Shown: positions 1 to 64,000 of the stretch, piece by piece
How positions within the stretch are numbered: the first letter of the stretch is position 1
Layout of the letters: every line of letters starts with the position of its first letter
Source: Patiria pectinifera
Taxonomy: Eukaryota > Echinodermata > Asteroidea > Valvatida > Asterinidae
NCBI GenBank assembly: GCA_029964075.1
Contig: CM057147.1
Span: forward strand, 11,615,513 to 11,679,512
Length of the DNA: 64,000 nucleotides
Reading direction: 5' to 3'
The notes under the pieces: model-generated
Told to the model about the DNA's origin: nothing
The model's input: only the letters and a program-made list of their open reading frames with translations
Database searches by the model: none
Made by a program: the position numbers and the translations under genes

Positions 1-665
1 CCAATTTGCCAGTCAAAGGACAGTACGGTCATTCAGTAAGCACATGCTCATCTACAAGGGAATTCCCCAAGATAAGAAATAGCTTGCTATGGCGAGTCAC
101 GTTACGGCTCCACAGTACATGTGACGGGTGGTCATGCATTATGCATGTTAGTAGATCCATTTACATTCGGTTGGACTCCGTGTGGCCTGGGGCAGCATAA
201 ATTCTACACAAGTGACAAAATTGATGTCACGTTTTAAAAATAAGCAGTGTTCCGTATGAAACATGTCTGTAAAAACAAAAACAGGCTTGATATTTCCTTA
301 TGAAATGTCAGAGACAAATTTGCTTCCCTTTGGCTACCAGGAACACCACCCTCGACACATTTCAATTCATTAGAGGCATAGTTCAACATGGACAGATTCA
401 TGAAGACGTGTACAATGCGATGTATGACCCACCATGGCGTGCTCGGCATGCTTGCACCATAGAGAAAGCAACAGATCTATGCTTGCAGGAAGGAAAGATC
501 CATGGTCTACACAATTTGTTTGTTCCTATCCTGCAATGAAATTACCTGTCCAAGTAATGAAGCATTTATAAAATTATGCGCAATGACGATCAAGGAATCA
601 TCTGGCTGAAATTATCCATGTATCCTTTAGTCGTCTTTGTTTTTTCTTTTTTTCTTTTTTACTAG
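1..665. other. Upstream intron tail, no exon recognised
   Basis: Exon 1 begins at 666 after a pyrimidine tract and ACTAG, needing one base from a preceding exon. No A, B or L motif, start codon with signal peptide, or promoter was recognised here, so this is most likely intron sequence. Confidence 0.6.
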
Positions 666-921
666 AATGCCCATTGATCTCCCTACCCTTCCTGGAGAAT
701 GTCGTCCAATGTTCCATCGACGATCGCTGCCTCGGCATCCAATGCTGCATCCATCTTGACTTTGTCATCACTGAACTCTTGCTGAGTGCAAGGATTCAAG
801 TCGACCCTTGCAACTTCCAGCTGTATGTGGCCTTTGAGAACTGGGAACTGAACATCACTCTCTTCAGCTACACCTGGGGAAAGGTGGAAACGGTGAACAT
901 TGGAAACGCTGTGATGTTGAG
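666..921 (+). CDS. Exon 1: A segment of cysteine-rich unit 1
   Basis: Encodes the six-cysteine A segment: CP at the start, QC, DRCLGIQCC, and DPCNFQL, then a conserved tail FENWELNITLF, WGK and GNAVMLR. Enters in phase 1 and leaves in phase 2 with donor AG|GTGAGT. The sequon NIT is a likely N-glycosylation site. It is clearly homologous to exons 4, 7, 11, 14 and 17. Confidence 0.88.
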
Positions 922-1497
922 GTGAGTTTGGTGCTTATGTTTCTTCTGTTTGTTGAGGATTGGAGAATTGGGGAAAAATCTGTTCTTTTGATTGTTAATT
1001 GAAGTTACCAAATTTAAAGATGAAATACTCCTTAATTTGTAAAAATGGACTCGAAAGATACAATTCAGAACATTTCAAAACATGATTGGGCAATATGATT
1101 GAGCAACTTTTGATTTGAAATTGAGATCCTAGAATGCTGTTTTTCTCAGAATATACATCTTAGATGTTGAACACTTTTGTTGCTTCAAACAAACAAAATG
1201 CACAAATTACAAATGATGGACTATGTCTTTAAAAAGCCATTTAAGATGTTGCATTTGAATTCCATTTCAACTATCCATGTATACAAATATGACAAAATCG
1301 GATCCTTGAAGCACTGATACACAAGTATAGGAAGGAAACTATTAATTACAGTAGTTCTTTGGGCCGAGAACTTCTGGTGAGCACTACTTTCATTTATATG
1401 TCCCTATAAAAATATGACACTTTAATGCCAATGAAAATTACCTTGTGTAATTTGCCCCCCCCCAATAATTCAAATTTGTAACATTTGCTATTTTCAG

Positions 1498-1747
1498 CTA
1501 TTCCCTTGAGAAGCTGACAGCCAAGAGAGTCTTCTCTGTGACTTTGAGTCTCACGTTGTGCATTGATGACACCTGCACCATGAACCCAATACTTGACCAT
1601 GTCTGGGTTCCTATACCCTTGTGTAACACTAATGCTACATCATTCACCTTGCCTGGTGATGGCACAGTGGAGGGATTCATACGAGAGCTAGGCGGTCGCA
1701 TTGGAAACTCTGCTATTGACCTGGTGCTGGAGAAGTTTGGCCTGAGT
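1498..1747 (+). CDS. Exon 2: B plus most of L, unit 1
   Basis: Begins YSLEK and carries the B cysteines LCIDDTC and PLCN. It runs without an intron into the L segment LPGDGTVEGFIRELGGRI and ends FGLS in phase 0 at GTGAGT. In units 2-4 an intron separates B from L at the LPG glycine, so unit 1 has lost that intron or the others gained it. Sequon NAT is present. Confidence 0.88.
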
Positions 1748-2268
1748 GTGAGTGTGCATAGTTTGATGTCTCATTGGCTTTTAATCATTGTCCTATCCAA
1801 GGCTATTGGTAATGGCTAATCTCTTTCATAAAATATTATCAAGGAATTGTAAAGGTTGTGGGTAGCCTACCGCCATGATCAGATTGAAGTAATTGGAGTA
1901 ATGGATATATAGCTGTAAAAGGGGTTGATCCCCTCCCCCTTGCGCGCAAAAAAACTTATTATAAAAAAACTTATTTAAAAAAGGTATGTATCCTTTACTC
2001 ACATTCTCTTAAATAGCCTCAGAATGCAAATCACTTCTAAAAGGGACGCATGACTTCAATAGCCTAACCTCGCCCCTTGAGTAAAACCTGGATCCGCCCC
2101 TGTGTCTAGTTAGTGGAGGGAAAAGGGCAATCTAGACACAGATTGGCACAATACAATGTTCCATCGCTTCACATATACATGTACACACCTACATGTAGCT
2201 TTTCTGTTTTATCTAAATACATTTTGTAAAGTAGGTATAATCTCTTTCTGCTCTTAACCTCACTGCAG

Positions 2269-2323
2269 CAATATCTGCAGAGTGTACCTTGTGACAGGGG
2301 AACACCAGGCACCTTGAGGAGTG
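2269..2323 (+). CDS. Exon 3: L tail, unit 1
   Basis: A 55-base exon encoding about 18 residues ending VPCDRGTPGTLRSG. It supplies the tenth cysteine of unit 1. Phase 0 in and phase 1 out match both neighbours, and the PC motif aligns with the L tails of exons 10, 13 and 16. Confidence 0.75.
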
Positions 2324-2826
2324 GTAAGTTTGATGCGGTTTTGCCAGTGGTAGTTAATTACCTAGATGGTGTCAAAAATGAGAGTAGGACTTTTAAGAAC
2401 AAACCGTGCACAAAATAGGGCACTGAACGTATTTCCTCCATTCAGACCGTTAGACCATGAAAGACCCCTGACGTGTTGACATTCACTTCTGTCGTATACC
2501 ATTATTCATACAAGAACCTCATACCAAATCTGAGGTTCCAAGAAGTTCAAATTGCTAATCTTGTAATGTTCCTCTCTGACCCAGCTCAGTTTTTGTTTTT
2601 CATAATTATTGTCTTTTAATATCTGTCAGCGTCTCCAAATCTAACCTCTACATAGTAACTGTCACTGTTGTTATTTGACACTGCATGATTCCTGTCTTTC
2701 CCAGCTTGTCAGGCATTGGTGTCAACTAGATTCCTGACTTCCTCACATGCAATGTCACCTATTACAGGCTGAGTCGTTACTGTCGCTGTCATTTGTAATA
2801 TTTGTAATTGATTCTCTTTCTTCAAG

Positions 2827-3082
2827 GCTGTCCAGCCGTTGATGTCACCCAGCTGCCTGAGTTCCTATCTTGCACTGTCACTGAATCCTGCCTGGGCATC
2901 CGATGCTGTCTGGAGATGGACTTGAAGATAACGACTCGCAGCGTCAGTGCCTGGGTCATCCTGGATCCCTGCAACTTCACCCTGTCTGTGGGCTTTGAGA
3001 AGTGGGAACGTAGTATCACTTTGTTCCACTACCCACTGGGTGACGTCATGGAGGAAGTTGTGAATGGCGTCCTGACAGTAAG
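2827..3082 (+). CDS. Exon 4: A segment, unit 2
   Basis: GCP, LSC, ESCLGIRCC, DPCNF and the tail GFEKWERSITLF give the six A cysteines in the same spacing as exon 1. Phase 1 to phase 2. Sequon NFT follows DPC. The exon has the same length as exon 1 (256 bases). Confidence 0.9.
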
Positions 3083-3234
3083 GTATGACACTATATCTTT
3101 GTATCTTTGGAGATACCATTATTGTTAAGTTCCGTGCTTTGTGCGTTTCCCTGACAAACTGTCACAGAATTTTGAATTTTCAATTAGTGTTTTTGCAAGT
3201 ATCAGTTTTTTTCCCACAACGAAGCATGGCAACT

Positions 3235-3330
3235 ATAGGATGCTCACACAGGCTTCCTTTGCATGTGGGCCTAGCGGGAATTGAACCCGGCTGACTGAGA
3301 TGGAAGGCAAAGAGAGCACCACTGTACCTC
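3235..3330 (-). repeat. Antisense tRNA-derived SINE fragment
   Basis: Contains GCGGGAATTGAACCCGGCTG, which on the minus strand reads as a pol III B box (GGGTTCAATTCCC). No complete tRNA fold is seen, so this is a SINE fragment. Confidence 0.5.
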
Positions 3331-3512
3331 CCCTTGTATTGTGTAGTTGGTCACCCTCTCCATCAATGGTTGAAGGACTATGATGATTACACAGCAATTA
3401 GTTTAATACGTATGAAAATGGCAATTCCCAAACTAATTTATATCTAATCAATCACAAATCTGTATGCAGTTTTACTTTTCTTCAACTTGAACACTCTTGT
3501 GACAGCTCCTTA

Positions 3513-3906
3513 TAGTGGTGTGCGTCGGAACCGGGTATCTGAGAAACCCCACCGCTATGTCAGGAACCGGTTCCAGATTATTTGATCGGTTACCAGTAAC
3601 AAAATTTACAAATCACTTGATTACTTCTCAGACAATTATGAAAAAAAAGGTTTTGAATGCCATTTGTCATGTTTGTGGCGATTTTCAAAATGAAAACTGG
3701 GACACATGGAGACCTTAAACAGCTTTAACATTTATGTGCAATTGCTAGAGAGAATGTTCGCAAAAGCTGCGTTCACCTTAAACCTATAAGCCCGGCAGAC
3801 AACTTCGAATTTTGGGATGGGGTTTCTTTTTAGGGGTACCTCGGTACCCGTGTTTTTATTGAATAGGGTACCCGATTCCTGTACTAACCGTAAATACACA
3901 CCACTA
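3513..3906. mobile_element. hAT-like MITE
   Basis: Short inverted ends TAGTGGTGTG and CACACCACTA enclose 394 bases with no coding capacity. The flanks GCTCCTTA (3505-3512) and GTTCCTAA (3907-3914) match at six of eight bases, consistent with an aged 8-bp target duplication typical of hAT elements. Confidence 0.65.
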
Positions 3907-3975
3907 GTTCCTAATAGCTTATTTAACATTGTTACATTTCCTTTTTGACTGTGTAATTTGCATTTAAACACGTAG

Positions 3976-4130
3976 ATGGCGAGTGGCTAAGATCACCAAG
4001 AACAAGCAGTTTGAGATAGACTTGTCCCTAGTCCTCTGTGTAGATGGAGCATGTGACACCCTGACAGTGTTTGCTGGCAGTCGCCTTCCAACACCGCTGT
4101 GTAACACCCGATATACATTCACTCTGCCTG
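3976..4130 (+). CDS. Exon 5: B segment, unit 2
   Basis: Encodes LCVDGAC and PLCN with the ending YTFTLPG. Acceptor CGTAG, donor G|GTATGT, phase 2 to phase 1. The following intron contains the large minisatellite. Confidence 0.88.
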
Positions 4131-4454
4131 GTATGTTTACAGCTCACTTCTATGGCCAGTGACTTTGGGTTGTGATTTATTGTCACTGATCAAAGGTAAA
4201 GTTCACAAATTCCATCGTGATGGCAAGTCAATTTGAACAATTTCAATTTATATTTGTTGCATTTCACATATACTTCCGAAAGTTTGTTTCAGTACGGAGA
4301 AGGAATTACATGTAATAAACAGTTTGGCGGCACTGGTTATATTATATTTTCTGTGTATGTTCCCTTTAACCGGACATCAACACGATTGCTTCTTTGCACG
4401 TAAAAAGACACTTGAAAAAAGTCAAATGTGTTGTTGTACTCCCTTCACTGACAC

Positions 4455-7125
4455 CCTAGTGCATGCAAGCCATCCTACACTCTGACTCTCCATAGATGTC
4501 TCACTGCACCATGTAGTGCATGCAAGGCATCCTTCACTCGGAATCTTAATAGTGGTCTCACAGCATCATCTAGTGAATGCAAGGCATCCTTCACTCTGAC
4601 TCTCCATAGTGGTATTATTTTCCTTTATTGCACCCCATCGATCTATTAAGCCCTTCCCGTGCTGTTTTGTCAAATAACAACTCAGAACACTGTCCAACAA
4701 AAGTCCAACGATCGTATTTGCAAAAGAAGTTCATACTGTGAGCATGTAGTGTGACAGTCGGGAGGTGCACTAGTTGTTGCCCTCGTATCCAGTATGCAGG
4801 GTCGAATGGATCGCTCATCACCATCTAGTGAATGCAAGGCATCCTACACTCTGACTCTCTATAGTGGTCTCACAGCATCGTCTGGTGAATGCAAGGCATC
4901 CTTCACTCTGACTCTCTATAGTGGTCTCACAGCAAAATCTAGTGCATGTCTCTCCATAGTGCTCTCACAGCATCATCTTGTGCATCAAGGCAGTCTGCTC
5001 TCTGTCTCTCTATAGGTGTCTAACAGCACCATCTAGTGAACGCAACGCACCCTTCACCCTGACTGTCTATAGGTGTCTCACAGCATCATCTAATGAATGG
5101 AAGGTATTCTGCACTCTGTCTCTTATAGTGGTTTTACAGCATCGTCTAGTGAATGCAAGGTTTCCTACACTATGACTCTCTTTAGTAGTCTCACAGCATC
5201 ATCTAGTGAATGCAAGGCTCTACAGTCTGACTATAGTGGTGTCATAGCATCATAAAGTGAATGCAAGGCATCCTGCAATCTCACTCTCTGAAGTGTTCTC
5301 ACAGCATCAGCTAGTGAAGGCAAGTCATCCTTCACTCTGATTCTCTATAGTGGACTCGCAACGCCAGTGCAAGGCACCCTGCACTCAGACTCTCTAAAGT
5401 GGTCTCACAGCACCATTCCGTGAATGCAAGGTAACCTTAACTCTGACTCTCTCTGGTGGTCTCACAGCACCATCTAGTGAATGCAAGGCATCCTTCACTC
5501 TGATTATCTGTAGTGGACTCTCAGCGCCAATGCAAGACATCCTGCAATCTGACTCTCTATAGTAGCTTCACAGCACCATCTAGTGAATGCAAGGCATCCT
5601 TCACTCTGACTCTCTTTAGTGGTCTCACATCACCATCTAGTGAATGCAAGGGTTTCTGCTCTCTGTCTCTCCAAAGTGGTCTTACAGCATCATCTTGTGC
5701 ATGCAAGGCATTCTGCTCTCTGTCTCTCTATAGTTGTCTTACAACACCATCTAGTGAATGTAAGGCATTCTGCACTCTGTCTCCCTACAGTAATCTCACA
5801 GCAACATCTAGGGCATGCAAGACATCCTTCACTCTGACTCTCTGAAGTGGTGTTATAGCATCATATAGTGAATACGAGGCATCCTGCAGTCTTACTCTCA
5901 GAAGTGTTCTCACAGCATCGTCTAGTGAATCCAAGGTTTCCTATACTTTGACTCTCTATAGTGGTCTCACAGCATCATCTAGTGAATGCAAGGCATCCGT
6001 CACGCTGATTCTCTATAGTAGACTCACAACATCATCTAGTGCATTCAAGGCATCATTTACTATAGCCCTCTATAGTGGTCTTACAGCATCATCTAGTGAA
6101 TGCAAACCATCCTGTACTCTGACTCTCCATATTGGACTCACAGCATCATCTAGTGAATGCAAGGCATCTTGTACTCTGACTCTCTATAGTGGTCTCACAG
6201 CACCATCTAGTGAATGCAAGGCATTCTTCACTCTGACTCTTTATAGTTGTCTAACAGCATCATCTAATGAATGGAAGGTTTTCTTCACTCTGTTTCCCTG
6301 TAGTTTTCTTACAGCACCATCTAGTGAATACAAGGCATCCTACACTCTGACTCTCTATAGTGGTCTTATAGCACCATCTAGTGAATGCAAGGCATCCTGC
6401 ACTCTGTTTCTCTATAGTTGTCTAACAGCATCATCTAATGAATGGAAGGTTTTCTTCACTCTGTTTCCCTGTAGATTTCTTACAGCACCATCTAGTGATT
6501 ACAAGGCATCCTACACTCTGACTCTCTATAGTGGTCTCACAGCACCATCTAGTGAATGCAAGGCATTCTTCACTCTGACTCTTTATAGTTGTCTAACAGC
6601 ATCATCTAATGAATGGAAGGTTTTCTTCACTCTGTTTCCCTGTAGTTTTCTTACAGCACCATCTAGTGAATACAAGGCATCCTACACTCTGACTCTCTAT
6701 AGTGGTTTTATAGCACCATCTAGTGAATGCAAGGCATCCTGCACTCTGTTTCTCTATAGTGGTCTCACAGCATCATTTAATGCATTCAAGGCATCCTTCA
6801 CTCTGTCTCTCTAAAGTGGTGTTACAGCACCATCTAGTGAATGCAAGGCATCCTGCACACTGACTCTCTAAAGTGGTGTCACAGCATCATCTTGTGAATT
6901 CAATGTATCCTTCACTCTGACATTTTACAGTGGTCTCACAGCACCATCTAGTGAATGCAAGGTATCCTTCACTCTGTCTCTCTATAGTGGTCTCACAACA
7001 TCATCCAATGATTGCAAGGCATCCTGCACTCTGCCTCTCCATATTGATAACACAGCATCATCCAGTGAGTGCAAGGCATCCTTCACTCTGTCTCTATAGT
7101 GGTCTCACAGCACCATCTACTGTTT
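4455..7125. repeat. 57-bp minisatellite with 171-bp higher-order repeat
   Basis: About 43 imperfect copies of a unit containing CATCTAGTGAATGCAAGGCA, CACTCTGACTCTCTATAG and GTCTCACAG fill most of intron 5. A non-repeat stretch interrupts it at about 4614-4812. The unit is 19 codons long, so long open frames occur by chance (for example 5948-6814). Diagnostic TGTCTAACAGC starts at 6248, 6419 and 6590, exactly 171 bases (three units) apart, showing recent higher-order amplification. Confidence 0.93.
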
Positions 7126-7385
7126 CTGACGTGAATCCGCACGTGTCCACTATCACCAAACCTACATGCATTGTTGTAATCAAGTGTATCAAAAATCCAG
7201 TCAAATGTAATTACAAGTCAATTCACTTAAGTCTTGTCAACAGTAAAAGGGAATGAACAGTAACAAGAATGTACTTATCATCGTACATTTGAATAGCGTG
7301 GGACTTAATCTGGAAATACATGTACTCTTATGTTAAGAATTTTCCGATGCATGTGTTACATTTTGTAACCTTTTTTACTTCCCAG

Positions 7386-7517
7386 GTGATGGCTCAGTGT
7401 CAGGCTTTTTGAGTTACCTTGGTGGTAATGTCGGTCAGTTTGCCATAGATGCAGCCCTGCGTCATCTTCATCTGACTGGCTTCCTCACAGGAAAGGCATG
7501 CAGCTATCACACACAGG
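7386..7517 (+). CDS. Exon 6: L segment, unit 2
   Basis: Encodes DGSVSGFLSYLGG, an amphipathic helical stretch and the cysteine motif KACSYHTQG. It aligns with the second half of exon 2 (DGTVEGF). Phase 1 to phase 1, 132 bases, the same length as exon 13. Confidence 0.88.
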
Positions 7518-7732
7518 GTATGTACAGCTAATTGCATTTAGAACAGGCTCAAGAAAGTTGTCACGAAATTAATTGTGATTTGTTGTTTATTTAGAGGAGA
7601 TTTTAGATAAACCCTTTATGGAATAAATTTTGTGACCCTCAAATAGAAAACCAGTCGGAAGTCGTGTTTTGAAATACAGCAAGATGTTTTAACACCCAAA
7701 TGGATCGATCACTTGTTTGTCTTCCTCTCTAG

Positions 7733-7939
7733 ATGTCTGTGCCAGCTCCACTAGTATCCTAGGCAACTGCACTGTGATTGGTGAGACCTGCACGGAGTTA
7801 CGATGCTGCCTGGACCTGGACCTGAAGATAGCTGATGTCTCGGCCACCACATGGTTCAAATTTGACCCTTGTGACTTCACCTTCTCGTTGGGTCTGGAGA
7901 AGTGGTCCTTTCATGGCTCTGTCTTTAGTTATCAATGGG
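7733..7939 (+). CDS. Exon 7: A segment, unit 3
   Basis: Carries VCAS, GNC, ETCTELRCC and DPCDF with the tail GLEKWSFHGSVF, ending at the tryptophan of the WG motif. CLGI is replaced by CTEL. An extra intron splits off the last part of A into exon 8. Phase 1 to phase 1. Confidence 0.88.
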
Positions 7940-8521
7940 GTAAGATCTGGCTGTGTGTCGCTAGATTCAATGAGTGGTTTGGAGGGGTATGAAGTAAAGG
8001 GGTTCCAAATTGCACAAAGGATTGATGCCCGCTACTAAGTCAGATGACAATTGAAAATTGATAACTATAATTTGAAAAAAAAAAACTGTTGGGTGGCCTA
8101 GATATTTAATATAAAGATAAGATGTTGGAGATTTTGCCAATAAAGTTCATTGTATAATATAAATGCAACTTAAATACTAGTTTGTTATATATACTCAGGT
8201 TGAAATTAGGATTTCCATTTATTCTGTATAATTACTACTTGAAGAAGTGTGTCAAATTCAAATTTAAGATATACATTTGAAATTCAGGTTCAAGTGCAAC
8301 ATAACACGCTTTCTTTCATTTCTGTAAATAGTTTGTATTCTGAATCCTTGGTTCCTCTTCCCAGTTTCCAGTTTCGCCCTCACCTCCTGTGCTATTTGGC
8401 CTCTTTCGTTGCTGTGTGAGGGTAGTGCTTTTGTACTGATTTTTTTTTCTTATTAATCTTGTCAAAATTTAAAAAAACTAACAGATGCTAGAGCATGAAT
8501 ACTGTGTTTTTGTATTGGTAG

Positions 8522-8564
8522 GAAAAGAGATGACAGTCACAATTGCTTCAGGATTGAATCTGAG
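8522..8564 (+). CDS. Exon 8: end of A segment, unit 3
   Basis: A 43-base microexon encoding GKEMTVTIASGLNLR, which aligns with GKVETVNIGNAVMLR at the end of exon 1. Phase 1 in, phase 2 out, donor AG|GTAAGT. Too short to be found as an ORF; the homology and phase decide it. Confidence 0.78.
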
Positions 8565-9408
8565 GTAAGTATGAACAATTCAACATAATGTCATTAGCAC
8601 TGCATAATCACCAACTTGCTTGTGATTTGTCTTCCCCACAAAGCTCAGGGATATCACTGAGTAAATGTTGTTAAAGTAATTTCATCAGCAAGGATTAAAA
8701 AATTAATATTATACTCAAACTCCATTTAAGTAGAAAGACACCCCAGTTGTGTGTGTGTATGTGGCACAGCTTCAAGTTAAATTTTTTTTTAATCACCGGA
8801 AAACCAAAGCGTAGGACAAACCGGAAGCATTAGGCGGTACTGCTGACCACCGTCAATCATCGATGAATAATGATATTTACAGGCTACGTGCATATGTGTT
8901 CTGATAGTGATATCGATACAAGATTATCGGAATACAAAAAAGGTAGGGCAAACCGGAAACATAGACGTTACACCCAAACTTACAAAGGACTCAATGATAA
9001 CAATAACAACTACATGAATGTGGATAGTGATACCCTTTTAATGAAGACCATTTTCCACACATGTACAAACCATCAACAAAGAAAGCAACAATGACTCAAT
9101 GATAAAGGTAACCACAATATAGATAGTGATACCCATGACCACTATCCACACAAACCATCAAAAAGGAACGCAACAGTGTGAATGTTCTCTACTCTATAGA
9201 AATCGCTACAGTAAAACCATAGACCATAAAGGTCAACAAATTAGTTATTCCAGAAAACTTTCTTAGAAGAGTGATTTTCAGTCAATTGTTCCAACCGCTG
9301 GAACATGCAGCCGGTGTAATTCGTGTGGGATGTTACGGGCTATTTGTTACACATTTATGTTTACAATAAGAATAAACTCCCAGGTATGGTAGGGAATGGG
9401 CCGTGGGG

Positions 9409-9736
9409 CAGGCGCGGTTCTAGAACCAATATTTTAGGGGGACTAGCACGGTGGATCAACAATTGTTTTCAGGGAGGCGTGCAGAAATGTTGACCGGTTA
9501 TTTTTTCCAGACACTTAGGCCTCCGAAAATCAATGGGGAGCGCCAATAAATCCTAAAATCATTCACAATATATTAACTAATGCACCCTTGTCACGGCTAT
9601 TTCTTCTTTAGGGGAGACCGTTCGCATGTACATGCAATTTTTATTTTTTTTACGGAATTTTTTTCGGGGGGGGCTAGACAAAATTTTGGGGGGCTACAGC
9701 CCCCCCCCCCCCAGCCCCCCCGTAGAACCGCGCCTG
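9409..9736. mobile_element. hAT-like MITE, copy 1
   Basis: Starts CAGGCGCGGTTCTA and ends TAGAACCGCGCCTG, perfect inverted termini, flanked by a perfect 8-bp duplication CCGTGGGG (9401-9408 and 9737-9744). 328 bases, with a long C run near the right end. Non-autonomous. Confidence 0.88.
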
Positions 9737-10278
9737 CCGTGGGGCACATCACGGCGCTATATTGTTACATTACAAATTACATCTAGCACATGAAACTTTA
9801 GAGGTATACGTACAAGCAAAATGTCCCATCCTATTGAAGTTAGCTAATTTCATATCCAACACGATTGGGTGTTAGACTTCTTATTTGGCACGAACAAACG
9901 CAGCTTGTTTCTCAACCGAACCAGTTGCAACACATTACAAAGAAAGGATTGTAGGGGAGGAGGAGGGAAATTATTTTCAAACTAACTTTAATGTTTGACA
10001 CACACATCTATCAATATGTACTCCTGCCTACGAATTGGCCTAGCATTTTGGCGGCAACCCACTTACGATGATTGGCTGCCTATAATCCCAACGCTGATTG
10101 GCTGCCTAGAATCCTGACTGCTGCTATAAAAAGGCGAGATATTCATATAACGTCCGCAATCGTGATATACAACACGGCAAGCGTGGACATTTGTCAGTAC
10201 CAAAACAATGTTTTCCGTTGAGTATAATGGATTTTATCATTTACGTGATAAAATTTCTTCATTCATGTTTAAATCCCA

Positions 10279-11121
10279 GTACATACCGTTATTTCGTTTT
10301 TACCGTTTTCGATTCCCTCAAAAACAACGAACCGTTGACCGTTTTGTTGTTTTACAGTTTTGTAAAATGTTCAACGGTATTAAGTCACAAAAAAATTATA
10401 TTAAAAAAAAAAAAAAAAAAAATAACCAGTGCACCTTTGAATGTTAATGTGTCCTTGGGATCGAGTCACTGCCTGGGGAATTGCCCTATTCTTACCTTTA
10501 TGTCGTTCTCACGCCATAGTTTGCGAATAGTGGCTATTTGAAGAGCCGCGCTGACTTCCAATTTCCTTCAAAAAAGCATATCTGCAACCTCTTCATAAGA
10601 ATTATGTCTTACCATCCTGTATCTTTTGTGAAATTTCCTGAAATTTCCCAGCGCCATTTTTGCTTGCAAATTTTAAAGCCCTACCAACTGAATCGCAGAA
10701 GATGGGGCTCAGGGACTCAGGGTCACGCCAGGAATCACACTACGCAATTATTATGCCTATAATGTTACTCACGTTAAAACTCCTTCGTGCACGGCATGGT
10801 CCCCCTCCACACCCTCCCCCTTGCCCACCGCTGCAAAATGCACCACGAACTGTTAACTATGACACTTAAATAACGAAAAACAGTCTGACGGTTTTGCCGT
10901 TTTTCAAAGTTATTTGTGAAAAACTGTAAAACAAAAATCATTGAGCGTCATGCTATAATGAATTATACTTAAATGATAAAACGAAATAACTGTATTTATC
11001 TGAACACCGTTTGACCGTTTTACAAAACTGTAAAACGACAAAATGGTCAATTGTTTGTTTCCTTCTTTTTTTCTTTTTTTTTAAGAAATACAAAACGGTA
11101 AAACGAAATAATGGTATGTAC
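10279..11121. repeat. Large inverted repeat (foldback element)
   Basis: Left arm (about 10279-10380) and right arm (about 11010-11121) are inverted copies, including an exact 18-base match at 10350-10367 and 11018-11035. The arms are rich in CGTTTTACCGTTTT-type motifs. The spacer holds a poly-A run at about 10406-10422. No coding capacity. Confidence 0.75.
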
Positions 11122-11203
11122 CGAGATTGTGGTAGCAGTTTTGACTTTAGATATGAAAACATGCACGGTTTTGACTAGGGTATTACTATTAATCCCCTTG
11201 CAG

Positions 11204-11355
11204 ATACTCTATCAAAAAGAAGAATGATACTCATGAGTTTGAGATGAGCATGATGGTAGAATATTGCATTGATGGACTGTGCACTGACATCGACATACAG
11301 CATTACATCCCAATCCCTGTATGCAACCCACGCTTCAGCAATTACAATCTATCCG
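11204..11355 (+). CDS. Exon 9: B segment, unit 3
   Basis: Begins RYSIKKK and encodes YCIDGLC and IPVCN, ending NLSG. Phase 2 to phase 1. The intron before it carries a hAT-like MITE and a large inverted repeat. Confidence 0.88.
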
Positions 11356-12075
11356 GTGAGTTTACAGACAGGTGTCTCATAGGTCACCTCTTCTAAGGGA
11401 TTAAACTATGATTGTTGTTTATACACTGCCCATAGTCACTGAAAAGACTTGTTAATTAATACCACTGTTGATTAATACTACTTAAAACATACTTATATAT
11501 GACTTAGCTATTCAATCACATCAAGAGTGCCATGTTCCATTCAGGTTAACTCTGTACCTACTAGCTTGGAGAACCTTAAATAGATTGAGCATTTGATTAT
11601 AATAAGACTAGATTAATACACTTTTATTGTGACCTTTACATTATAATGATCAAGAGCGCATTACGAGAGAGTACTTTTAAAGTTAGAGCAGACAAAAAGA
11701 GACACAATTAAATTTGAGATAAAGTCAGGTCATCGCTTCAGAGCCCAAAACACCGTATGGGGATATGTCTGTCCCGCAATTAGCCTATCCCTGCTGACAT
11801 TGTAGTGTTCTGTATTTCAAGGCCATTTTACCCAAAGTAAACAAAGTAAGTCTGTGTTACAATCTGCCATTTCACAGCTGTGATTTCAGTTTTCACTTCG
11901 GCACGTTTTAGTAAATACATACCCCTAGACGAAGTGACAGTTTCAGACACAGGGTAAATGGCAAAAATCTAATAAGATGTGACTAGCAAAAGGCACATTT
12001 AATAACTCACAGTCCTCATCCTCACAACACAAGGCAACTCAGTTTGTCACTATCTTTGGTGTTGTTTTTCTCCAG

Positions 12076-12213
12076 TGGACGGTTTCATAGAGACAGTATC
12101 AGGACAGGTCATCCAGGGAGCATCGCTAGCCCTTCTATCACAGCTTGGAATTGACCCAGACTTCTTCAGGAGTCAACCGTGTCGCAACCCTGTGGGGCCT
12201 CAGTCTTATGGCA
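12076..12213 (+). CDS. Exon 10: L segment, unit 3
   Basis: Encodes VDGFIETVSGQVIQG and the tail SQPCRNPVGPQSYG. The donor is taken as A|GTAGGT because it keeps phase 1 to exon 11. An alternative four bases later would break the frame. Confidence 0.82.
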
Positions 12214-12975
12214 GTAGGTTTCTTGTTTTCTATTCCTAATACAACAATTGATGAGGCTGATGAGACTCTGCCAATTTATCTATATGTATTGCAGTAAATA
12301 ATGGCCAAATCTAATGAGTACCACTCCAGAATACGAGGACACCGAAAATCGGTTCCAGTAAATTGAATGTTTTTTTTTTTACATTACTGGTGCACACGTG
12401 CCCCTGAGAGTCCATAAAGTAGTACACAAAGCTTTCGGCTTTGTCTGGAAAAAAACATTTTTGTCCCGCTGTCAGACAGCTTTTATCTTTTTACTGGATT
12501 GGAATTCACTCGTGAGTTACCGCGAGATAAAACAAAAATGGCAACATTTGCCATTTGCCTTCAGGGGCTCTTCGCTCGTATGAAACGGTCCATGTGTAGG
12601 GGTGTGCTGTTCTTTGAATTGTACCCCTGTCGTTAAAAGTTGCATGCCTTGTACTGTCCACGGTGCTGTGCACCATGCATACACGTACAGCGTGTTTGCT
12701 GCATGGGATACATTGGCGTTTTATGGTAAAACCGTATGGTGGTTGCTATGGCAGCATGCCCCAATACTGAATGTTGATATTTGTAGCAGTGCCTACTACG
12801 ACAACGAATACTTGAAAATTTGAATGTTCTAGATTAGACAACAAATTCTACTTACCCATCTTTCCAATGTTATATTCCTGTTTTCTCCAGATGAATTACG
12901 CGTAACAATGTAAGTAGTTACATTTCCATATTGCTCCCAGGATTGTTGACATTATGACCTCATTTTTTTTTCCAG

Positions 12976-13234
12976 ATTGTCCTGGTATGCAGTTTCCCAG
13001 TAACCTGACCCCTTTGGCTCACTGTGGCATCCTCAGCACTTGCTTTGGCATACAGTGCTGCCTGGATGTGAATCTTGGACCACTACATCATTCATTCAGT
13101 ACCTCTATGGTGATAGATCCATGCCTGGGCCAGCTGACGCTGCAGTTTGGCAACTGGCAGTACAGTAAATCCCTCTCACACCTGGATTTTGATACAAGTC
13201 AGGAGATCACTATCGGAAACTTTGTCATGCTCAG
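12976..13234 (+). CDS. Exon 11: A segment, unit 4
   Basis: CPGM, AHC, STCFGIQCC and DPCLGQL with IGNFVMLR at the end. The GFEKW motif is diverged to QFGNW. Phase 1 to phase 2. Sequon NLT occurs near the start. Confidence 0.88.
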
Positions 13235-13717
13235 GTAAACTGTTTTAACTCTTTAAGAATCAACTGATCCTTTAGGCTCCGCCCACTCTGTATTTACTGT
13301 ATAAAAGTCCACTGATATCATCATAAGGGCCATATGCTTTTAAAATGATTGTCAAGCTGTATGTTCTATGTATGAGATTATGGGTCCCCAAAGTGGTCCC
13401 TAAATAGTGAAAATACCAATTGTGTAGAAGTCTATGGGAATGTCTCCCTAGTGACCCATTCTCGGAAATTATTATCTGAATAAAATGAAATAAAAAAAAA
13501 TAAAAAAAACAAATATATATATATTTTTTTGCACAGGAGAAAATATAAATTACATGTAGTTTTTAATTGCCCATACTTTGTGTTATTGCAACTCTAGCAC
13601 TCTATGAGAGCCTTTTTGAGTACCAAAATTTGTAATGTCAAAAGTGCTCGTACCATCATACATAAACGTTATTTTCACAAGATGTTTCTTTTTTTGGCAA
13701 TGTGTTTGACAATGCAG

Positions 13718-13878
13718 GTACACCTTGGAGCTCATGGATGGTGAGATATCAATGAGTCTGTCCATAGATGCATGCATCGATGGTCATTGTACAGGACAAC
13801 TCATGATCTTAGATGGTGCAGTATCCCCTCTTCCTATGTGCTTCCCTAACGGGACTATCTCCTGGAAGAATTTACCAG
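13718..13878 (+). CDS. Exon 12: B segment, unit 4
   Basis: Begins RYTLEL; encodes ACIDGHC and PMCFPNGT, ending KNLPG. Phase 2 to phase 1. A Mutator-like MITE sits 53 bases downstream of the donor. Confidence 0.88.
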
Positions 13879-13930
13879 GTAGGACTAAATTGCATTCATG
13901 GAATGTTTATGTGAATTCCACTGGTTCATC

Positions 13931-14470
13931 TTCGCTCGTACCCCGCGCCCTGCAAACAGGACGCTGGGATACTCTGATGAGCTTCACATAATCTTGTGAA
14001 GGAAGTGGCCTATGACCTATGTATAAAGCATCTGGCTGCAGCTGTTCAAGACCGCAGTTAGACAATATGTGCGCAAATGTTATCCGCAAACTTTCCATAG
14101 AATTGCGCACATTCCATACTGGATGTGATTTGTGTCATTGCGGACCATGTGGACAACATTTTGAGCGTCGCATAATGTAATCCGACCGTTCGTGATTCGA
14201 AACGGAGCCTGAGCTAGTGACAGGAATTGTAAATTAACAACACAGATAGGTTTTACAGAATTTCCAACATTATTACGCTTTTCAACGAGAAAAAAATCTC
14301 TAAACTGGAATAAAAGAGTAATGAATCAGTCTTAACGGCCGTTTCAAACCTTGCAGAGTCATGACCTTGATGACGCGCAAGTCACCGGTCATGCAAAATC
14401 CAACCAATCAGAGCGTGAATTCATCAGAGTATCCCAGCGTCATGTTTGCAGGGCGGGGGGTACGAGCGAA
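13931..14470. mobile_element. Mutator-like MITE with 50-bp terminal inverted repeats
   Basis: The first 50 bases (13931-13980) and last 50 (14421-14470) are inverted copies at 48 of 50 positions, starting TTCGCTCGTACCCC. A perfect 9-bp duplication TGGTTCATC flanks it (13922-13930 and 14471-14479). Long termini and a 9-bp duplication point to a Mutator-like family. No ORF of note inside. Confidence 0.88.
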
Positions 14471-15560
14471 TGGTTCATCTGGAACAGTTGATTATGATTT
14501 AAACTTATTGGAGAACTTGAGTTTCCATAGACGATACGTCACTTTGTGTGCACCCGACAACATGAGCAGGCGTACAGATATGCTGCCACATCTTGTGGTC
14601 AGTGTTGGTCAATGGCCCTTACATTTGAGCTCCTCTACATCTTGTTTCAAGTTAGTATCGCTCTTTAGTCATGGAAACAGTTGGACAATTAATTGAGGGC
14701 TATTTCCATGAAACAAGTTTGTATATTTCTATGGTTTTAATGTGTCATGAAATGGGTTGAGATTGTTTGAGGCAAGTGTGATCAGTTTCATTCTGAGACT
14801 CAGCTGCACTCGTATCTAAGATGTCTTTTCAACCTCCCGGACCCCTTATGTGCCCCCCCCCCAACAACAAAAAAAACTTTCCCCTTTTTGTCGTTTTATT
14901 ATGCTGAGTATATGAGTATTTTTTAAAGTACGTATATGAACTGACAAAATGTAGTTGGCCGATCCATTAAACCCTACCGCGCACCAGGTAACAACACCCA
15001 CACCTCTCCATTGCACACTACATGTTCTAGCTGAGCCCGTCAATATTCACACATTCACAAATGTCAGACTTTTTGCAAGCATATCAGACAGTTATCATGG
15101 CTTTGATTGGTCAGAATATCTTGAGGCAGGGCTTATTGTGTCAGTTTATTGCTATACATAGTAGCTAGCTAATAAGAGATGGTTCTCCATGAATGTGCCC
15201 AAACAGCTTATTTATTTTACCCAATCCTTTGGGCTGCATGTGCAAACAAGAGAGGCTGCTTTTCAATTACTTTTGAGAGCCTAGTGGATGGGACACACGC
15301 GCGTGTGCAGACAGGTTTGTGCGTGTAAAGCACGAAGTACGCACAACTATTTTTTTCTTCTTCTGAATGTTCATTTAAGCTATAGCATCTTCACATGAAC
15401 GTCAAGCATCACCGACAATCAAATGTCTCTCCTCAGTGGTCTTTCTCACCTCTCCCTATTTTACCACGGAGGGGACACTTGTAGACAGAGCCAATTGTGG
15501 TATGTTGACATTGTGTTTCACTGACATCAAATAATGCAGTGTTTGTTTTATTACTGCTAG

Positions 15561-15692
15561 GTATAACCTCAATCTCTCAGCTGGCAAGCTTAGATGCTGG
15601 ATTTGAGGCTGTGGCTCAGGCTCTTGGCTTACCATCTCGTCTAGTCTCGGCCTCACCTTGCCCACCTGTGATTCAGCCTAGTCAGTCTGGAG
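15561..15692 (+). CDS. Exon 13: L segment, unit 4
   Basis: Encodes GITSISQLASLDAGF, a leucine/alanine-rich helix, and ASPCPPVIQPSQSG. Acceptor CTGCTAG, donor G|GTAGGG, phase 1 to phase 1. Confidence 0.87.
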
Positions 15693-17002
15693 GTAGGGGT
15701 ATTAGTATTATCCCGTGACCATAAAAGGGCTTTAAGTTAAGCTAATTGAGGTGCCCATTGGTGGATCGGTTTCTTAATCACTGTGATGCTTCAAACATCC
15801 AAGGCTTGCTTCCATAAGATTTCGCACAATGCTTGTACTTTAGTGACATGTGTTTATTGATATTTTCAAAGCGAACGAAATACACATGCAGATGGAAATC
15901 CGAGATCCATGCGATTGGCACTAGGGAGTGGAAGCCTTCCTGTACATTTATTAAGCTATCAAGAAATGTCAGAGTAGACCCAATGGCAAAAAGTGGATCT
16001 GTTTATTCAAATAGCCATCCCTATGTTTTATTACTGGAAAAACTCCATTTTATCAACTGTATCACCTATAATCACCTGGAAAAAAAAGAAAGGGGAGGGC
16101 ATTTTATATGCAGGGGGCATCAAGGACTGACCACCCTCCACCTTTATCTCATGGAATTAAAATAAAATATGTTTTAATCAATTATTATAACTTCTGGCTC
16201 GGAGTTGCAAGCCATACATCCACACCCCTTACAGGGCTGCCAGCTTTTCGGCTTAAGCCATAATTTCGGCTTGTTCATGTTTTGGTTGAAAATCTGTTAT
16301 TTCATTTCAATCCTTCACAGGCCAGACAAAATTAATCCTTTTGTTGCACCCACGAACAAAATAAACATAACAAGTAGATCTATGTATGTTCGTGGAACAG
16401 AACATAGGGCTTTTCCACATTTTGAGTTTTTCTATGTTTGTGGCTTGTTTTGCGTCGTAAATGATCAGTTTCATGCAAGACAAAAGTTTCATGACAATTA
16501 GATATTTAGTTCTTTATAAATAACTTTTTATGACATCGTAATGACGTCACAAGTTATTTTTATAAATTTGTGCTCGTAATCATGACCTATCAAACATGTT
16601 ACAAAGTGAAATAAGATGTTAGCAGGATTTGTTTGCTAGGCATTCCTTCCTTGCACTGGCATTCCTTCCTTAGAGATAACACCGATTTTCTCACTAGGAG
16701 TGGAAGTACCAAAGGTCAGATCCCCTGTTTTCCAGCAAATCCTGAATTTGCCGCTCTAAAAGACCCCACTACCAATTTCCTGAGAAAAAATAAGGTTTCA
16801 TTTTCCCTTTTGGATTAAACTTAACTAAAAGTGTTTCAAAATCGGAATCCTTGTTCACACTGCTTTTTTGTTTTTCAATTTCACATTTTCATGAACTGGA
16901 ATTGTGCCTCATGTTTCTCAGACAGTGAATAAACAAAATTACACTTGTGATTTTCATTTAACTATAGTCAATGTTTCTTGTTTTCCCTCTTGTTTCCTGT
17001 AG
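15693..17002. other. Intron 13, nothing recognised
   Basis: 1.3 kb of AT-rich sequence with an A-rich tract near 16080 and a short palindromic stretch around 16520-16570 containing TGACGTCA. No exon motif or transposon was identified. Confidence 0.5.
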
Positions 17003-17207
17003 TGTGTCCACACCTCCCCTCTCTGCCCACACTTCAATCAGGGGGTGTATGTCACTATTCAGATGCCTGCCTAGGGGTGGAGTGTTGTCTAGCAGTAGAT
17101 CTCGGCATCATCAGTCGCACCCTGAGGGCCTGGCTGATTGTAGACCCCTGTGATTTCAAACTGAGTGTTGGATTTGAGAACTGGAGTTACAATGTCACCC
17201 TTTTAAG
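17003..17207 (+). CDS. Exon 14: A segment, unit 5
   Basis: CPHL, GVC, DACLGVECC and DPCDF with GFENWSYNVTLL; sequon NVT. The exon stops before the YxWG motif at a phase-2 intron, a position unique to unit 5. Confidence 0.88.
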
Positions 17208-17220
17208 GTATGTAGTTTGT

Positions 17221-17695
17221 TGTGTCGCCCCAACGAATGTTTCGGGAGACACGTACCAGTCATCAATTCTGTATGTTCGCCCATCCGTACGTCAGTATGT
17301 CTGTCTGTCCGTATGTTAAAGTTTACGTTTAAGTTTTTCAAATTACTGTCATTGCCAAAGTATTCACAGGAATTCCATTAAACCTTAGACACAAGGGTAA
17401 TTGAGTACAATGCAATTCACAGACGTTTAGGTTACGTTTTTCACAAACATGTATAACTTCTCTACGCTTTCATGGATGTTGATGAAACTTGGATGCAGTG
17501 ACCCTTGGGTGGGAATTAGGCACAAGTCTTCATCGGATGATTAAGGTCAAAGGCCATGTAGGGGTCATTGTTGATGAAGCAATGGTACGTTTTCCACAAA
17601 CTTGGATCCAGTGACCCTTGGATGGGAAGACATTTGACTTTTCTTCTGAACACAAAACACAAATATAGGGATCGCCCGCGGAAAAGGGCGACACA
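17221..17695. mobile_element. Possible small transposon with 10-bp inverted ends
   Basis: TGTGTCGCCC at 17221-17230 is matched by GGGCGACACA at 17686-17695. The interior has repeated CAGTGACCCTTGGxTGGGAA and GGTCAAAGGCCATG motifs of a type often seen in marine invertebrate repeats. No target duplication was confirmed. Confidence 0.4.
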
Positions 17696-17859
17696 TGCGG
17701 TCCACGGACCATTTGTTTTGTGGGCTATTCATTGCAATCCAAAATGGTCAACATTGAAACCTGCTCGAAAAATGAAGTTAACTTTTCCAAATACTCAAAA
17801 TTTTACATGGAGATAATACTGTGAGTGATTGTAATACAATATGTTTTAAATGTCTGCAG

Positions 17860-18125
17860 TTACAAGTGGGGCAAAGTGACAAGGGAAAGACTGAGTGATG
17901 CCGTCTTGCTCACCTTCACAATCGACAAGACCACAGACAACCGAAACTTCCTCCTCTCCTTCTCTCTGCAACTCTGCATCGCTGGAGTCTGTGCTTCTGA
18001 CATTGTCATCCTTCAGGACTTCACAGCACCGATACCATTCTGTAATCCCAACGGCACTTTGGAGTGGGCTCAAGACTTGGGTAATCTTACAGTACAGGAG
18101 GCACGGATCATGGGAAGGGGGATAG
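17860..18125 (+). CDS. Exon 15: end of A, B and start of L, unit 5
   Basis: Starts SYKWGK (end of A), then B with LCIAGVC and PFCNPNGT, then the start of L. No intron lies at the A/B junction or at the usual B/L glycine. The donor G|GTGACC at 18126 is chosen because it joins exon 16 in frame as GDIGDYASGL. Phase 2 to phase 1. Confidence 0.83.
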
Positions 18126-18361
18126 GTGACCTTGTATCCTTTCTAGGCGATTGCGGAAAGCATGTTTTTATTTGTTTGTTCAAAGAATTGTGAACAAAAA
18201 GTAGTTTCAAGACCCTCTTCACCAACCGGCATTTGCCTAGATGTCTAGCAAAACAAAATAAATCAACAAAAAATAAAAAAATAAAAAAATGACAGAACAA
18301 AATGCAGTCCTACACAAAATTTGAAGTTGCATATTATCGCTATTAATCTGTTTCTGAGTAG

Positions 18362-18478
18362 GTGATATTGGGGATTATGCTAGTGGCCTTGTGGTGAACC
18401 GTCTAAGTGTCAGCGCTGATGTTCTCCTACCTCAACCATGCAGTGGTCCACCAGAACAAATCACACCAGCAACCACAG
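18362..18478 (+). CDS. Exon 16: rest of L, unit 5
   Basis: Encodes GDIGDYASGLVVNRL and QPCSGPPEQITPATTG. The donor is CAG|GCAAGT, so the following intron is GC-AG. Phase 1 to phase 1. Confidence 0.82.
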
Positions 18479-18987
18479 GCAAGTTTATGGGCATAGACCA
18501 AAGCACATGCATTATCAACTTTAGATAGATTTGAGGACAAGTCTATCCAAAGTATTAGCAGGCGCTGTGCATTGTGCTTATCTTTAATTCCTGGCCTCAG
18601 CATTTATAATGGCTTGACTATTTATATGATTATGGTTATTCATTTATGCACCTGCATTACGTTTCCATAGAGAGGGCCAATGAAAGCCCACCTATATTGC
18701 GTTGGAAGCATCCATTACTAGAGTGGGGATATTTTTCACTTGATCCATGCAAATATAAATATTCATATTCTTAGCCAATCAGAGTGCTCCGTCCAAATCT
18801 AGTAGCAAGTCCCATGCGGTGTGTACAAAGCAGGGTACAGAATGGACTCTTCTCTACAGTGCATTGCCCATATTGTTTCTTATTTTTGTTCAAATGTTTA
18901 GTTTCAGCCAGCAATACAAGGGCACAGTGTGGTCTTTTTAACCATTATCTTGTAATACAGTATAATAATGTTTTGTGTTTTTGACAG

Positions 18988-19200
18988 GCTGCAGTTTCCT
19001 TGCCGTACCATCAGCTGTCGCACCATTCTGTTCCCTGGATCAGTCCTGTCTTGGGGTTGGTTGTTGCTTGAACTTTGACCTGGGCATAGTTCAGAGGTCA
19101 TTTTCTATCTGGGTCAAGCTGGATCCCTGTGCTCGCACTTTCTCATTTGGATTTGAGAAATGGAGTCATGTTGAGACGATTGCCATACAAGTACTGCAGA
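18988..19200 (+). CDS. Exon 17: A segment, unit 6
   Basis: CSFL, PFC, QSCLGVGCC and DPCARTF with GFEKWSHVETI. The WG motif is lost. Phase 1 to phase 1, donor A|GTAAGA. Confidence 0.88.
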
Positions 19201-19691
19201 GTAAGAAATATTCCATTGTCAACCTTTTTGTTTCAAAAGATGTTTTTCCCAATTAAATTGTTCAAATAGTGTAGCCAATATTAACCAAAATAACTTATGA
19301 TTGAAATAGTGATTTTTATAATGAAGTTCGCTCACTGATTTGCTAGAAATATCCTGCTTGAAACATTTCCCTTTTGTTTTCTTGGTTCTTGGTTGGTTCT
19401 TCTCCTAAATACTCCGCAATTTGTCTCCTGTCTATCTTTTGTTGTCCTCTTGCGACGTATTCCTGGCGCGTGTGTTGCTTCCATAACAATACAACACTTT
19501 CAACCTGTGTGCATTCATTCTGAGACTGGTTGCTTTTTTGTTGGATATAAACAAGTGTTTCCAATGTTGTCTCTGTTGAAAGTGAACTTTTTCCAAAAAG
19601 AAACTTTCAACTAACACTTGCATAGTGGTTTGAGATCCCAGCTAGTGTTTAATGAGAAACTTTGTGGTTTTTTTGTTTCTTATCTCCCCAG

Positions 19692-19731
19692 CTCATTCCT
19701 TTGAGAAAAACCTGGGAGTTCTGAAAATCAG
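19692..19731 (+). CDS. Exon 18: end of A segment, unit 6
   Basis: A 40-base microexon encoding about 13 residues, HSFEKNLGVLKIR. It occupies the place of exon 8 in unit 3, but its sequence is diverged. Acceptor CCCCAG, donor AG|GTAAGA, phase 1 to phase 2. Confidence 0.72.
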
Positions 19732-20848
19732 GTAAGATCGATCATACTTAGGTATGGTAATTTAAAATGCGCCACTATCCAATTAAAAATTATGCTCATG
19801 GCGCAAGAACAAAATGTTCTGTGACATCGTGCAACATAGTAAATCAGTAAAATGTGCCACTCCTGGAGTGCATCATCCGTTCTTGATATCCAATAATAGA
19901 AGATCACAGATCAGTTCAAAGATCAAAGGAAAATGCAATTCACATGGTTTGGTCTAAACTTTGTAGAAGTACATGTAAGAACAACCATCTCGACAATTCA
20001 GTACTGGAAGCTCTGTGGTGGAACTTAGTACTAGTGATGCGGGCAACTTATAATTAGTACTTCAGTTCAAAACTACAGTAACATAGCATGAAAGGCAAGA
20101 GATACAGTCATTTGACAGGTTGCGACTTGGTCTAAACTTTTTAAGGAAAAAATTAACCTTTAACCTAGGAAAACAAGTAAGATAGGGGTAATATCAAACA
20201 AACTGTATGAGTATTGGAGGTTCAAATTTGGAGGCAGAGACAGATTAACTTGAGCAGTTTTTCCTAACGGTCTGTCTCTGACAGAGCCGAGTAACCAAGT
20301 GAAAGGACCGGTCACTTAACTAGATATTCCCTCCCCAAGGACATGTAGTTGACTGCAAGTTCTGCCGCCCACTCACACTGCCAAACAACGAGCCAATTTT
20401 TCATTACCCGTCAAATAGGCCGGTGCGGACTAAGAAATAAAAAATGGGGGCCATACAATTCCATCCCGTTACACATTTAAATATAACCAAACCAAGATAT
20501 TGTGAGTACTCTGGAATTATTAAGTCTTCAGGGCAACTTTATATTGAGAAACCGGTGAAAGATTAGGAATAGCGAGAGGCAGTTTGTTCCAAATATAAAG
20601 ATAAATGTCACCGATGGTATCAGTGACCAACTTATGGTCTGCTTCACACTCAACTTCAGACCAAAGACAAGCAGAAAGCAACCAAGGATAATTTTCCTTT
20701 ACAGGAAGGATGATATTAATAGCCTATGTCTTTCATACCTCTTTCTTCAGCAGTAATACTGATCAACAATCAGTCCAAAACAACTGGAACGTGTTCGAGT
20801 CTGAAATAACTACATGTAGCTTGATAAATAAGCACATACCTTTTAAAA

Positions 20849-22130
20849 TGTCCAGGACCAAATCAGTCAAAAACCATGGGTTACAGGAAAAGAGACAGCT
20901 GTCAAAACAAAGACTGTATAACAGAGCAAAGTCAACCCAGATATCACGTGATTGGTGAAACTTCCGTACCTTCCAGAAGGAGTAACAGAAGAAATGCAGA
21001 TGAAACTATGGGTCATTCCAAAACAATATGTTCAGTGATAATTCTGATACGTCAAACAAATCATTCCGGAAATGTATTAATGCCCAAAAAAACAGGGGCC
21101 TACTACCATCTCTTCTCTTAAGGCAGGTGGCAAAGTTATCTTTGATAGCAAGGGAAACGCGACTACATTTAATTACCAATTCCCGTCTGTTTTCACATGT
21201 GAAAGAGTCTCAACCATGCCAGAGCTAGGCCAGTCTGTATTCTTTTCAATGGACCATATAAATGTCACACATGATGGGGTTATCAAGCTCTTGCAATTTT
21301 TGGAAATCCAAAAGGCAACTGGGCCTGATACTATTCCTGTCCGACTGCTGAAAGAGTTCACTGATAAGATTTCTCCAGTCCTCACAGTATACATCTTCCA
21401 AAAAAATCCTAAGGACACAGGCATTGTTCCATCAGACTGGAGCGTTGCTAACATTTCACCCATCTTTAAGAAAGGAGATGGGAGTGTGCCGTCCAATGAC
21501 TGCCCAGTCTCAATAACATCAACTTTAAGCAAGCTCTTGGAGCGCATCATCTTCAGCAACATCATGGAACATTACAATCAACATCACATTCAACATGGTT
21601 TTCGTCCAGGGCATTCCTTTGAAACACAATTGATAATAATAACTGAAGATCTAGCCAAGTCCATCAATGATTATGAACAAGTTGATGCCATTGTACTAGA
21701 TTTTCCAATACGTTCGAACGTTTACCACATCAACGGCTCATTCGGAAACTAGATAACTATGGTATCAGAGGCCCTCTCCTGTTGTGGGTAGACAATTTCT
21801 TAACTCAACGATCCTAACGGGTTGTCATCGATGGTCAATCTTCTGAGTGGGTACCCATTACATCCAGGGTACCCCTGGGTACCGTGCCGGGACCACTCCT
21901 TTTCGACTCATTTATCAACGATTTGCCATCTGGTACCACCTCCAATACGAGCAGCAGAATTTTGGAGTCTTTGTAGACGAACAAGTTGGTTGCGGGGTAG
22001 ATGATTCAATAGAGAGTTAAAGAAATCCAAACGGTTGTAAAAAGGGCAGGCACACATGTAATCAAGATGGGCAGCTGTCCGTATACTTTTGCAACATCCC
22101 TGGCAGAACTCGACGCAAAACTGCTTGAGT
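20849..22130 (+). pseudogene. Degenerate CR1/L2-like LINE reverse transcriptase
   Basis: Conceptual translation in shifting frames gives QRLYNRAKS, IFDSKGNATTFNYQFPSVF, KATGPDTIPVRLLKEF, ISPIFKKGDGSVPSND, HGFRPGHSFETQL, VPLGTVPGPLLFDSFINDLP, the ordered motifs of a non-LTR reverse transcriptase. Stops and frameshifts break it, the catalytic xADD is decayed to VDE, and the endonuclease is absent. It lies in the sense direction inside intron 18 and is inactive. Confidence 0.85.
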
Positions 22131-22399
22131 GAATTTAGCTTTTTTTTAAGGGAATCATCACATGCTTGAAATGGGAGTTGGTCTGTGGGGTTACAAATTA
22201 AATTCCCTTTTAACTGCTCTGACTCTGCAACTGCTTAAAAACCGTAGTTAAAAAAACAACACCTTGTGATGTGGTATTTGAGTGCAAAGATTGGTTATTT
22301 ATATCACACGAGTGTTATTGGGCCACAGAATAATGTTATGCGTCTGTGTCCCATATGCTACGAGCCTAAGTCAAAGTGGGATAACGAACTTATCTTTAA

Positions 22400-22847
22400 C
22401 CCTCAAAGGGCCGGGTTATTCTGACCATCTCTCAGCCGGCTCCCCCGCCCCCAAGATCTAAGGCATCGATTGACGAAAACATTGAAATCTCACAACATGC
22501 ATTGATTAACTCATCATAAACATACCCTAGACATTTCATAACTCTGGGTCAAAGGGTTTTGGAATTATGCTAATTAATTATTCATATGTACGAATGGTAA
22601 TTCTGCTCTGTGTACACGACGTATACGGGAAAATTCAGTTTTCACGGCGTTTTTCGTGGCGCCGGAAAATGTTTCGCTACGCGGCAACCCGTGGTCCAAT
22701 TTTTATGTTTTTGGTATCAAAACATGCGCAAAGCTTGAGGCAAAAAAGTCACAACAGTTCGGGTAGCGAAAAAAATTCCAAGGCTATCGTGGACAAAGTT
22801 GGTGAGGGGGACAGATTCCAAACACCCCCCCCCCGGCTTTTTTAGGG
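22400..22847. mobile_element. piggyBac-like MITE
   Basis: Flanked by TTAA at 22396-22399 and 22848-22851. Ends CCCTCAAAGGGCCGGG (left) and CCCTAAAAAAGCCGGG (right, reverse complement) are imperfect inverted repeats starting CCC, as in piggyBac elements. 448 bases, non-coding. Confidence 0.75.
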
Positions 22848-23344
22848 TTAAGAAAACTTGACACCCAGCAAAAATGCAACATGCAAGCTGGGATAATTTT
22901 TTAGTGGTCATCCATTTACAGCTAGGCGTGCAAATGTGGCACGTAAACACATGCATCTTGGAAAAGCACAATACAATGAGTGTACGGTAAGAGGATAATA
23001 TCACACTAATCTTGCAATGCATCGACCAATAAGGATTGAGGATTCAAGGTTGCTAGAAAACAAAAGTCTTTCTCACACCTACTGTATGATATAAGTGACA
23101 GACTTCATTGCTGACACGCTTCACTCAGCGTACTGTGCCGGTATGTACATGACAGCAGCGTATGTCAAAAACACAGAGAATCCTTGACAGCGCATTACTC
23201 AATGCATGTGATGTGAACAATAAATATGTAAACTGAGGCTCTGGGTACTTTTTTTCCCTCACCACATGAAAGAACACTTGGTTTCTTAGTTTCCATGCTA
23301 CATTTGACTTGAACATTCCTCTACAATTGTCTCTATGCACGTAG

Positions 23345-23527
23345 GTATGATGTAGAGCGGCCCCACAGTACTATCTATGATGTGGATCTAGACATCAGCT
23401 TGTGTTGGCAGGGTACGTGTGATGAACCCATCGTCATTCTCAGAGATGTGATGTTTTCAGAATCTGAGTGTGCTGTTCAAGGAGGAGGCAGCAGCTCGAG
23501 AAGGAAGAGAAGAAGTGCGGACGACCT
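23345..23527 (+). CDS. Exon 19: B segment, unit 6, with furin-type site
   Basis: Encodes RYDVERP and LCWQGTC, then SECAV in place of PLCN, a glycine/serine run and the polybasic stretch RRKRR followed by SADD (basic codons 23499-23513). RKRR-S fits the furin consensus RxK/RR. Phase 2 to phase 2, a change from the phase-1 exit of the other B segments. Confidence 0.85.
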
Positions 23528-24232
23528 GTAAGTGGACTAAAAAAGTGTTCAATCAGCACATAAGCTATTTCATTTCAAAAGTAAGGTGGACACTGCACAC
23601 TTCTCATGAGCAAATGTGTAAAGTTAAAGGAATCTAAAAAAATAATGCAGCGTGACGTTGCGAACAACAAAAAACTTGTTGATAGCAAGTTTTTTTCTTC
23701 AGAGGCTATTGTTGTTGTAAGCATAAAGAGTGAAGCCCTACCTTTTTTGATATACATGTTATCCATTTTTATATGCCTCCACTATCTCTCCGCAATCTCC
23801 TACACTGCCACAGGTTAAGACCAAAATGTTTAGCCCAAATGTATTACACTGTATTACATTGTATTTATTCCCTGATATATCCATAAATTGTACAGTGCTG
23901 GGAAGGTTTTTGGTGGTAGAGGGAGTAACAGGCAGGATAGTTCCAGAGCCGTATATAGACAGACTTGCGACAAATTCAGACTCAGCGTGCGACTACTGTG
24001 TACGAATTATATATGTGCACTGATGCTTAATCCACCATTTTGGTTCCAAACAGTGCGACCCTTATGTCGCAACTCTCTGTATATACGGCTGTGGGTAATT
24101 CGGGGCGATATGTGGACTAATTGCTGTTGCCAGGTGATTGGTATTTAAGGCTTTTATTTGTGAAAAGTTTTAGATTTTATATTAAAAATTAAGCATTTTA
24201 AGAAAGGCCATTGAGAATGTAACTGGCTCAAG

Positions 24233-24642
24233 AACGGGGTGCTGTGGTCCGATGGTTACGGTGTTCGATTCGTGTGCCGTGGTTCATGGGTTCGAATACA
24301 TGGTGCTTGTGCTCTTTAGCAAGGCACTTAACCATCATTGCTTCGTCCTTTGGATGGGACGTAAAGCCGTAGGTCCCGTGTGTTGTGTAATGCACGCTTA
24401 AGAACCCAGTAACACTTATCGCTATTAAGAGAGAAGGGGTTTGCCCCGGTGTTTCTGGCAGTGGCTGCAATATGTGCCGCAGCACCTTGTTAACCCTTAG
24501 GTTACATAATGGGTCTCATATTTCTCATTGACGTCATTTACCTGTCTCTAAAAATAGACATAAATTCCAGCGACTTGAGTACCTATTTGTTGGTAGATAC
24601 GTGCATTATATAAGACTCCGGTATTATTATTATTATTATTAA
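24233..24642 (+). repeat. tRNA-derived SINE
   Basis: Has an A-box-like TGGTCCGATGG and a B-box-like GGTTCGAATAC about 40 bases apart, a long unrelated body with GCAAGGCACTTAACC, and an ATT repeat tail. The body and tail exclude a functional tRNA gene. Confidence 0.75.
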
Positions 24643-24810
24643 GAATAACTGTCCTTCACAAGGTAGAGGATGTCATTTCAGGGAAGTTTTAGACACTTTT
24701 TGTTAAGGTGGCTTGACAATACTTTTCACCATCACATCTCAGACCCACAGCCTGATTTGGAGGTATTCATTCTTATTACCATTTTCTTGGTGAACTCCAT
24801 GTAATGCTAG

Positions 24811-24971
24811 TGAATCTGCTGAGGGAATGGACAGCGTGGAAGACCTGACATCTAATCTTATAGACAAGGCCAGGGCCTACTTTAAGACCATTCTTAGTGG
24901 AGGCTCCACCTCGTATTCAGCGGAGGAGAACGCCATGACTAAGCTGCAGCCAGAGAAAGCCGTCAAGCCCA
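24811..24971 (+). CDS. Exon 20: L-like acidic helical segment, unit 6
   Basis: Encodes ESAEGMDSVEDLTSNLIDKA and a lysine-containing tail ending AVKPS. Its position and helical character correspond to L, but the terminal PC cysteine is missing. Phase 2 to phase 1. Confidence 0.82.
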
Positions 24972-25950
24972 GTAAGTTTCATTCTTATTAGTCTGAAAAG
25001 AGTTTTGGTTAGACCTACAAATATTTTTTATAAGCTGGTGTTGGACTCAGATGTCTTAAAGAGGATCTAAATTAACTTGGTGTAAAATTTTGCCATTCAC
25101 TGCTGCAATTTATTAATGGCTCAGCGAGAACCTGGATGCAATAATACAGTCTTGCCTGACATGAAGTTTACGAATTTGAAAATTATATGCCAAGTTGTAT
25201 GCCTGGGAAAATGTATTTGTTTCAGTAGACCAGGCCCGTCGCTATTGAGGCTCCCGACGAGCAACTGATCCCCCTTATGCCTGGAGCTGGCGAAGGGGCT
25301 GCAATAGAGTCCATGCACAGTGAACTCCCATTAAGTCAAATTTGGATAACTCAAATCTCCTTTTATCTCTAAGCAATACTCTCCATACCCCGTCAAGAGA
25401 ATATGATATTATGTGAATAAATACCTCCGTTACTCGAAGTGCCGGTACTGGTACCTCCATTTATCTTCAATTTTTTTCGCTGCCATTGTCATTGGAATCC
25501 AGCCCGTAACCGCAACAAATCCTAGCTTTCCAGTAGGCCTGATTGCTACCGCAGGCCCAATTGTAGCCTGCATGCTGGCAGGCCAATTGCTGGCTCTTTC
25601 GGTAGCCATGTGGCTATGTGGGAAACATTTGCAGATGCGCGTGCAGAAGAGCCTGATCGCTACTGCTGGCCCAGTTGCAGCCGATTCGTCCTCTTACGAT
25701 TATATAGGACCGATCATGTGACTGCAAATCGGAAAACCCCGAGCGTGCTGCGGCAATATCCATAAACAAACGACATAAAATAAAGAATAGTCACACGCAG
25801 TTACACAATTTGAATGGTTTATTGTTACGTTTATTTGTAGAGCAGACGCGTTTAGGTAAGAACAAAATTGTATTTCCGTAAAATGATGATTTGTGACTAA
25901 TAAAATTCACAATCAGAATAAAAAACAGTCTAGCTTTGTCATTGTTACAG

Positions 25951-26070
25951 GGATTGCTGAATCAGGTACAGCAAGCCGTCGCTCCATGGGTCTTCTCATC
26001 TTTGGTGGTGAAGATGAAACTCCAGTTACCAGGAGAAGAAGAAGGGACCTGTCACTCTCAGTGACTACAG
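25951..26070 (+). CDS. Exon 21: linker with second polybasic cluster
   Basis: Encodes IAESGTASRRSMGLLIFGGE, then TPVT, five arginines (26031-26045) and DLSLSVTTG. The arginine run is a second possible proprotein-convertase site about 90 residues after the first. Phase 1 to phase 1. Confidence 0.82.
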
Positions 26071-26412
26071 GTAATGATACAAGATGAATGGAATAATGAG
26101 TGATGAGCAGGAGTCTGTATTCTATGGGGGTTTCTATTAACCCTGTTTGTTTCTGCATTCAATAGGGGGTGTTAAACAATAGAGGACAATAGGGTTCCCA
26201 ATTCCCGAAGGTCCCCAATTTGGCGATTTGCACAAAACATATTGGAGGTCGTCCTAAAAAGTACAAACAAAAGAGGGACAATAGGGGGTCCCCGATTGCA
26301 GGCAAATACACACTTGGGTGCTTGTATAAACACTGCCTTGTGTGCTACCGGAACAATGGGAGGTACCCCACAAGGACATTTTGTGACCTTGTGGGGTACT
26401 AAAGTGGTACCC

Positions 26413-26957
26413 CACAAGTTTTTCACGAAATAGATATATAGATTTTACTAAAAAAAACTAGGAATTTCCAAGGTGGGTTGATCCCTCCCAAGTGAAAAAA
26501 AACATAGAAAAGGGATATTAAGTCTGAATTTCAGCCCAGGAAATTAATTCTGGTTAAAATGTGAGCATTTTGAGATTAGTGCGCGACATTGCAAAATGTT
26601 TGTACACGAGAACAAAGGAAGTACCCCACTTCTATGCTCGTGACCACAAATTCGCTGCCTTGTGGAGACTCACACACAATAGTGAACAAAACATTGTAAA
26701 GGTCTCCACAGGGCAATTTCTATAGATGAATAGGTCTCCACAAGGTTTTCACGAAATAGATATATGGGTTTTACTCAAAAACTAGGAATTTCCAAGGTGT
26801 GTTTATTTGTCGCAGATGGAAGAGTTTTAGAAAAGGGATATTAATTCCAAATTTCAGCCCAGGAAACTTATTCTGGTTAAAATAAGAGCATTTTGAAAAT
26901 TCACTTTCAAAATTGAACACTTTACTACACGGGAACAAAGAAATGTCTCCACAAGGA
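26413..26957. repeat. Direct duplication with period of about 324 bases
   Basis: Two diverged copies (about 26413-26640 and 26737-26957) share TTTTCACGAAATAGATATAT, CTAGGAATTTCCAAGGTG, AGAAAAGGGATATTAA and TTTCAGCCCAGGAAA in order. Motifs CCACAAGG and CACTGCCTTG also recur around them. Confidence 0.8.
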
Positions 26958-27278
26958 TACAAATTTTGGAATTCGTGTAAGGGTTGGTGTGTGTGAACGT
27001 ATAAACACTGCCTTATGGGTTACTGTGTGTGTGGGTGTGCAACTTTATCGTGTAAGTCGAGGACACACACTTGCAACACCATCGATAAATCGAGGGCAAA
27101 AACCGAATCGAGGACTCCTCGGTTTGAAAAATGTATACAAAACCATTGAGAGCTGTTGTGAAAAAGTTAGTAGTACAAACAAAGGAAAAGGGAAGAGGAG
27201 CAAAAGAAAATCCTCGATTTACACAATAAATAAGCATGCTAGTGCGTGCGTGTGTTATGTTTTGGTTAGGTTAACTCA

Positions 27279-27710
27279 TGTCAGCACGATAACTTGAGAA
27301 ATACTTTACTTAGGAATTAGAATTTTGGTTTGTGGGTTGTTTTTGGTAGTCTTATAAACCTATTCCTTTGGGGCTGACAGGTCAAAGGTCAAGGTCACCA
27401 TTTTGCTAAAACAATAGAAATCTTGTCAACGTGGTAACTTGAGAAACACTTTACTTAGGAACTTGGAAATTCGGTTCGTGGGTTGTTCTTGGTAGTCTTT
27501 AAGAAGCCTGTTGCGTTTGGGTCCGACAGGTTAAAGGTCAATGTCACTATTGCTAAAACAATAGAAATGTCAGCACGAATGCTTGAGAAACACTTCACTT
27601 GGGAACTTCTAATTTCGTTTGTTGGTTGATCTTGGTAGTCTTATCAAGCCTAGTGTTTTGGGGACCGAAAGGTCAAAGGTCAAGGTCACTACTGTTAAAA
27701 CAACAGAAAG
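27279..27710. repeat. Three tandem copies of a 145-bp repeat with AGGTCA half-sites
   Basis: Copies start TGTCAGCACG or TGTCAACGTG at 27279, 27424 and 27569. Each ends with a block like AGGTCAAAGGTCAAGGTCAC (27379-27398, a decayed one at 27528-27547, and 27670-27689), followed by AAAACAAYAGAAA. Confidence 0.88.
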
Positions 27711-28158
27711 GGACACTGACTTGTTAAAAACTGCAAGCGTGCCAGGGGGATTGCGCAAACTCACTTGCAGTATTTGTTTACTATTTACTAAGCGTGAATG
27801 CGTAGTAGACTATCGCACTAGTTGCCAGCACGCTAGTCTACTACGCATGCGCTTTAGGAAGCAATCGTGGAACGCCTGAGCATCACTCTAACAGGTTGCA
27901 GCAGCTACATGAAAAGATGGGGCACAAATAACATTTTGCTCTGAGAAAACGTATGCGTAGCTTCATTTGGGTCAGACATAAAGGGCTTTAATAATGATTC
28001 TCCAACCTGAGATGTAGCTGAAGCGAGAAATTAACCTGAAGTGAGAACATAATGAACTTGAAGTTATGTGTCACATCTGCTTGGTTACAGGTACAATTCC
28101 ACTCATGTCAGCACTTTTAATGATGTACAGTCCAAGTGGTTTGCTTGTTTTCTTTCAG

Positions 28159-28248
28159 GAGGAGCTAGTTTGTTTGATCTAAGTCTTAGTCCTGGCGCTG
28201 ACTCGGGCACGTGGCAGGGAGATGTCATTATTGGGGGAGGATTGACAC
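28159..28248 (+). CDS. Exon 22: glycine-rich linker
   Basis: A 90-base exon encoding GGASLFDLSLSPGADSGTW and DVIIGGGLT. No known motif. Acceptor CTTTCAG, donor C|GTATGT, phase 1 to phase 1. Confidence 0.76.
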
Positions 28249-29082
28249 GTATGTACATTTCACATTTCATACCAAAATAAGATTTTCCCTCCACAAAAAA
28301 TATTTCCAGAGACTTTTGTTGCCAAAACATGTTCTTGTAAATGCATTAAAAGGTCAATGTTTTTCCCATATTGTCATTTGTCAAACGTCACATGAGTCAT
28401 TTCTCATTAAAACCAGTCCTGGCACTCATTTCTTATACAGATTTTTTTCAGTATAATTATTTCAAATTATTCAGTATTCAAGGTTATATATAACATTTGC
28501 AAACATAAAAAAAACCCAAATAATTATAAAATACGTTACTTGACTGTGAGTGAATAATAGTCTCAAGCATCCTGTAAAATCATGGCACCTTGCGTGGTCA
28601 TTTTCAAGAAAAGTGGAATGTTTCTATCAATTTCCAAATATGGTTTGGCGACCATCTATGGAAAGAAACTGACTTTTTTTTACAAATACTGCCCCCAAAT
28701 TACCAAATTTAGTAGTAATCGGCTACACTTTCGTGAACGGGTAAAAGCCAACTAGTGTGGTTCCCTGACCAGAAGGTCAGAGAACCAGACTTCAAGAACA
28801 AAAAATATTCTTTTTCTTGATTTTCCAGCATCTATGAGCACAATTTTCTAAACACGTCAGTGTTATTTGCTATAAAATATTAACCTAAGATCCATCTTTT
28901 TCTAAAAAGTTAATGATGTATAGTACCGTTAAAGTGCAGGTTATACATTGAAACGTCTTGTGATAATATGAAACGGATACGGGATATAGATTGTGAGGAG
29001 TTTTTCATATCCTTGGTGGTAGCGGCTTTTACCGATCCTACGGAATTGGGTTTAATTTTATTGATCCACTGACCTCCAACAG
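28249..29082. other. Intron 22, one short hairpin
   Basis: Mostly plain AT-rich intron. At about 28757-28785, GGTTCCCTGACC and GGTCAGAGAACC form a compact stem with a four-base loop. Confidence 0.5.
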
Positions 29083-29222
29083 AGAAAGGTTTGGATGCTC
29101 TTGGTGGACGTATTGCCAACATGACCATAGGGGAGTTAGAAGCAATGCTGGATCTTCAGAATATCGACCCATTGACTGTGGTTCAGTTGATGAAGGAACT
29201 ACGTGCTCTCTTCAGAACCTTT
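29083..29222 (+). CDS. Exon 23: L-like helical segment
   Basis: Encodes KGLDALGGRIANMTIGELEA and a leucine-rich helix. LGGRI-x-N resembles ELGGRIGN of the unit-1 L segment, suggesting the region after unit 6 began as another L copy. Sequon NMT. Phase 1 to phase 0. Confidence 0.83.
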
Positions 29223-29510
29223 GTAAGTTAAAGTTCAAGTCTCTTCTAATCTACTTTCCGTAAACTGCAGACTTGTTCATTGGATAACACTTTCATTTGT
29301 AATTTTGGTTTGCTTGTGCCTAACAGAGAATCTTAATTCAAAGGATGTATGCAAGCACAAAAAGCCATAATTCCTTGCTAACCTGCGAAATACACTAACA
29401 GTTGGCACGGAACATTTTGCCGTTGTGAGCTTTGATTCTTTGCTAATGGTAACAGGGCCAGCAATTTGAGACCCTTCATTTGCAATCATATATTTTTTTT
29501 TGATTGGAAG

Positions 29511-29673
29511 ATTGAGGAGTTCATCGATGTTATCCTCAACGGCAAGGCAGATGACAACTTTAAGCAGTTTGATGTCATCCTGAGTGGGACGATTCATTTC
29601 CCGAGAAAACATGCCACGTTTTTAAAAGCGAGCTGGGGCATGCCGGTCGGTGGATTTATCTACCTAGAATTTA
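29511..29673 (+). CDS. Exon 24: start of beta-rich unassigned segment
   Basis: Encodes IEEFIDVILNGKADDNFKQF followed by alternating hydrophobic strands ending GGFIYLEF. Phase 0 to phase 1. No family recognised. Confidence 0.82.
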
Positions 29674-30065
29674 GTAAGTACCATCATGAAGCGTGCTTAG
29701 TTTAGAAATATGATTTAACATAAATTAACTAATTGCTCCAACTTTTAATTTTGAAAAAAACATAGATAGTCAACTAGCAAAAAACTGGTCTCGTTACCTG
29801 ACAAACAGGGATACTTATTGTGAAGTGCTTTGAGACCTTTGGTATAAAACGCTTTTTCATAAGCACCGCATTATCATTGCTTTTTCGCTTGAAAACGGAA
29901 AAGCATTGTTTCTGTTCTGATTTTAAAAAATCTTTTTAGCTGTTTCGGTGTACACACCTCAACAGCTCCTGTTTTTGTAATTTTTACTCTTCCCCCCCCC
30001 CCCACACTTTTTTTCCCATAGGAAGCGTGTTTTCGTTCTAAAGGTCACTTTTGGACTTTTTTCAA

Positions 30066-30680
30066 GCCTATCGACTTCAAACCTGGCACACACTTAGACC
30101 ACCATCTGAAGACGTATGCCGAATCATGACGTCATCATGACGTCATCACGTGTTACGTGACGTCATCCTAAAAGTGCATATTTTAAGGTCCTTTATCTAC
30201 AGAACCGGATGTACGATTGGGTTCAGACTCGGTATGCAGGTATTCCAGGACGTTGTATAGACATAAATTGCAGTGACGCTACAATGATGTCATCATGTGA
30301 TTTTATATAAATTATTTATTTTTTGACCTTTTAGCCAATCCCATCAACGGAACGTGGTAAAGTTAAAATTCTTTTTGTAAAAGGTTTGTTAGGTCATAGA
30401 TAGATGCACAAAATTTCTTAAAATGTGTGACGTCATCATGACGTCATCAAAAACGTTATTTTTTGATTCCATAGTAGGGTATGTTTGATCGTTATGAAAC
30501 TGGTGGGAGGGTAGGTATTGATAAAAACATTCAAATTCTGAAGTGACGTCATCATCACGTCATCATCTGATTTTTTATTATTATTTAAAATTTGAATAGT
30601 TTCTTCTAATTACCAAAAATTACATAAAATACGATCCGATCGACTTCAAACCTGGCACACACTTAGACAACCATATAGAA
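30066..30680. repeat. GACGTCAT-rich repeat with flanking direct repeats
   Basis: CGACTTCAAACCTGGCACAC begins two roughly 35-base direct repeats near 30072 and 30641. Between them lie many copies of TGACGTCATCATGACGTCAT-type palindromes. The same family appears at 37139-37170, 37428, 37690 and 37808 in intron 30. Confidence 0.75.
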
Positions 30681-30746
30681 GTTATTGGTAGAAGTGCTAT
30701 AATATTTGTCTCATACTATTGATGTTTCTTTTCCTTCTTGTATCAG

Positions 30747-30817
30747 CCATTGAAGCAGGAGGATTCTTTGACATGGAGATACCAGTGTCTGTTGGCCTCG
30801 TGTCCATGAAAGCACAG
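30747..30817 (+). CDS. Exon 25: beta-rich segment
   Basis: A 71-base exon encoding IEAGGFFDMEIPVSVGLVSM followed by KAQ, strongly alternating hydrophobic and polar. Acceptor TATCAG, donor CAG|GTAGTA, phase 1 to phase 0. Confidence 0.77.
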
Positions 30818-31438
30818 GTAGTATTAGAAAATTGAGACTATTTCATTCCCAGTACATTATTGCAAAGGTCTTGTCGTTATATAGATTCAAATTACATTTG
30901 AAAAAAATGAAAAAAATAAACAAACAAAAATAAGAGATATACATCCTCCTTAACCGTCCTGATTTCAGGGTTTTTTTTCAAAATGGTGATTATCATAACT
31001 TTTTCCTTTATTCCCCTACACGACAGGCAAGAATAGGTTGATAGAATATTCTGTTTTTATTTCTCAGTGGCGGCATGAAAGCTGAGCGCAGCCAGCGCTG
31101 TAAAAACGTTTCTTTTATCGGAGACTCTAATTACAACATGTCTTCTCTTTCTGGTGGCTAACACAAAAACTGAACCATTCTAATCTAAACCACAGGATGT
31201 TGGCTAGTGCCTCACATTACCAACCACTTTTTTGTGTCTTATAGGAGTATATTTATATGCCTTTATCTAGCCTACACTTTTACAGACCCAAGACCGTGTA
31301 CAGTGTAGCGTGTACTATAGTAGCATGCTGAGTATATTAACAAGTTCTATGTAATTGCTTTAGAGATATCCAGGAGCAATTTTACTTTGACACAAAGAAG
31401 ATAATTTGAAATGTTGTATATCCTTATACTTTCTATAG

Positions 31439-31593
31439 GCTGGCATAACACCTATGGTAGGTGCATATGCACGTGCTAGCGTTTCTATTGGATTCATCCT
31501 GCATGGTGAGTTGGAACTGACTGCCTATATTCTACACACTAGCTTCCCGACTGTAGCTGAGATTCTCTTCTCCAAGTTCCCACTGGATGTTGG
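31439..31593 (+). CDS. Exon 26: beta-rich segment
   Basis: Encodes AGITPMVGAYARASVSIGFI, then further strands and a short helix ending FPLDVG. Cysteine-free, unlike the A-B-L modules. Phase 0 to phase 2. Confidence 0.82.
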
Positions 31594-31864
31594 GTAAGTG
31601 GAGTGGGAATTGGCAATTTAAGTATCCTGCAAAACCATGGGAAATTCAAATAATTATTTTATTACACCTGTCACACCCCAAGATAAAATTTAATGTTTAT
31701 GGGGTTTGACGAAAAACCAGGGGTAAAAGGGGACAGTTTTGGAGTTTGACATAATCCTCACTGAAGAGCAATGACACCTTTTCAGGAATATTATTTAAAA
31801 ATTAAACACAGAAAACAGAAAAAAATGAGAACTTAATACCCTTCTTTCCTTAACACAATATCAG

Positions 31865-32072
31865 GTTAAAGTTGGATATTGAAATGATTCCTCTGATCAT
31901 TCGGCTGAGAGGTTTGGTGACGTTGAAGATCCCTTTCTTTGGAAGAAAAACTCTGTTCAAGATGGACATATGGCGCTACGAATCTCCTGCTATACACAGT
32001 AATATATTTGCTATTCACACCAAGGAGCCTGATACATCACCTCCGGAGATTGAAGCATACTCAACACCAGTG
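31865..32072 (+). CDS. Exon 27: end of beta-rich segment and first TPP-type linker
   Basis: Encodes LKLDIEMIPLIIRLRGLV and a KIPFFGRKT motif, ending DTSPPEIEAYSTPV. The SPP motif resembles the start of each later fibronectin-like module. Phase 2 to phase 0. Confidence 0.82.
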
Positions 32073-33490
32073 GTAATCAGTTATTACATGTACATCCGTG
32101 CTATTTTTTTGGTCATCCCTGACCTTTGGCAACTTTAAACTTTGATCTTTGTATTCTCTTTCAAAAGTTGTAGTCAAGTCCTGGAATGTCAATTAGAAAT
32201 CAATCACAAGTCATTTGGTATCACGTAAAGTTTTATTCAAGGGAAATTTGGCAGATGTATTCCCTTTTAAATTATGGCCCTACTTGTGATTTGACTTGTG
32301 ACTGACTTGTGATGGACCCAGCTCAAATACAAGTCTGGAAGAGCCTTTATCCAATGATATCCTCGCTAGAAGAGATTGTAATGAGTCAACCCTTTAGTCG
32401 CTGATGCATCCAAATCATCCAGTCTAATAACTCCCTGTAGTGCCCCAAACTGCCACAGCACTCTGTGGTTGTATGGATTCATCAGTCGATAAAACACAAT
32501 TTAATACAATGTTGTGCAGTTTACTAATGGGTTACAATAAACATGCTTACACGTACACAGAATTATATGGGAACATCAGGCATTCCCAGACTGTTTCCAT
32601 GTTTTGTTTGTTCCGGTTTGTACATCGGTGGCTCTTTTGAAACATTGTAACTGTTCCTGGTTTTTATCTGATTCTCCTTCAAAAGATAACGTGTTTGTTC
32701 CGGTATCATTTTTTGAAGCTTTGCGTGAGTAATTACATTCAAAGTAATTCAAAGTAAACGTTCGAAGTAATTCCAATTATTTACAGGGATGTAAGTCCTC
32801 CTGCAGTGGACCTGTATCAGGATACGCGGCATCTTGAAAATAATAGTGAAGCAAATAACTCAAAATAAAAAACATGGCGGTAAATGGATGGATACCTCAA
32901 ATTCTCTCGAAACATCAATCCAATTCAATTTCAACTCAATTCAATTCAAATCAATTTATTTTTAACCATCATGATTATAAACATGAAATTTCTTCATCCA
33001 GTGTGTTAAAAACAGTTTATTTTCCGTTTTCTAGGTAGGTCATGTCTCATTGTGTTTTGAAGAAGGATCTTAGAATATAAAGGCCTCAAGCAGTGGCCGA
33101 ACTGAAGTCTCCGTGTAGTACTCACTAGTAGTTAATGCTGCAGCACCGCCCTCAAACTTCAGACTTTCTGTTTTCACATTTCCATCCATGGAGTTTATTT
33201 GGTAGGAACTACTTACATTTCAAGGCTATCCGTGAATTGTCATTCGCAAAGGACTTGTCGTTTCCCAGAAATAATGAATAGGAACTGGAACCTGATGCGA
33301 ACATGAAGACATTTCTCAATGGTTGAGTACTGTACCCCAACTCGTTTACATGCAAAATGATACGGGCCTTCGAAACACCCGTCTATTAGTTGAACTGATT
33401 TGTAGTCTACTTACACGGAAACTTCAGTTTGGCCGCTGTTTTAGGCTTTATATTATAATATGCAATAAGACATGACCTACATATGGGTCA

Positions 33491-33667
33491 TTCTATAAAT
33501 TCAGGGTTCAAAGTGTGACATTTTTCCTGTCCCTGTTACCTTGGTACTTTGTAATTTGCCATTCAAGTATCATCAAGTATCTGCATTGAGGAGTGAATTA
33601 AAATCATAAATCATAGATGTCAGATGTAACAGGGACAGGAACAAAAGTGGACCCCGAATTTATAGAA
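33491..33667. mobile_element. Small foldback MITE
   Basis: TTCTATAAATTC (33491-33502) and GAATTTATAGAA (33656-33667) form perfect inverted ends. Inside, CCTGTCCCTGTTAC and GTAACAGGGACAGG form a second inverted pair, so most of the 177 bases could fold back. Confidence 0.75.
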
Positions 33668-33986
33668 AGAATTCACATTGATGTTTCGAATGAATTTGAG
33701 CTACCATCCATTTATAAGATTGTCAATCTGCTGTAACTTGGCGAGAGTCATTCTTTCACTACAAACTTTATTAATGCCACCATGTGTGTTTGCTTTATTT
33801 ACTTCTCCTTGATTTTCAAGCTCGCGAACCCTGATAAAGGTCTATTATTTGTGAGTATATGTATATCTGTAAAAATGTCAGAGTCCACTCACATCTCTGT
33901 ATTTAGTTTTTCCTCTCGAAACTCATTCTTCTTTTTCTTTATAGCAAAACTCAGTAAAGTTGTTTTAACATTTTTGTCCCATGAAG

Positions 33987-34208
33987 GACGCCTCTGGATC
34001 CACTAGGTGGAGTGCAGCAGGCACAAACTTGTGTGGTGTTGAGCAGGTTCCTGGACTAGACTACACAGAGCCAGCCTTCCAGCTGGAGATGGTAGCAGCT
34101 GATGACAAGAGCTTGGTGACGTTCTTCTATCAGGTTGGGACAGCACCTGGAGGAAGTGATGTGGTCTCTAAGACAGAGTTTGGTGGACCCTCAGCTATCA
34201 TTTCACAA
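33987..34208 (+). CDS. Exon 28: fibronectin-III-like module 1, first half
   Basis: Encodes a strand-rich segment ending FYQVGTAPGGSDVVSKTEF, the first appearance of the VGTxPGGxDV motif that recurs through part 3. Exactly 74 codons, phase 0 to phase 0. Confidence 0.85.
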
Positions 34209-34433
34209 GTAAGAACTACCGTAGGTCAAGGGAAAGTTTGTGCCCAAGGTCTTAAATCTTGATTTAGTGAGGGAGAAATGTCTGGGATTTTTTAGTAATG
34301 GACCTGTGTAAGAAAATGTTGTTTTTAGATCATTTGCGATTTGTCAACTTATTCAATATTTGTCATCTACTTAATTTTATAGTCTGGATTGTAATAAAAA
34401 TACACTTTCGCCTCAACTACATTCAATATTTGG

Positions 34434-34750
34434 TGGCATGGGCGGCTATTGCGTAGGGCGCGCTCCCCTCTTACCACTGTGGCCATGGTTCGATTCCCGA
34501 CTGCGGACCATATTGAGTAGAGTTGTGCGTTGGTTCTCACCTGTGCCACGAGGGTTTTCTTCGGGCCCTCCAGTTTTCCTCCCTCCGGAAAATTCAAACA
34601 CTTTCAATCTTAGGCTGTGCTCTGTGTTCATATATATGGGTCGATGTGGCCGGCAGCCATAGGCGCCTTTACATGACTCCGGCTCGATCACGTTGTAGCC
34701 ACGTCCTTTGCAATTAAGCTTCTCAGCTGCGAGTAAGAATGATTAATTAT
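34434..34750 (+). repeat. tRNA-derived SINE
   Basis: GGCGGCTATTGCGTAGGGCG and the B-box-like GGTTCGATTCCCG start an element with a body containing GGCCGGCAGCCATAGGCGCC and an ATTATTACTATTA tail. No complete tRNA fold. Confidence 0.65.
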
Positions 34751-34949
34751 TACTATTAATTTGTCATCTGCTCAATTTTGTAGAATAGAGTGTAAAGTAC
34801 ATGTAGCACACTTCATGAATAAAAGTTGTATTATTCATCAGATGGAATTTGTGTAGGAGTGGTTTAAATTTAATATTAGGTTTTGCCCTTCAACGATGTA
34901 TTTCTATAAACACTGTATTAATTCTCAGTGTTGTCCCAAGTGATTGTGA

Positions 34950-35030
34950 GAAAAAAAAATCACTTGGCTGGGAGTCGAACCCACGACCTGCTGCTTACTA
35001 GTGCAGACGTCTTACCACAACCAAACTATT
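34950..35030 (-). repeat. Antisense tRNA-like SINE head
   Basis: GGGAGTCGAACCCACGACCT is the reverse of a B box and 3' arm. The sequence GTGCAGACGTCTTACCAC resembles a tRNA anticodon arm in reverse. A similar block occurs at 42860-42985. A decayed tRNA pseudogene is also possible. Confidence 0.5.
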
Positions 35031-35940
35031 TATAAGATATTAATTTGTACCGAAATGATGTAAATTCATTATTACATTTTGCTCTTCACCAATGCATTTG
35101 TGTTGTCCCGAATGATTCTGAGAAAAAAATATTATATTTGAAAACTTACTAAAAATGCCTCTAAAACACACTTAAACGTCAAAAAACGCTCATAAGTATT
35201 GTGAAGAATTACCAAAGAAATAAGTGAAGAACTACCAATCCAACATCAATCCCCATAAAATACTGAGTCAAAGATGATGACCAAAAACATTTCAACTTAT
35301 TAATTCCTATAAAAACTTGAATCCTATTCTGAATTTTTTTTTTGTTTATTTTACACGATTTTATTGCTCGTATTTATAATGAAAGCACAGGATGTTTTCT
35401 ACCGGCAATACTGTGTGTGTGCATGTTGTTTGACAGGTGAACATGCATGAAAGTGCATACTGATATCATGTACTACGAACAGTGTTGGCAAATATAATAT
35501 CCAGGTACATGGGTTGACTATTCCTCCTATTTGAGTCGTTTAAGTTAATTTGTTAATGAAATTAATGAAAGCCCATTATTGGCTTCAAGAGACACATGCT
35601 TGTGATATTCCCCCGATTTTAAGGGCTACATGTACCTTGGAGCAATGACGGCAGTCAAAATCACTAGAACAAATGACAGCTATGCCATAAAATATTTGCT
35701 GGACACTGTTGTGTTTCCTATGGCAATTTTCTATTGTGTTATATTGCCCTCTGTACTTCACAGTATGAAAGAAAAAAAATGAAAGTAAGAAAGAGTATAA
35801 AATTAACTCGAACAATTGTCAATTGTTTAGTCCTTATTGCCGTTTTGTTTATAGTGTTTACTAACACAGCTTAAACGTGTATAGTTTTAGGGACATTCAG
35901 ATTTTAACCTTTCCTTGAATGATTTTGTTTCTGTCCATAG

Positions 35941-36241
35941 ATTCTTCTAGGAGGACATCCTCTTTACTTCACTGTTTATGCCATGAACAACGGTGGAGGC
36001 ACTTCCACAGCTACCTGCAGCCTGCCGACCTTTGACATCACCCTGCCAATGGGTCGCATATCCCCAGACTTCACCTCCACCAGTCACCCGTACATTCTCC
36101 GCGCATCAGCCGTGGTGTATGATGACTCCGTTATCTTGATGCAGAAGGAAGGGGTCGGGTTCGGCCCTGAAATCTGGGGCGATCAGATTGTATCATGGAA
36201 TACCATAAATATCACTGAGAGGCCGAACCTTGGCGATTCAA
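35941..36241 (+). CDS. Exon 29: module 1 second half and start of module 2
   Basis: HPLYFTVYAMNNGGGTST is the YxxTVxAxN strand of a fibronectin-III-like fold. FDITLPMGRISP replaces VDxTPPxxG. Module 2 then begins with a tryptophan-containing strand and sequon NIT. Phase 0 to phase 1. Confidence 0.86.
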
Positions 36242-36581
36242 GTAAGCAGAATCTGGAAGATTTACTTATCTTCTGCATTAATTTATGATGCTAACCAACT
36301 CCTTTGAAATAGGTTTTGTACTATGGCATTGAAATGGAGGGGGAAGGCAATTGTGCCTTAGTTATTCCTTGAAAATTAGAGGATATGATGGCATACCAAT
36401 AAGAATATCATACAAAAGCAATGTTTCAAAAACTGCAGGGAAATGGTAACAGTAGTGTTTGAGCCACTGTTGCGTCTTAGTGTTATCAAATCCAGTAGAA
36501 ACACAAAGTCCTTATGAAGAGTTTCTGAAAAGTAAATTTCTGAAACTCCTCAAATTATTGTACCCTTATTACCTGAAACAG

Positions 36582-36790
36582 TCAATGACTTTCACTACTT
36601 CACCGCTGCCAAGAAAGGCCGCCTCATCTCCAAGCCAACGTCAACCATCATCCATCGCAACCCCAACTTCTGTGCACGGGACTGCCTGGCCCTCCCAGAA
36701 ATCAAATGTCTGAGTATCAACTACGACTATCGAGACTTCACCTGTGAACTGCTGGAGGAGATTGAGGGTCATGGGGTTGAAGTTCATGAG
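36582..36790 (+). CDS. Exon 30: PAN/apple-like four-cysteine insert
   Basis: Four cysteines in the spacing FCARDCLALPEIKCLSIN and FTCEL, with an aromatic SINYDY strand between the last two. This resembles the PAN/apple fold, in which such cysteines staple a helix to a sheet and the domain binds proteins or glycans. Family assignment is by pattern only. Phase 1 to phase 0. Confidence 0.8.
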
Positions 36791-38274
36791 GTAAAAACGA
36801 AGTGTCACAAAATAATTTGTATCTGCACATAATTCAGTCTGTTGAACACAAGATGGACCCGTGAATAATATGCAAGTATTTTTGTGGTAAATCATCTTGG
36901 TTTTTGCATATGTTTTGTTAAGTTTGGTTCATTTTATTTGTATCAGTTAACTTTTTTTAATTGGCTTTTTTTTTGTAAAGTTGCGAAAAGCGTTAAGTCC
37001 TGAATAATGTTCTTGTTTCCCCCTTTCGTTTTGTTTTAAACCCAAATCCCATAGACTTTGTATATGTTTTGCTCTCTACATCACTTTTGGCGTAAAACAG
37101 TCTTGTTCCTTTGATACTTAACATAGACAAAGACCATATGACGTCATCATATGTCATGTGATGTCATCTTAAAGGTGTATATTTGCAGGGTCTTTCGATA
37201 TCAGAAATTCTGTTGATCGATATATGTTTGAACTAATATCGAAAATATTCGATATAGTAAACAGTATTTCCAACGCACATCGCAAATTAAATTCTCGCTG
37301 ACCAGGCAAACAAACGTGTATCAGGCAAATTGAAATGTTCGCAAAAAAATCATCTATGTCCATTTGTCATACCTAATATTTCTCTAAACAATTTTGTCAT
37401 GTCAACAACGATAACATTTCTGCTGTGTGACGTCATTTTTATTTTTTTTTAATTTTACACATAATAAAAAATAAAATCTTATTGTCATGGAACTTGGTGG
37501 AACGCTTGAAAATATTTACATACAAAATCCAAAGTGAGGTCACGATGCATCATCGATTAAGTTGTTATGATTTTCAAATTTTTAATATTTCATTCTACTC
37601 ACATAATAAGTCATTGTTTTTGCTCAGATCAATTCTAAACTTGACATCAACTAAGACGACATTATAAATATGTGTATTGACATGTGCCGTCGTCATGACG
37701 CCATCACAGGCCATTTGACATTATCAAAAAGGTGTAGAGTACTAAAAGCCCAATTGCATTGAATCAATGCATGTTATTAGATAGAGATGTTTTGTATATA
37801 AAATAAAGGTGACGTCATTATGACGCCATCATGTGATTTTTTTTTTTTTTTGCAGTTTTGATGATTGAAAACAAAGAACATCAAAGAAAATGGATGAGAA
37901 AACAAAGCATAAACGTTTTAAAGCTTTCAATTGCGGAAAATACCTTTTTGGTATGTTCATTGAACAGACATAAATCTGTCCTTGTTTGTGTTTTGCTTCC
38001 AAGCAATCCAATAGGCTGACTGTCGTGAATTTATTATGACAGTGGTGCTGGTATAAATAAAAACATCAATCCCACAGGCAATTTAGCTTCAGTCAAATAT
38101 TAATCAATTATTTTATACATGGTCACTTTTAATACATGTTCATTTCAGCATGGGTGGGATGTGAACCCTGGAAAACAAAGGTAGAAGCGCAAGATCAATC
38201 ACCAGATTCCTGTCTTGTAAAGGATATGTATTCTTGTTGTGGATAAGATCATTGAAACTTCTCTTTCATTTCAG
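36791..38274. other. Intron 30, CRE-like palindromes only
   Basis: Contains dispersed GACGTCAT/GACGCCAT blocks of the repeat family described at 30066-30680 and A/T homopolymers. No exon motif was recognised. Confidence 0.5.
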
Positions 38275-38570
38275 TCTGGACTCTTCACCCATTATGAGCG
38301 GCTTGGTGTGGGCCATGCTGTAGAGTTCAATCATGAATCACTCCAACTCGTCCACAACAACCTCTACTACTTCAACATAGAGCTCCTGAACTACGTGGCG
38401 TATGAGAACATCATTTCCTCTGTCGGCATCATAGCGGACTTCACGACACCAGAACCAGGGCTGATCATGAATGGGACCAGGGATGAAGTGGTGCGTGAAG
38501 CGTGTGTGGAGTTCACACCAGAGGAATGGGAGAGACGATGCATTGAAGACACACCGCTCATGAACCACCG
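38275..38570 (+). CDS. Exon 31: module 2 second half and module 3 start
   Basis: LVHNNLYYFNIELLNYV is the YxxxVxAxN-type strand; DFTTPEPGLIMNG is the TPPxxGxVxDG equivalent. Two extra cysteines follow (EAC and RRC). Phase 0 to phase 2. Confidence 0.86.
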
Positions 38571-39119
38571 GTAGGTGCTGCTTAAAGTGATGCTTAGAGT
38601 GAAAATGAAACTAAGCGAAAAAGTAGGATGATATCAAGGTAATCAATAAATGACACAAATAATAACTGTTGAGGAAATTCTGCTATATTATCAGTAATTT
38701 AAAATTCAGTTACTGACAAAGGCTTAAGTTTTAAATCACAATAAAAAAGTGCTTTTGTGTATGACAAAGGTGCATACCAGAAATGAATTGACTAATTTGA
38801 AACCTTTATATAATTTCATACAATTTGAAACTTTTCTTCTTCTTTTTTTTAAATATTCAGTTTTGAGTATTAACTAACCCTGTTTTGTGTGCCACTCTGC
38901 ATTGACTTCTTAAAGGGACTTCCTTTCATGACAATTTGTTTAATTTGCTTTTTGGCGACAGGTTGATAACTTTTCCAAAATTTGAATGTTCATTTGTACC
39001 TTCTGTCTGGTCAATGCAGTCTTGTGTATGTCACATCAATGAACGCAAATCTGGTCATGAATTCAGTTGTATTTTGTGACATTTACTCTGACATTCGATA
39101 TCTTATGACTTGATTACAG

Positions 39120-39214
39120 CTATATTACAGATGGTCCTGGTTCTATGACTGTGTTTAATGGCCATGAGGAACTTGTTGACATGCTGTATACAAGAAGCAA
39201 TACCTTCATGGCAG
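39120..39214 (+). CDS. Exon 32: module 3 segment
   Basis: Begins with one base completing the arginine codon of exon 31, then YITDGPGSMTVFNGHEEL and a loop ending NTFMAG. Phase 2 to phase 1. Several AG acceptors lie close together; this one keeps the frame. Confidence 0.78.
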
Positions 39215-39587
39215 GTAAGGATGGATGGTACCTCATAGGAAAAAAAGGCGCTCTTATTATATCGTAATAGCTTAATAATAACATGGGGTATAGTTTTCAC
39301 GTCGCTAATTTGACAGTTTTTAAAAATAACATGAGAAACAAATGTCCCGGTGATATTTGCCTGGAGCAGTAACATTTGACCGCTAGGTATGGGAGCAGTC
39401 TCATAAGAGAGGGATAATGCCTGTGCTCTTTTTTATGTTTCTTAATGGCTCATTAAGCACAGCCAAGAAATTTGACCCTACAAACACAGTGTCACCACAG
39501 CACTGTACTTTACTACCAGACATGTCTCGACAGCTGAACCTTGTCTCGACTGACATCTTCCTAAGTAACATTCTCATTTCTTTACAG

Positions 39588-39758
39588 CCAACTGGGAAGG
39601 AATCCATGACAATGAGACTGGTATCCATGGCTACACCTGGTCCATTGGTAACGCTGTCTGTGATGATGATGTCAGCATGCATGTTGATCCTCATGCTCAT
39701 CTGTTTGATGAGTCCGAGTGGACTCATCAGGGTCTGGTTGTCAATGTCAATCTGCCAG
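39588..39758 (+). CDS. Exon 33: module 3 central strands
   Basis: ANWEGIHDNETGIHGYTWSI is the WxxFxDxESGIxxYxWxxG motif of the module, followed by VCDDDV and LPG at the donor. Its 3' half is duplicated twice in the following intron. Phase 1 to phase 1. Confidence 0.86.
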
Positions 39759-39840
39759 GTACATCTGCATCAATTATCTAATTGACCATAATGGAATACA
39801 GCTAGTGACTGCTTTGAGTGGTATAGTGAAACTATTCAAC

Positions 39841-40112
39841 CAAGGGGTTCAATTAAGTGTTCTATATTGATCCTCCTGCTCATCTGTTTGATCATCTGTT
39901 TGATCAGAGTCAGAGTGGCCCCATCTGGGGACTTGTTGTTTTCCATAGTATTAGGCATTGTTCAGTGGAACATAATGGGATACAACTATTGACTGTTATG
40001 AGTGGTTCCGTTGCGTGTTCTATATTGATCCCATATGCATGCTCTTTTGTTTGATGAGTCAGAATGAACCCATCGGAGGACTCGCATGTTAACTTCAATC
40101 TGCCCGGTACTT
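39841..40112 (+). pseudogene. Two decayed tandem copies of the 3' half of exon 33
   Basis: The exon 33 segment GTTGATCCTCATGCTCATCT (from 39683) recurs as ATTGATCCTCCTGCTCATCT at 39866 and ATTGATCCCATATGCATGCT at 40024. The second copy ends CAATCTGCCCGGTAC, matching the exon donor. The intronic motif CATAATGGAATACAGCTA also recurs near 39972. They carry frameshifts and stops and are not expected to be spliced. Confidence 0.85.
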
Positions 40113-40725
40113 TGTCCTTCGTTCCCAAGTGTTGGAACATGAGAGAGATAATAGGGTATCAAAGCCTGACGTCAGCTGTCTTTGTTCTGGTTTGCTCTAA
40201 TTCGTGTGCTAATGTATTCACACGCTTAATCTTTGCCTGTGAACTGGAATATACGAAACACTTCGGAACTCTGCTAGCAATTGTGGCTGAGGGCATGTTG
40301 TCACACTTCGCAAAGTTGTATCTCACAATAAAAGTTCTTGAAATATTCATTCCACGAGAAGTTTAGGTGACTGTTTGGTAACGTGTAGATTCTTCTTTGC
40401 TGATAAATCGGGCGCTTCACCCCGATTAAGACTAAAATCACTGAATGACTGGTACACTGCCAAAAATAGTTTTCCTACAATCAGAACAAATTTAGTTTAA
40501 CTTATAAAGGTATCTTCATGAATCAAGCATTTTTCGATATAAAAAAGGAACAAAATCACATCTGCCAATAAAGTTATTGCCAATGGTCAGCTATATTAGT
40601 ATCTCACAAACAAAATGCCAAACTGCAGTCCAAGATAAATGGGAGCCTTTTTGAAGTTTTAACGATTCGGACTTGATTTCAAGATGGGTCGCATATTGTG
40701 TTATGCAAATTATGTTGCTCAACAG

Positions 40726-40906
40726 ATGGTGCGTATTACATCACTGTACGTGCTCTCAACAAGGTAGAGTTTGGCGGTCCTATGGCACTCACTGTGTGTC
40801 ACAGCACCCCTCTGATTATTGACATCACTCCGCCCATCATTTATAGCATCGATGACATCACCTATGACTCGTCCAGTGGTGTAATTGGATTGAAGGTCAA
40901 TGCAAC
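40726..40906 (+). CDS. Exon 34: module 3 end and module 4 start
   Basis: DGAYYITVRALNKVEFGGPM followed by IIDITPPIIYSID, the canonical closing strand and linker. Phase 1 to phase 2. Confidence 0.88.
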
Positions 40907-42270
40907 GTGAGTAACTTTTTTTCAACTTTTAACACAACTTGAAGATTAGTCCAGTGGTGAATCAATCAGTCAGGAATTGTTGATAGTACTATAAATGTGT
41001 ATCTCTTTATTTTGACATGTAGTTCTGTGTGGTACTGAGAAGAACTAGTTGAATTTAATTTTCACACCTTACGCTGTTCATCTTTAAAAGAGTATGACTT
41101 ATGTTTGAAAGCTGTCGCCGAAATGAAAATTGTTCACTCACGCCAACCCAAAGATAAATTAGTCAAAACAAAAAAAAAATTCGTGACATGGTGTATTTAC
41201 TCTGCACTATGCAGGAGGTTGTTGGTTTAAATCCGTCAATAGTTTTTATAAAAGCCGGTTAAGGTTTTGTTCTTACATTAGGCAATTAAACAAACGACAG
41301 CTGTCCACAACCAAGTACTGTGGCTGTGGCTTTTGAAAGTTTGTCATAAAATCTCTCTGTTTGGCAGTGTTCAGCCGCCCTCAGGTCGACTCTGTAAAGA
41401 CACAGATCAGTCGGCGACTGACTTTTCAGGATCAAACTGCGCCTGAGCCACGATTGTCGGAAACAAATTAGTCACCAAATTGTTGTTGCCCGAGTGTAAT
41501 CGGAATCAGTCGGAGCTAAAAACAAATCAACAGTTGTAAGAGTAGGAACATTTCAACTTCTATGACGTGTCCGACTTTTTGGAATCAATCGCAGTCGACC
41601 TGTGTTTATTTACGACGCCGTGCGGCACGACGTCTTAAACTCGTGCTCGAATAAAGATCATCTTTTTCATTGTGTAGCCAATCAGCACACTACACCAGTG
41701 TTCTGCGTTCTGCGCCAAATCACGCAATATGCGCCATTTAAGAAGATTGCTTCCCACTACTCGCGAGAGGCACATACCACACCATAGCGGGCGGGGTGTT
41801 TAAAAAAAACATGAAGTATAAAGGTTAAACAAAAAAGTTGGAAATTTATAATTTCTGACTTGTTTCGACTTTTTGAATCAAAGGTGTTCAATGCGATAAC
41901 AAGATATGTTTAGTACCATATCAGGGGAATGCGCGCTGATAATGGCCCAAGCCGAACCGGCCAAGCACATACTTATTCCATTATTGTTGAAGAAGTCTCA
42001 TGACTGTCTATGCCATGGAATCATCATGGATCTTTGCGTATGGGGGACATGAGCAGGTTACGATTATTTTGTGTCGAGATTCCGCTTGTTCCAAGAAGAT
42101 CAAACGATTTCACAGTTTGTTTACCTTATTATTATTATTCTGCTTGATGCCAACGGTTCCGTCACAGCGCAAACAAGTCGGCGGTCGACCTGAGGCCGGT
42201 TTAAAAGGGATTATTTTGCTGGAGTCTATAATAATAACATTTTTAACTTTCTTTGTTTGAAATTGAGCAG
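40907..42270. other. Intron 34, unassigned repeat
   Basis: A GC-richer stretch around 41380-41620 has several CAGTCGG and GACTGACT motifs and may be a transposon relic, but no termini were defined. Confidence 0.4.
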
Positions 42271-42437
42271 CGATCCTGAGTCCCATCTGTTTGAGTATCA
42301 CCTAGCAGCAGGCAGGACACCCAAGGATAAATCGCTGCTTGATTGGGAGGCTCACGTCTTGGCTGAACAGCTCTACATGGACTTCAAGATACCCAATGGC
42401 ATACCCTGCTGGGTTAAAGTCAGAGCAGTCAACAATG
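42271..42437 (+). CDS. Exon 35: module 4
   Basis: DPESHLFEYHLAAGRTP is the DPESxxxxYxxAxGTxP motif; CWVKVRAVNN is the late strand. Phase 2 to phase 1. Confidence 0.87.
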
Positions 42438-42541
42438 GTAAGAAAACTTTCACAAGGTTAAACACTACCATAATAGATGTACACAAATGAACATGATGAT
42501 AATGTTTGTTTATGTTAATACATGCCTTTGTCTTTTTTTAG

Positions 42542-42669
42542 TTGACCTACGCACCATAGCCCATGCTGATGAGCCAATTCTCGTAGACGACACTCCGCCA
42601 ATTGCAGGAGACTTGTTTGATGGGCCCTACGCTGGCAAAGATCTCGTGTTTACCAAAGACAGAAATGAG
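42542..42669 (+). CDS. Exon 36: module 4 end and module 5 start
   Basis: ILVDDTPPIAGDLFDGPY is a textbook copy of the VDDTPPxxGxVxDG linker. The preceding intron is only 104 bases. Phase 1 to phase 0. Confidence 0.88.
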
Positions 42670-42854
42670 GTAAATGGACTGACTCCCTGAGTGAATGATA
42701 CTGATGAACAATTATAGAGTATTCATATTCACCCAACTGAAGCTGAAGGCGCTGGAGATGTATACAGTTTTATGTTTGGTTTTGCTAACATGGCTAATTG
42801 CCAACGTATTTATATATACTGTAAACTCGGTGTTCTCCTGGGGCTTGCGCGCAA

Positions 42855-42985
42855 AAAATCACAAGCTTACCCAGGTGGGACTTGGACTCACGACCTCCTG
42901 CTTACTGGTGAAGACATGAACCCACGACTCGAACCCATACGACCTCCTGCTTTACGTCTCACCACTCGACCACCAAGACTGCCGG
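42855..42985 (-). repeat. Antisense tRNA-like SINE fragments, tandem
   Basis: Two blocks read TTGGACTCACGACCTCCTGC and CTCGAACCCATACGACCTCC, partial reverse B boxes in tandem, followed by CACCACTCGACCACCA. No complete tRNA fold. Confidence 0.5.
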
Positions 42986-43327
42986 GGTCTGCTGGTTGGT
43001 TCAAGTGTAATTGGATACAGTTCATTGATACTACCTTTATAAGAATGCCTTATCTGTGAATTGACAAAGTTGGGACTGCTTCTTTATTATTATAAGGCAC
43101 AACTGCATGCCTTATGTTCTCACTGCCATAGTAAGAGGATACACACTAATGCTAAAGGGAGTGCAAATAATTAGAGAGAGATTTATTTAAACGTGAATCC
43201 GGACCAAAAAAAATGCCATGCTCTTACAAAATATTACATACTGTATCTGCCATAAAGGAAAGCTTAGTTTTACTTGATTAGTGGATTACGTCTAATTTTT
43301 GTTTTACTTCCTTGCATTGTTGGTTAG

Positions 43328-43565
43328 ATTTGTGCCAATTGGCACAACTGGTTTGACCCCGAGTCTGGGATCTTCTTCTACCTATGGGCGGTGGGGACCC
43401 AGCCTGGCCTGACTAACGTGGTTGACTTTGTGAAAGTGTCTCGTCAAGAACACGGCGCCTGCTCTGGCTACGTGACCTTACAGCACGGGGAGATGTACTA
43501 CTCAACACTTACAGCCTTCCATGGTGGATATGATAAACTCAACGTGTCGGCTTCATCAGATGGAG
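43328..43565 (+). CDS. Exon 37: module 5
   Basis: WHNWFDPESGIFFYLWAVGT is the strongest SGI-Y-AVGT motif in the window, followed by a YYSTLTAFHG strand. Two extra cysteines (ICAN, GAC). Phase 0 to phase 1. Confidence 0.89.
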
Positions 43566-43589
43566 GTAAATGTCATTGTCAATACATTG

Positions 43590-43860
43590 TCACTGTGACC
43601 ATTGTCACAATTGTAATTATTTTCTTCGTCATTAAATCATCATTGTAATCATTGTGTTTGCCATCGCTGTTACAGTCACAGTTGTTACCACTTCATCATT
43701 ATCATCACTATCATTATCTTTAAAATACAATTATAATCATTGTCATCACTATACTATCATTACCATTGCAGATTATCATATACATCATTGTCATCATAAC
43801 TGTCTGTTAATGTTCGTCATCACCAATTTCACTATTACCATCGTCAAAATTATGCTCTAA
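43590..43860. repeat. Low-complexity CATTGTCATCAT-rich tract
   Basis: Degenerate ATC/TCA/TTG trinucleotide-like repeats run through this stretch of intron 37. Open frames in it are by-products of composition. Confidence 0.7.
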
Positions 43861-44620
43861 TGTGTAGCAATTACTTTTTAACTTTTCAGTTTATTGGCAA
43901 TTTAAATCTGCTGACACAGGGTGTCTCAAAAAATGTTTCAATCAATCCAGAGATATAAAAAAATACTAACACTCTCTCTTTTCAAAACTTATCTATATAG
44001 TCTAAAGGTGTAGTAAATACTGTACACATTGGTCTTTATCCCATTTCATTTGGACTCCCTAGTTCAGAGGTACAGCTAATTATAAATAAAACGACTTGAA
44101 TTCCAAGCTGGGCCACTTGCTATCTTATGACACATACCAAGAAGGTGACAAAAATGGCCTAAACAGATTTTGACAATCCTTACAAGCTTTGCCCTAACTT
44201 TTAAACAAAAAGTCCGTATCTCACAACAAAAATCCAGTAAAGCGTAAAAAAAGAACAAGGAATACGATTTGGGTTTCTCTGGAAAGGAAAGGTTGTTTGG
44301 CTGCTACATCTTTACATGAGACTCGCTATGTAAAGACGTCTCTGTAATATGGTTTTGCCATCATCATTTTCATATAAATTACAATCATCATAATCCTCAT
44401 TTTTATCTCAATCCTCTATCCTCGCAAACATTGGTGAACTCAGCCCATTAAAAGAAATATATATATCCTCACTGTGGCAGTGTCGAAAACATTTACTTTG
44501 TGGATTTTTTTTTACGTTGACACAACGATGAATAGCCATAGTTGCAAACAAATTCGTCCATTTCAGACACAGCCCATTGTCATCATATTAATATAACCAG
44601 TCATATATTGATATCCTCAG

Positions 44621-44693
44621 TAACTGTGGATCTGACTCCACTGATACAAGGCAGTGTCTATGATGGCTTACTGCCAGAACATTTTGGACGTCT
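44621..44693 (+). pseudogene. Decayed duplicate of the 5' end of exon 38
   Basis: ACTGTGGATCTGACTCCACT and GTCTATGATGGCTTACT repeat the first bases of exon 38, including the CCTCAG acceptor, 118 bases upstream. Using this acceptor would read through and stop at about 44770, so it is non-functional. Confidence 0.88.
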
Positions 44694-44738
44694 CCTCAGT
44701 TATTGGTATTTACATCATTGTATCTTCTATCTCCTCAG

Positions 44739-44919
44739 TGACTGTGGATCTGACTCCCCCGATACAAGGTAGTGTCTATGATGGCTTACTACAAGGACCT
44801 ACAGATCTAGACTTCTCCTCAAAGCCAGCTACGGTGGAGGCTCAGTGGCAAGGATTCTCAGATCCTGAGTCTGGTATCGAAGACTACCAGGTTACAGTCT
44901 ATCGCAAGCGTGATGACAG
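44739..44919 (+). CDS. Exon 38: module 5/6 boundary
   Basis: VTVDLTPPIQGSVYDGLLQ opens and WQGFSDPESGIEDYQVTVY follows. The 5' end has a decayed duplicate 118 bases upstream. The acceptor at 44737-44738 is chosen because the upstream one frameshifts into a stop. The donor AG|GTTAAC is weak. Phase 1 to phase 2. Confidence 0.86.
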
Positions 44920-45489
44920 GTTAACATTTGCTTGAAAGGATTTGTACTTCCATTTAATGTTAAAGTGGTGCAGCATAGCCACAATATGCTAAAGTATTGT
45001 GCAAATTGCGATAAAAGCATGAAACCTCCCATGTTGGTTCTTCATGCTATATAACAAGATTTTTCAGATATGGAAGCATTTCATATTTGACCTCTGGCGA
45101 CCTGGAGTCTGTGGGTCTGTTTTGTAATGGAAAATGTGCATATGTCATGCAGTATTAACTCGTGTACTTATTACACCCAGCTGTATCCACTTGGACTTGG
45201 ATAGCCACGCTTTTAACCATTTTACCAAGAAAAATGGTTACTTTAAGAGAGTGATGCTTGTCCGATGTGTCGCTTATATTTTTGTTTTCACGTTTGCGTC
45301 TGCCCTCATCAACAGGAAAATTGAAGTTGGAGGTCATGCAAAAAAATCAATGGGGTCTGACTTCATGACACATTGTAGAATAATGACGAAAATACACTTC
45401 TTTTGCTCTAATAAGACTTCGGTCATGACAAATGGCATTTGGAAGATTAAGCATGATAAATAACGGCAATCAGAGTACACAAAGTTTAT

Positions 45490-46080
45490 TGACCTCGCAA
45501 AGGTCATCAGAGGTCCAATATGAAATGTCTGCATATCTGAAAATTCATATCATGGCAAGAATACCCAAAATTTAGATATGGGTTATAAAAAGTGGTGTTT
45601 TGAATAGTTAATCCTCTTAATACCTATAAATTAAATCGGATGCGCAAAGTTAATTGAACCCTTGAAGGCCATCAGAGGTCAGATATGAGATTCCCTACAT
45701 ATGAATTCCCTACATTCTTTCCATAGCATGAGCCACTTAACATAATGACTTGGGGCTTGACACAAAATTGGGGTTTAAAGGGTATATCGTATAAATAACT
45801 ATAAACAGAGTTAGTGCAGTTAATACAAATGTCATTGACCTCTGGAAGGTCATCAAAAGTCAATTGCATTTTTTTTTGCATTTGCTCATTAGTTACATTG
45901 CATGAAGATTATACAAAGACTTAGTTTATAGGAAAGTAATATTTTCAAGAACAATAGGTATACACAGAGTGTTCAAAGGTTTACCTGGGGTCAGATATGA
46001 AATTCCTCCATATCTGAAAAAAATCGCCATGGCATGAAGAACCATGCTTTTATCACAAAATGCACAATTCTGTCCCCATG
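45490..46080. repeat. Diverged tandem repeat with CATCAGAGGTCAGATATGA motif
   Basis: Four imperfect copies share AAGGTCATCAGAGGTC, ATATGAAAT and CATATCTGAAAA at irregular spacing of about 150-180 bases. It lies in intron 38. Confidence 0.6.
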
Positions 46081-46335
46081 CCGCACCACTATTACAGAAG
46101 TTACTGTTCTTTGATATTGAATGAAAAAAGTGGGGTTTTTTTGGAGGAAATTTTTGAATTTTACTGGCTACTTATGTGATAGATGTGTAGATACACTTTT
46201 AGCAGAAGATAGTCGCGATATAACTGGTTGGAGTGCTGTGGTCCAATTGCTAGAGTGTCTGACTCATGTGGAATGAGTTGTATAAACTCAGAGTTTTATA
46301 AAAACAAGCCACTGAATTATTTTCAAGTTATTTCA

Positions 46336-47057
46336 AGGAAGTGACTTTAGTCGAGGCGAGTCATTAGGTTGAGTCGAGTCGAGTCACAGTATGTTGTCAA
46401 TTCGAGTCAAATCAAGTCGGGTCGAGTCAAATTTATGCTTGAGTAAATTCGAGTCACCGATTTTTGAACACCCATCTCATTAATTATAGAATGGTAGATT
46501 GAACACAAGGCATCAGTTTGTAACGAAAATCCAATACACAGTTCCTGCTGGACGATTCTACCAAATAATTATGTAATAGTTTACAAAGAGTGAAACTTCG
46601 GTTTTAGGTCTGGTTTGGCTTTGGGTCTGGAATAATGTTTACGCTGATAAGATCAAAACCAAATTGCAACATACGAAATTGTTTCTGACATAGAAAATAT
46701 ATTTATTTTTAAAAGCATGACAGCAATTTTGCAATTTTGAAAGCATTTAAAGTTTGATTCCAGGGCAGCATAAAAGTATGAGATGGGACTATTAAAGAGT
46801 CCGTATGATGCGATGTATATTTGTACGAGATAAGCAGCCACAACTGGACAGTAACGCAAAGTTTGCATGTAAACATTAACGCCTTTGTACCGTAAGTCAC
46901 TGCTAATATATTTTAACGCTTTTTTGTAGACTCAAGTGTTATTAGCCTTGACTCAAGTCGAGTCGAGTCTTCCGATGAGTCAATTACCAGTTGGGACTCG
47001 AATCGAGTCGAGGCACCAACAATTGTGACTAGAGTCAGACTTGAGTCGAGTCATTAC
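46336..47057. repeat. Paired clusters of the pentamer GAGTC
   Basis: Two clusters (46336-46455 and 46928-47057) of CGAGTCGAGTC-type repeats flank about 470 bases. They may be the ends of a transposon with pentameric subterminal repeats; no target duplication was found. Confidence 0.55.
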
Positions 47058-47229
47058 AGCTGTGACATTACTGCAACAGCCTCTCTCCACAGTATAAACG
47101 GGTACATGTGAGGATACAGACCAATTTGGACTGATCTTGAGCTCCTGAAGAAAACTGATCTCATGAACAGGGGTATAAGAAATGACGAATTTTTCATTTT
47201 GATAATTTCATTCTATTCACCTTGTGTAG

Positions 47230-47476
47230 TGCCAATTACACAGATGAGTTTGAGGTCATCCATGAGACCGAGGCAGTGGGAAGTGAGACAGCCTCCATTA
47301 AGTGGCATCACTTCCATCTGCATCACAAGGACCAGGTCTATGTCAACCTACGCACCATCAACCAGGCACTGAATCACATTGATACTCCGACAAATGGGTT
47401 CCTGATAGACCTGTCTCCTCCAATACTGAGAACACTAGGAGATGGGCTGGTGATGGGTCAAGATGCTGATTTCCAG
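47230..47476 (+). CDS. Exon 39: module 6 second half
   Basis: DQVYVNLRTINQAL is the late strand and FLIDLSPPILRTLGDGL the closing linker. Sequon NYT at the start. Phase 2 to phase 0. Confidence 0.86.
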
Positions 47477-47879
47477 GTGAGTTAACGTGATCTTGTAGGT
47501 CCAGGTGTAAATCACATAAATACTTGAATGAAGGGGTTCTTGCTGCAAATTCTAGGAGATGGGATGTGTGTGCATTGATTAGATTTGAAATTTAATGTTG
47601 TAGTAAATGAAATCTTGATGGATCTGACACCAAAACCATTGAAGACTGGCTGGTGATTGGTCTTGCAGGTGAGTTGCATACTGACTTGCAGGTGAGTTGC
47701 ACAATCGTAATTGCAAGTGAATTCTTCTTTCCTGCACTAAACAGCTCTTCCACATGTTAGTGAGCACATACAAACCACGGTAATGATGGTCCACTACTGA
47801 AGTAGAAACCTTCATATAATGCACATTTTTGAAATTGGAGGTTTCTTTATGTAGTTGTATTCTACCTTCATCTCCCTAG

Positions 47880-48000
47880 TCGCATTCTGATTATCTTGCT
47901 GTACATTGGGACTACTTTGATGATGAGTCTGGCATCGAGTCCTTTGAGTTGGCAATCTATGAGATGAAAGAAGGAAACAAACACAAGATCTTTCCACTGG
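47880..48000 (+). CDS. Exon 40: module 7 first half
   Basis: LAVHWDYFDDESGIESFELA matches WxxFxDxESGIxxYxxA. Acceptor CCCTAG, donor G|GTAAGT, phase 0 to phase 1. Confidence 0.86.
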
Positions 48001-48127
48001 GTAAGTCCTGCTTTCTGAGATCCAGTGAAAACATTGCAGTGAACCACTATTCTCTATTTGATTTTACACCAAGATGAGTGGCTGTAACATGGTATGGCAT
48101 TTTCTTTTTGTTTTCTTGTGTTTTTAG

Positions 48128-48306
48128 ATAAAAACCCGAATAGCTTTGAATTGATTACTGACATCACGGCTCAATCCCATGTACAAGATGGGCTGACACT
48201 GCAACCAGGGGCCCTGTACGTGACGCGAGTCAAGGCCAGGAACCAAGCCAAACTAGTTGCCTCTCATGAAACCAGTGGTATCAAGGTGGACCCTAGCCCT
48301 CCTTTG
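48128..48306 (+). CDS. Exon 41: module 7 second half
   Basis: LTLQPGALYVTRVKARNQA is the GLxLxxGxxYYxTVxAxNxAG strand; IKVDPSPPL closes. The intron before it is 127 bases. Phase 1 to phase 0. Confidence 0.88.
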
Positions 48307-48379
48307 GTGAGTAGAGTTAAGATAATAATGATGTGTATTTAGAAAGTGCATGTTTTAGTGTGTAGAGTTAAGATAGTGG

Positions 48380-48665
48380 AAGTACAGAATGTCATGGGCC
48401 AGTGGTTATGGTCCAGTGGTTTCTGTGTTTGACTCATGTACGATGGTGCGTGGATTCGATTCCTGCCCGGAACGTCGTGTTTTTGCCCTTGGGAAAGACA
48501 CTTAACTACAATTGCCTCTCTCTGCCCATGAGTATGTATGGATACGTGGGAGGATAATGGACCGAATGTACGCTAATATCGGCTGCCACGTGGTCTTGTG
48601 GCAAAAAGAACAAGGGTTGATACGATGGAAAGCACTATAGGCATTTATCATTTAATTATGATTTA
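48380..48665 (+). repeat. tRNA-derived SINE
   Basis: GGTCCAGTGGTTTCTGTGTTTGA carries an A-box-like start and GGATTCGATTCCTGC a B box. The body has GGGAAAGACACTTAAC and ends AAAGCACTATAGGCATTTA, a typical SINE layout. Confidence 0.75.
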
Positions 48666-49193
48666 ATATCTAGATTTGTTTGATTTAGAGAAAAGTGTCT
48701 TTTAATAATTGAGGAAACTTCTTTATACTCTCATTATTTACAACAACACTGGATCGGCCATTATCTTAACGAGTTCTAAATGTATCCATTTTCTAGTTCG
48801 GACACACTATATTTTTAATGAGTGATAGAACAAGAAAGTTGCATCGTTGAAGGTCAGAAGACAAAGGTTGCCAATATTAATTGTCCTAGGACATTTTCGG
48901 GACATTGGACGCATTTGACCTTTGCCTTTCACATGTTGGAATGTTGGTGTAAAAAACTAATGTACATTGCTTTTGGAAGTTCTGTTCAAGCTAATTGACT
49001 TAATGTGTAAATTATGACTATAGTTAAGTTTCAATCGACTGTAATTGTCAGGACGGTGAAACCTTGTCATTAATCCCGACACAAGAGACAACCATTGGAA
49101 GTGATGATTATCATTTCAATTGACTAGAGTCTTACATACTAATGTGACTTTGTAGTATGTAAAAGATGTTGTTCCAATTGATTTTGCTTAAAG

Positions 49194-49353
49194 ATGAGAT
49201 ATGTCCGTGGAGGCAATCTAGATGGAGAGATGGAAGAAGTCATCAATGAATATTTGTATCAGAACAGTCTCAGCACCATCCAGGCCTCCTGGCTGGCTGT
49301 AGATGGACAGAGTGGCATCAAGAGCTACTGGGTGGCTGTGGGAACTGCTCCAA
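49194..49353 (+). CDS. Exon 42: module 8 first half
   Basis: IQASWLAVDGQSGIKSYWVA, then VGTAPS. Acceptor AAAG, donor A|GTCAGT, phase 0 to phase 1. The internal ATG at the start is a coincidence of the splice junction. Confidence 0.86.
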
Positions 49354-49811
49354 GTCAGTATTACTTTTTGTGTGCATGTACAGTTAGCTTTGTGTTCAAC
49401 AAGCTAGATACACTGGCTGAATATGGCTCCAGTTGGAGACGATGAGCTGTTATATATGTATCCATCATGTTAATTGATCACTGTTCTAAGTGTACCGTAG
49501 CTATTTGGGATAATTAATTGCGTGTCCAAAAAAGATAAAATGTGTCTAAAAGGTTGGACACAGTCACGTTTTCCTTGTGGTTGATGTGATGATCATCATA
49601 AAGTAAGCAGAGTTGTAGTTGAGTCCTTCATATGTCATATCTCATGTCCATCACAAGTAAAATCATTAGTAACAGGAGATGAATTACAAACAAACGAATG
49701 CCTTTTGTCATAGCTCAGTAGAATAGCTTGTGACTTAAAACTGAAGGACTTACGATTCTTGTGTATGGAATTATAAAGATGGTTGTCTGATATTTTGATA
49801 TTTTGTTCTAG

Positions 49812-50036
49812 ATTTTGAAGATATCCAAACGTTCTCCTCCCTGGGCTCCAAGAGCGAGGGTATCCTATCAGACCTGAATCTGCAATTGACCAACATATCA
49901 ACATGCAGTGAAGAGGTATTCACTGTGGATTGTCAGCCCGTCTACTACGTGTGTGTCAAGAGTCAGAATGGTGCAGGAGCATTCAGTGATGTCATTTGCT
50001 CCTCACCAATCAGAGTGGTGGAGGAAGATCAGACAG
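49812..50036 (+). CDS. Exon 43: module 8 second half
   Basis: LTNISTC, FTVDCQPVYYVCVKSQNGAG and SDVICSSP give four cysteines not shared with other modules. The YYVCVKSQN strand marks the fibronectin-like fold. Phase 1 to phase 1. Confidence 0.87.
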
Positions 50037-51281
50037 GTTGGTTTCTCAAATTACAATTTAGCAAAATGTGATATGATCCCTCTCAGGGCTTGTAATTAGG
50101 CTTAATGCCATGTAGGGATACCAGTTTTCCAGCTAGCCGGAATTCCAGATTTTTAATGTGGAATCCGGCCAAAAAAATAAATCCTCGTTGCACGCATATA
50201 CAAAAAAAAATAAAAGGAAATAAAACAAAAATCCGTTACGCGTTGTTTGATCGTCGCTCATGAGCCAATAAGAAAATTGGTTACTTGCTACGTGTCAGCG
50301 TGCTAGAATTGAACCTAGTGCACTCGATCAATTGTAAGTTTTTGCATAGATTCATATTGTTTTATGGCCCTGGTGCAAAAAATTATTTTCTGCAGCCTAC
50401 TTTCAGTAGGTAGGAGCAAATTGCTTCATCATTAATTTTGAAGCACGAAGAGGTAATCAGATACACAAACACACACCCGGTCTGGTTGTACTCTGCTTCT
50501 GTGGACATTATTATTCCCTTCTTCTATTCCTATTGTTTGGACTTTTAAAAATTGTCCCAACATATTGTTACTCTTAACCATACATGTACTCCAAATCTGC
50601 TTAAAATCAACCAGGCCATGTACATGATGTATCTGACTTTGATTGCTTATAGATATGATAGATCATTTGCCATTAGTGCATTTTTTTCGTTGTAAGCAAC
50701 AAAAGTACTCAAAATCTATACAACTAACCTGGTAAGTTTTAGCGCTGTGAATGCTGTATATCTCGACATTATATTCTTTTATCTCGTTCTCAATTCAAAA
50801 ATGTGCCGAGTCATGTTTTGTTTAACCGATGAATAATAGCAACCGCGCGCGGATGTGCGTCGTGTCAATGATGCGGGCACCCATTCTTGGATGCGCTGCA
50901 TTTAATACAAAACCAACTACTCATGGAAATTGTCAACAATGCATCACTTGACGCGTTGTCGGAAATGGCCTTCTTGGATTGTTTTCTTCAAAAGGAGAGC
51001 ATGCCAGAAAGAATAATTTAAACCAAGTAAGGTTTTCAATAATATTTTTTTTTAGTTACGTTTTGGATAGCTGCAAATGATCTGCTCTTTTGCTAGCTTA
51101 TTAAGGACGTAGACGTTGCAATTTGGCATGTCATTTCAGTTATGCGTCTGACATTCCCATCAGTTTGGTTTACTTGTACGAATAGCTTAAGATTTTTGCA
51201 GATTTAGTAAAGTTCACAGCTTTGGAGTAGTTTGTTTTGGGTACATTATACAATTCCCTCTGCCCATTTTGCTTTTGGTAG

Positions 51282-51370
51282 GTTATGTAACTGATGGCCC
51301 ACGTATGGTACAGGATATAGATGCACAACAAGAGAAAACAACAGTCTCCATCTGGTTTGATGACTTTGAG
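51282..51370 (+). CDS. Exon 44: module 8/9 boundary
   Basis: YVTDGPRMVQDIDA is the GxVxDG-type opening and IWFDDFE the WxxFxD strand. 89 bases, phase 1 to phase 0. The next intron contains the DIRS-like relic. Confidence 0.82.
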
Positions 51371-51512
51371 GTAAAACCTTTCTCTTAATTTCAGTTCTAC
51401 TGCGCTCTACTTACCCGTAGAGTATTAGTATGCGCATTTTTTTCCTAGAGGATGGGAGCCATTCGCTCAGTTTTATTACCCAACGTACGGTACATTGCGG
51501 CCCGCCCGCCAT

Positions 51513-53827
51513 ACTTCCTCTTTTCTCTAAGCGGCGTTGCGTGAAAGACGTATTATTTTCAGAGCTCTCGATTTGCTCATTCTTAATCTCCTCGGCCATT
51601 CATTATAGCTTAGTTTATGGTTTTTATTCAACTATTTTGTCATCTGTTGCTATTTCTACAAGTTGCGCGAGATTTCGTGAAATTTGGTTTTCTAACGTTT
51701 TCTTCGTGATATTTCTTACTCATTACTTCGGGAGCGGTCACTCACTCCCGTTACACGATCTTGACGAGACTGTGCCTGACGGAGGCGTCGCACAGGCTGC
51801 AAGTAACTCACACCGTACCCAACTAGCGAGGCTTTGCATAGGTTGCAAGGTACCCACTTCCCACATTTACCCGACCATTATTTGACATGAGTTTTTGCAC
51901 ATGCTGCAAGTAACTCACGCCGTACCGAGCGAGTGAGGCTTTATACAGGCTGAAAGTCACTCAGGCTGTACCGTACGGATTAAATAACGGCATTCTTTTC
52001 ATATAGCTGAAATCATCATGACAAGGCTTTGCACAGGGGAGCGTTGCACGGGTTGCAAGCCACTCTCCCACTTCTTACCGACCCATCAGTGTGATGTTTT
52101 GCTACTTAGCACATCCCTCACACTGCATCAAATATTTGGTGTCTTAGTCTTCAAAAAGAATGCCGTTATTTAATCCGGCGATACCCTGTTATTTATCCAG
52201 CTGCATTGCTGCAAACGTGTGAGACTTTACACGGGGCGCCCGTCGCACGAGTTGCAAGCCACTCACCCCTTACCTACGCTACAAGTTACCGACCAATCAG
52301 CATGAAATGTTGCTACTTAGCAAATCCCCCACGCTTTTACCTTAACAACAAATGCCGTTATTAACCGGCAGTTTCGTTATTTCAAAGCCATACTGACCCA
52401 TTGCAACGAATACTTGGTGCTTTTTATTCAACACGAATGTCGCTATCTAACCGGCAGTTTTCGTTACATCCTGATAATTTTATACTGGCGTTTTTCCCCT
52501 GTTCTGAAGTTATGTCATCCACGGGGCCCCAAAGAAAAAGTCGTTGGTGATTTCAGAAAACAGGAACACCTCAAAGATTCACCCAGGTGACGCCCGCGAG
52601 GAGCCGACAGTTGCCAGGACCCCGTCTGCTCGGGCCGTGATTCAACTTTGCTCACCCCAGCTTTTGGTTTCTCTGAGTGGTTCATTAACATCAGAGTTCC
52701 AGGCTGCTTCTGGAGTCCCTTTACAATCTGAAGCTGATGCTTCTCAAAAAAAAAAAATGCAAGTTGACAGATATGTCCATTGACAGCTTTGTCGGCCACA
52801 AACGACATAAATCTTCTCATAAGGACAAAGCCTTACTTCAAGCAATTTACAACTCGTCTGAAACCTTGTCAGCCTTCTCCGAGCAGCTAGACTACCGCGG
52901 CTGATCCGGGCTCGTCGCCCCCTTATGAGCCTTGAGCCTTATGAGCCTTATAAGCCTCCCAGCTGTCCAGACCCAGTTATCCTCAGCCACAGCCGTCAAG
53001 CCGTGGTTTTCGTTCCACCGCTTGACGCCCTGCAAATCCACGGGCCACCTCCAGCCCTTCAGCCTCAACTGCTGCCTACGGCAGCGGTTCGGCTGGCGGA
53101 AGTGACTCACCAACAACCCATCACAGGACCTGTGGGAGCCCATTTAACCCATTTCGCCGGGTCCTTGGACCAAATCACTTTCGACCAATGGGTTCTCGCC
53201 ACCATCTCAGTCAGCTACCTCCTGGAGTTCACGGGTGGACACACATGTCCACCCGACTTGACCGCCCGGCAATTCACACAAATCCCAAGCACTTGAAGAT
53301 GAAATAGCTGTATTGTTAACAAAGAACGTTATCAGAGTTGTACAAACCCGAGAAGGACCTTCTCCGGGGTTCCGTTCAATGTTCTTTCTGGCACCCAAGA
53401 AGGACACACAGCTGTGGTGCCCGATCTCGGACGCGTATTTACATGTTTAGATCCATCCAGACCACACCAGTCTCCTTCGGTTTTGCTACGAAGGCACCAC
53501 GTACGAATTCCAAGCCCCTCCTTTTGGCTTGTCCACGGTCCCTCAGGTCTTAATCAAAATTGTGAAGACGCTAGCCATGCAGTGCCCTCCATCGTCAAGG
53601 TCTACAGGTGTGTTTATTTACCTAGACGACTGGCTCATCATCAGCGAATCGCGCCCTCTATATCAGCGATGGTGCGTGATAATGGCTTTGGTTGATTGTG
53701 CGCTCGTTGAATAGAAACACAAGGAGCGTCTCGGACCCGAGACTAACTTACCCGTACAGTGTCCACCCGCCTCCCCACTATCACGTACGCGTTCACTTAC
53801 GCACTTACGCACGAGAAAAGAGGAAGT
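51513..53827 (+). pseudogene. Degenerate DIRS-like retroelement
   Basis: Plus-strand frames near 53280-53690 encode PPFGLSTVPQVLIKIVKTLA and VFIYLDDWLIIS, the fingers and YLDD catalytic motifs characteristic of DIRS-type reverse transcriptases, with stops and frameshifts between them. ACTTCCTCTTTTCTC (51513-51527) and its exact complement (53813-53827) form inverted ends, as in DIRS elements. RNase H, methyltransferase and tyrosine recombinase are not recognisable. True limits may extend slightly further. Confidence 0.75.
51976..52177. repeat. 24-bp perfect inverted repeat inside the DIRS-like element
   Basis: CGGATTAAATAACGGCATTC (with TTTT following) at 51976-51999 is the exact reverse complement of 52154-52177. 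Related AATGCCGTTATT...ACCGGCAG blocks follow near 52348 and 52435. Confidence 0.85.
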
Positions 53828-54268
53828 AACGCGGGTGGACCATAAGGTACATTGTATTGTGGAAAAATAAATCCAAGCGAATGGCTAGCGCCCTGTATTG
53901 TATAATGCATAACTAATAATACTCTCTTGATCCCTCATGATGTGAACTAAGCTTCAGTAAACTGATTTTTCATGGATTAGTTTAACAATATCAGTATTAT
54001 GGAAAGCAAGAATCATGATAAAGAAGGAAAATAATGTGGAAATCTGCATGGCTTGTGTGAGTAACTATATGCAGTAACTATATATGGTTCTAGTGGTTTC
54101 AGGAAATAATTATTATCTTAGTTGTACATAAAAATTGTCGATTTTCAAACGCCAAAACTGATTATGCTCAGAACTTAACAGTAGTATGCAGCAGAGTTAA
54201 CAGTAGTATGCAGCAATGAGGGAATTATCTACAAAAAAAAGAGTGATTTTTATATTTGTTAACTACAG

Positions 54269-54386
54269 AGCAAATTGCATGGCATCTCTCACTATGAATG
54301 GGCAGTGGGTACATCGCCTGGGGGTGAGGACATCCAACCTATGACATCTGATGGGATAGTGCCTGCCAATGATGACGATGTGCAAG
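54269..54386 (+). CDS. Exon 45: module 9 central strands
   Basis: GISHYEWAVGTSPGGEDIQP is a clear SGIxxYxWAVGTxPGGxD motif lacking only the serine. Phase 0 to phase 1. Confidence 0.87.
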
Positions 54387-55677
54387 GTATGGTTGCCATT
54401 ATATAACTGACATACAGATCCTTGTCATTTGATTAGCGGAACCCACATCATTTGGCATTCGTTATTGCTCCCATTCACGTCGAAGCTCAAACATTCACAT
54501 TCGCCCATGGTGAATGGGATTTACTATTCAACAGTTAGGATCATCCTTGTTCCATGGCGCGGTATTTGTGTGCAAATGCATGGTGGTGTGCACATTGAGC
54601 GTTGCGCGTACTGTTCCCAAGAGCCATCGCAACAGAGTTGAGTTCAATTGTTTTGTGAAGGGGTGGTTTGGAAGAGAGAAATACATTTCCCACCAATTTT
54701 GTATTGAAATAGAATTTCATTATAATTGTTTATCAAATGATAAGGATATATATGTCGGTACTATAAAACAAATATTAAAAGGCTTTCAATTGTGAAATTG
54801 GAGGAATATTGTCGCTTGGTAAAATTTTGACAAGCTGATCTCCATGAAGTCCCTGTTACGTAACTTCCTGAAGGGTTGACATGTGGTAATTTCTATTATG
54901 AAGGATGTTTGGTGTGCATGCAATGTCCACAGCCAATTTGTACATTGTGAGGTAGGATGAAAAAAATAGACTGAAACACATTGGCTGGGAAAAGCGAAGG
55001 TGGGATGGTTTGCTCACAACCCCCCTCCCTTCCCCCTTTCCCCCAGTGTAGGGTCTAGTGATGATGTCGTCTGCTAAGGATCAATATACAGGGTTAGCCC
55101 TTGGCTAAATAGAGTTGAATGTTGACACTAAGATAAAGTTGACTGAAAGAGCAGTGAAGATTTTTAATTCATCTTCCAAGCCGCACAAAAATAATGATTC
55201 GTGCCATCTCCTGTTCAGAGTAATTGTCATATGGACCTGTCGTTTTGTACAATAGCTTACACAATGCATGGGGACCATTGTGATTGTATGAGGGCTCTGT
55301 GCCTTGATTGGCCCATATCTTCATGTAGGTATGACAACATTAAGAGTACTGAAGGTTGATGGGAATTTTCCATTTTAAGTTGAAGATAAAAATTGTGGGA
55401 ATCAAATTATCTTCAGATAGTACCAGTATAAAATTTTTGTTTTATTTCCAGGGTACGTGTGGCCATGCAGATTGGTTGGATTATTTCATCTTGAAATCAA
55501 TTGCAACTTGCTTTTTTATTTATTTGAATCATGAAAAGGGACAATATACAAATACATGCCTACATAGTTAAGTCATCCAACATTGTGACACAGAATGGGA
55601 TTGTATATAGCTTGTTGAAATATGTGATGCTGATGCTGGGACATGCAGTGTCATGACGTCTATTTCTCATATCATAG
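54387..55677. other. Intron 45, nothing recognised
   Basis: 1.3 kb of ordinary intron with a C-rich run near 55021-55046. No exon motif or transposon was identified. Confidence 0.5.
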
Positions 55678-55868
55678 GATTGGCAGGCAAAGGCAAGGCC
55701 CAGTCCCCTCTGCCCCTCCAGCATGGAGTGTCTTACTACAGCACACTACGAGCCATCACCAATGCAGACAATGTCTTAGAATCCACCTCCAATGGCTTCA
55801 CAGTGGACATCACTCCACCAGAGATAATGATCACTGACCTGGGCCACTATGATGCAAGTGTGGACCTG
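55678..55868 (+). CDS. Exon 46: module 9 end
   Basis: LQHGVSYYSTLRAITNAD is the late strand and FTVDITPPEIMITDLG the closing linker. Phase 1 to phase 0. Confidence 0.88.
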
Positions 55869-55954
55869 GTGAGTGGATTATGTTAGCTGTCGTTTAGCAG
55901 AAATCCAACATTCTAAGCGACATTTTCACTTTACTACAGAGTGCTTCAACAGGA

Positions 55955-56245
55955 GGAATGTGGCCTATTGGTTAGGGTTAGCTACTCATGTTCAGAGGGT
56001 CAGGGGTTCAAATCTGTCTCCTAGTCATATGTTGTGTCCTTGGGCAAGCCACTTCACCCCACTTGCCTCTCTCCACCCAGGAGTATATAGGGTTACTGGC
56101 ATTAGCGGGGAGTAACCTGCGATAGACTGGCATCCCATCCAGGGGAAAGAAAAATATTCTTATTCGTTTCATGCTACTGAAACCGGAGATAGACGCCAAC
56201 CTGATGAGCCACATTGGCTCATTACAGACTTTACTTTACTTTACT
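55955..56245 (+). repeat. tRNA-derived SINE
   Basis: TGGCCTATTGGTTAGGGTTAG (A box) and CAGGGGTTCAAATCTG (B box), then CCTTGGGCAAGCCACTTCAC, the common marine-deuterostome SINE body, ending in a CTTTACTTTACTTTAC tail. Confidence 0.8.
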
Positions 56246-56718
56246 TTTACTTCAACAACGCTCATGAGCTTCAGTAGGATGGACACACCACTTGGATTGA
56301 CAGTTTCCCGTTTGTGTTGTGCAGAGTACATGTACACACAACTAACTGTCATCTGAATGTGCACAAACCCAGTAATAAAGTTTGGCCTGCAACAGTTGGT
56401 TTCTCTTAAAAAAGTGTACCTGGGAAGCCAAGTCACTTATCATGCTCTATAGACTACGGTCTCTGTGCATTAACAATACATATAAATGATGCTTTGCCAC
56501 CACTCATGAGAGATCTATACAGGATCCATTTACTGAACTAACTGCACGTCCCGACTTGAAAATGTAGTTTATGTGAACAGCTTTTTAGAGTTTACTACAG
56601 TTCAGTTCCTTTATTGACTTATTTAAGAGAAGGGTACATTGGCTTGGCTTTCCGTGTGACACATTAAAAGTGTCCAAGGTTCGCTTTCACCCATGGCTTG
56701 CTTGTGCTTTATTAACAG

Positions 56719-56917
56719 AGCTTAGACGGTGGACTTCACCTGTATCAGTCTAACACAGACTCCATCGATGCCATGTGGGATGTGAATGAAGGAGAAAGTG
56801 ACATCTTGACTACCTATTTCTCCATGGGTTGGTACCCTGGGAATGAAGGTGTCTTCCCTGTGACTACAACTAATAAATCCTACATTCCATCAGCACTGAT
56901 TACTCCTGCTGACATAG
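56719..56917 (+). CDS. Exon 47: module 10 first half
   Basis: DAMWDVNEGESDILTTYFSM, then GWYPGNEGV, is a diverged form of the W-x-D-x-ES-YxxAxGxxPG motif. Sequon NKS. Phase 0 to phase 1. Confidence 0.84.
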
Positions 56918-57420
56918 GTACAATTCAACAGTTCTTCATATTCTTGCTGGGTGTTGAATCATTCAGCTGGCTTGAATCCTAAAAGTGGTTACCATAGTAA
57001 TTTTGAGCCAGATGAACACTTATGCTATATTTTTTAACAATTGTTTGTGTGTGTGTTTTCGCCAATCCCAAAATCAAGTTGTTTATGCTTTATATTGTAT
57101 TATATTATTATTGTATTATGCCTATAGTTTTCTTCGAGTCCGCCTTATCATTTTCTTTTCAATGATGTATAATGATTGTGCTGTCTGCAGTTTTCTCTTG
57201 TTATACTTTTACTATATGATTTCATTGGATTTACTATTTGGAAATGTATGCCGGGCCCCAATGAAAACCATTTTTTACTTCGTTTCAAACACCTTGGATA
57301 AATAATTGTAGTAAATGATTAAATAAAAAAAGCTTCTTGTGCTGTCAGACGTCATACTTTTGTAGACACATGACAACGATATTATGCTCATTAATTTCAT
57401 TAGATATTTGTTTGTTCTAG

Positions 57421-57527
57421 GAGTGCCCAATATTTTGAGTGTTCAAGCAGTCAACAGTGTTGGGTTAAGGAGAACTGTCTATGCCACCAGCTTGACCGTA
57501 GATAATACTCCACCTACTGTTGGACAG
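57421..57527 (+). CDS. Exon 48: module 10 second half
   Basis: ILSVQAVNSVGLRRT and LTVDNTPPTVGQ, the late strand and closing linker. Phase 1 to phase 0. Confidence 0.86.
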
Positions 57528-58451
57528 GTATGGATTAATCAACTCTCTTGCATATGACAATCAAAAACACAGCCTAATACAGGATCCCACAGCTAACATT
57601 AAGATGCTGCACACTAAAGGTAATATACACTATTTACAAGCATTAAAAAATGAAACTGCCAAATTATTATCATGCAGATATGCAACTTTCCCGAAGATCC
57701 GCTGATTTCCGCGTTATCAAAAATGCAGTCGTGAAAAAATCTAATATTGCTGTGTATACGTATATCAATGCATAAAAAAAAAACCAGAACACAGACTCAG
57801 TAGGCATTCTCAAACAGTCTGGTTGTTTTATGAATAATCGTGTCGCTTTGGGCTTCGTGCACAAGTACCCTTTTAACGGCCAGAAAAAGATCGAGAGTTG
57901 GGCGAGACCTACACTGGTTCTCGGTCCATCCACTGTGTATTATGAATGATTGAAGGTTATTGGGGGCGGAGATTCGTCTGAGAGACCATCGCAAGACAAA
58001 TTTGAATGCACCCGCACGCGGACAACGCCTGATGCTCACGTGAAGACGCTGTGGCTAATCGCTTTGGCTCATTCAGGAAGTCGTGCGTACTTTGCGCATG
58101 AACCAGTGCAGTACAGTACGCACACACTGTGTGTCCCGTGGTCACTGTGGTTCCGTAGTTTATTTCATATGCATGACTGCATTGGAATACAGACACCACT
58201 GCATAGGCAGCATTGGTTGGAAAATCATGGTACATAGTGTAAACTAGTCAACTTTGACATCGCACAAATGTCACAAAAACATTGGTGGAGAAAAAAGATG
58301 TCGGCTATTAAACAAAATTGCAGAACTTGATCCTTCTTTTTTGTAAATGTTTGTTCAGCTTTGTTTTACTTTGGTACAGACTGTGTTGGCCACTTTCCCT
58401 TTTTTTCATCCAACTGACGGCTGTCTTTTCCTGTCTGTCATTACCATTCAG
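57528..58451. other. Intron 48, nothing recognised
   Basis: A GC-richer block at about 57880-58230 stands out from its surroundings but shows no motif, inverted ends or exon homology. Confidence 0.45.
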
Positions 58452-58632
58452 GTTCAGTGTCCTGCCTTCATCCATGCCAATAGCGCCCTCTTGTGTAGTT
58501 GGACTGGTTTCTTGGATGCTGAGTCTGGCATTGATCATGTGGTTTTTCTGGTTGGGACATCCCACGGACAAAATGACGTGTTTCAGTCTGATGATCTGCC
58601 TGGCTACCTCACTCACTACAGTGTTACAGCAA
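58452..58632 (+). CDS. Exon 49: module 11 first half
   Basis: VQCPAF, CSWTGFLDAESGIDHVVFLV and GTSHGQNDVF give the SGI and VGT motifs with two extra cysteines. Donor A|GTGAGC, phase 0 to phase 1. Confidence 0.87.
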
Positions 58633-59524
58633 GTGAGCAACAGACATTTGAAACTAAACATTTGAATAATGGAAGCTTTCTGCGGGTATCTCCAAGAAAG
58701 TGCTTTCATCCATCACAGTTTTTTTTCAAATTATTGTTATTGATTGTCCCCAAATGTCCATGAATGCTGAATGTCAGTGGTGTAGTTTGAGCCATCTCAA
58801 GTCCTCATAAGTCACCCAGAACCAAGTTACAAGCTATTTAAATATTCTGTGACAAGGCATTCCTTTGCGGTAATCTATCCCCAGCTACATATGACTGGAT
58901 TCATCAATGGGTTTATTATTGACTTGAGACCAGACGCGTGATTGCGTTCACTAAAATACCACTGAAAGTTGGTTGTTGACGCTTCCAAATCACTTAAAGT
59001 CTATATTCCCCGTGCTCTTCAATAAATTCCATTCTTTTTTCTCGCTTTCAACTTGTATGTTTTTAATTCATTCAAAATTTATTTTATTTGTGGATGTCAG
59101 TATCGCTTTAAAAAAAGATTGTGTTTTTCGGCACAAACATCTACTTTACAAGTAGACTGCCTTCCGATCAGTACATTACAGATACTGAATATGGGGCAGA
59201 AACCAGCCTACCCTGCCAAATGAAATTCTTTTCAGGCAGCCATTAATTTTAAATTGTAAAGTAATAATTCAATGACTGTAAAACAAGGGCTGGTTTGTTG
59301 TGTTTTGGGTTTTTTTTGGACGATGTCTCATTTAAAAGTGAATAATTTTTGTTGTGCTAGAAAAAAAATTAAAATTTAGGAAAGGAATCTATTTTTTTTC
59401 GGGATAAAACTTGAAAATAGCATGGGGAACGCAACTTTCAGAATAACCTGACCCCAAAGATGTTATATTGTATTCATGGTTATGTCTCAAATGAATGAGC
59501 TAATATAACTAACTTTGTTGACAG
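58633..59524. other. Intron 49, nothing recognised
   Basis: AT-rich intron with poly-T and poly-A tracts around 59310-59400. No exon motif seen. Confidence 0.5.
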
Positions 59525-60229
59525 ATCTGAATCTGATTCACAACAAAGTCTACTATGTTACTGTGGAGGCCTTCAATGCTGTCAACCAAAGCACAATGGC
59601 ATTCTCTGGTCCTATTGAGATTGATGATACACCTCCAACATACGGCCTTGTAGTGGAGCTATCTGGTGTGTATAGCTTCAATTTCAGTGATCCTGTGAAC
59701 CAACCAGAATGGGAGTGTGCAAGCGATGAGGAATGCTTGGGCTTGGACGGGGAGTGTCTGGAATCGCTTACCCAGATGCAGATTCTATGGCAGCCGTTTA
59801 CTGACGAAGACACTCAGATCACCAAGTATGAGGTTGCCCTGGGCAGCACACCAGGAAGGTCTCAGATCAAACCTTTCTATGAGGTGTCCAAGGACCAGAC
59901 CTCAGAGCTTATTACCAACATTGATCTGAGCAGTGTCCGTAGAGTCTTTGCCACAGTTAGAGGCTACAATGAAGCAGGTCTGACCAGCACTGCCGTATCC
60001 AATGGCATCTATGTCAGCCGGTTCAGTGCAGGACTTCCACCACTCAGACCATTCCAGATCAAAGATGGAGTCACTGATTTAGACTTTGAAGACTCAGACT
60101 TCCAGACCTCGCTGCATGAGATGAGTGCATCCTGGGATTTTAGCGGGGATCCGTGTCCGATGAGGAAGTATGAATGGGCCATCTACAGAATTGATGGACA
60201 AGAGATTCAACCATTTACCAATGTTCAAG
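59525..60229 (+). CDS. Exon 50: end of module 11, all of module 12, start of module 13
   Basis: At 705 bases this is the largest exon, equal to several ordinary exons without intervening introns. It contains KVYYVTVEAFNAVNQS, IEIDDTPPTYG, a cysteine cluster ECASDEECLGLDGEC, ITKYEVALGSTPGRSQI, FATVRGYNEAGLTST and MRKYEWAIYRIDG. Phase 1 to phase 1. Sequon NFS. The exon merger is best explained by local intron loss. Confidence 0.9.
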
Positions 60230-60284
60230 GTAATAACACGACTTTGCCATTGAACTAGAGTCACGTTTTGCTTAAAGACCTTTT

Positions 60285-60373
60285 TGGTATACATCGTCGG
60301 GTGTACCATGAAGTGGCGTCTATGGACTTTGTGCACACGATACGTCACTTCATAGTGCGACCGACGACATGTA
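60285..60373. repeat. Long imperfect hairpin
   Basis: TACATCGTCGGGTGTACCAT followed by GAAGTGGCGTC pairs with GACGTATCG-side sequence ACGTCACTTCATAGTGCGAC and CGACGACATGTA. The stem is about 35 bases with a few mismatches and a short loop. Confidence 0.7.
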
Positions 60374-60730
60374 CAAAATTTATTACTTCTTGTGCTGTTT
60401 TACCATTACCCCAATAATAAGGATTTTTTTGTCAATGTGATGAAAGAACATGCCATCCACAAAGTCATTTTGTCTAGTTTTTGATTGACATATTAAATAT
60501 AGCCATGTCTCTATATGGCCCGACTTTAGATCTTAAGCCATTTTCTTCACCCATTCATTGTCTGTATGCATAGAAAGAAAATGCTTCATTTTGTGTAACA
60601 CAAAGTGTATAACATTCAGATGAAAATGGATGTTCAATGGGAGGATATATGGTTGTTTAAGGGCATGTAACTTCCGGGTTATAAATCTAAGTTTAATTTC
60701 CGCGTCTGCATGTATTTATTTTTGACTTAG

Positions 60731-61000
60731 AGCGAACCTCAGACTCCAACACAGACATTCGAATGACCGATGGTGAGACCTACTACACCCTGGTGCGGGC
60801 TACTAATGCCCTTGGCCTGGCCGTCACTGTCCGATCTGATGGAATCACTGTCAAGCGTGATCCCTTGATACCTGGCCAGGTCTATGATGGCCTCCTAGTG
60901 GGCTTTGATCTGACTTACCAGAAGGAGACTGATAGGATATCAGCAAGCTGGAAGGGCTTTGGACAAGGGATGCCGATAAAAGAAACTGTCCATCACACAG
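60731..61000 (+). CDS. Exon 51: module 13 end and module 14 start
   Basis: DGETYYTLVRATNALGLAVT is the late strand; ITVKRDPLIPGQVYDGLLV closes, followed by SASWKGFGQG. Phase 1 to phase 1. Confidence 0.88.
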
Positions 61001-61694
61001 GTATGTATTGACAGAGTGAATGTCGATAGTCTTCTGTTTATGGGTTCGAATTTTAGGTTAAAGTCAACTAGATTAGATGGCTAGTAGCTTGAGAAAAAAA
61101 ATGACTAGACCAGAAATAATTTAATTATACCAGTACCAAAACAAGAAATGCACTGCTGAAGTATTGCCTCAACATTCAAGTCAGTAGGCTCAGGCGTCTA
61201 GTGAGGAGATTGATGATGGTCAGGGCACGATGACTTAAATGTTAGCTGTTGTCTAATGCTCGTTCTTCTCAACAAACATTTTTGAGTAAATCACTCACGA
61301 AGTGTGCTGCAGACTTCTCACAGGTTGAGGATAACTAGTGATAGACTGGCATTCTGTTCTAGGATTTACAGAGATGGACTGTGGTGCTTATGTGTAGAGA
61401 GACAGGATTCCAGGAAGCGCTTCTTCATTTCAACTTAATACAATACTCTTTAGTATTATCGGGCATACACTGCCATGCCAATAATCACCTAATTCGCACA
61501 TCATCACGACGACTAATTGTTAAAACCTCTGGAGAAAAAATACAACAAAACAGAAAAAGTACATACACAGAAAAAACACGAATTATGTTTTCATAAATGA
61601 CTAGCCAAAGTCTTACTGCTAATTAGATCATTACAAACACTGTTTTTGTGACGTATTTTTATGTTGTTGTTTAAAACAATTCTCATCTGCCACG

Positions 61695-61984
61695 CAGGCG
61701 CGGTTCTAGAACCAATATTTTCAGGGAGGCGTGCTGAATTGTAGACCGATTATTTTCTCCAGACACTTAGGCCTCCGAAAATCAATATGGCTTATGCCAT
61801 ATTTTCAATGGGGAGCGCCAATTAAATCCTAAAATCATTCACACTATATTAACTACAAATGCACCCTTGTCACGACTATTTCTTTAGGGGGAGACCGTTC
61901 GCATGTACATCACAATCCTTCTTTTGCTAATGCAATTTTTTTAAGGAATTTATATCCCCCCCCCCCCCCGGAGAACCGCGCCTG
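61695..61984. mobile_element. hAT-like MITE, copy 2
   Basis: Same family and orientation as the element at 9409-9736, starting CAGGCGCGGTTCTAGAACCA and ending GAACCGCGCCTG. Flanks CTGCCACG (61687-61694) and CTGCCAGG (61985-61992) match at seven of eight bases. It has an added ATATGGCTTATGCCATATT palindrome and lacks part of the middle of copy 1. Confidence 0.87.
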
Positions 61985-62308
61985 CTGCCAGGTTGCCTGA
62001 GCCCAGTTTTGTTGACTGGTTCATGGTTTTCCATTATCACTCTGGCTATAAAGGCGTTAACAAGTCTGCAGGATGTACCAAAAAGTTTCAAGCATTATTG
62101 ACCACCAAATGTAGTCGAGGAGCAGTTTGTGTCGGACACAAAGAACACAAATTCTGAAATGTTTAATGTATTTGTACCTCTAATTTTGAAGCCTAAGAGA
62201 ATGTTGGATATAGCTGAATGTTTGTACAGTGATGTTCATTATAGCAATCCTCAACTGTAATGCTTTAGACTTTTTAGTTCATATTCCTTCATTCATTGCC
62301 CCATTCAG

Positions 62309-62581
62309 GAAATGCTGAAGTCAACAAAGACCACATCACAGAGCAAACTGTGGATTACTACGAGGCCGCAGTTGGAACTGACCGTCGCTACCCTAAGACC
62401 AGAGACAACGTGGTGCCCTTCACTTATGTTGGACAGAACACAACAGTCACTTTCACTAACCTCAACCTCGAGGCACGAGACTCAACATATTACGTTACAG
62501 TCAGGGGATATAGTGCTAGCTTTGCCACAGCTGAGGTGACATCAACAGGGATCAATGTTGGTATAGACAGCACAGTGCTTG
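62309..62581 (+). CDS. Exon 52: module 14
   Basis: VDYYEAAVGTDRRYPKTRDN, then VTFTNLNLEARDSTYYVTVR and STGINVGIDSTVLG. The VGT and YYVTVRG strands are both present. Sequon NTT. Phase 1 to phase 1. Confidence 0.88.
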
Positions 62582-63978
62582 GTAGGTTATTCTTCCTCTT
62601 GACTTTTCTTCTCTTGTGATAGGGATATCTAAGCAGAGGGTAAAATTGATATTGGACATAAGAAATGCACCATATTTGTCCCAAAAGAAGTATATACGAG
62701 GTATATACACATGATTTGGAAAGTGGGGTGGGGGTATATTTCATTCTCTGTATGTGAAACATAGTTTTTTCATGTCAAATAAATTCTGTCATGAGAAATT
62801 TAGTTTTGCACAGTTTTTGAGGGCAGTTTCAGACTGATACCATTATTTGTCATTTATTTCCTCCTGTTCAGAGATGGTCCCGTAATCAGGGTTCTCCCCA
62901 GGATTTTTTCAAACCCGTGGGGAATGTTTTGTTGTGGTTCAACAACTTGCAAAGCTACGGTCTGGGATTTGGGGCCAGTCAAGGTTTTTTTTTTTTTATT
63001 TAGAGAGCTCTCTGGTGCATTCTGGAACAAACTTGGGGGAATGTTAAGGTAGAGTTTTCCTTAACATTCAAAGGACATTTATACAAAAAAAATTGAATCA
63101 AAAAGAATCAACATTTCACAAACATTGCAACTTCCTGAACTGGAAGGTATGGATTAAAAGTAAGTTACAAATTGAGAAATAAGGCCAAGAAAATCAAATT
63201 GCTTCTGCTTCTATAACATACCTCTCCGTAATAGAGTCAGTAGGTCAGAAAGGTTTTAATTTGCCATTGTTTTTGTGGTGATTGAATGGAGTATTCAATC
63301 ATTCCTATTTTTGGCCTGGATTATTTTCATTTGCGCCACAAAAGTTGTCAAAACTGGCCCTCAAAAGTGATAAATACCTGCCTTAAGTAATGTAAAAAAT
63401 TATTTAAGGTGGATGATTCTTAAAAATAATGGAGGATTTAAGTCGTGTAGACCACTAACAAGTTATGCTAAGCATTTTTCACGACAACATTAGTCACGAC
63501 AGATCAGGCACTGCATGACCTGCCGACCGAACGCCTGGTTCATGGCAAAATGAAATATTGGCATGTGAATTATATTTTGCATGTTAATGAAGTGTGTAAT
63601 AATTATACTGTGCTTATCGGGGACTGAAAACTGTGATGTAATTTTTTTTTCTGTGTATCTGTCTGCAATTCCAATGTATCGGGCCAATACGCACATTATT
63701 ATGTTGGGAAGAACCCTGCCTGTACTTAAACTTTGCAATAAAAGATCTATTGTTAGATATATTTTAGATCTACCAAACTTATAACCTACATGTGTGTATG
63801 TACTGTCTTTCATTTTCGAAAATTAGAACTTGCATTCTGTAGTTCATGCTTTAATTTGTTTTCTGCATCCAGTAAGTAAGCTTATTGTAGTTTTTTTGTG
63901 TATCCGGTAATAACGCACACGAGAAGAAAACGTCTCTTGATTGTTTATTATTTTTTTTTTTTTTTTACATCTGTTCAG
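62582..63978. other. Intron 52, nothing recognised
   Basis: 1.4 kb of AT-rich intron with poly-T tracts at about 62982 and 63952. No exon motif or bounded repeat was identified. Confidence 0.5.
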
Positions 63979-64000
63979 GAAGTGAGGTGGAAGTCCCAGA
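63979..64000 (+). CDS. Exon 53: partial, runs off the window
   Basis: After the acceptor CTGTTCAG the bases continue the frame of exon 52 as GSEVEVP. Only 22 bases are visible, so this rests on the acceptor and phase alone. Confidence 0.65.

What the first reader, a model, noticed from the sequence alone, without database searches (positions are those of the whole stretch)
666..24971. Six tandem copies of an apparently undescribed ten-cysteine A-B-L module
Units at 666-2323, 2827-7517, 7733-12213, 12976-15692, 17003-18478 and 18988-24971 share CP, C, CLGIxCC, DPC, GFEKW (A), LCIDGxC, PLCN (B) and PC (L). Units 1-5 have exactly ten cysteines, are 187, 181, 180, 184 and 196 residues long, and begin and end in phase 1. 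I recognise no named family with this cysteine spacing. An even cysteine count suggests five disulfides per unit.
Basis: partly seen in the sequence, partly recalled or inferred. Interest (0 to 1): 0.85.

Follow-up and report, generated by a model that had tools for sequence, protein, structure and literature searches.

The report
Undescribed module in giant cleaved receptor
The six repeats are the second half of a chain of twelve copies of an uncatalogued cysteine-rich building block at the outer end of a giant animal protein that looks like a cell-surface receptor, seems made to be cut behind the chain, and has at least ten close relatives in the same genome.

Summary
In detail: six paralogous units at the stated places, spliced in frame, bounded by phase-1 introns, each found by a profile of the other five at 89-171 bits (best shuffle 11). 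Corrections: the array has twelve modules, six of them upstream of the window; unit 6 has nine cysteines and no L part above shuffles. The array opens a giant gene: 52 window exons, 3193 residues, no stop, with PAN and fn3; beyond the window, same strand, lie cadherin-like and EGF-like pieces, a membrane helix and a tail (not joined into one model). The genome holds 11 such loci on two contigs. RRKRR, a furin-type site, follows the last module in 11 of 11. No Pfam family, NCBIfam family or PDB sequence matched credibly. Joint loss supports one disulfide (C7-C8); five are not shown. Best reading: a new disulfide-stabilised beta module forming the cleavable outer part of a type I adhesion or recognition receptor. 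The function is inferred; structure models are weak (pLDDT 60 and 56). UniProt, InterPro and other animals could not be searched.

The parts
666..2323 (+).
   Evidence: Splice-consistent, phase 1 at both ends, 10 Cys, leave-one-out 169.4 bits
2827..7517 (+). Module 8 (unit 2); exons 2827-3082, 3976-4130, 7386-7517
   Evidence: 10 Cys, leave-one-out 170.9 bits; its exons A and B were read in 11 of 11 loci
7733..12213 (+). Module 9 (unit 3); exons 7733-7939, 8522-8564, 11204-11355, 12076-12213
   Evidence: 10 Cys, leave-one-out 125.0 bits
12976..15692 (+). Module 10 (unit 4); exons 12976-13234, 13718-13878, 15561-15692
   Evidence: 10 Cys, leave-one-out 103.6 bits
17003..18478 (+). Module 11 (unit 5); exons 17003-17207, 17860-18125, 18362-18478 (GC donor)
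   Evidence: 10 Cys, leave-one-out 153.0 bits
18988..24971 (+). Module 12 (unit 6): A and B parts clear, L part not recognisable; exons 18988-19200, 19692-19731, 23345-23527, 24811-24971
   Evidence: 9 Cys, leave-one-out 89.4 bits; L part -1.0 bits against a best shuffle of 8.8
23469..23471 (+). Codon of Cys C9 of module 12, which has no C10 in its own unit
   Evidence: Present in 11 of 11 loci
23499..23513 (+). RRKRR furin-type site directly behind the last module
   Evidence: RRKRR followed by S in 11 of 11 loci; cleavage itself not tested
26031..26045 (+). Second basic run, RRRRR
   Evidence: Translation; not compared between loci
25951..32072 (+). 316-residue cysteine-free stretch, seven exons (25951-26070, 28159-28248, 29083-29222, 29511-29673, 30747-30817, 31439-31593, 31865-32072)
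   Evidence: In-frame model; no Pfam match, PDB only E=2
29511..29673 (+). Exon of that stretch where the paralogues differ most
   Evidence: Found in 11 of 11 loci, 43-47% identical in four of them; pS 0.344 against 0.110 for module exons within six loci
36582..36790 (+). PAN domain (runs slightly into exon 38275-38570)
   Evidence: PF00024 E 6.8e-5, 23.1 bits, cut-off 21.4; exon placed by my residue count
47880..48306 (+). Fibronectin type III domain (exons 47880-48000 and 48128-48306)
   Evidence: PF00041 E 2.9e-6, 27.8 bits, cut-off 25; exon placed by my residue count
33987..62581 (+). Remaining exons of the window model: further fn3-like repeats (DPESGI / VGTxPG / TVDxTPP pattern seen by eye; only one passes Pfam)
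   Evidence: In-frame model, Pfam; piece at 59661-59891 found once in each of 11 loci

Best explanation
The repeats are an uncatalogued disulfide-stabilised, mainly beta-stranded extracellular module of about 180 residues (A: six Cys, B: three, L: a helical segment plus one Cys), spread by tandem duplication of phase-1-bounded units into a twelve-module array. The array is the outer part of a giant protein that reads as a type I membrane receptor: twelve modules, a furin-type site, a cysteine-free stretch, PAN and fn3-like repeats, a second region with cadherin-like and EGF-like pieces, one membrane helix and a cytoplasmic tail with an NPVF sequence. Most likely mechanism: proprotein convertase cuts at RRKRR behind module 12 during secretion, so that the array can stay bound as a non-covalent or disulfide-tethered subunit or be shed; the array works as an extended, ligand-binding adhesion or recognition arm. 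Shown: module, array, splice-consistent exons, co-occurrence of the parts at 11 loci, conserved site. Inferred: disulfides other than C7-C8, surface location, cleavage, ligand binding, function.
For: Homology and splicing of six units; twelve modules on one strand and no further module within a 344-kb stretch. C1-C6 and C9 in 12 of 12 modules, C7 and C8 both present in 11 and both absent in one; C10 in 10 of 12 (units 1-5; M2-M5; M6 candidate exon), absent in module 12, unresolved in module 1. Both C7 and C8 are missing from module 6 in 10 of 10 loci read. PAN and fn3 above Pfam cut-offs; cadherin-like and EGF-like pieces score below cut-offs. Membrane helix and tail by translation; a helix like it lies downstream of each of the 11 arrays in the matching direction, 13 places in all. 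RRKRR in 11 of 11. Purifying selection on module 8: summed pN/pS 0.27 over 55 pairs. Models: five strands in exon A, three strands and two helices in exon B.
Against: No signal peptide was found, and exons that look coding lie upstream of the array, so the N-terminus is unknown. Exons beyond 62581 were not joined into one spliced model and no transcript was available. The models have pLDDT 60.3 and 56.2 and are of single exons. Module 12 has an odd Cys number. Cadherin-like and EGF-like pieces are below Pfam cut-offs. The tail of this gene was not found at E<=0.01 near four of the eleven arrays.
Confidence: 0.6

Rival explanations
1. The module is a diverged member of an already known domain family (for instance a lipid-binding beta barrel or another disulfide-rich family) that profile searches fail to reach; only the name is missing.
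Confidence: 0.25
2. The array is a secreted product: the convertase cut frees a soluble twelve-module protein, for example a matrix, mucus or egg-coat component, and the membrane part serves only for export.
For: RRKRR directly behind module 12 in 11 of 11 loci; the L part and C10, which could tie module 12 across the cut, are missing there.
Against: The membrane-bound remainder is long, kept in 11 of 11 loci and has a tail with an NPVF sequence; nothing here shows release.
Confidence: 0.25
3. Each set of exons is a chance or pseudogene-like duplication without function.
For: C19 copies are recent segmental duplications, with upstream non-coding DNA 74-93% alike.
Against: 0 stops in 3193 residues; pN/pS 0.27; Cys and the basic site kept in 11 of 11.
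Confidence: 0.02

Closest known systems
Class 1-1 extracellular modules of mosaic proteins (EGF, fn3, PAN and the like; concept recalled, Patthy)
   Same: Phase-1 introns on both sides, tandem duplication, disulfide-rich, found with PAN and fn3
   Different: Sequence and cysteine spacing match no Pfam family
Furin-cut type I receptors (Notch and protocadherin- or teneurin-like mosaics; recalled)
   Same: Modular ectodomain, basic cleavage site, one membrane helix, tail
   Different: Outer part is twelve copies of this module; no Notch- or teneurin-specific family passed its Pfam cut-off
Fatty-acid-binding protein / lipocalin-type beta barrels
   Same: Weak fold resemblance of exon A alone

Membership tests
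Any Pfam-A family (module) | Score above a curated cut-off | tested here: not met
   Units 1-6: none in one stretch, singly only Mug135_C E 0.18 in 1 of 6. Modules 1-6, A part only: Benyvirus_P25 E 0.19 in 1 of 6, below cut-off
Any family with a solved structure (module) | Significant sequence match to a PDB chain | tested here: not met
   Profile 0 hits at E<=10; unit 2 one hit at E 0.27
FABP / lipocalin fold | Eight- to ten-stranded barrel | tested here: inconclusive
Class 1-1 extracellular module | Phase-1 introns at both ends of the unit | tested here: met
   6 of 6 units in the window
Class 1-1 extracellular module | Cysteines paired in disulfides | tested here: inconclusive
   Joint loss of C7 and C8 in module 6; others untested; module 12 has nine Cys
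Type I membrane receptor | Signal peptide | tested here: inconclusive
   One script for a first exon found no convincing candidate; coding-like exons lie further upstream
Type I membrane receptor | Single membrane helix followed by a tail | tested here: met
   Helix at 87.6 kb and tail at 88.6-89.0 kb in window numbering; joined to the array by position and co-occurrence only
Proprotein convertase substrate | R-X-K/R-R motif | tested here: met
   RRKRR in 11 of 11 loci
Proprotein convertase substrate | Cleavage in cells | not testable with these tools
   Needs an experiment

The most novel reading that the evidence does not exclude
A new family of giant cleavable recognition receptors: an undescribed twelve-module array, kept nearly constant between at least eleven loci, sits on a stretch just behind the cut that differs strongly between them, so that the loci could form a repertoire with a constant arm and a variable segment for self/non-self or gamete recognition. 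Supporting hint: one exon behind the cut has pS 0.344 within six loci, against 0.110 in module exons and 0.132 in an fn3-like exon (0 and 1 of 1000 codon bootstraps reversed), and is 43-47% identical in four loci where the neighbouring module exon is 87% identical. Against it: pN/pS there is 0.34 within C19 and 0.50 within the four C16 loci, so there is no sign of positive selection, and only one such exon was compared.
Probability: 0.12. Interest if true: 0.75.

Novelty: new variant of a known kind. Interest (0 to 1): 0.48.

Why it matters
If borne out, the module is a new entry for domain databases, with a clear consensus and intron phases. It marks a family of at least eleven giant, convertase-processed receptor-like genes in one animal genome that current libraries see only as scattered PAN and fn3 hits. 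The contrast between a homogeneous array and a divergent stretch behind the cut can be tested directly. It stays within a familiar kind, mosaic extracellular proteins, and many such domains await description in invertebrate genomes, which limits the surprise.

Tried and rejected
Rejected: that the array is six copies (twelve); that unit 6 carries an L part, and that a seventh L-like segment lies near 29.1 kb, since both score below the best shuffles; that the 322-residue ORF at 5846-6814 is a gene, since it lies in a tandem repeat. Led nowhere: Rfam and tRNA scans, 0 each; viral contigs with the module alignment, 2 pattern matches, none a relative; prokaryote contigs with exon A of unit 2, 49 pattern matches, none a relative; Foldseek on both exon models; C10 exon of module 1; first exon. 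Six paper searches, of which I saw listings only. None listed a paper that I recognised as describing the module, but a search by words cannot find a sequence motif, so this is no proof of absence.

Never answered because the machine was busy: an EGF-exon search and one for exon 31865-32072. I did not check the second basic run, RRRRR, between loci, nor the L and C10 exons of the other loci.
Full report
What is there. Reading exons by hand and checking them by script, every unit is open, has AG acceptors and GT donors (one GC donor), and begins and ends in phase 1. Leave-one-out profiles score the real unit at 89.4-170.9 bits against at most 10.8 bits among 2000 shuffles, in 6 of 6 cases. Identities to unit 2 are 27-40% over the module. 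The invariant spacing in units 1 and 2 is C-x13-C-x5-C-x4-CC-x20-C-x57-C-x4-C-x15-C and then a last Cys 47-48 residues on (positions).

Beyond the six. In a 344-kb stretch around it the module profile finds six further modules upstream, with A exons at about -29.1, -19.1, -15.9, -12.2, -8.1 and -3.5 kb in window numbering, and no others. Each of the twelve has a recognisable A and B part. All six A-part cysteines and C9 are present in 12 of 12. C7 and C8 are both present in 11 of 12 and both absent from module 6. The residues between C7 and C8 vary from four to seven. C10 was found in 10 of 12 modules (units 1-5; modules 2-5; module 6, a candidate exon); it is absent from module 12 and unresolved in module 1. 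In module 6 both C7 and C8 are missing in 10 of 10 loci read (this one and nine others), while C9 stays. This is one evolutionary event, but it is what a C7-C8 disulfide predicts. The other pairs have no evidence here.

The gene. From 666 to 62581 a model of 52 exons gives 3193 residues without a stop. Pfam recognises PAN_1 (E 6.8e-5) and fn3 (E 2.9e-6) above their cut-offs in the part behind 33987, and nothing in the modules or in the 316-residue cysteine-free stretch between them. Beyond the window, on the same strand, coding-like pieces go on to about 89 kb: more fn3-like pieces, a GRKRR site, cadherin-like pieces (Cadherin_5 E 1.5e-4 and Big_9 E 3e-4, below cut-off), EGF-like pieces (below cut-off), a membrane helix followed by KKK, and a tail with DNPVF that ends in a stop. 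Upstream of the array further coding-like pieces (about -43.0, -34.1, -33.5 and -32.3 kb) show that the gene, or another one, begins further away; no signal peptide was identified.

Eleven loci. A search of the genome with unit 2 gives 151 matches (150 of 273 candidates scored; the list ends with a note that more exist). All rows listed fall into eleven clusters, six on contig C19 and five on C16 (grouped by eye). Module 12 with its basic site, the exon behind the cut (eleven, plus one weak match at E 0.09), an exon of the cysteine-free stretch and an fn3-like exon each occur once per cluster. The membrane exon occurs at 13 places: one downstream of each array in the matching direction, and two more on C16. 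The tail of this gene is found on C19 and near the C16 10.7-Mb array, but not at E<=0.01 near the other four C16 arrays. The C19 copies share upstream DNA as well, so they are recent segmental duplications. Unit 2 differs far less between loci than modules differ within the array, so the array is older than the gene copies.

Selection. For exons A and B of unit 2 all nine cysteines are kept in 11 of 11 loci, and summed pN/pS over 55 pairs is 0.27 (A 0.18, B 0.38): purifying selection. One exon of the cysteine-free stretch (29511-29673) stands out. Within the six C19 loci its pS is 0.344 (bootstrap 0.248-0.435), against 0.110 (0.077-0.141) for 195 module codons and 0.132 (0.076-0.202) for 77 fn3-like codons; its pN is raised too, with a ratio of 0.34. 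In four C16 loci it is only 43-47% identical while module 12 is 87% identical. Gene conversion of the neighbours, an older origin of this segment, or a higher mutation rate would all do; the ratio gives no sign of positive selection. Codon bootstraps do not correct for the shared ancestry of the loci.

How it probably works. The phase-1 units, the cysteines, PAN and fn3, the basic sites, the helix and the tail together point to an extracellular mosaic on a type I receptor. RRKRR directly behind module 12, kept in 11 of 11 loci, is the best candidate for a working cut. In module 12 the L part and C10 are gone while C9 is kept in 11 of 11 loci, so a cut there need not be bridged inside the module, and C9 may tie the array to another chain. 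That last point is inference. The array as a binding arm is likewise inference.

Known or new. The module is in none of the libraries I could search: Pfam-A, NCBIfam, PDB sequences. UniProt, InterPro, AlphaFold DB and other animal genomes were not available, so an unnamed but annotated family elsewhere is possible. The kind of protein, a mosaic receptor with tandem disulfide-rich modules, is familiar; hence 'new variant of a known kind'.

Noticed in passing
29511-29673: One exon behind the cleavage site differs far more between the eleven loci, also at silent sites, than module and fn3-like exons do.
   Followed up: partly
4456-7119: A 57-base tandem repeat (about 38 copies in its main block) fills the intron between the B and L exons of unit 2 and makes a spurious 322-residue ORF.
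   Followed up: partly
27278-27709: A 142-base tandem repeat, three copies, in an intron.
   Followed up: no
21081-21752: By eye a fragment of a LINE-type reverse transcriptase in an intron of unit 6; no Pfam match at E<=0.01.
   Followed up: partly
52862-53695: By eye a fragment of a DIRS-like reverse transcriptase in an intron; no Pfam match at E<=0.01.
   Followed up: partly
Outside the window, about +155 to +180 kb, minus strand (L025-L029 region): The 3' half of the neighbouring paralogue, tail to tail with this gene; its tail exon carries an extra segment.
   Followed up: no
Outside the window, about -158 to -132 kb, minus strand: Another set of fn3-like coding pieces with the same VDxSPP / AGTTAG pattern, without modules.
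   Followed up: no
G000:C16:6014918-6015016 and C16:6467284-6467382, minus strand: Two further copies of the membrane exon that lie by no array found with unit 2, perhaps further members of the gene family.
   Followed up: no
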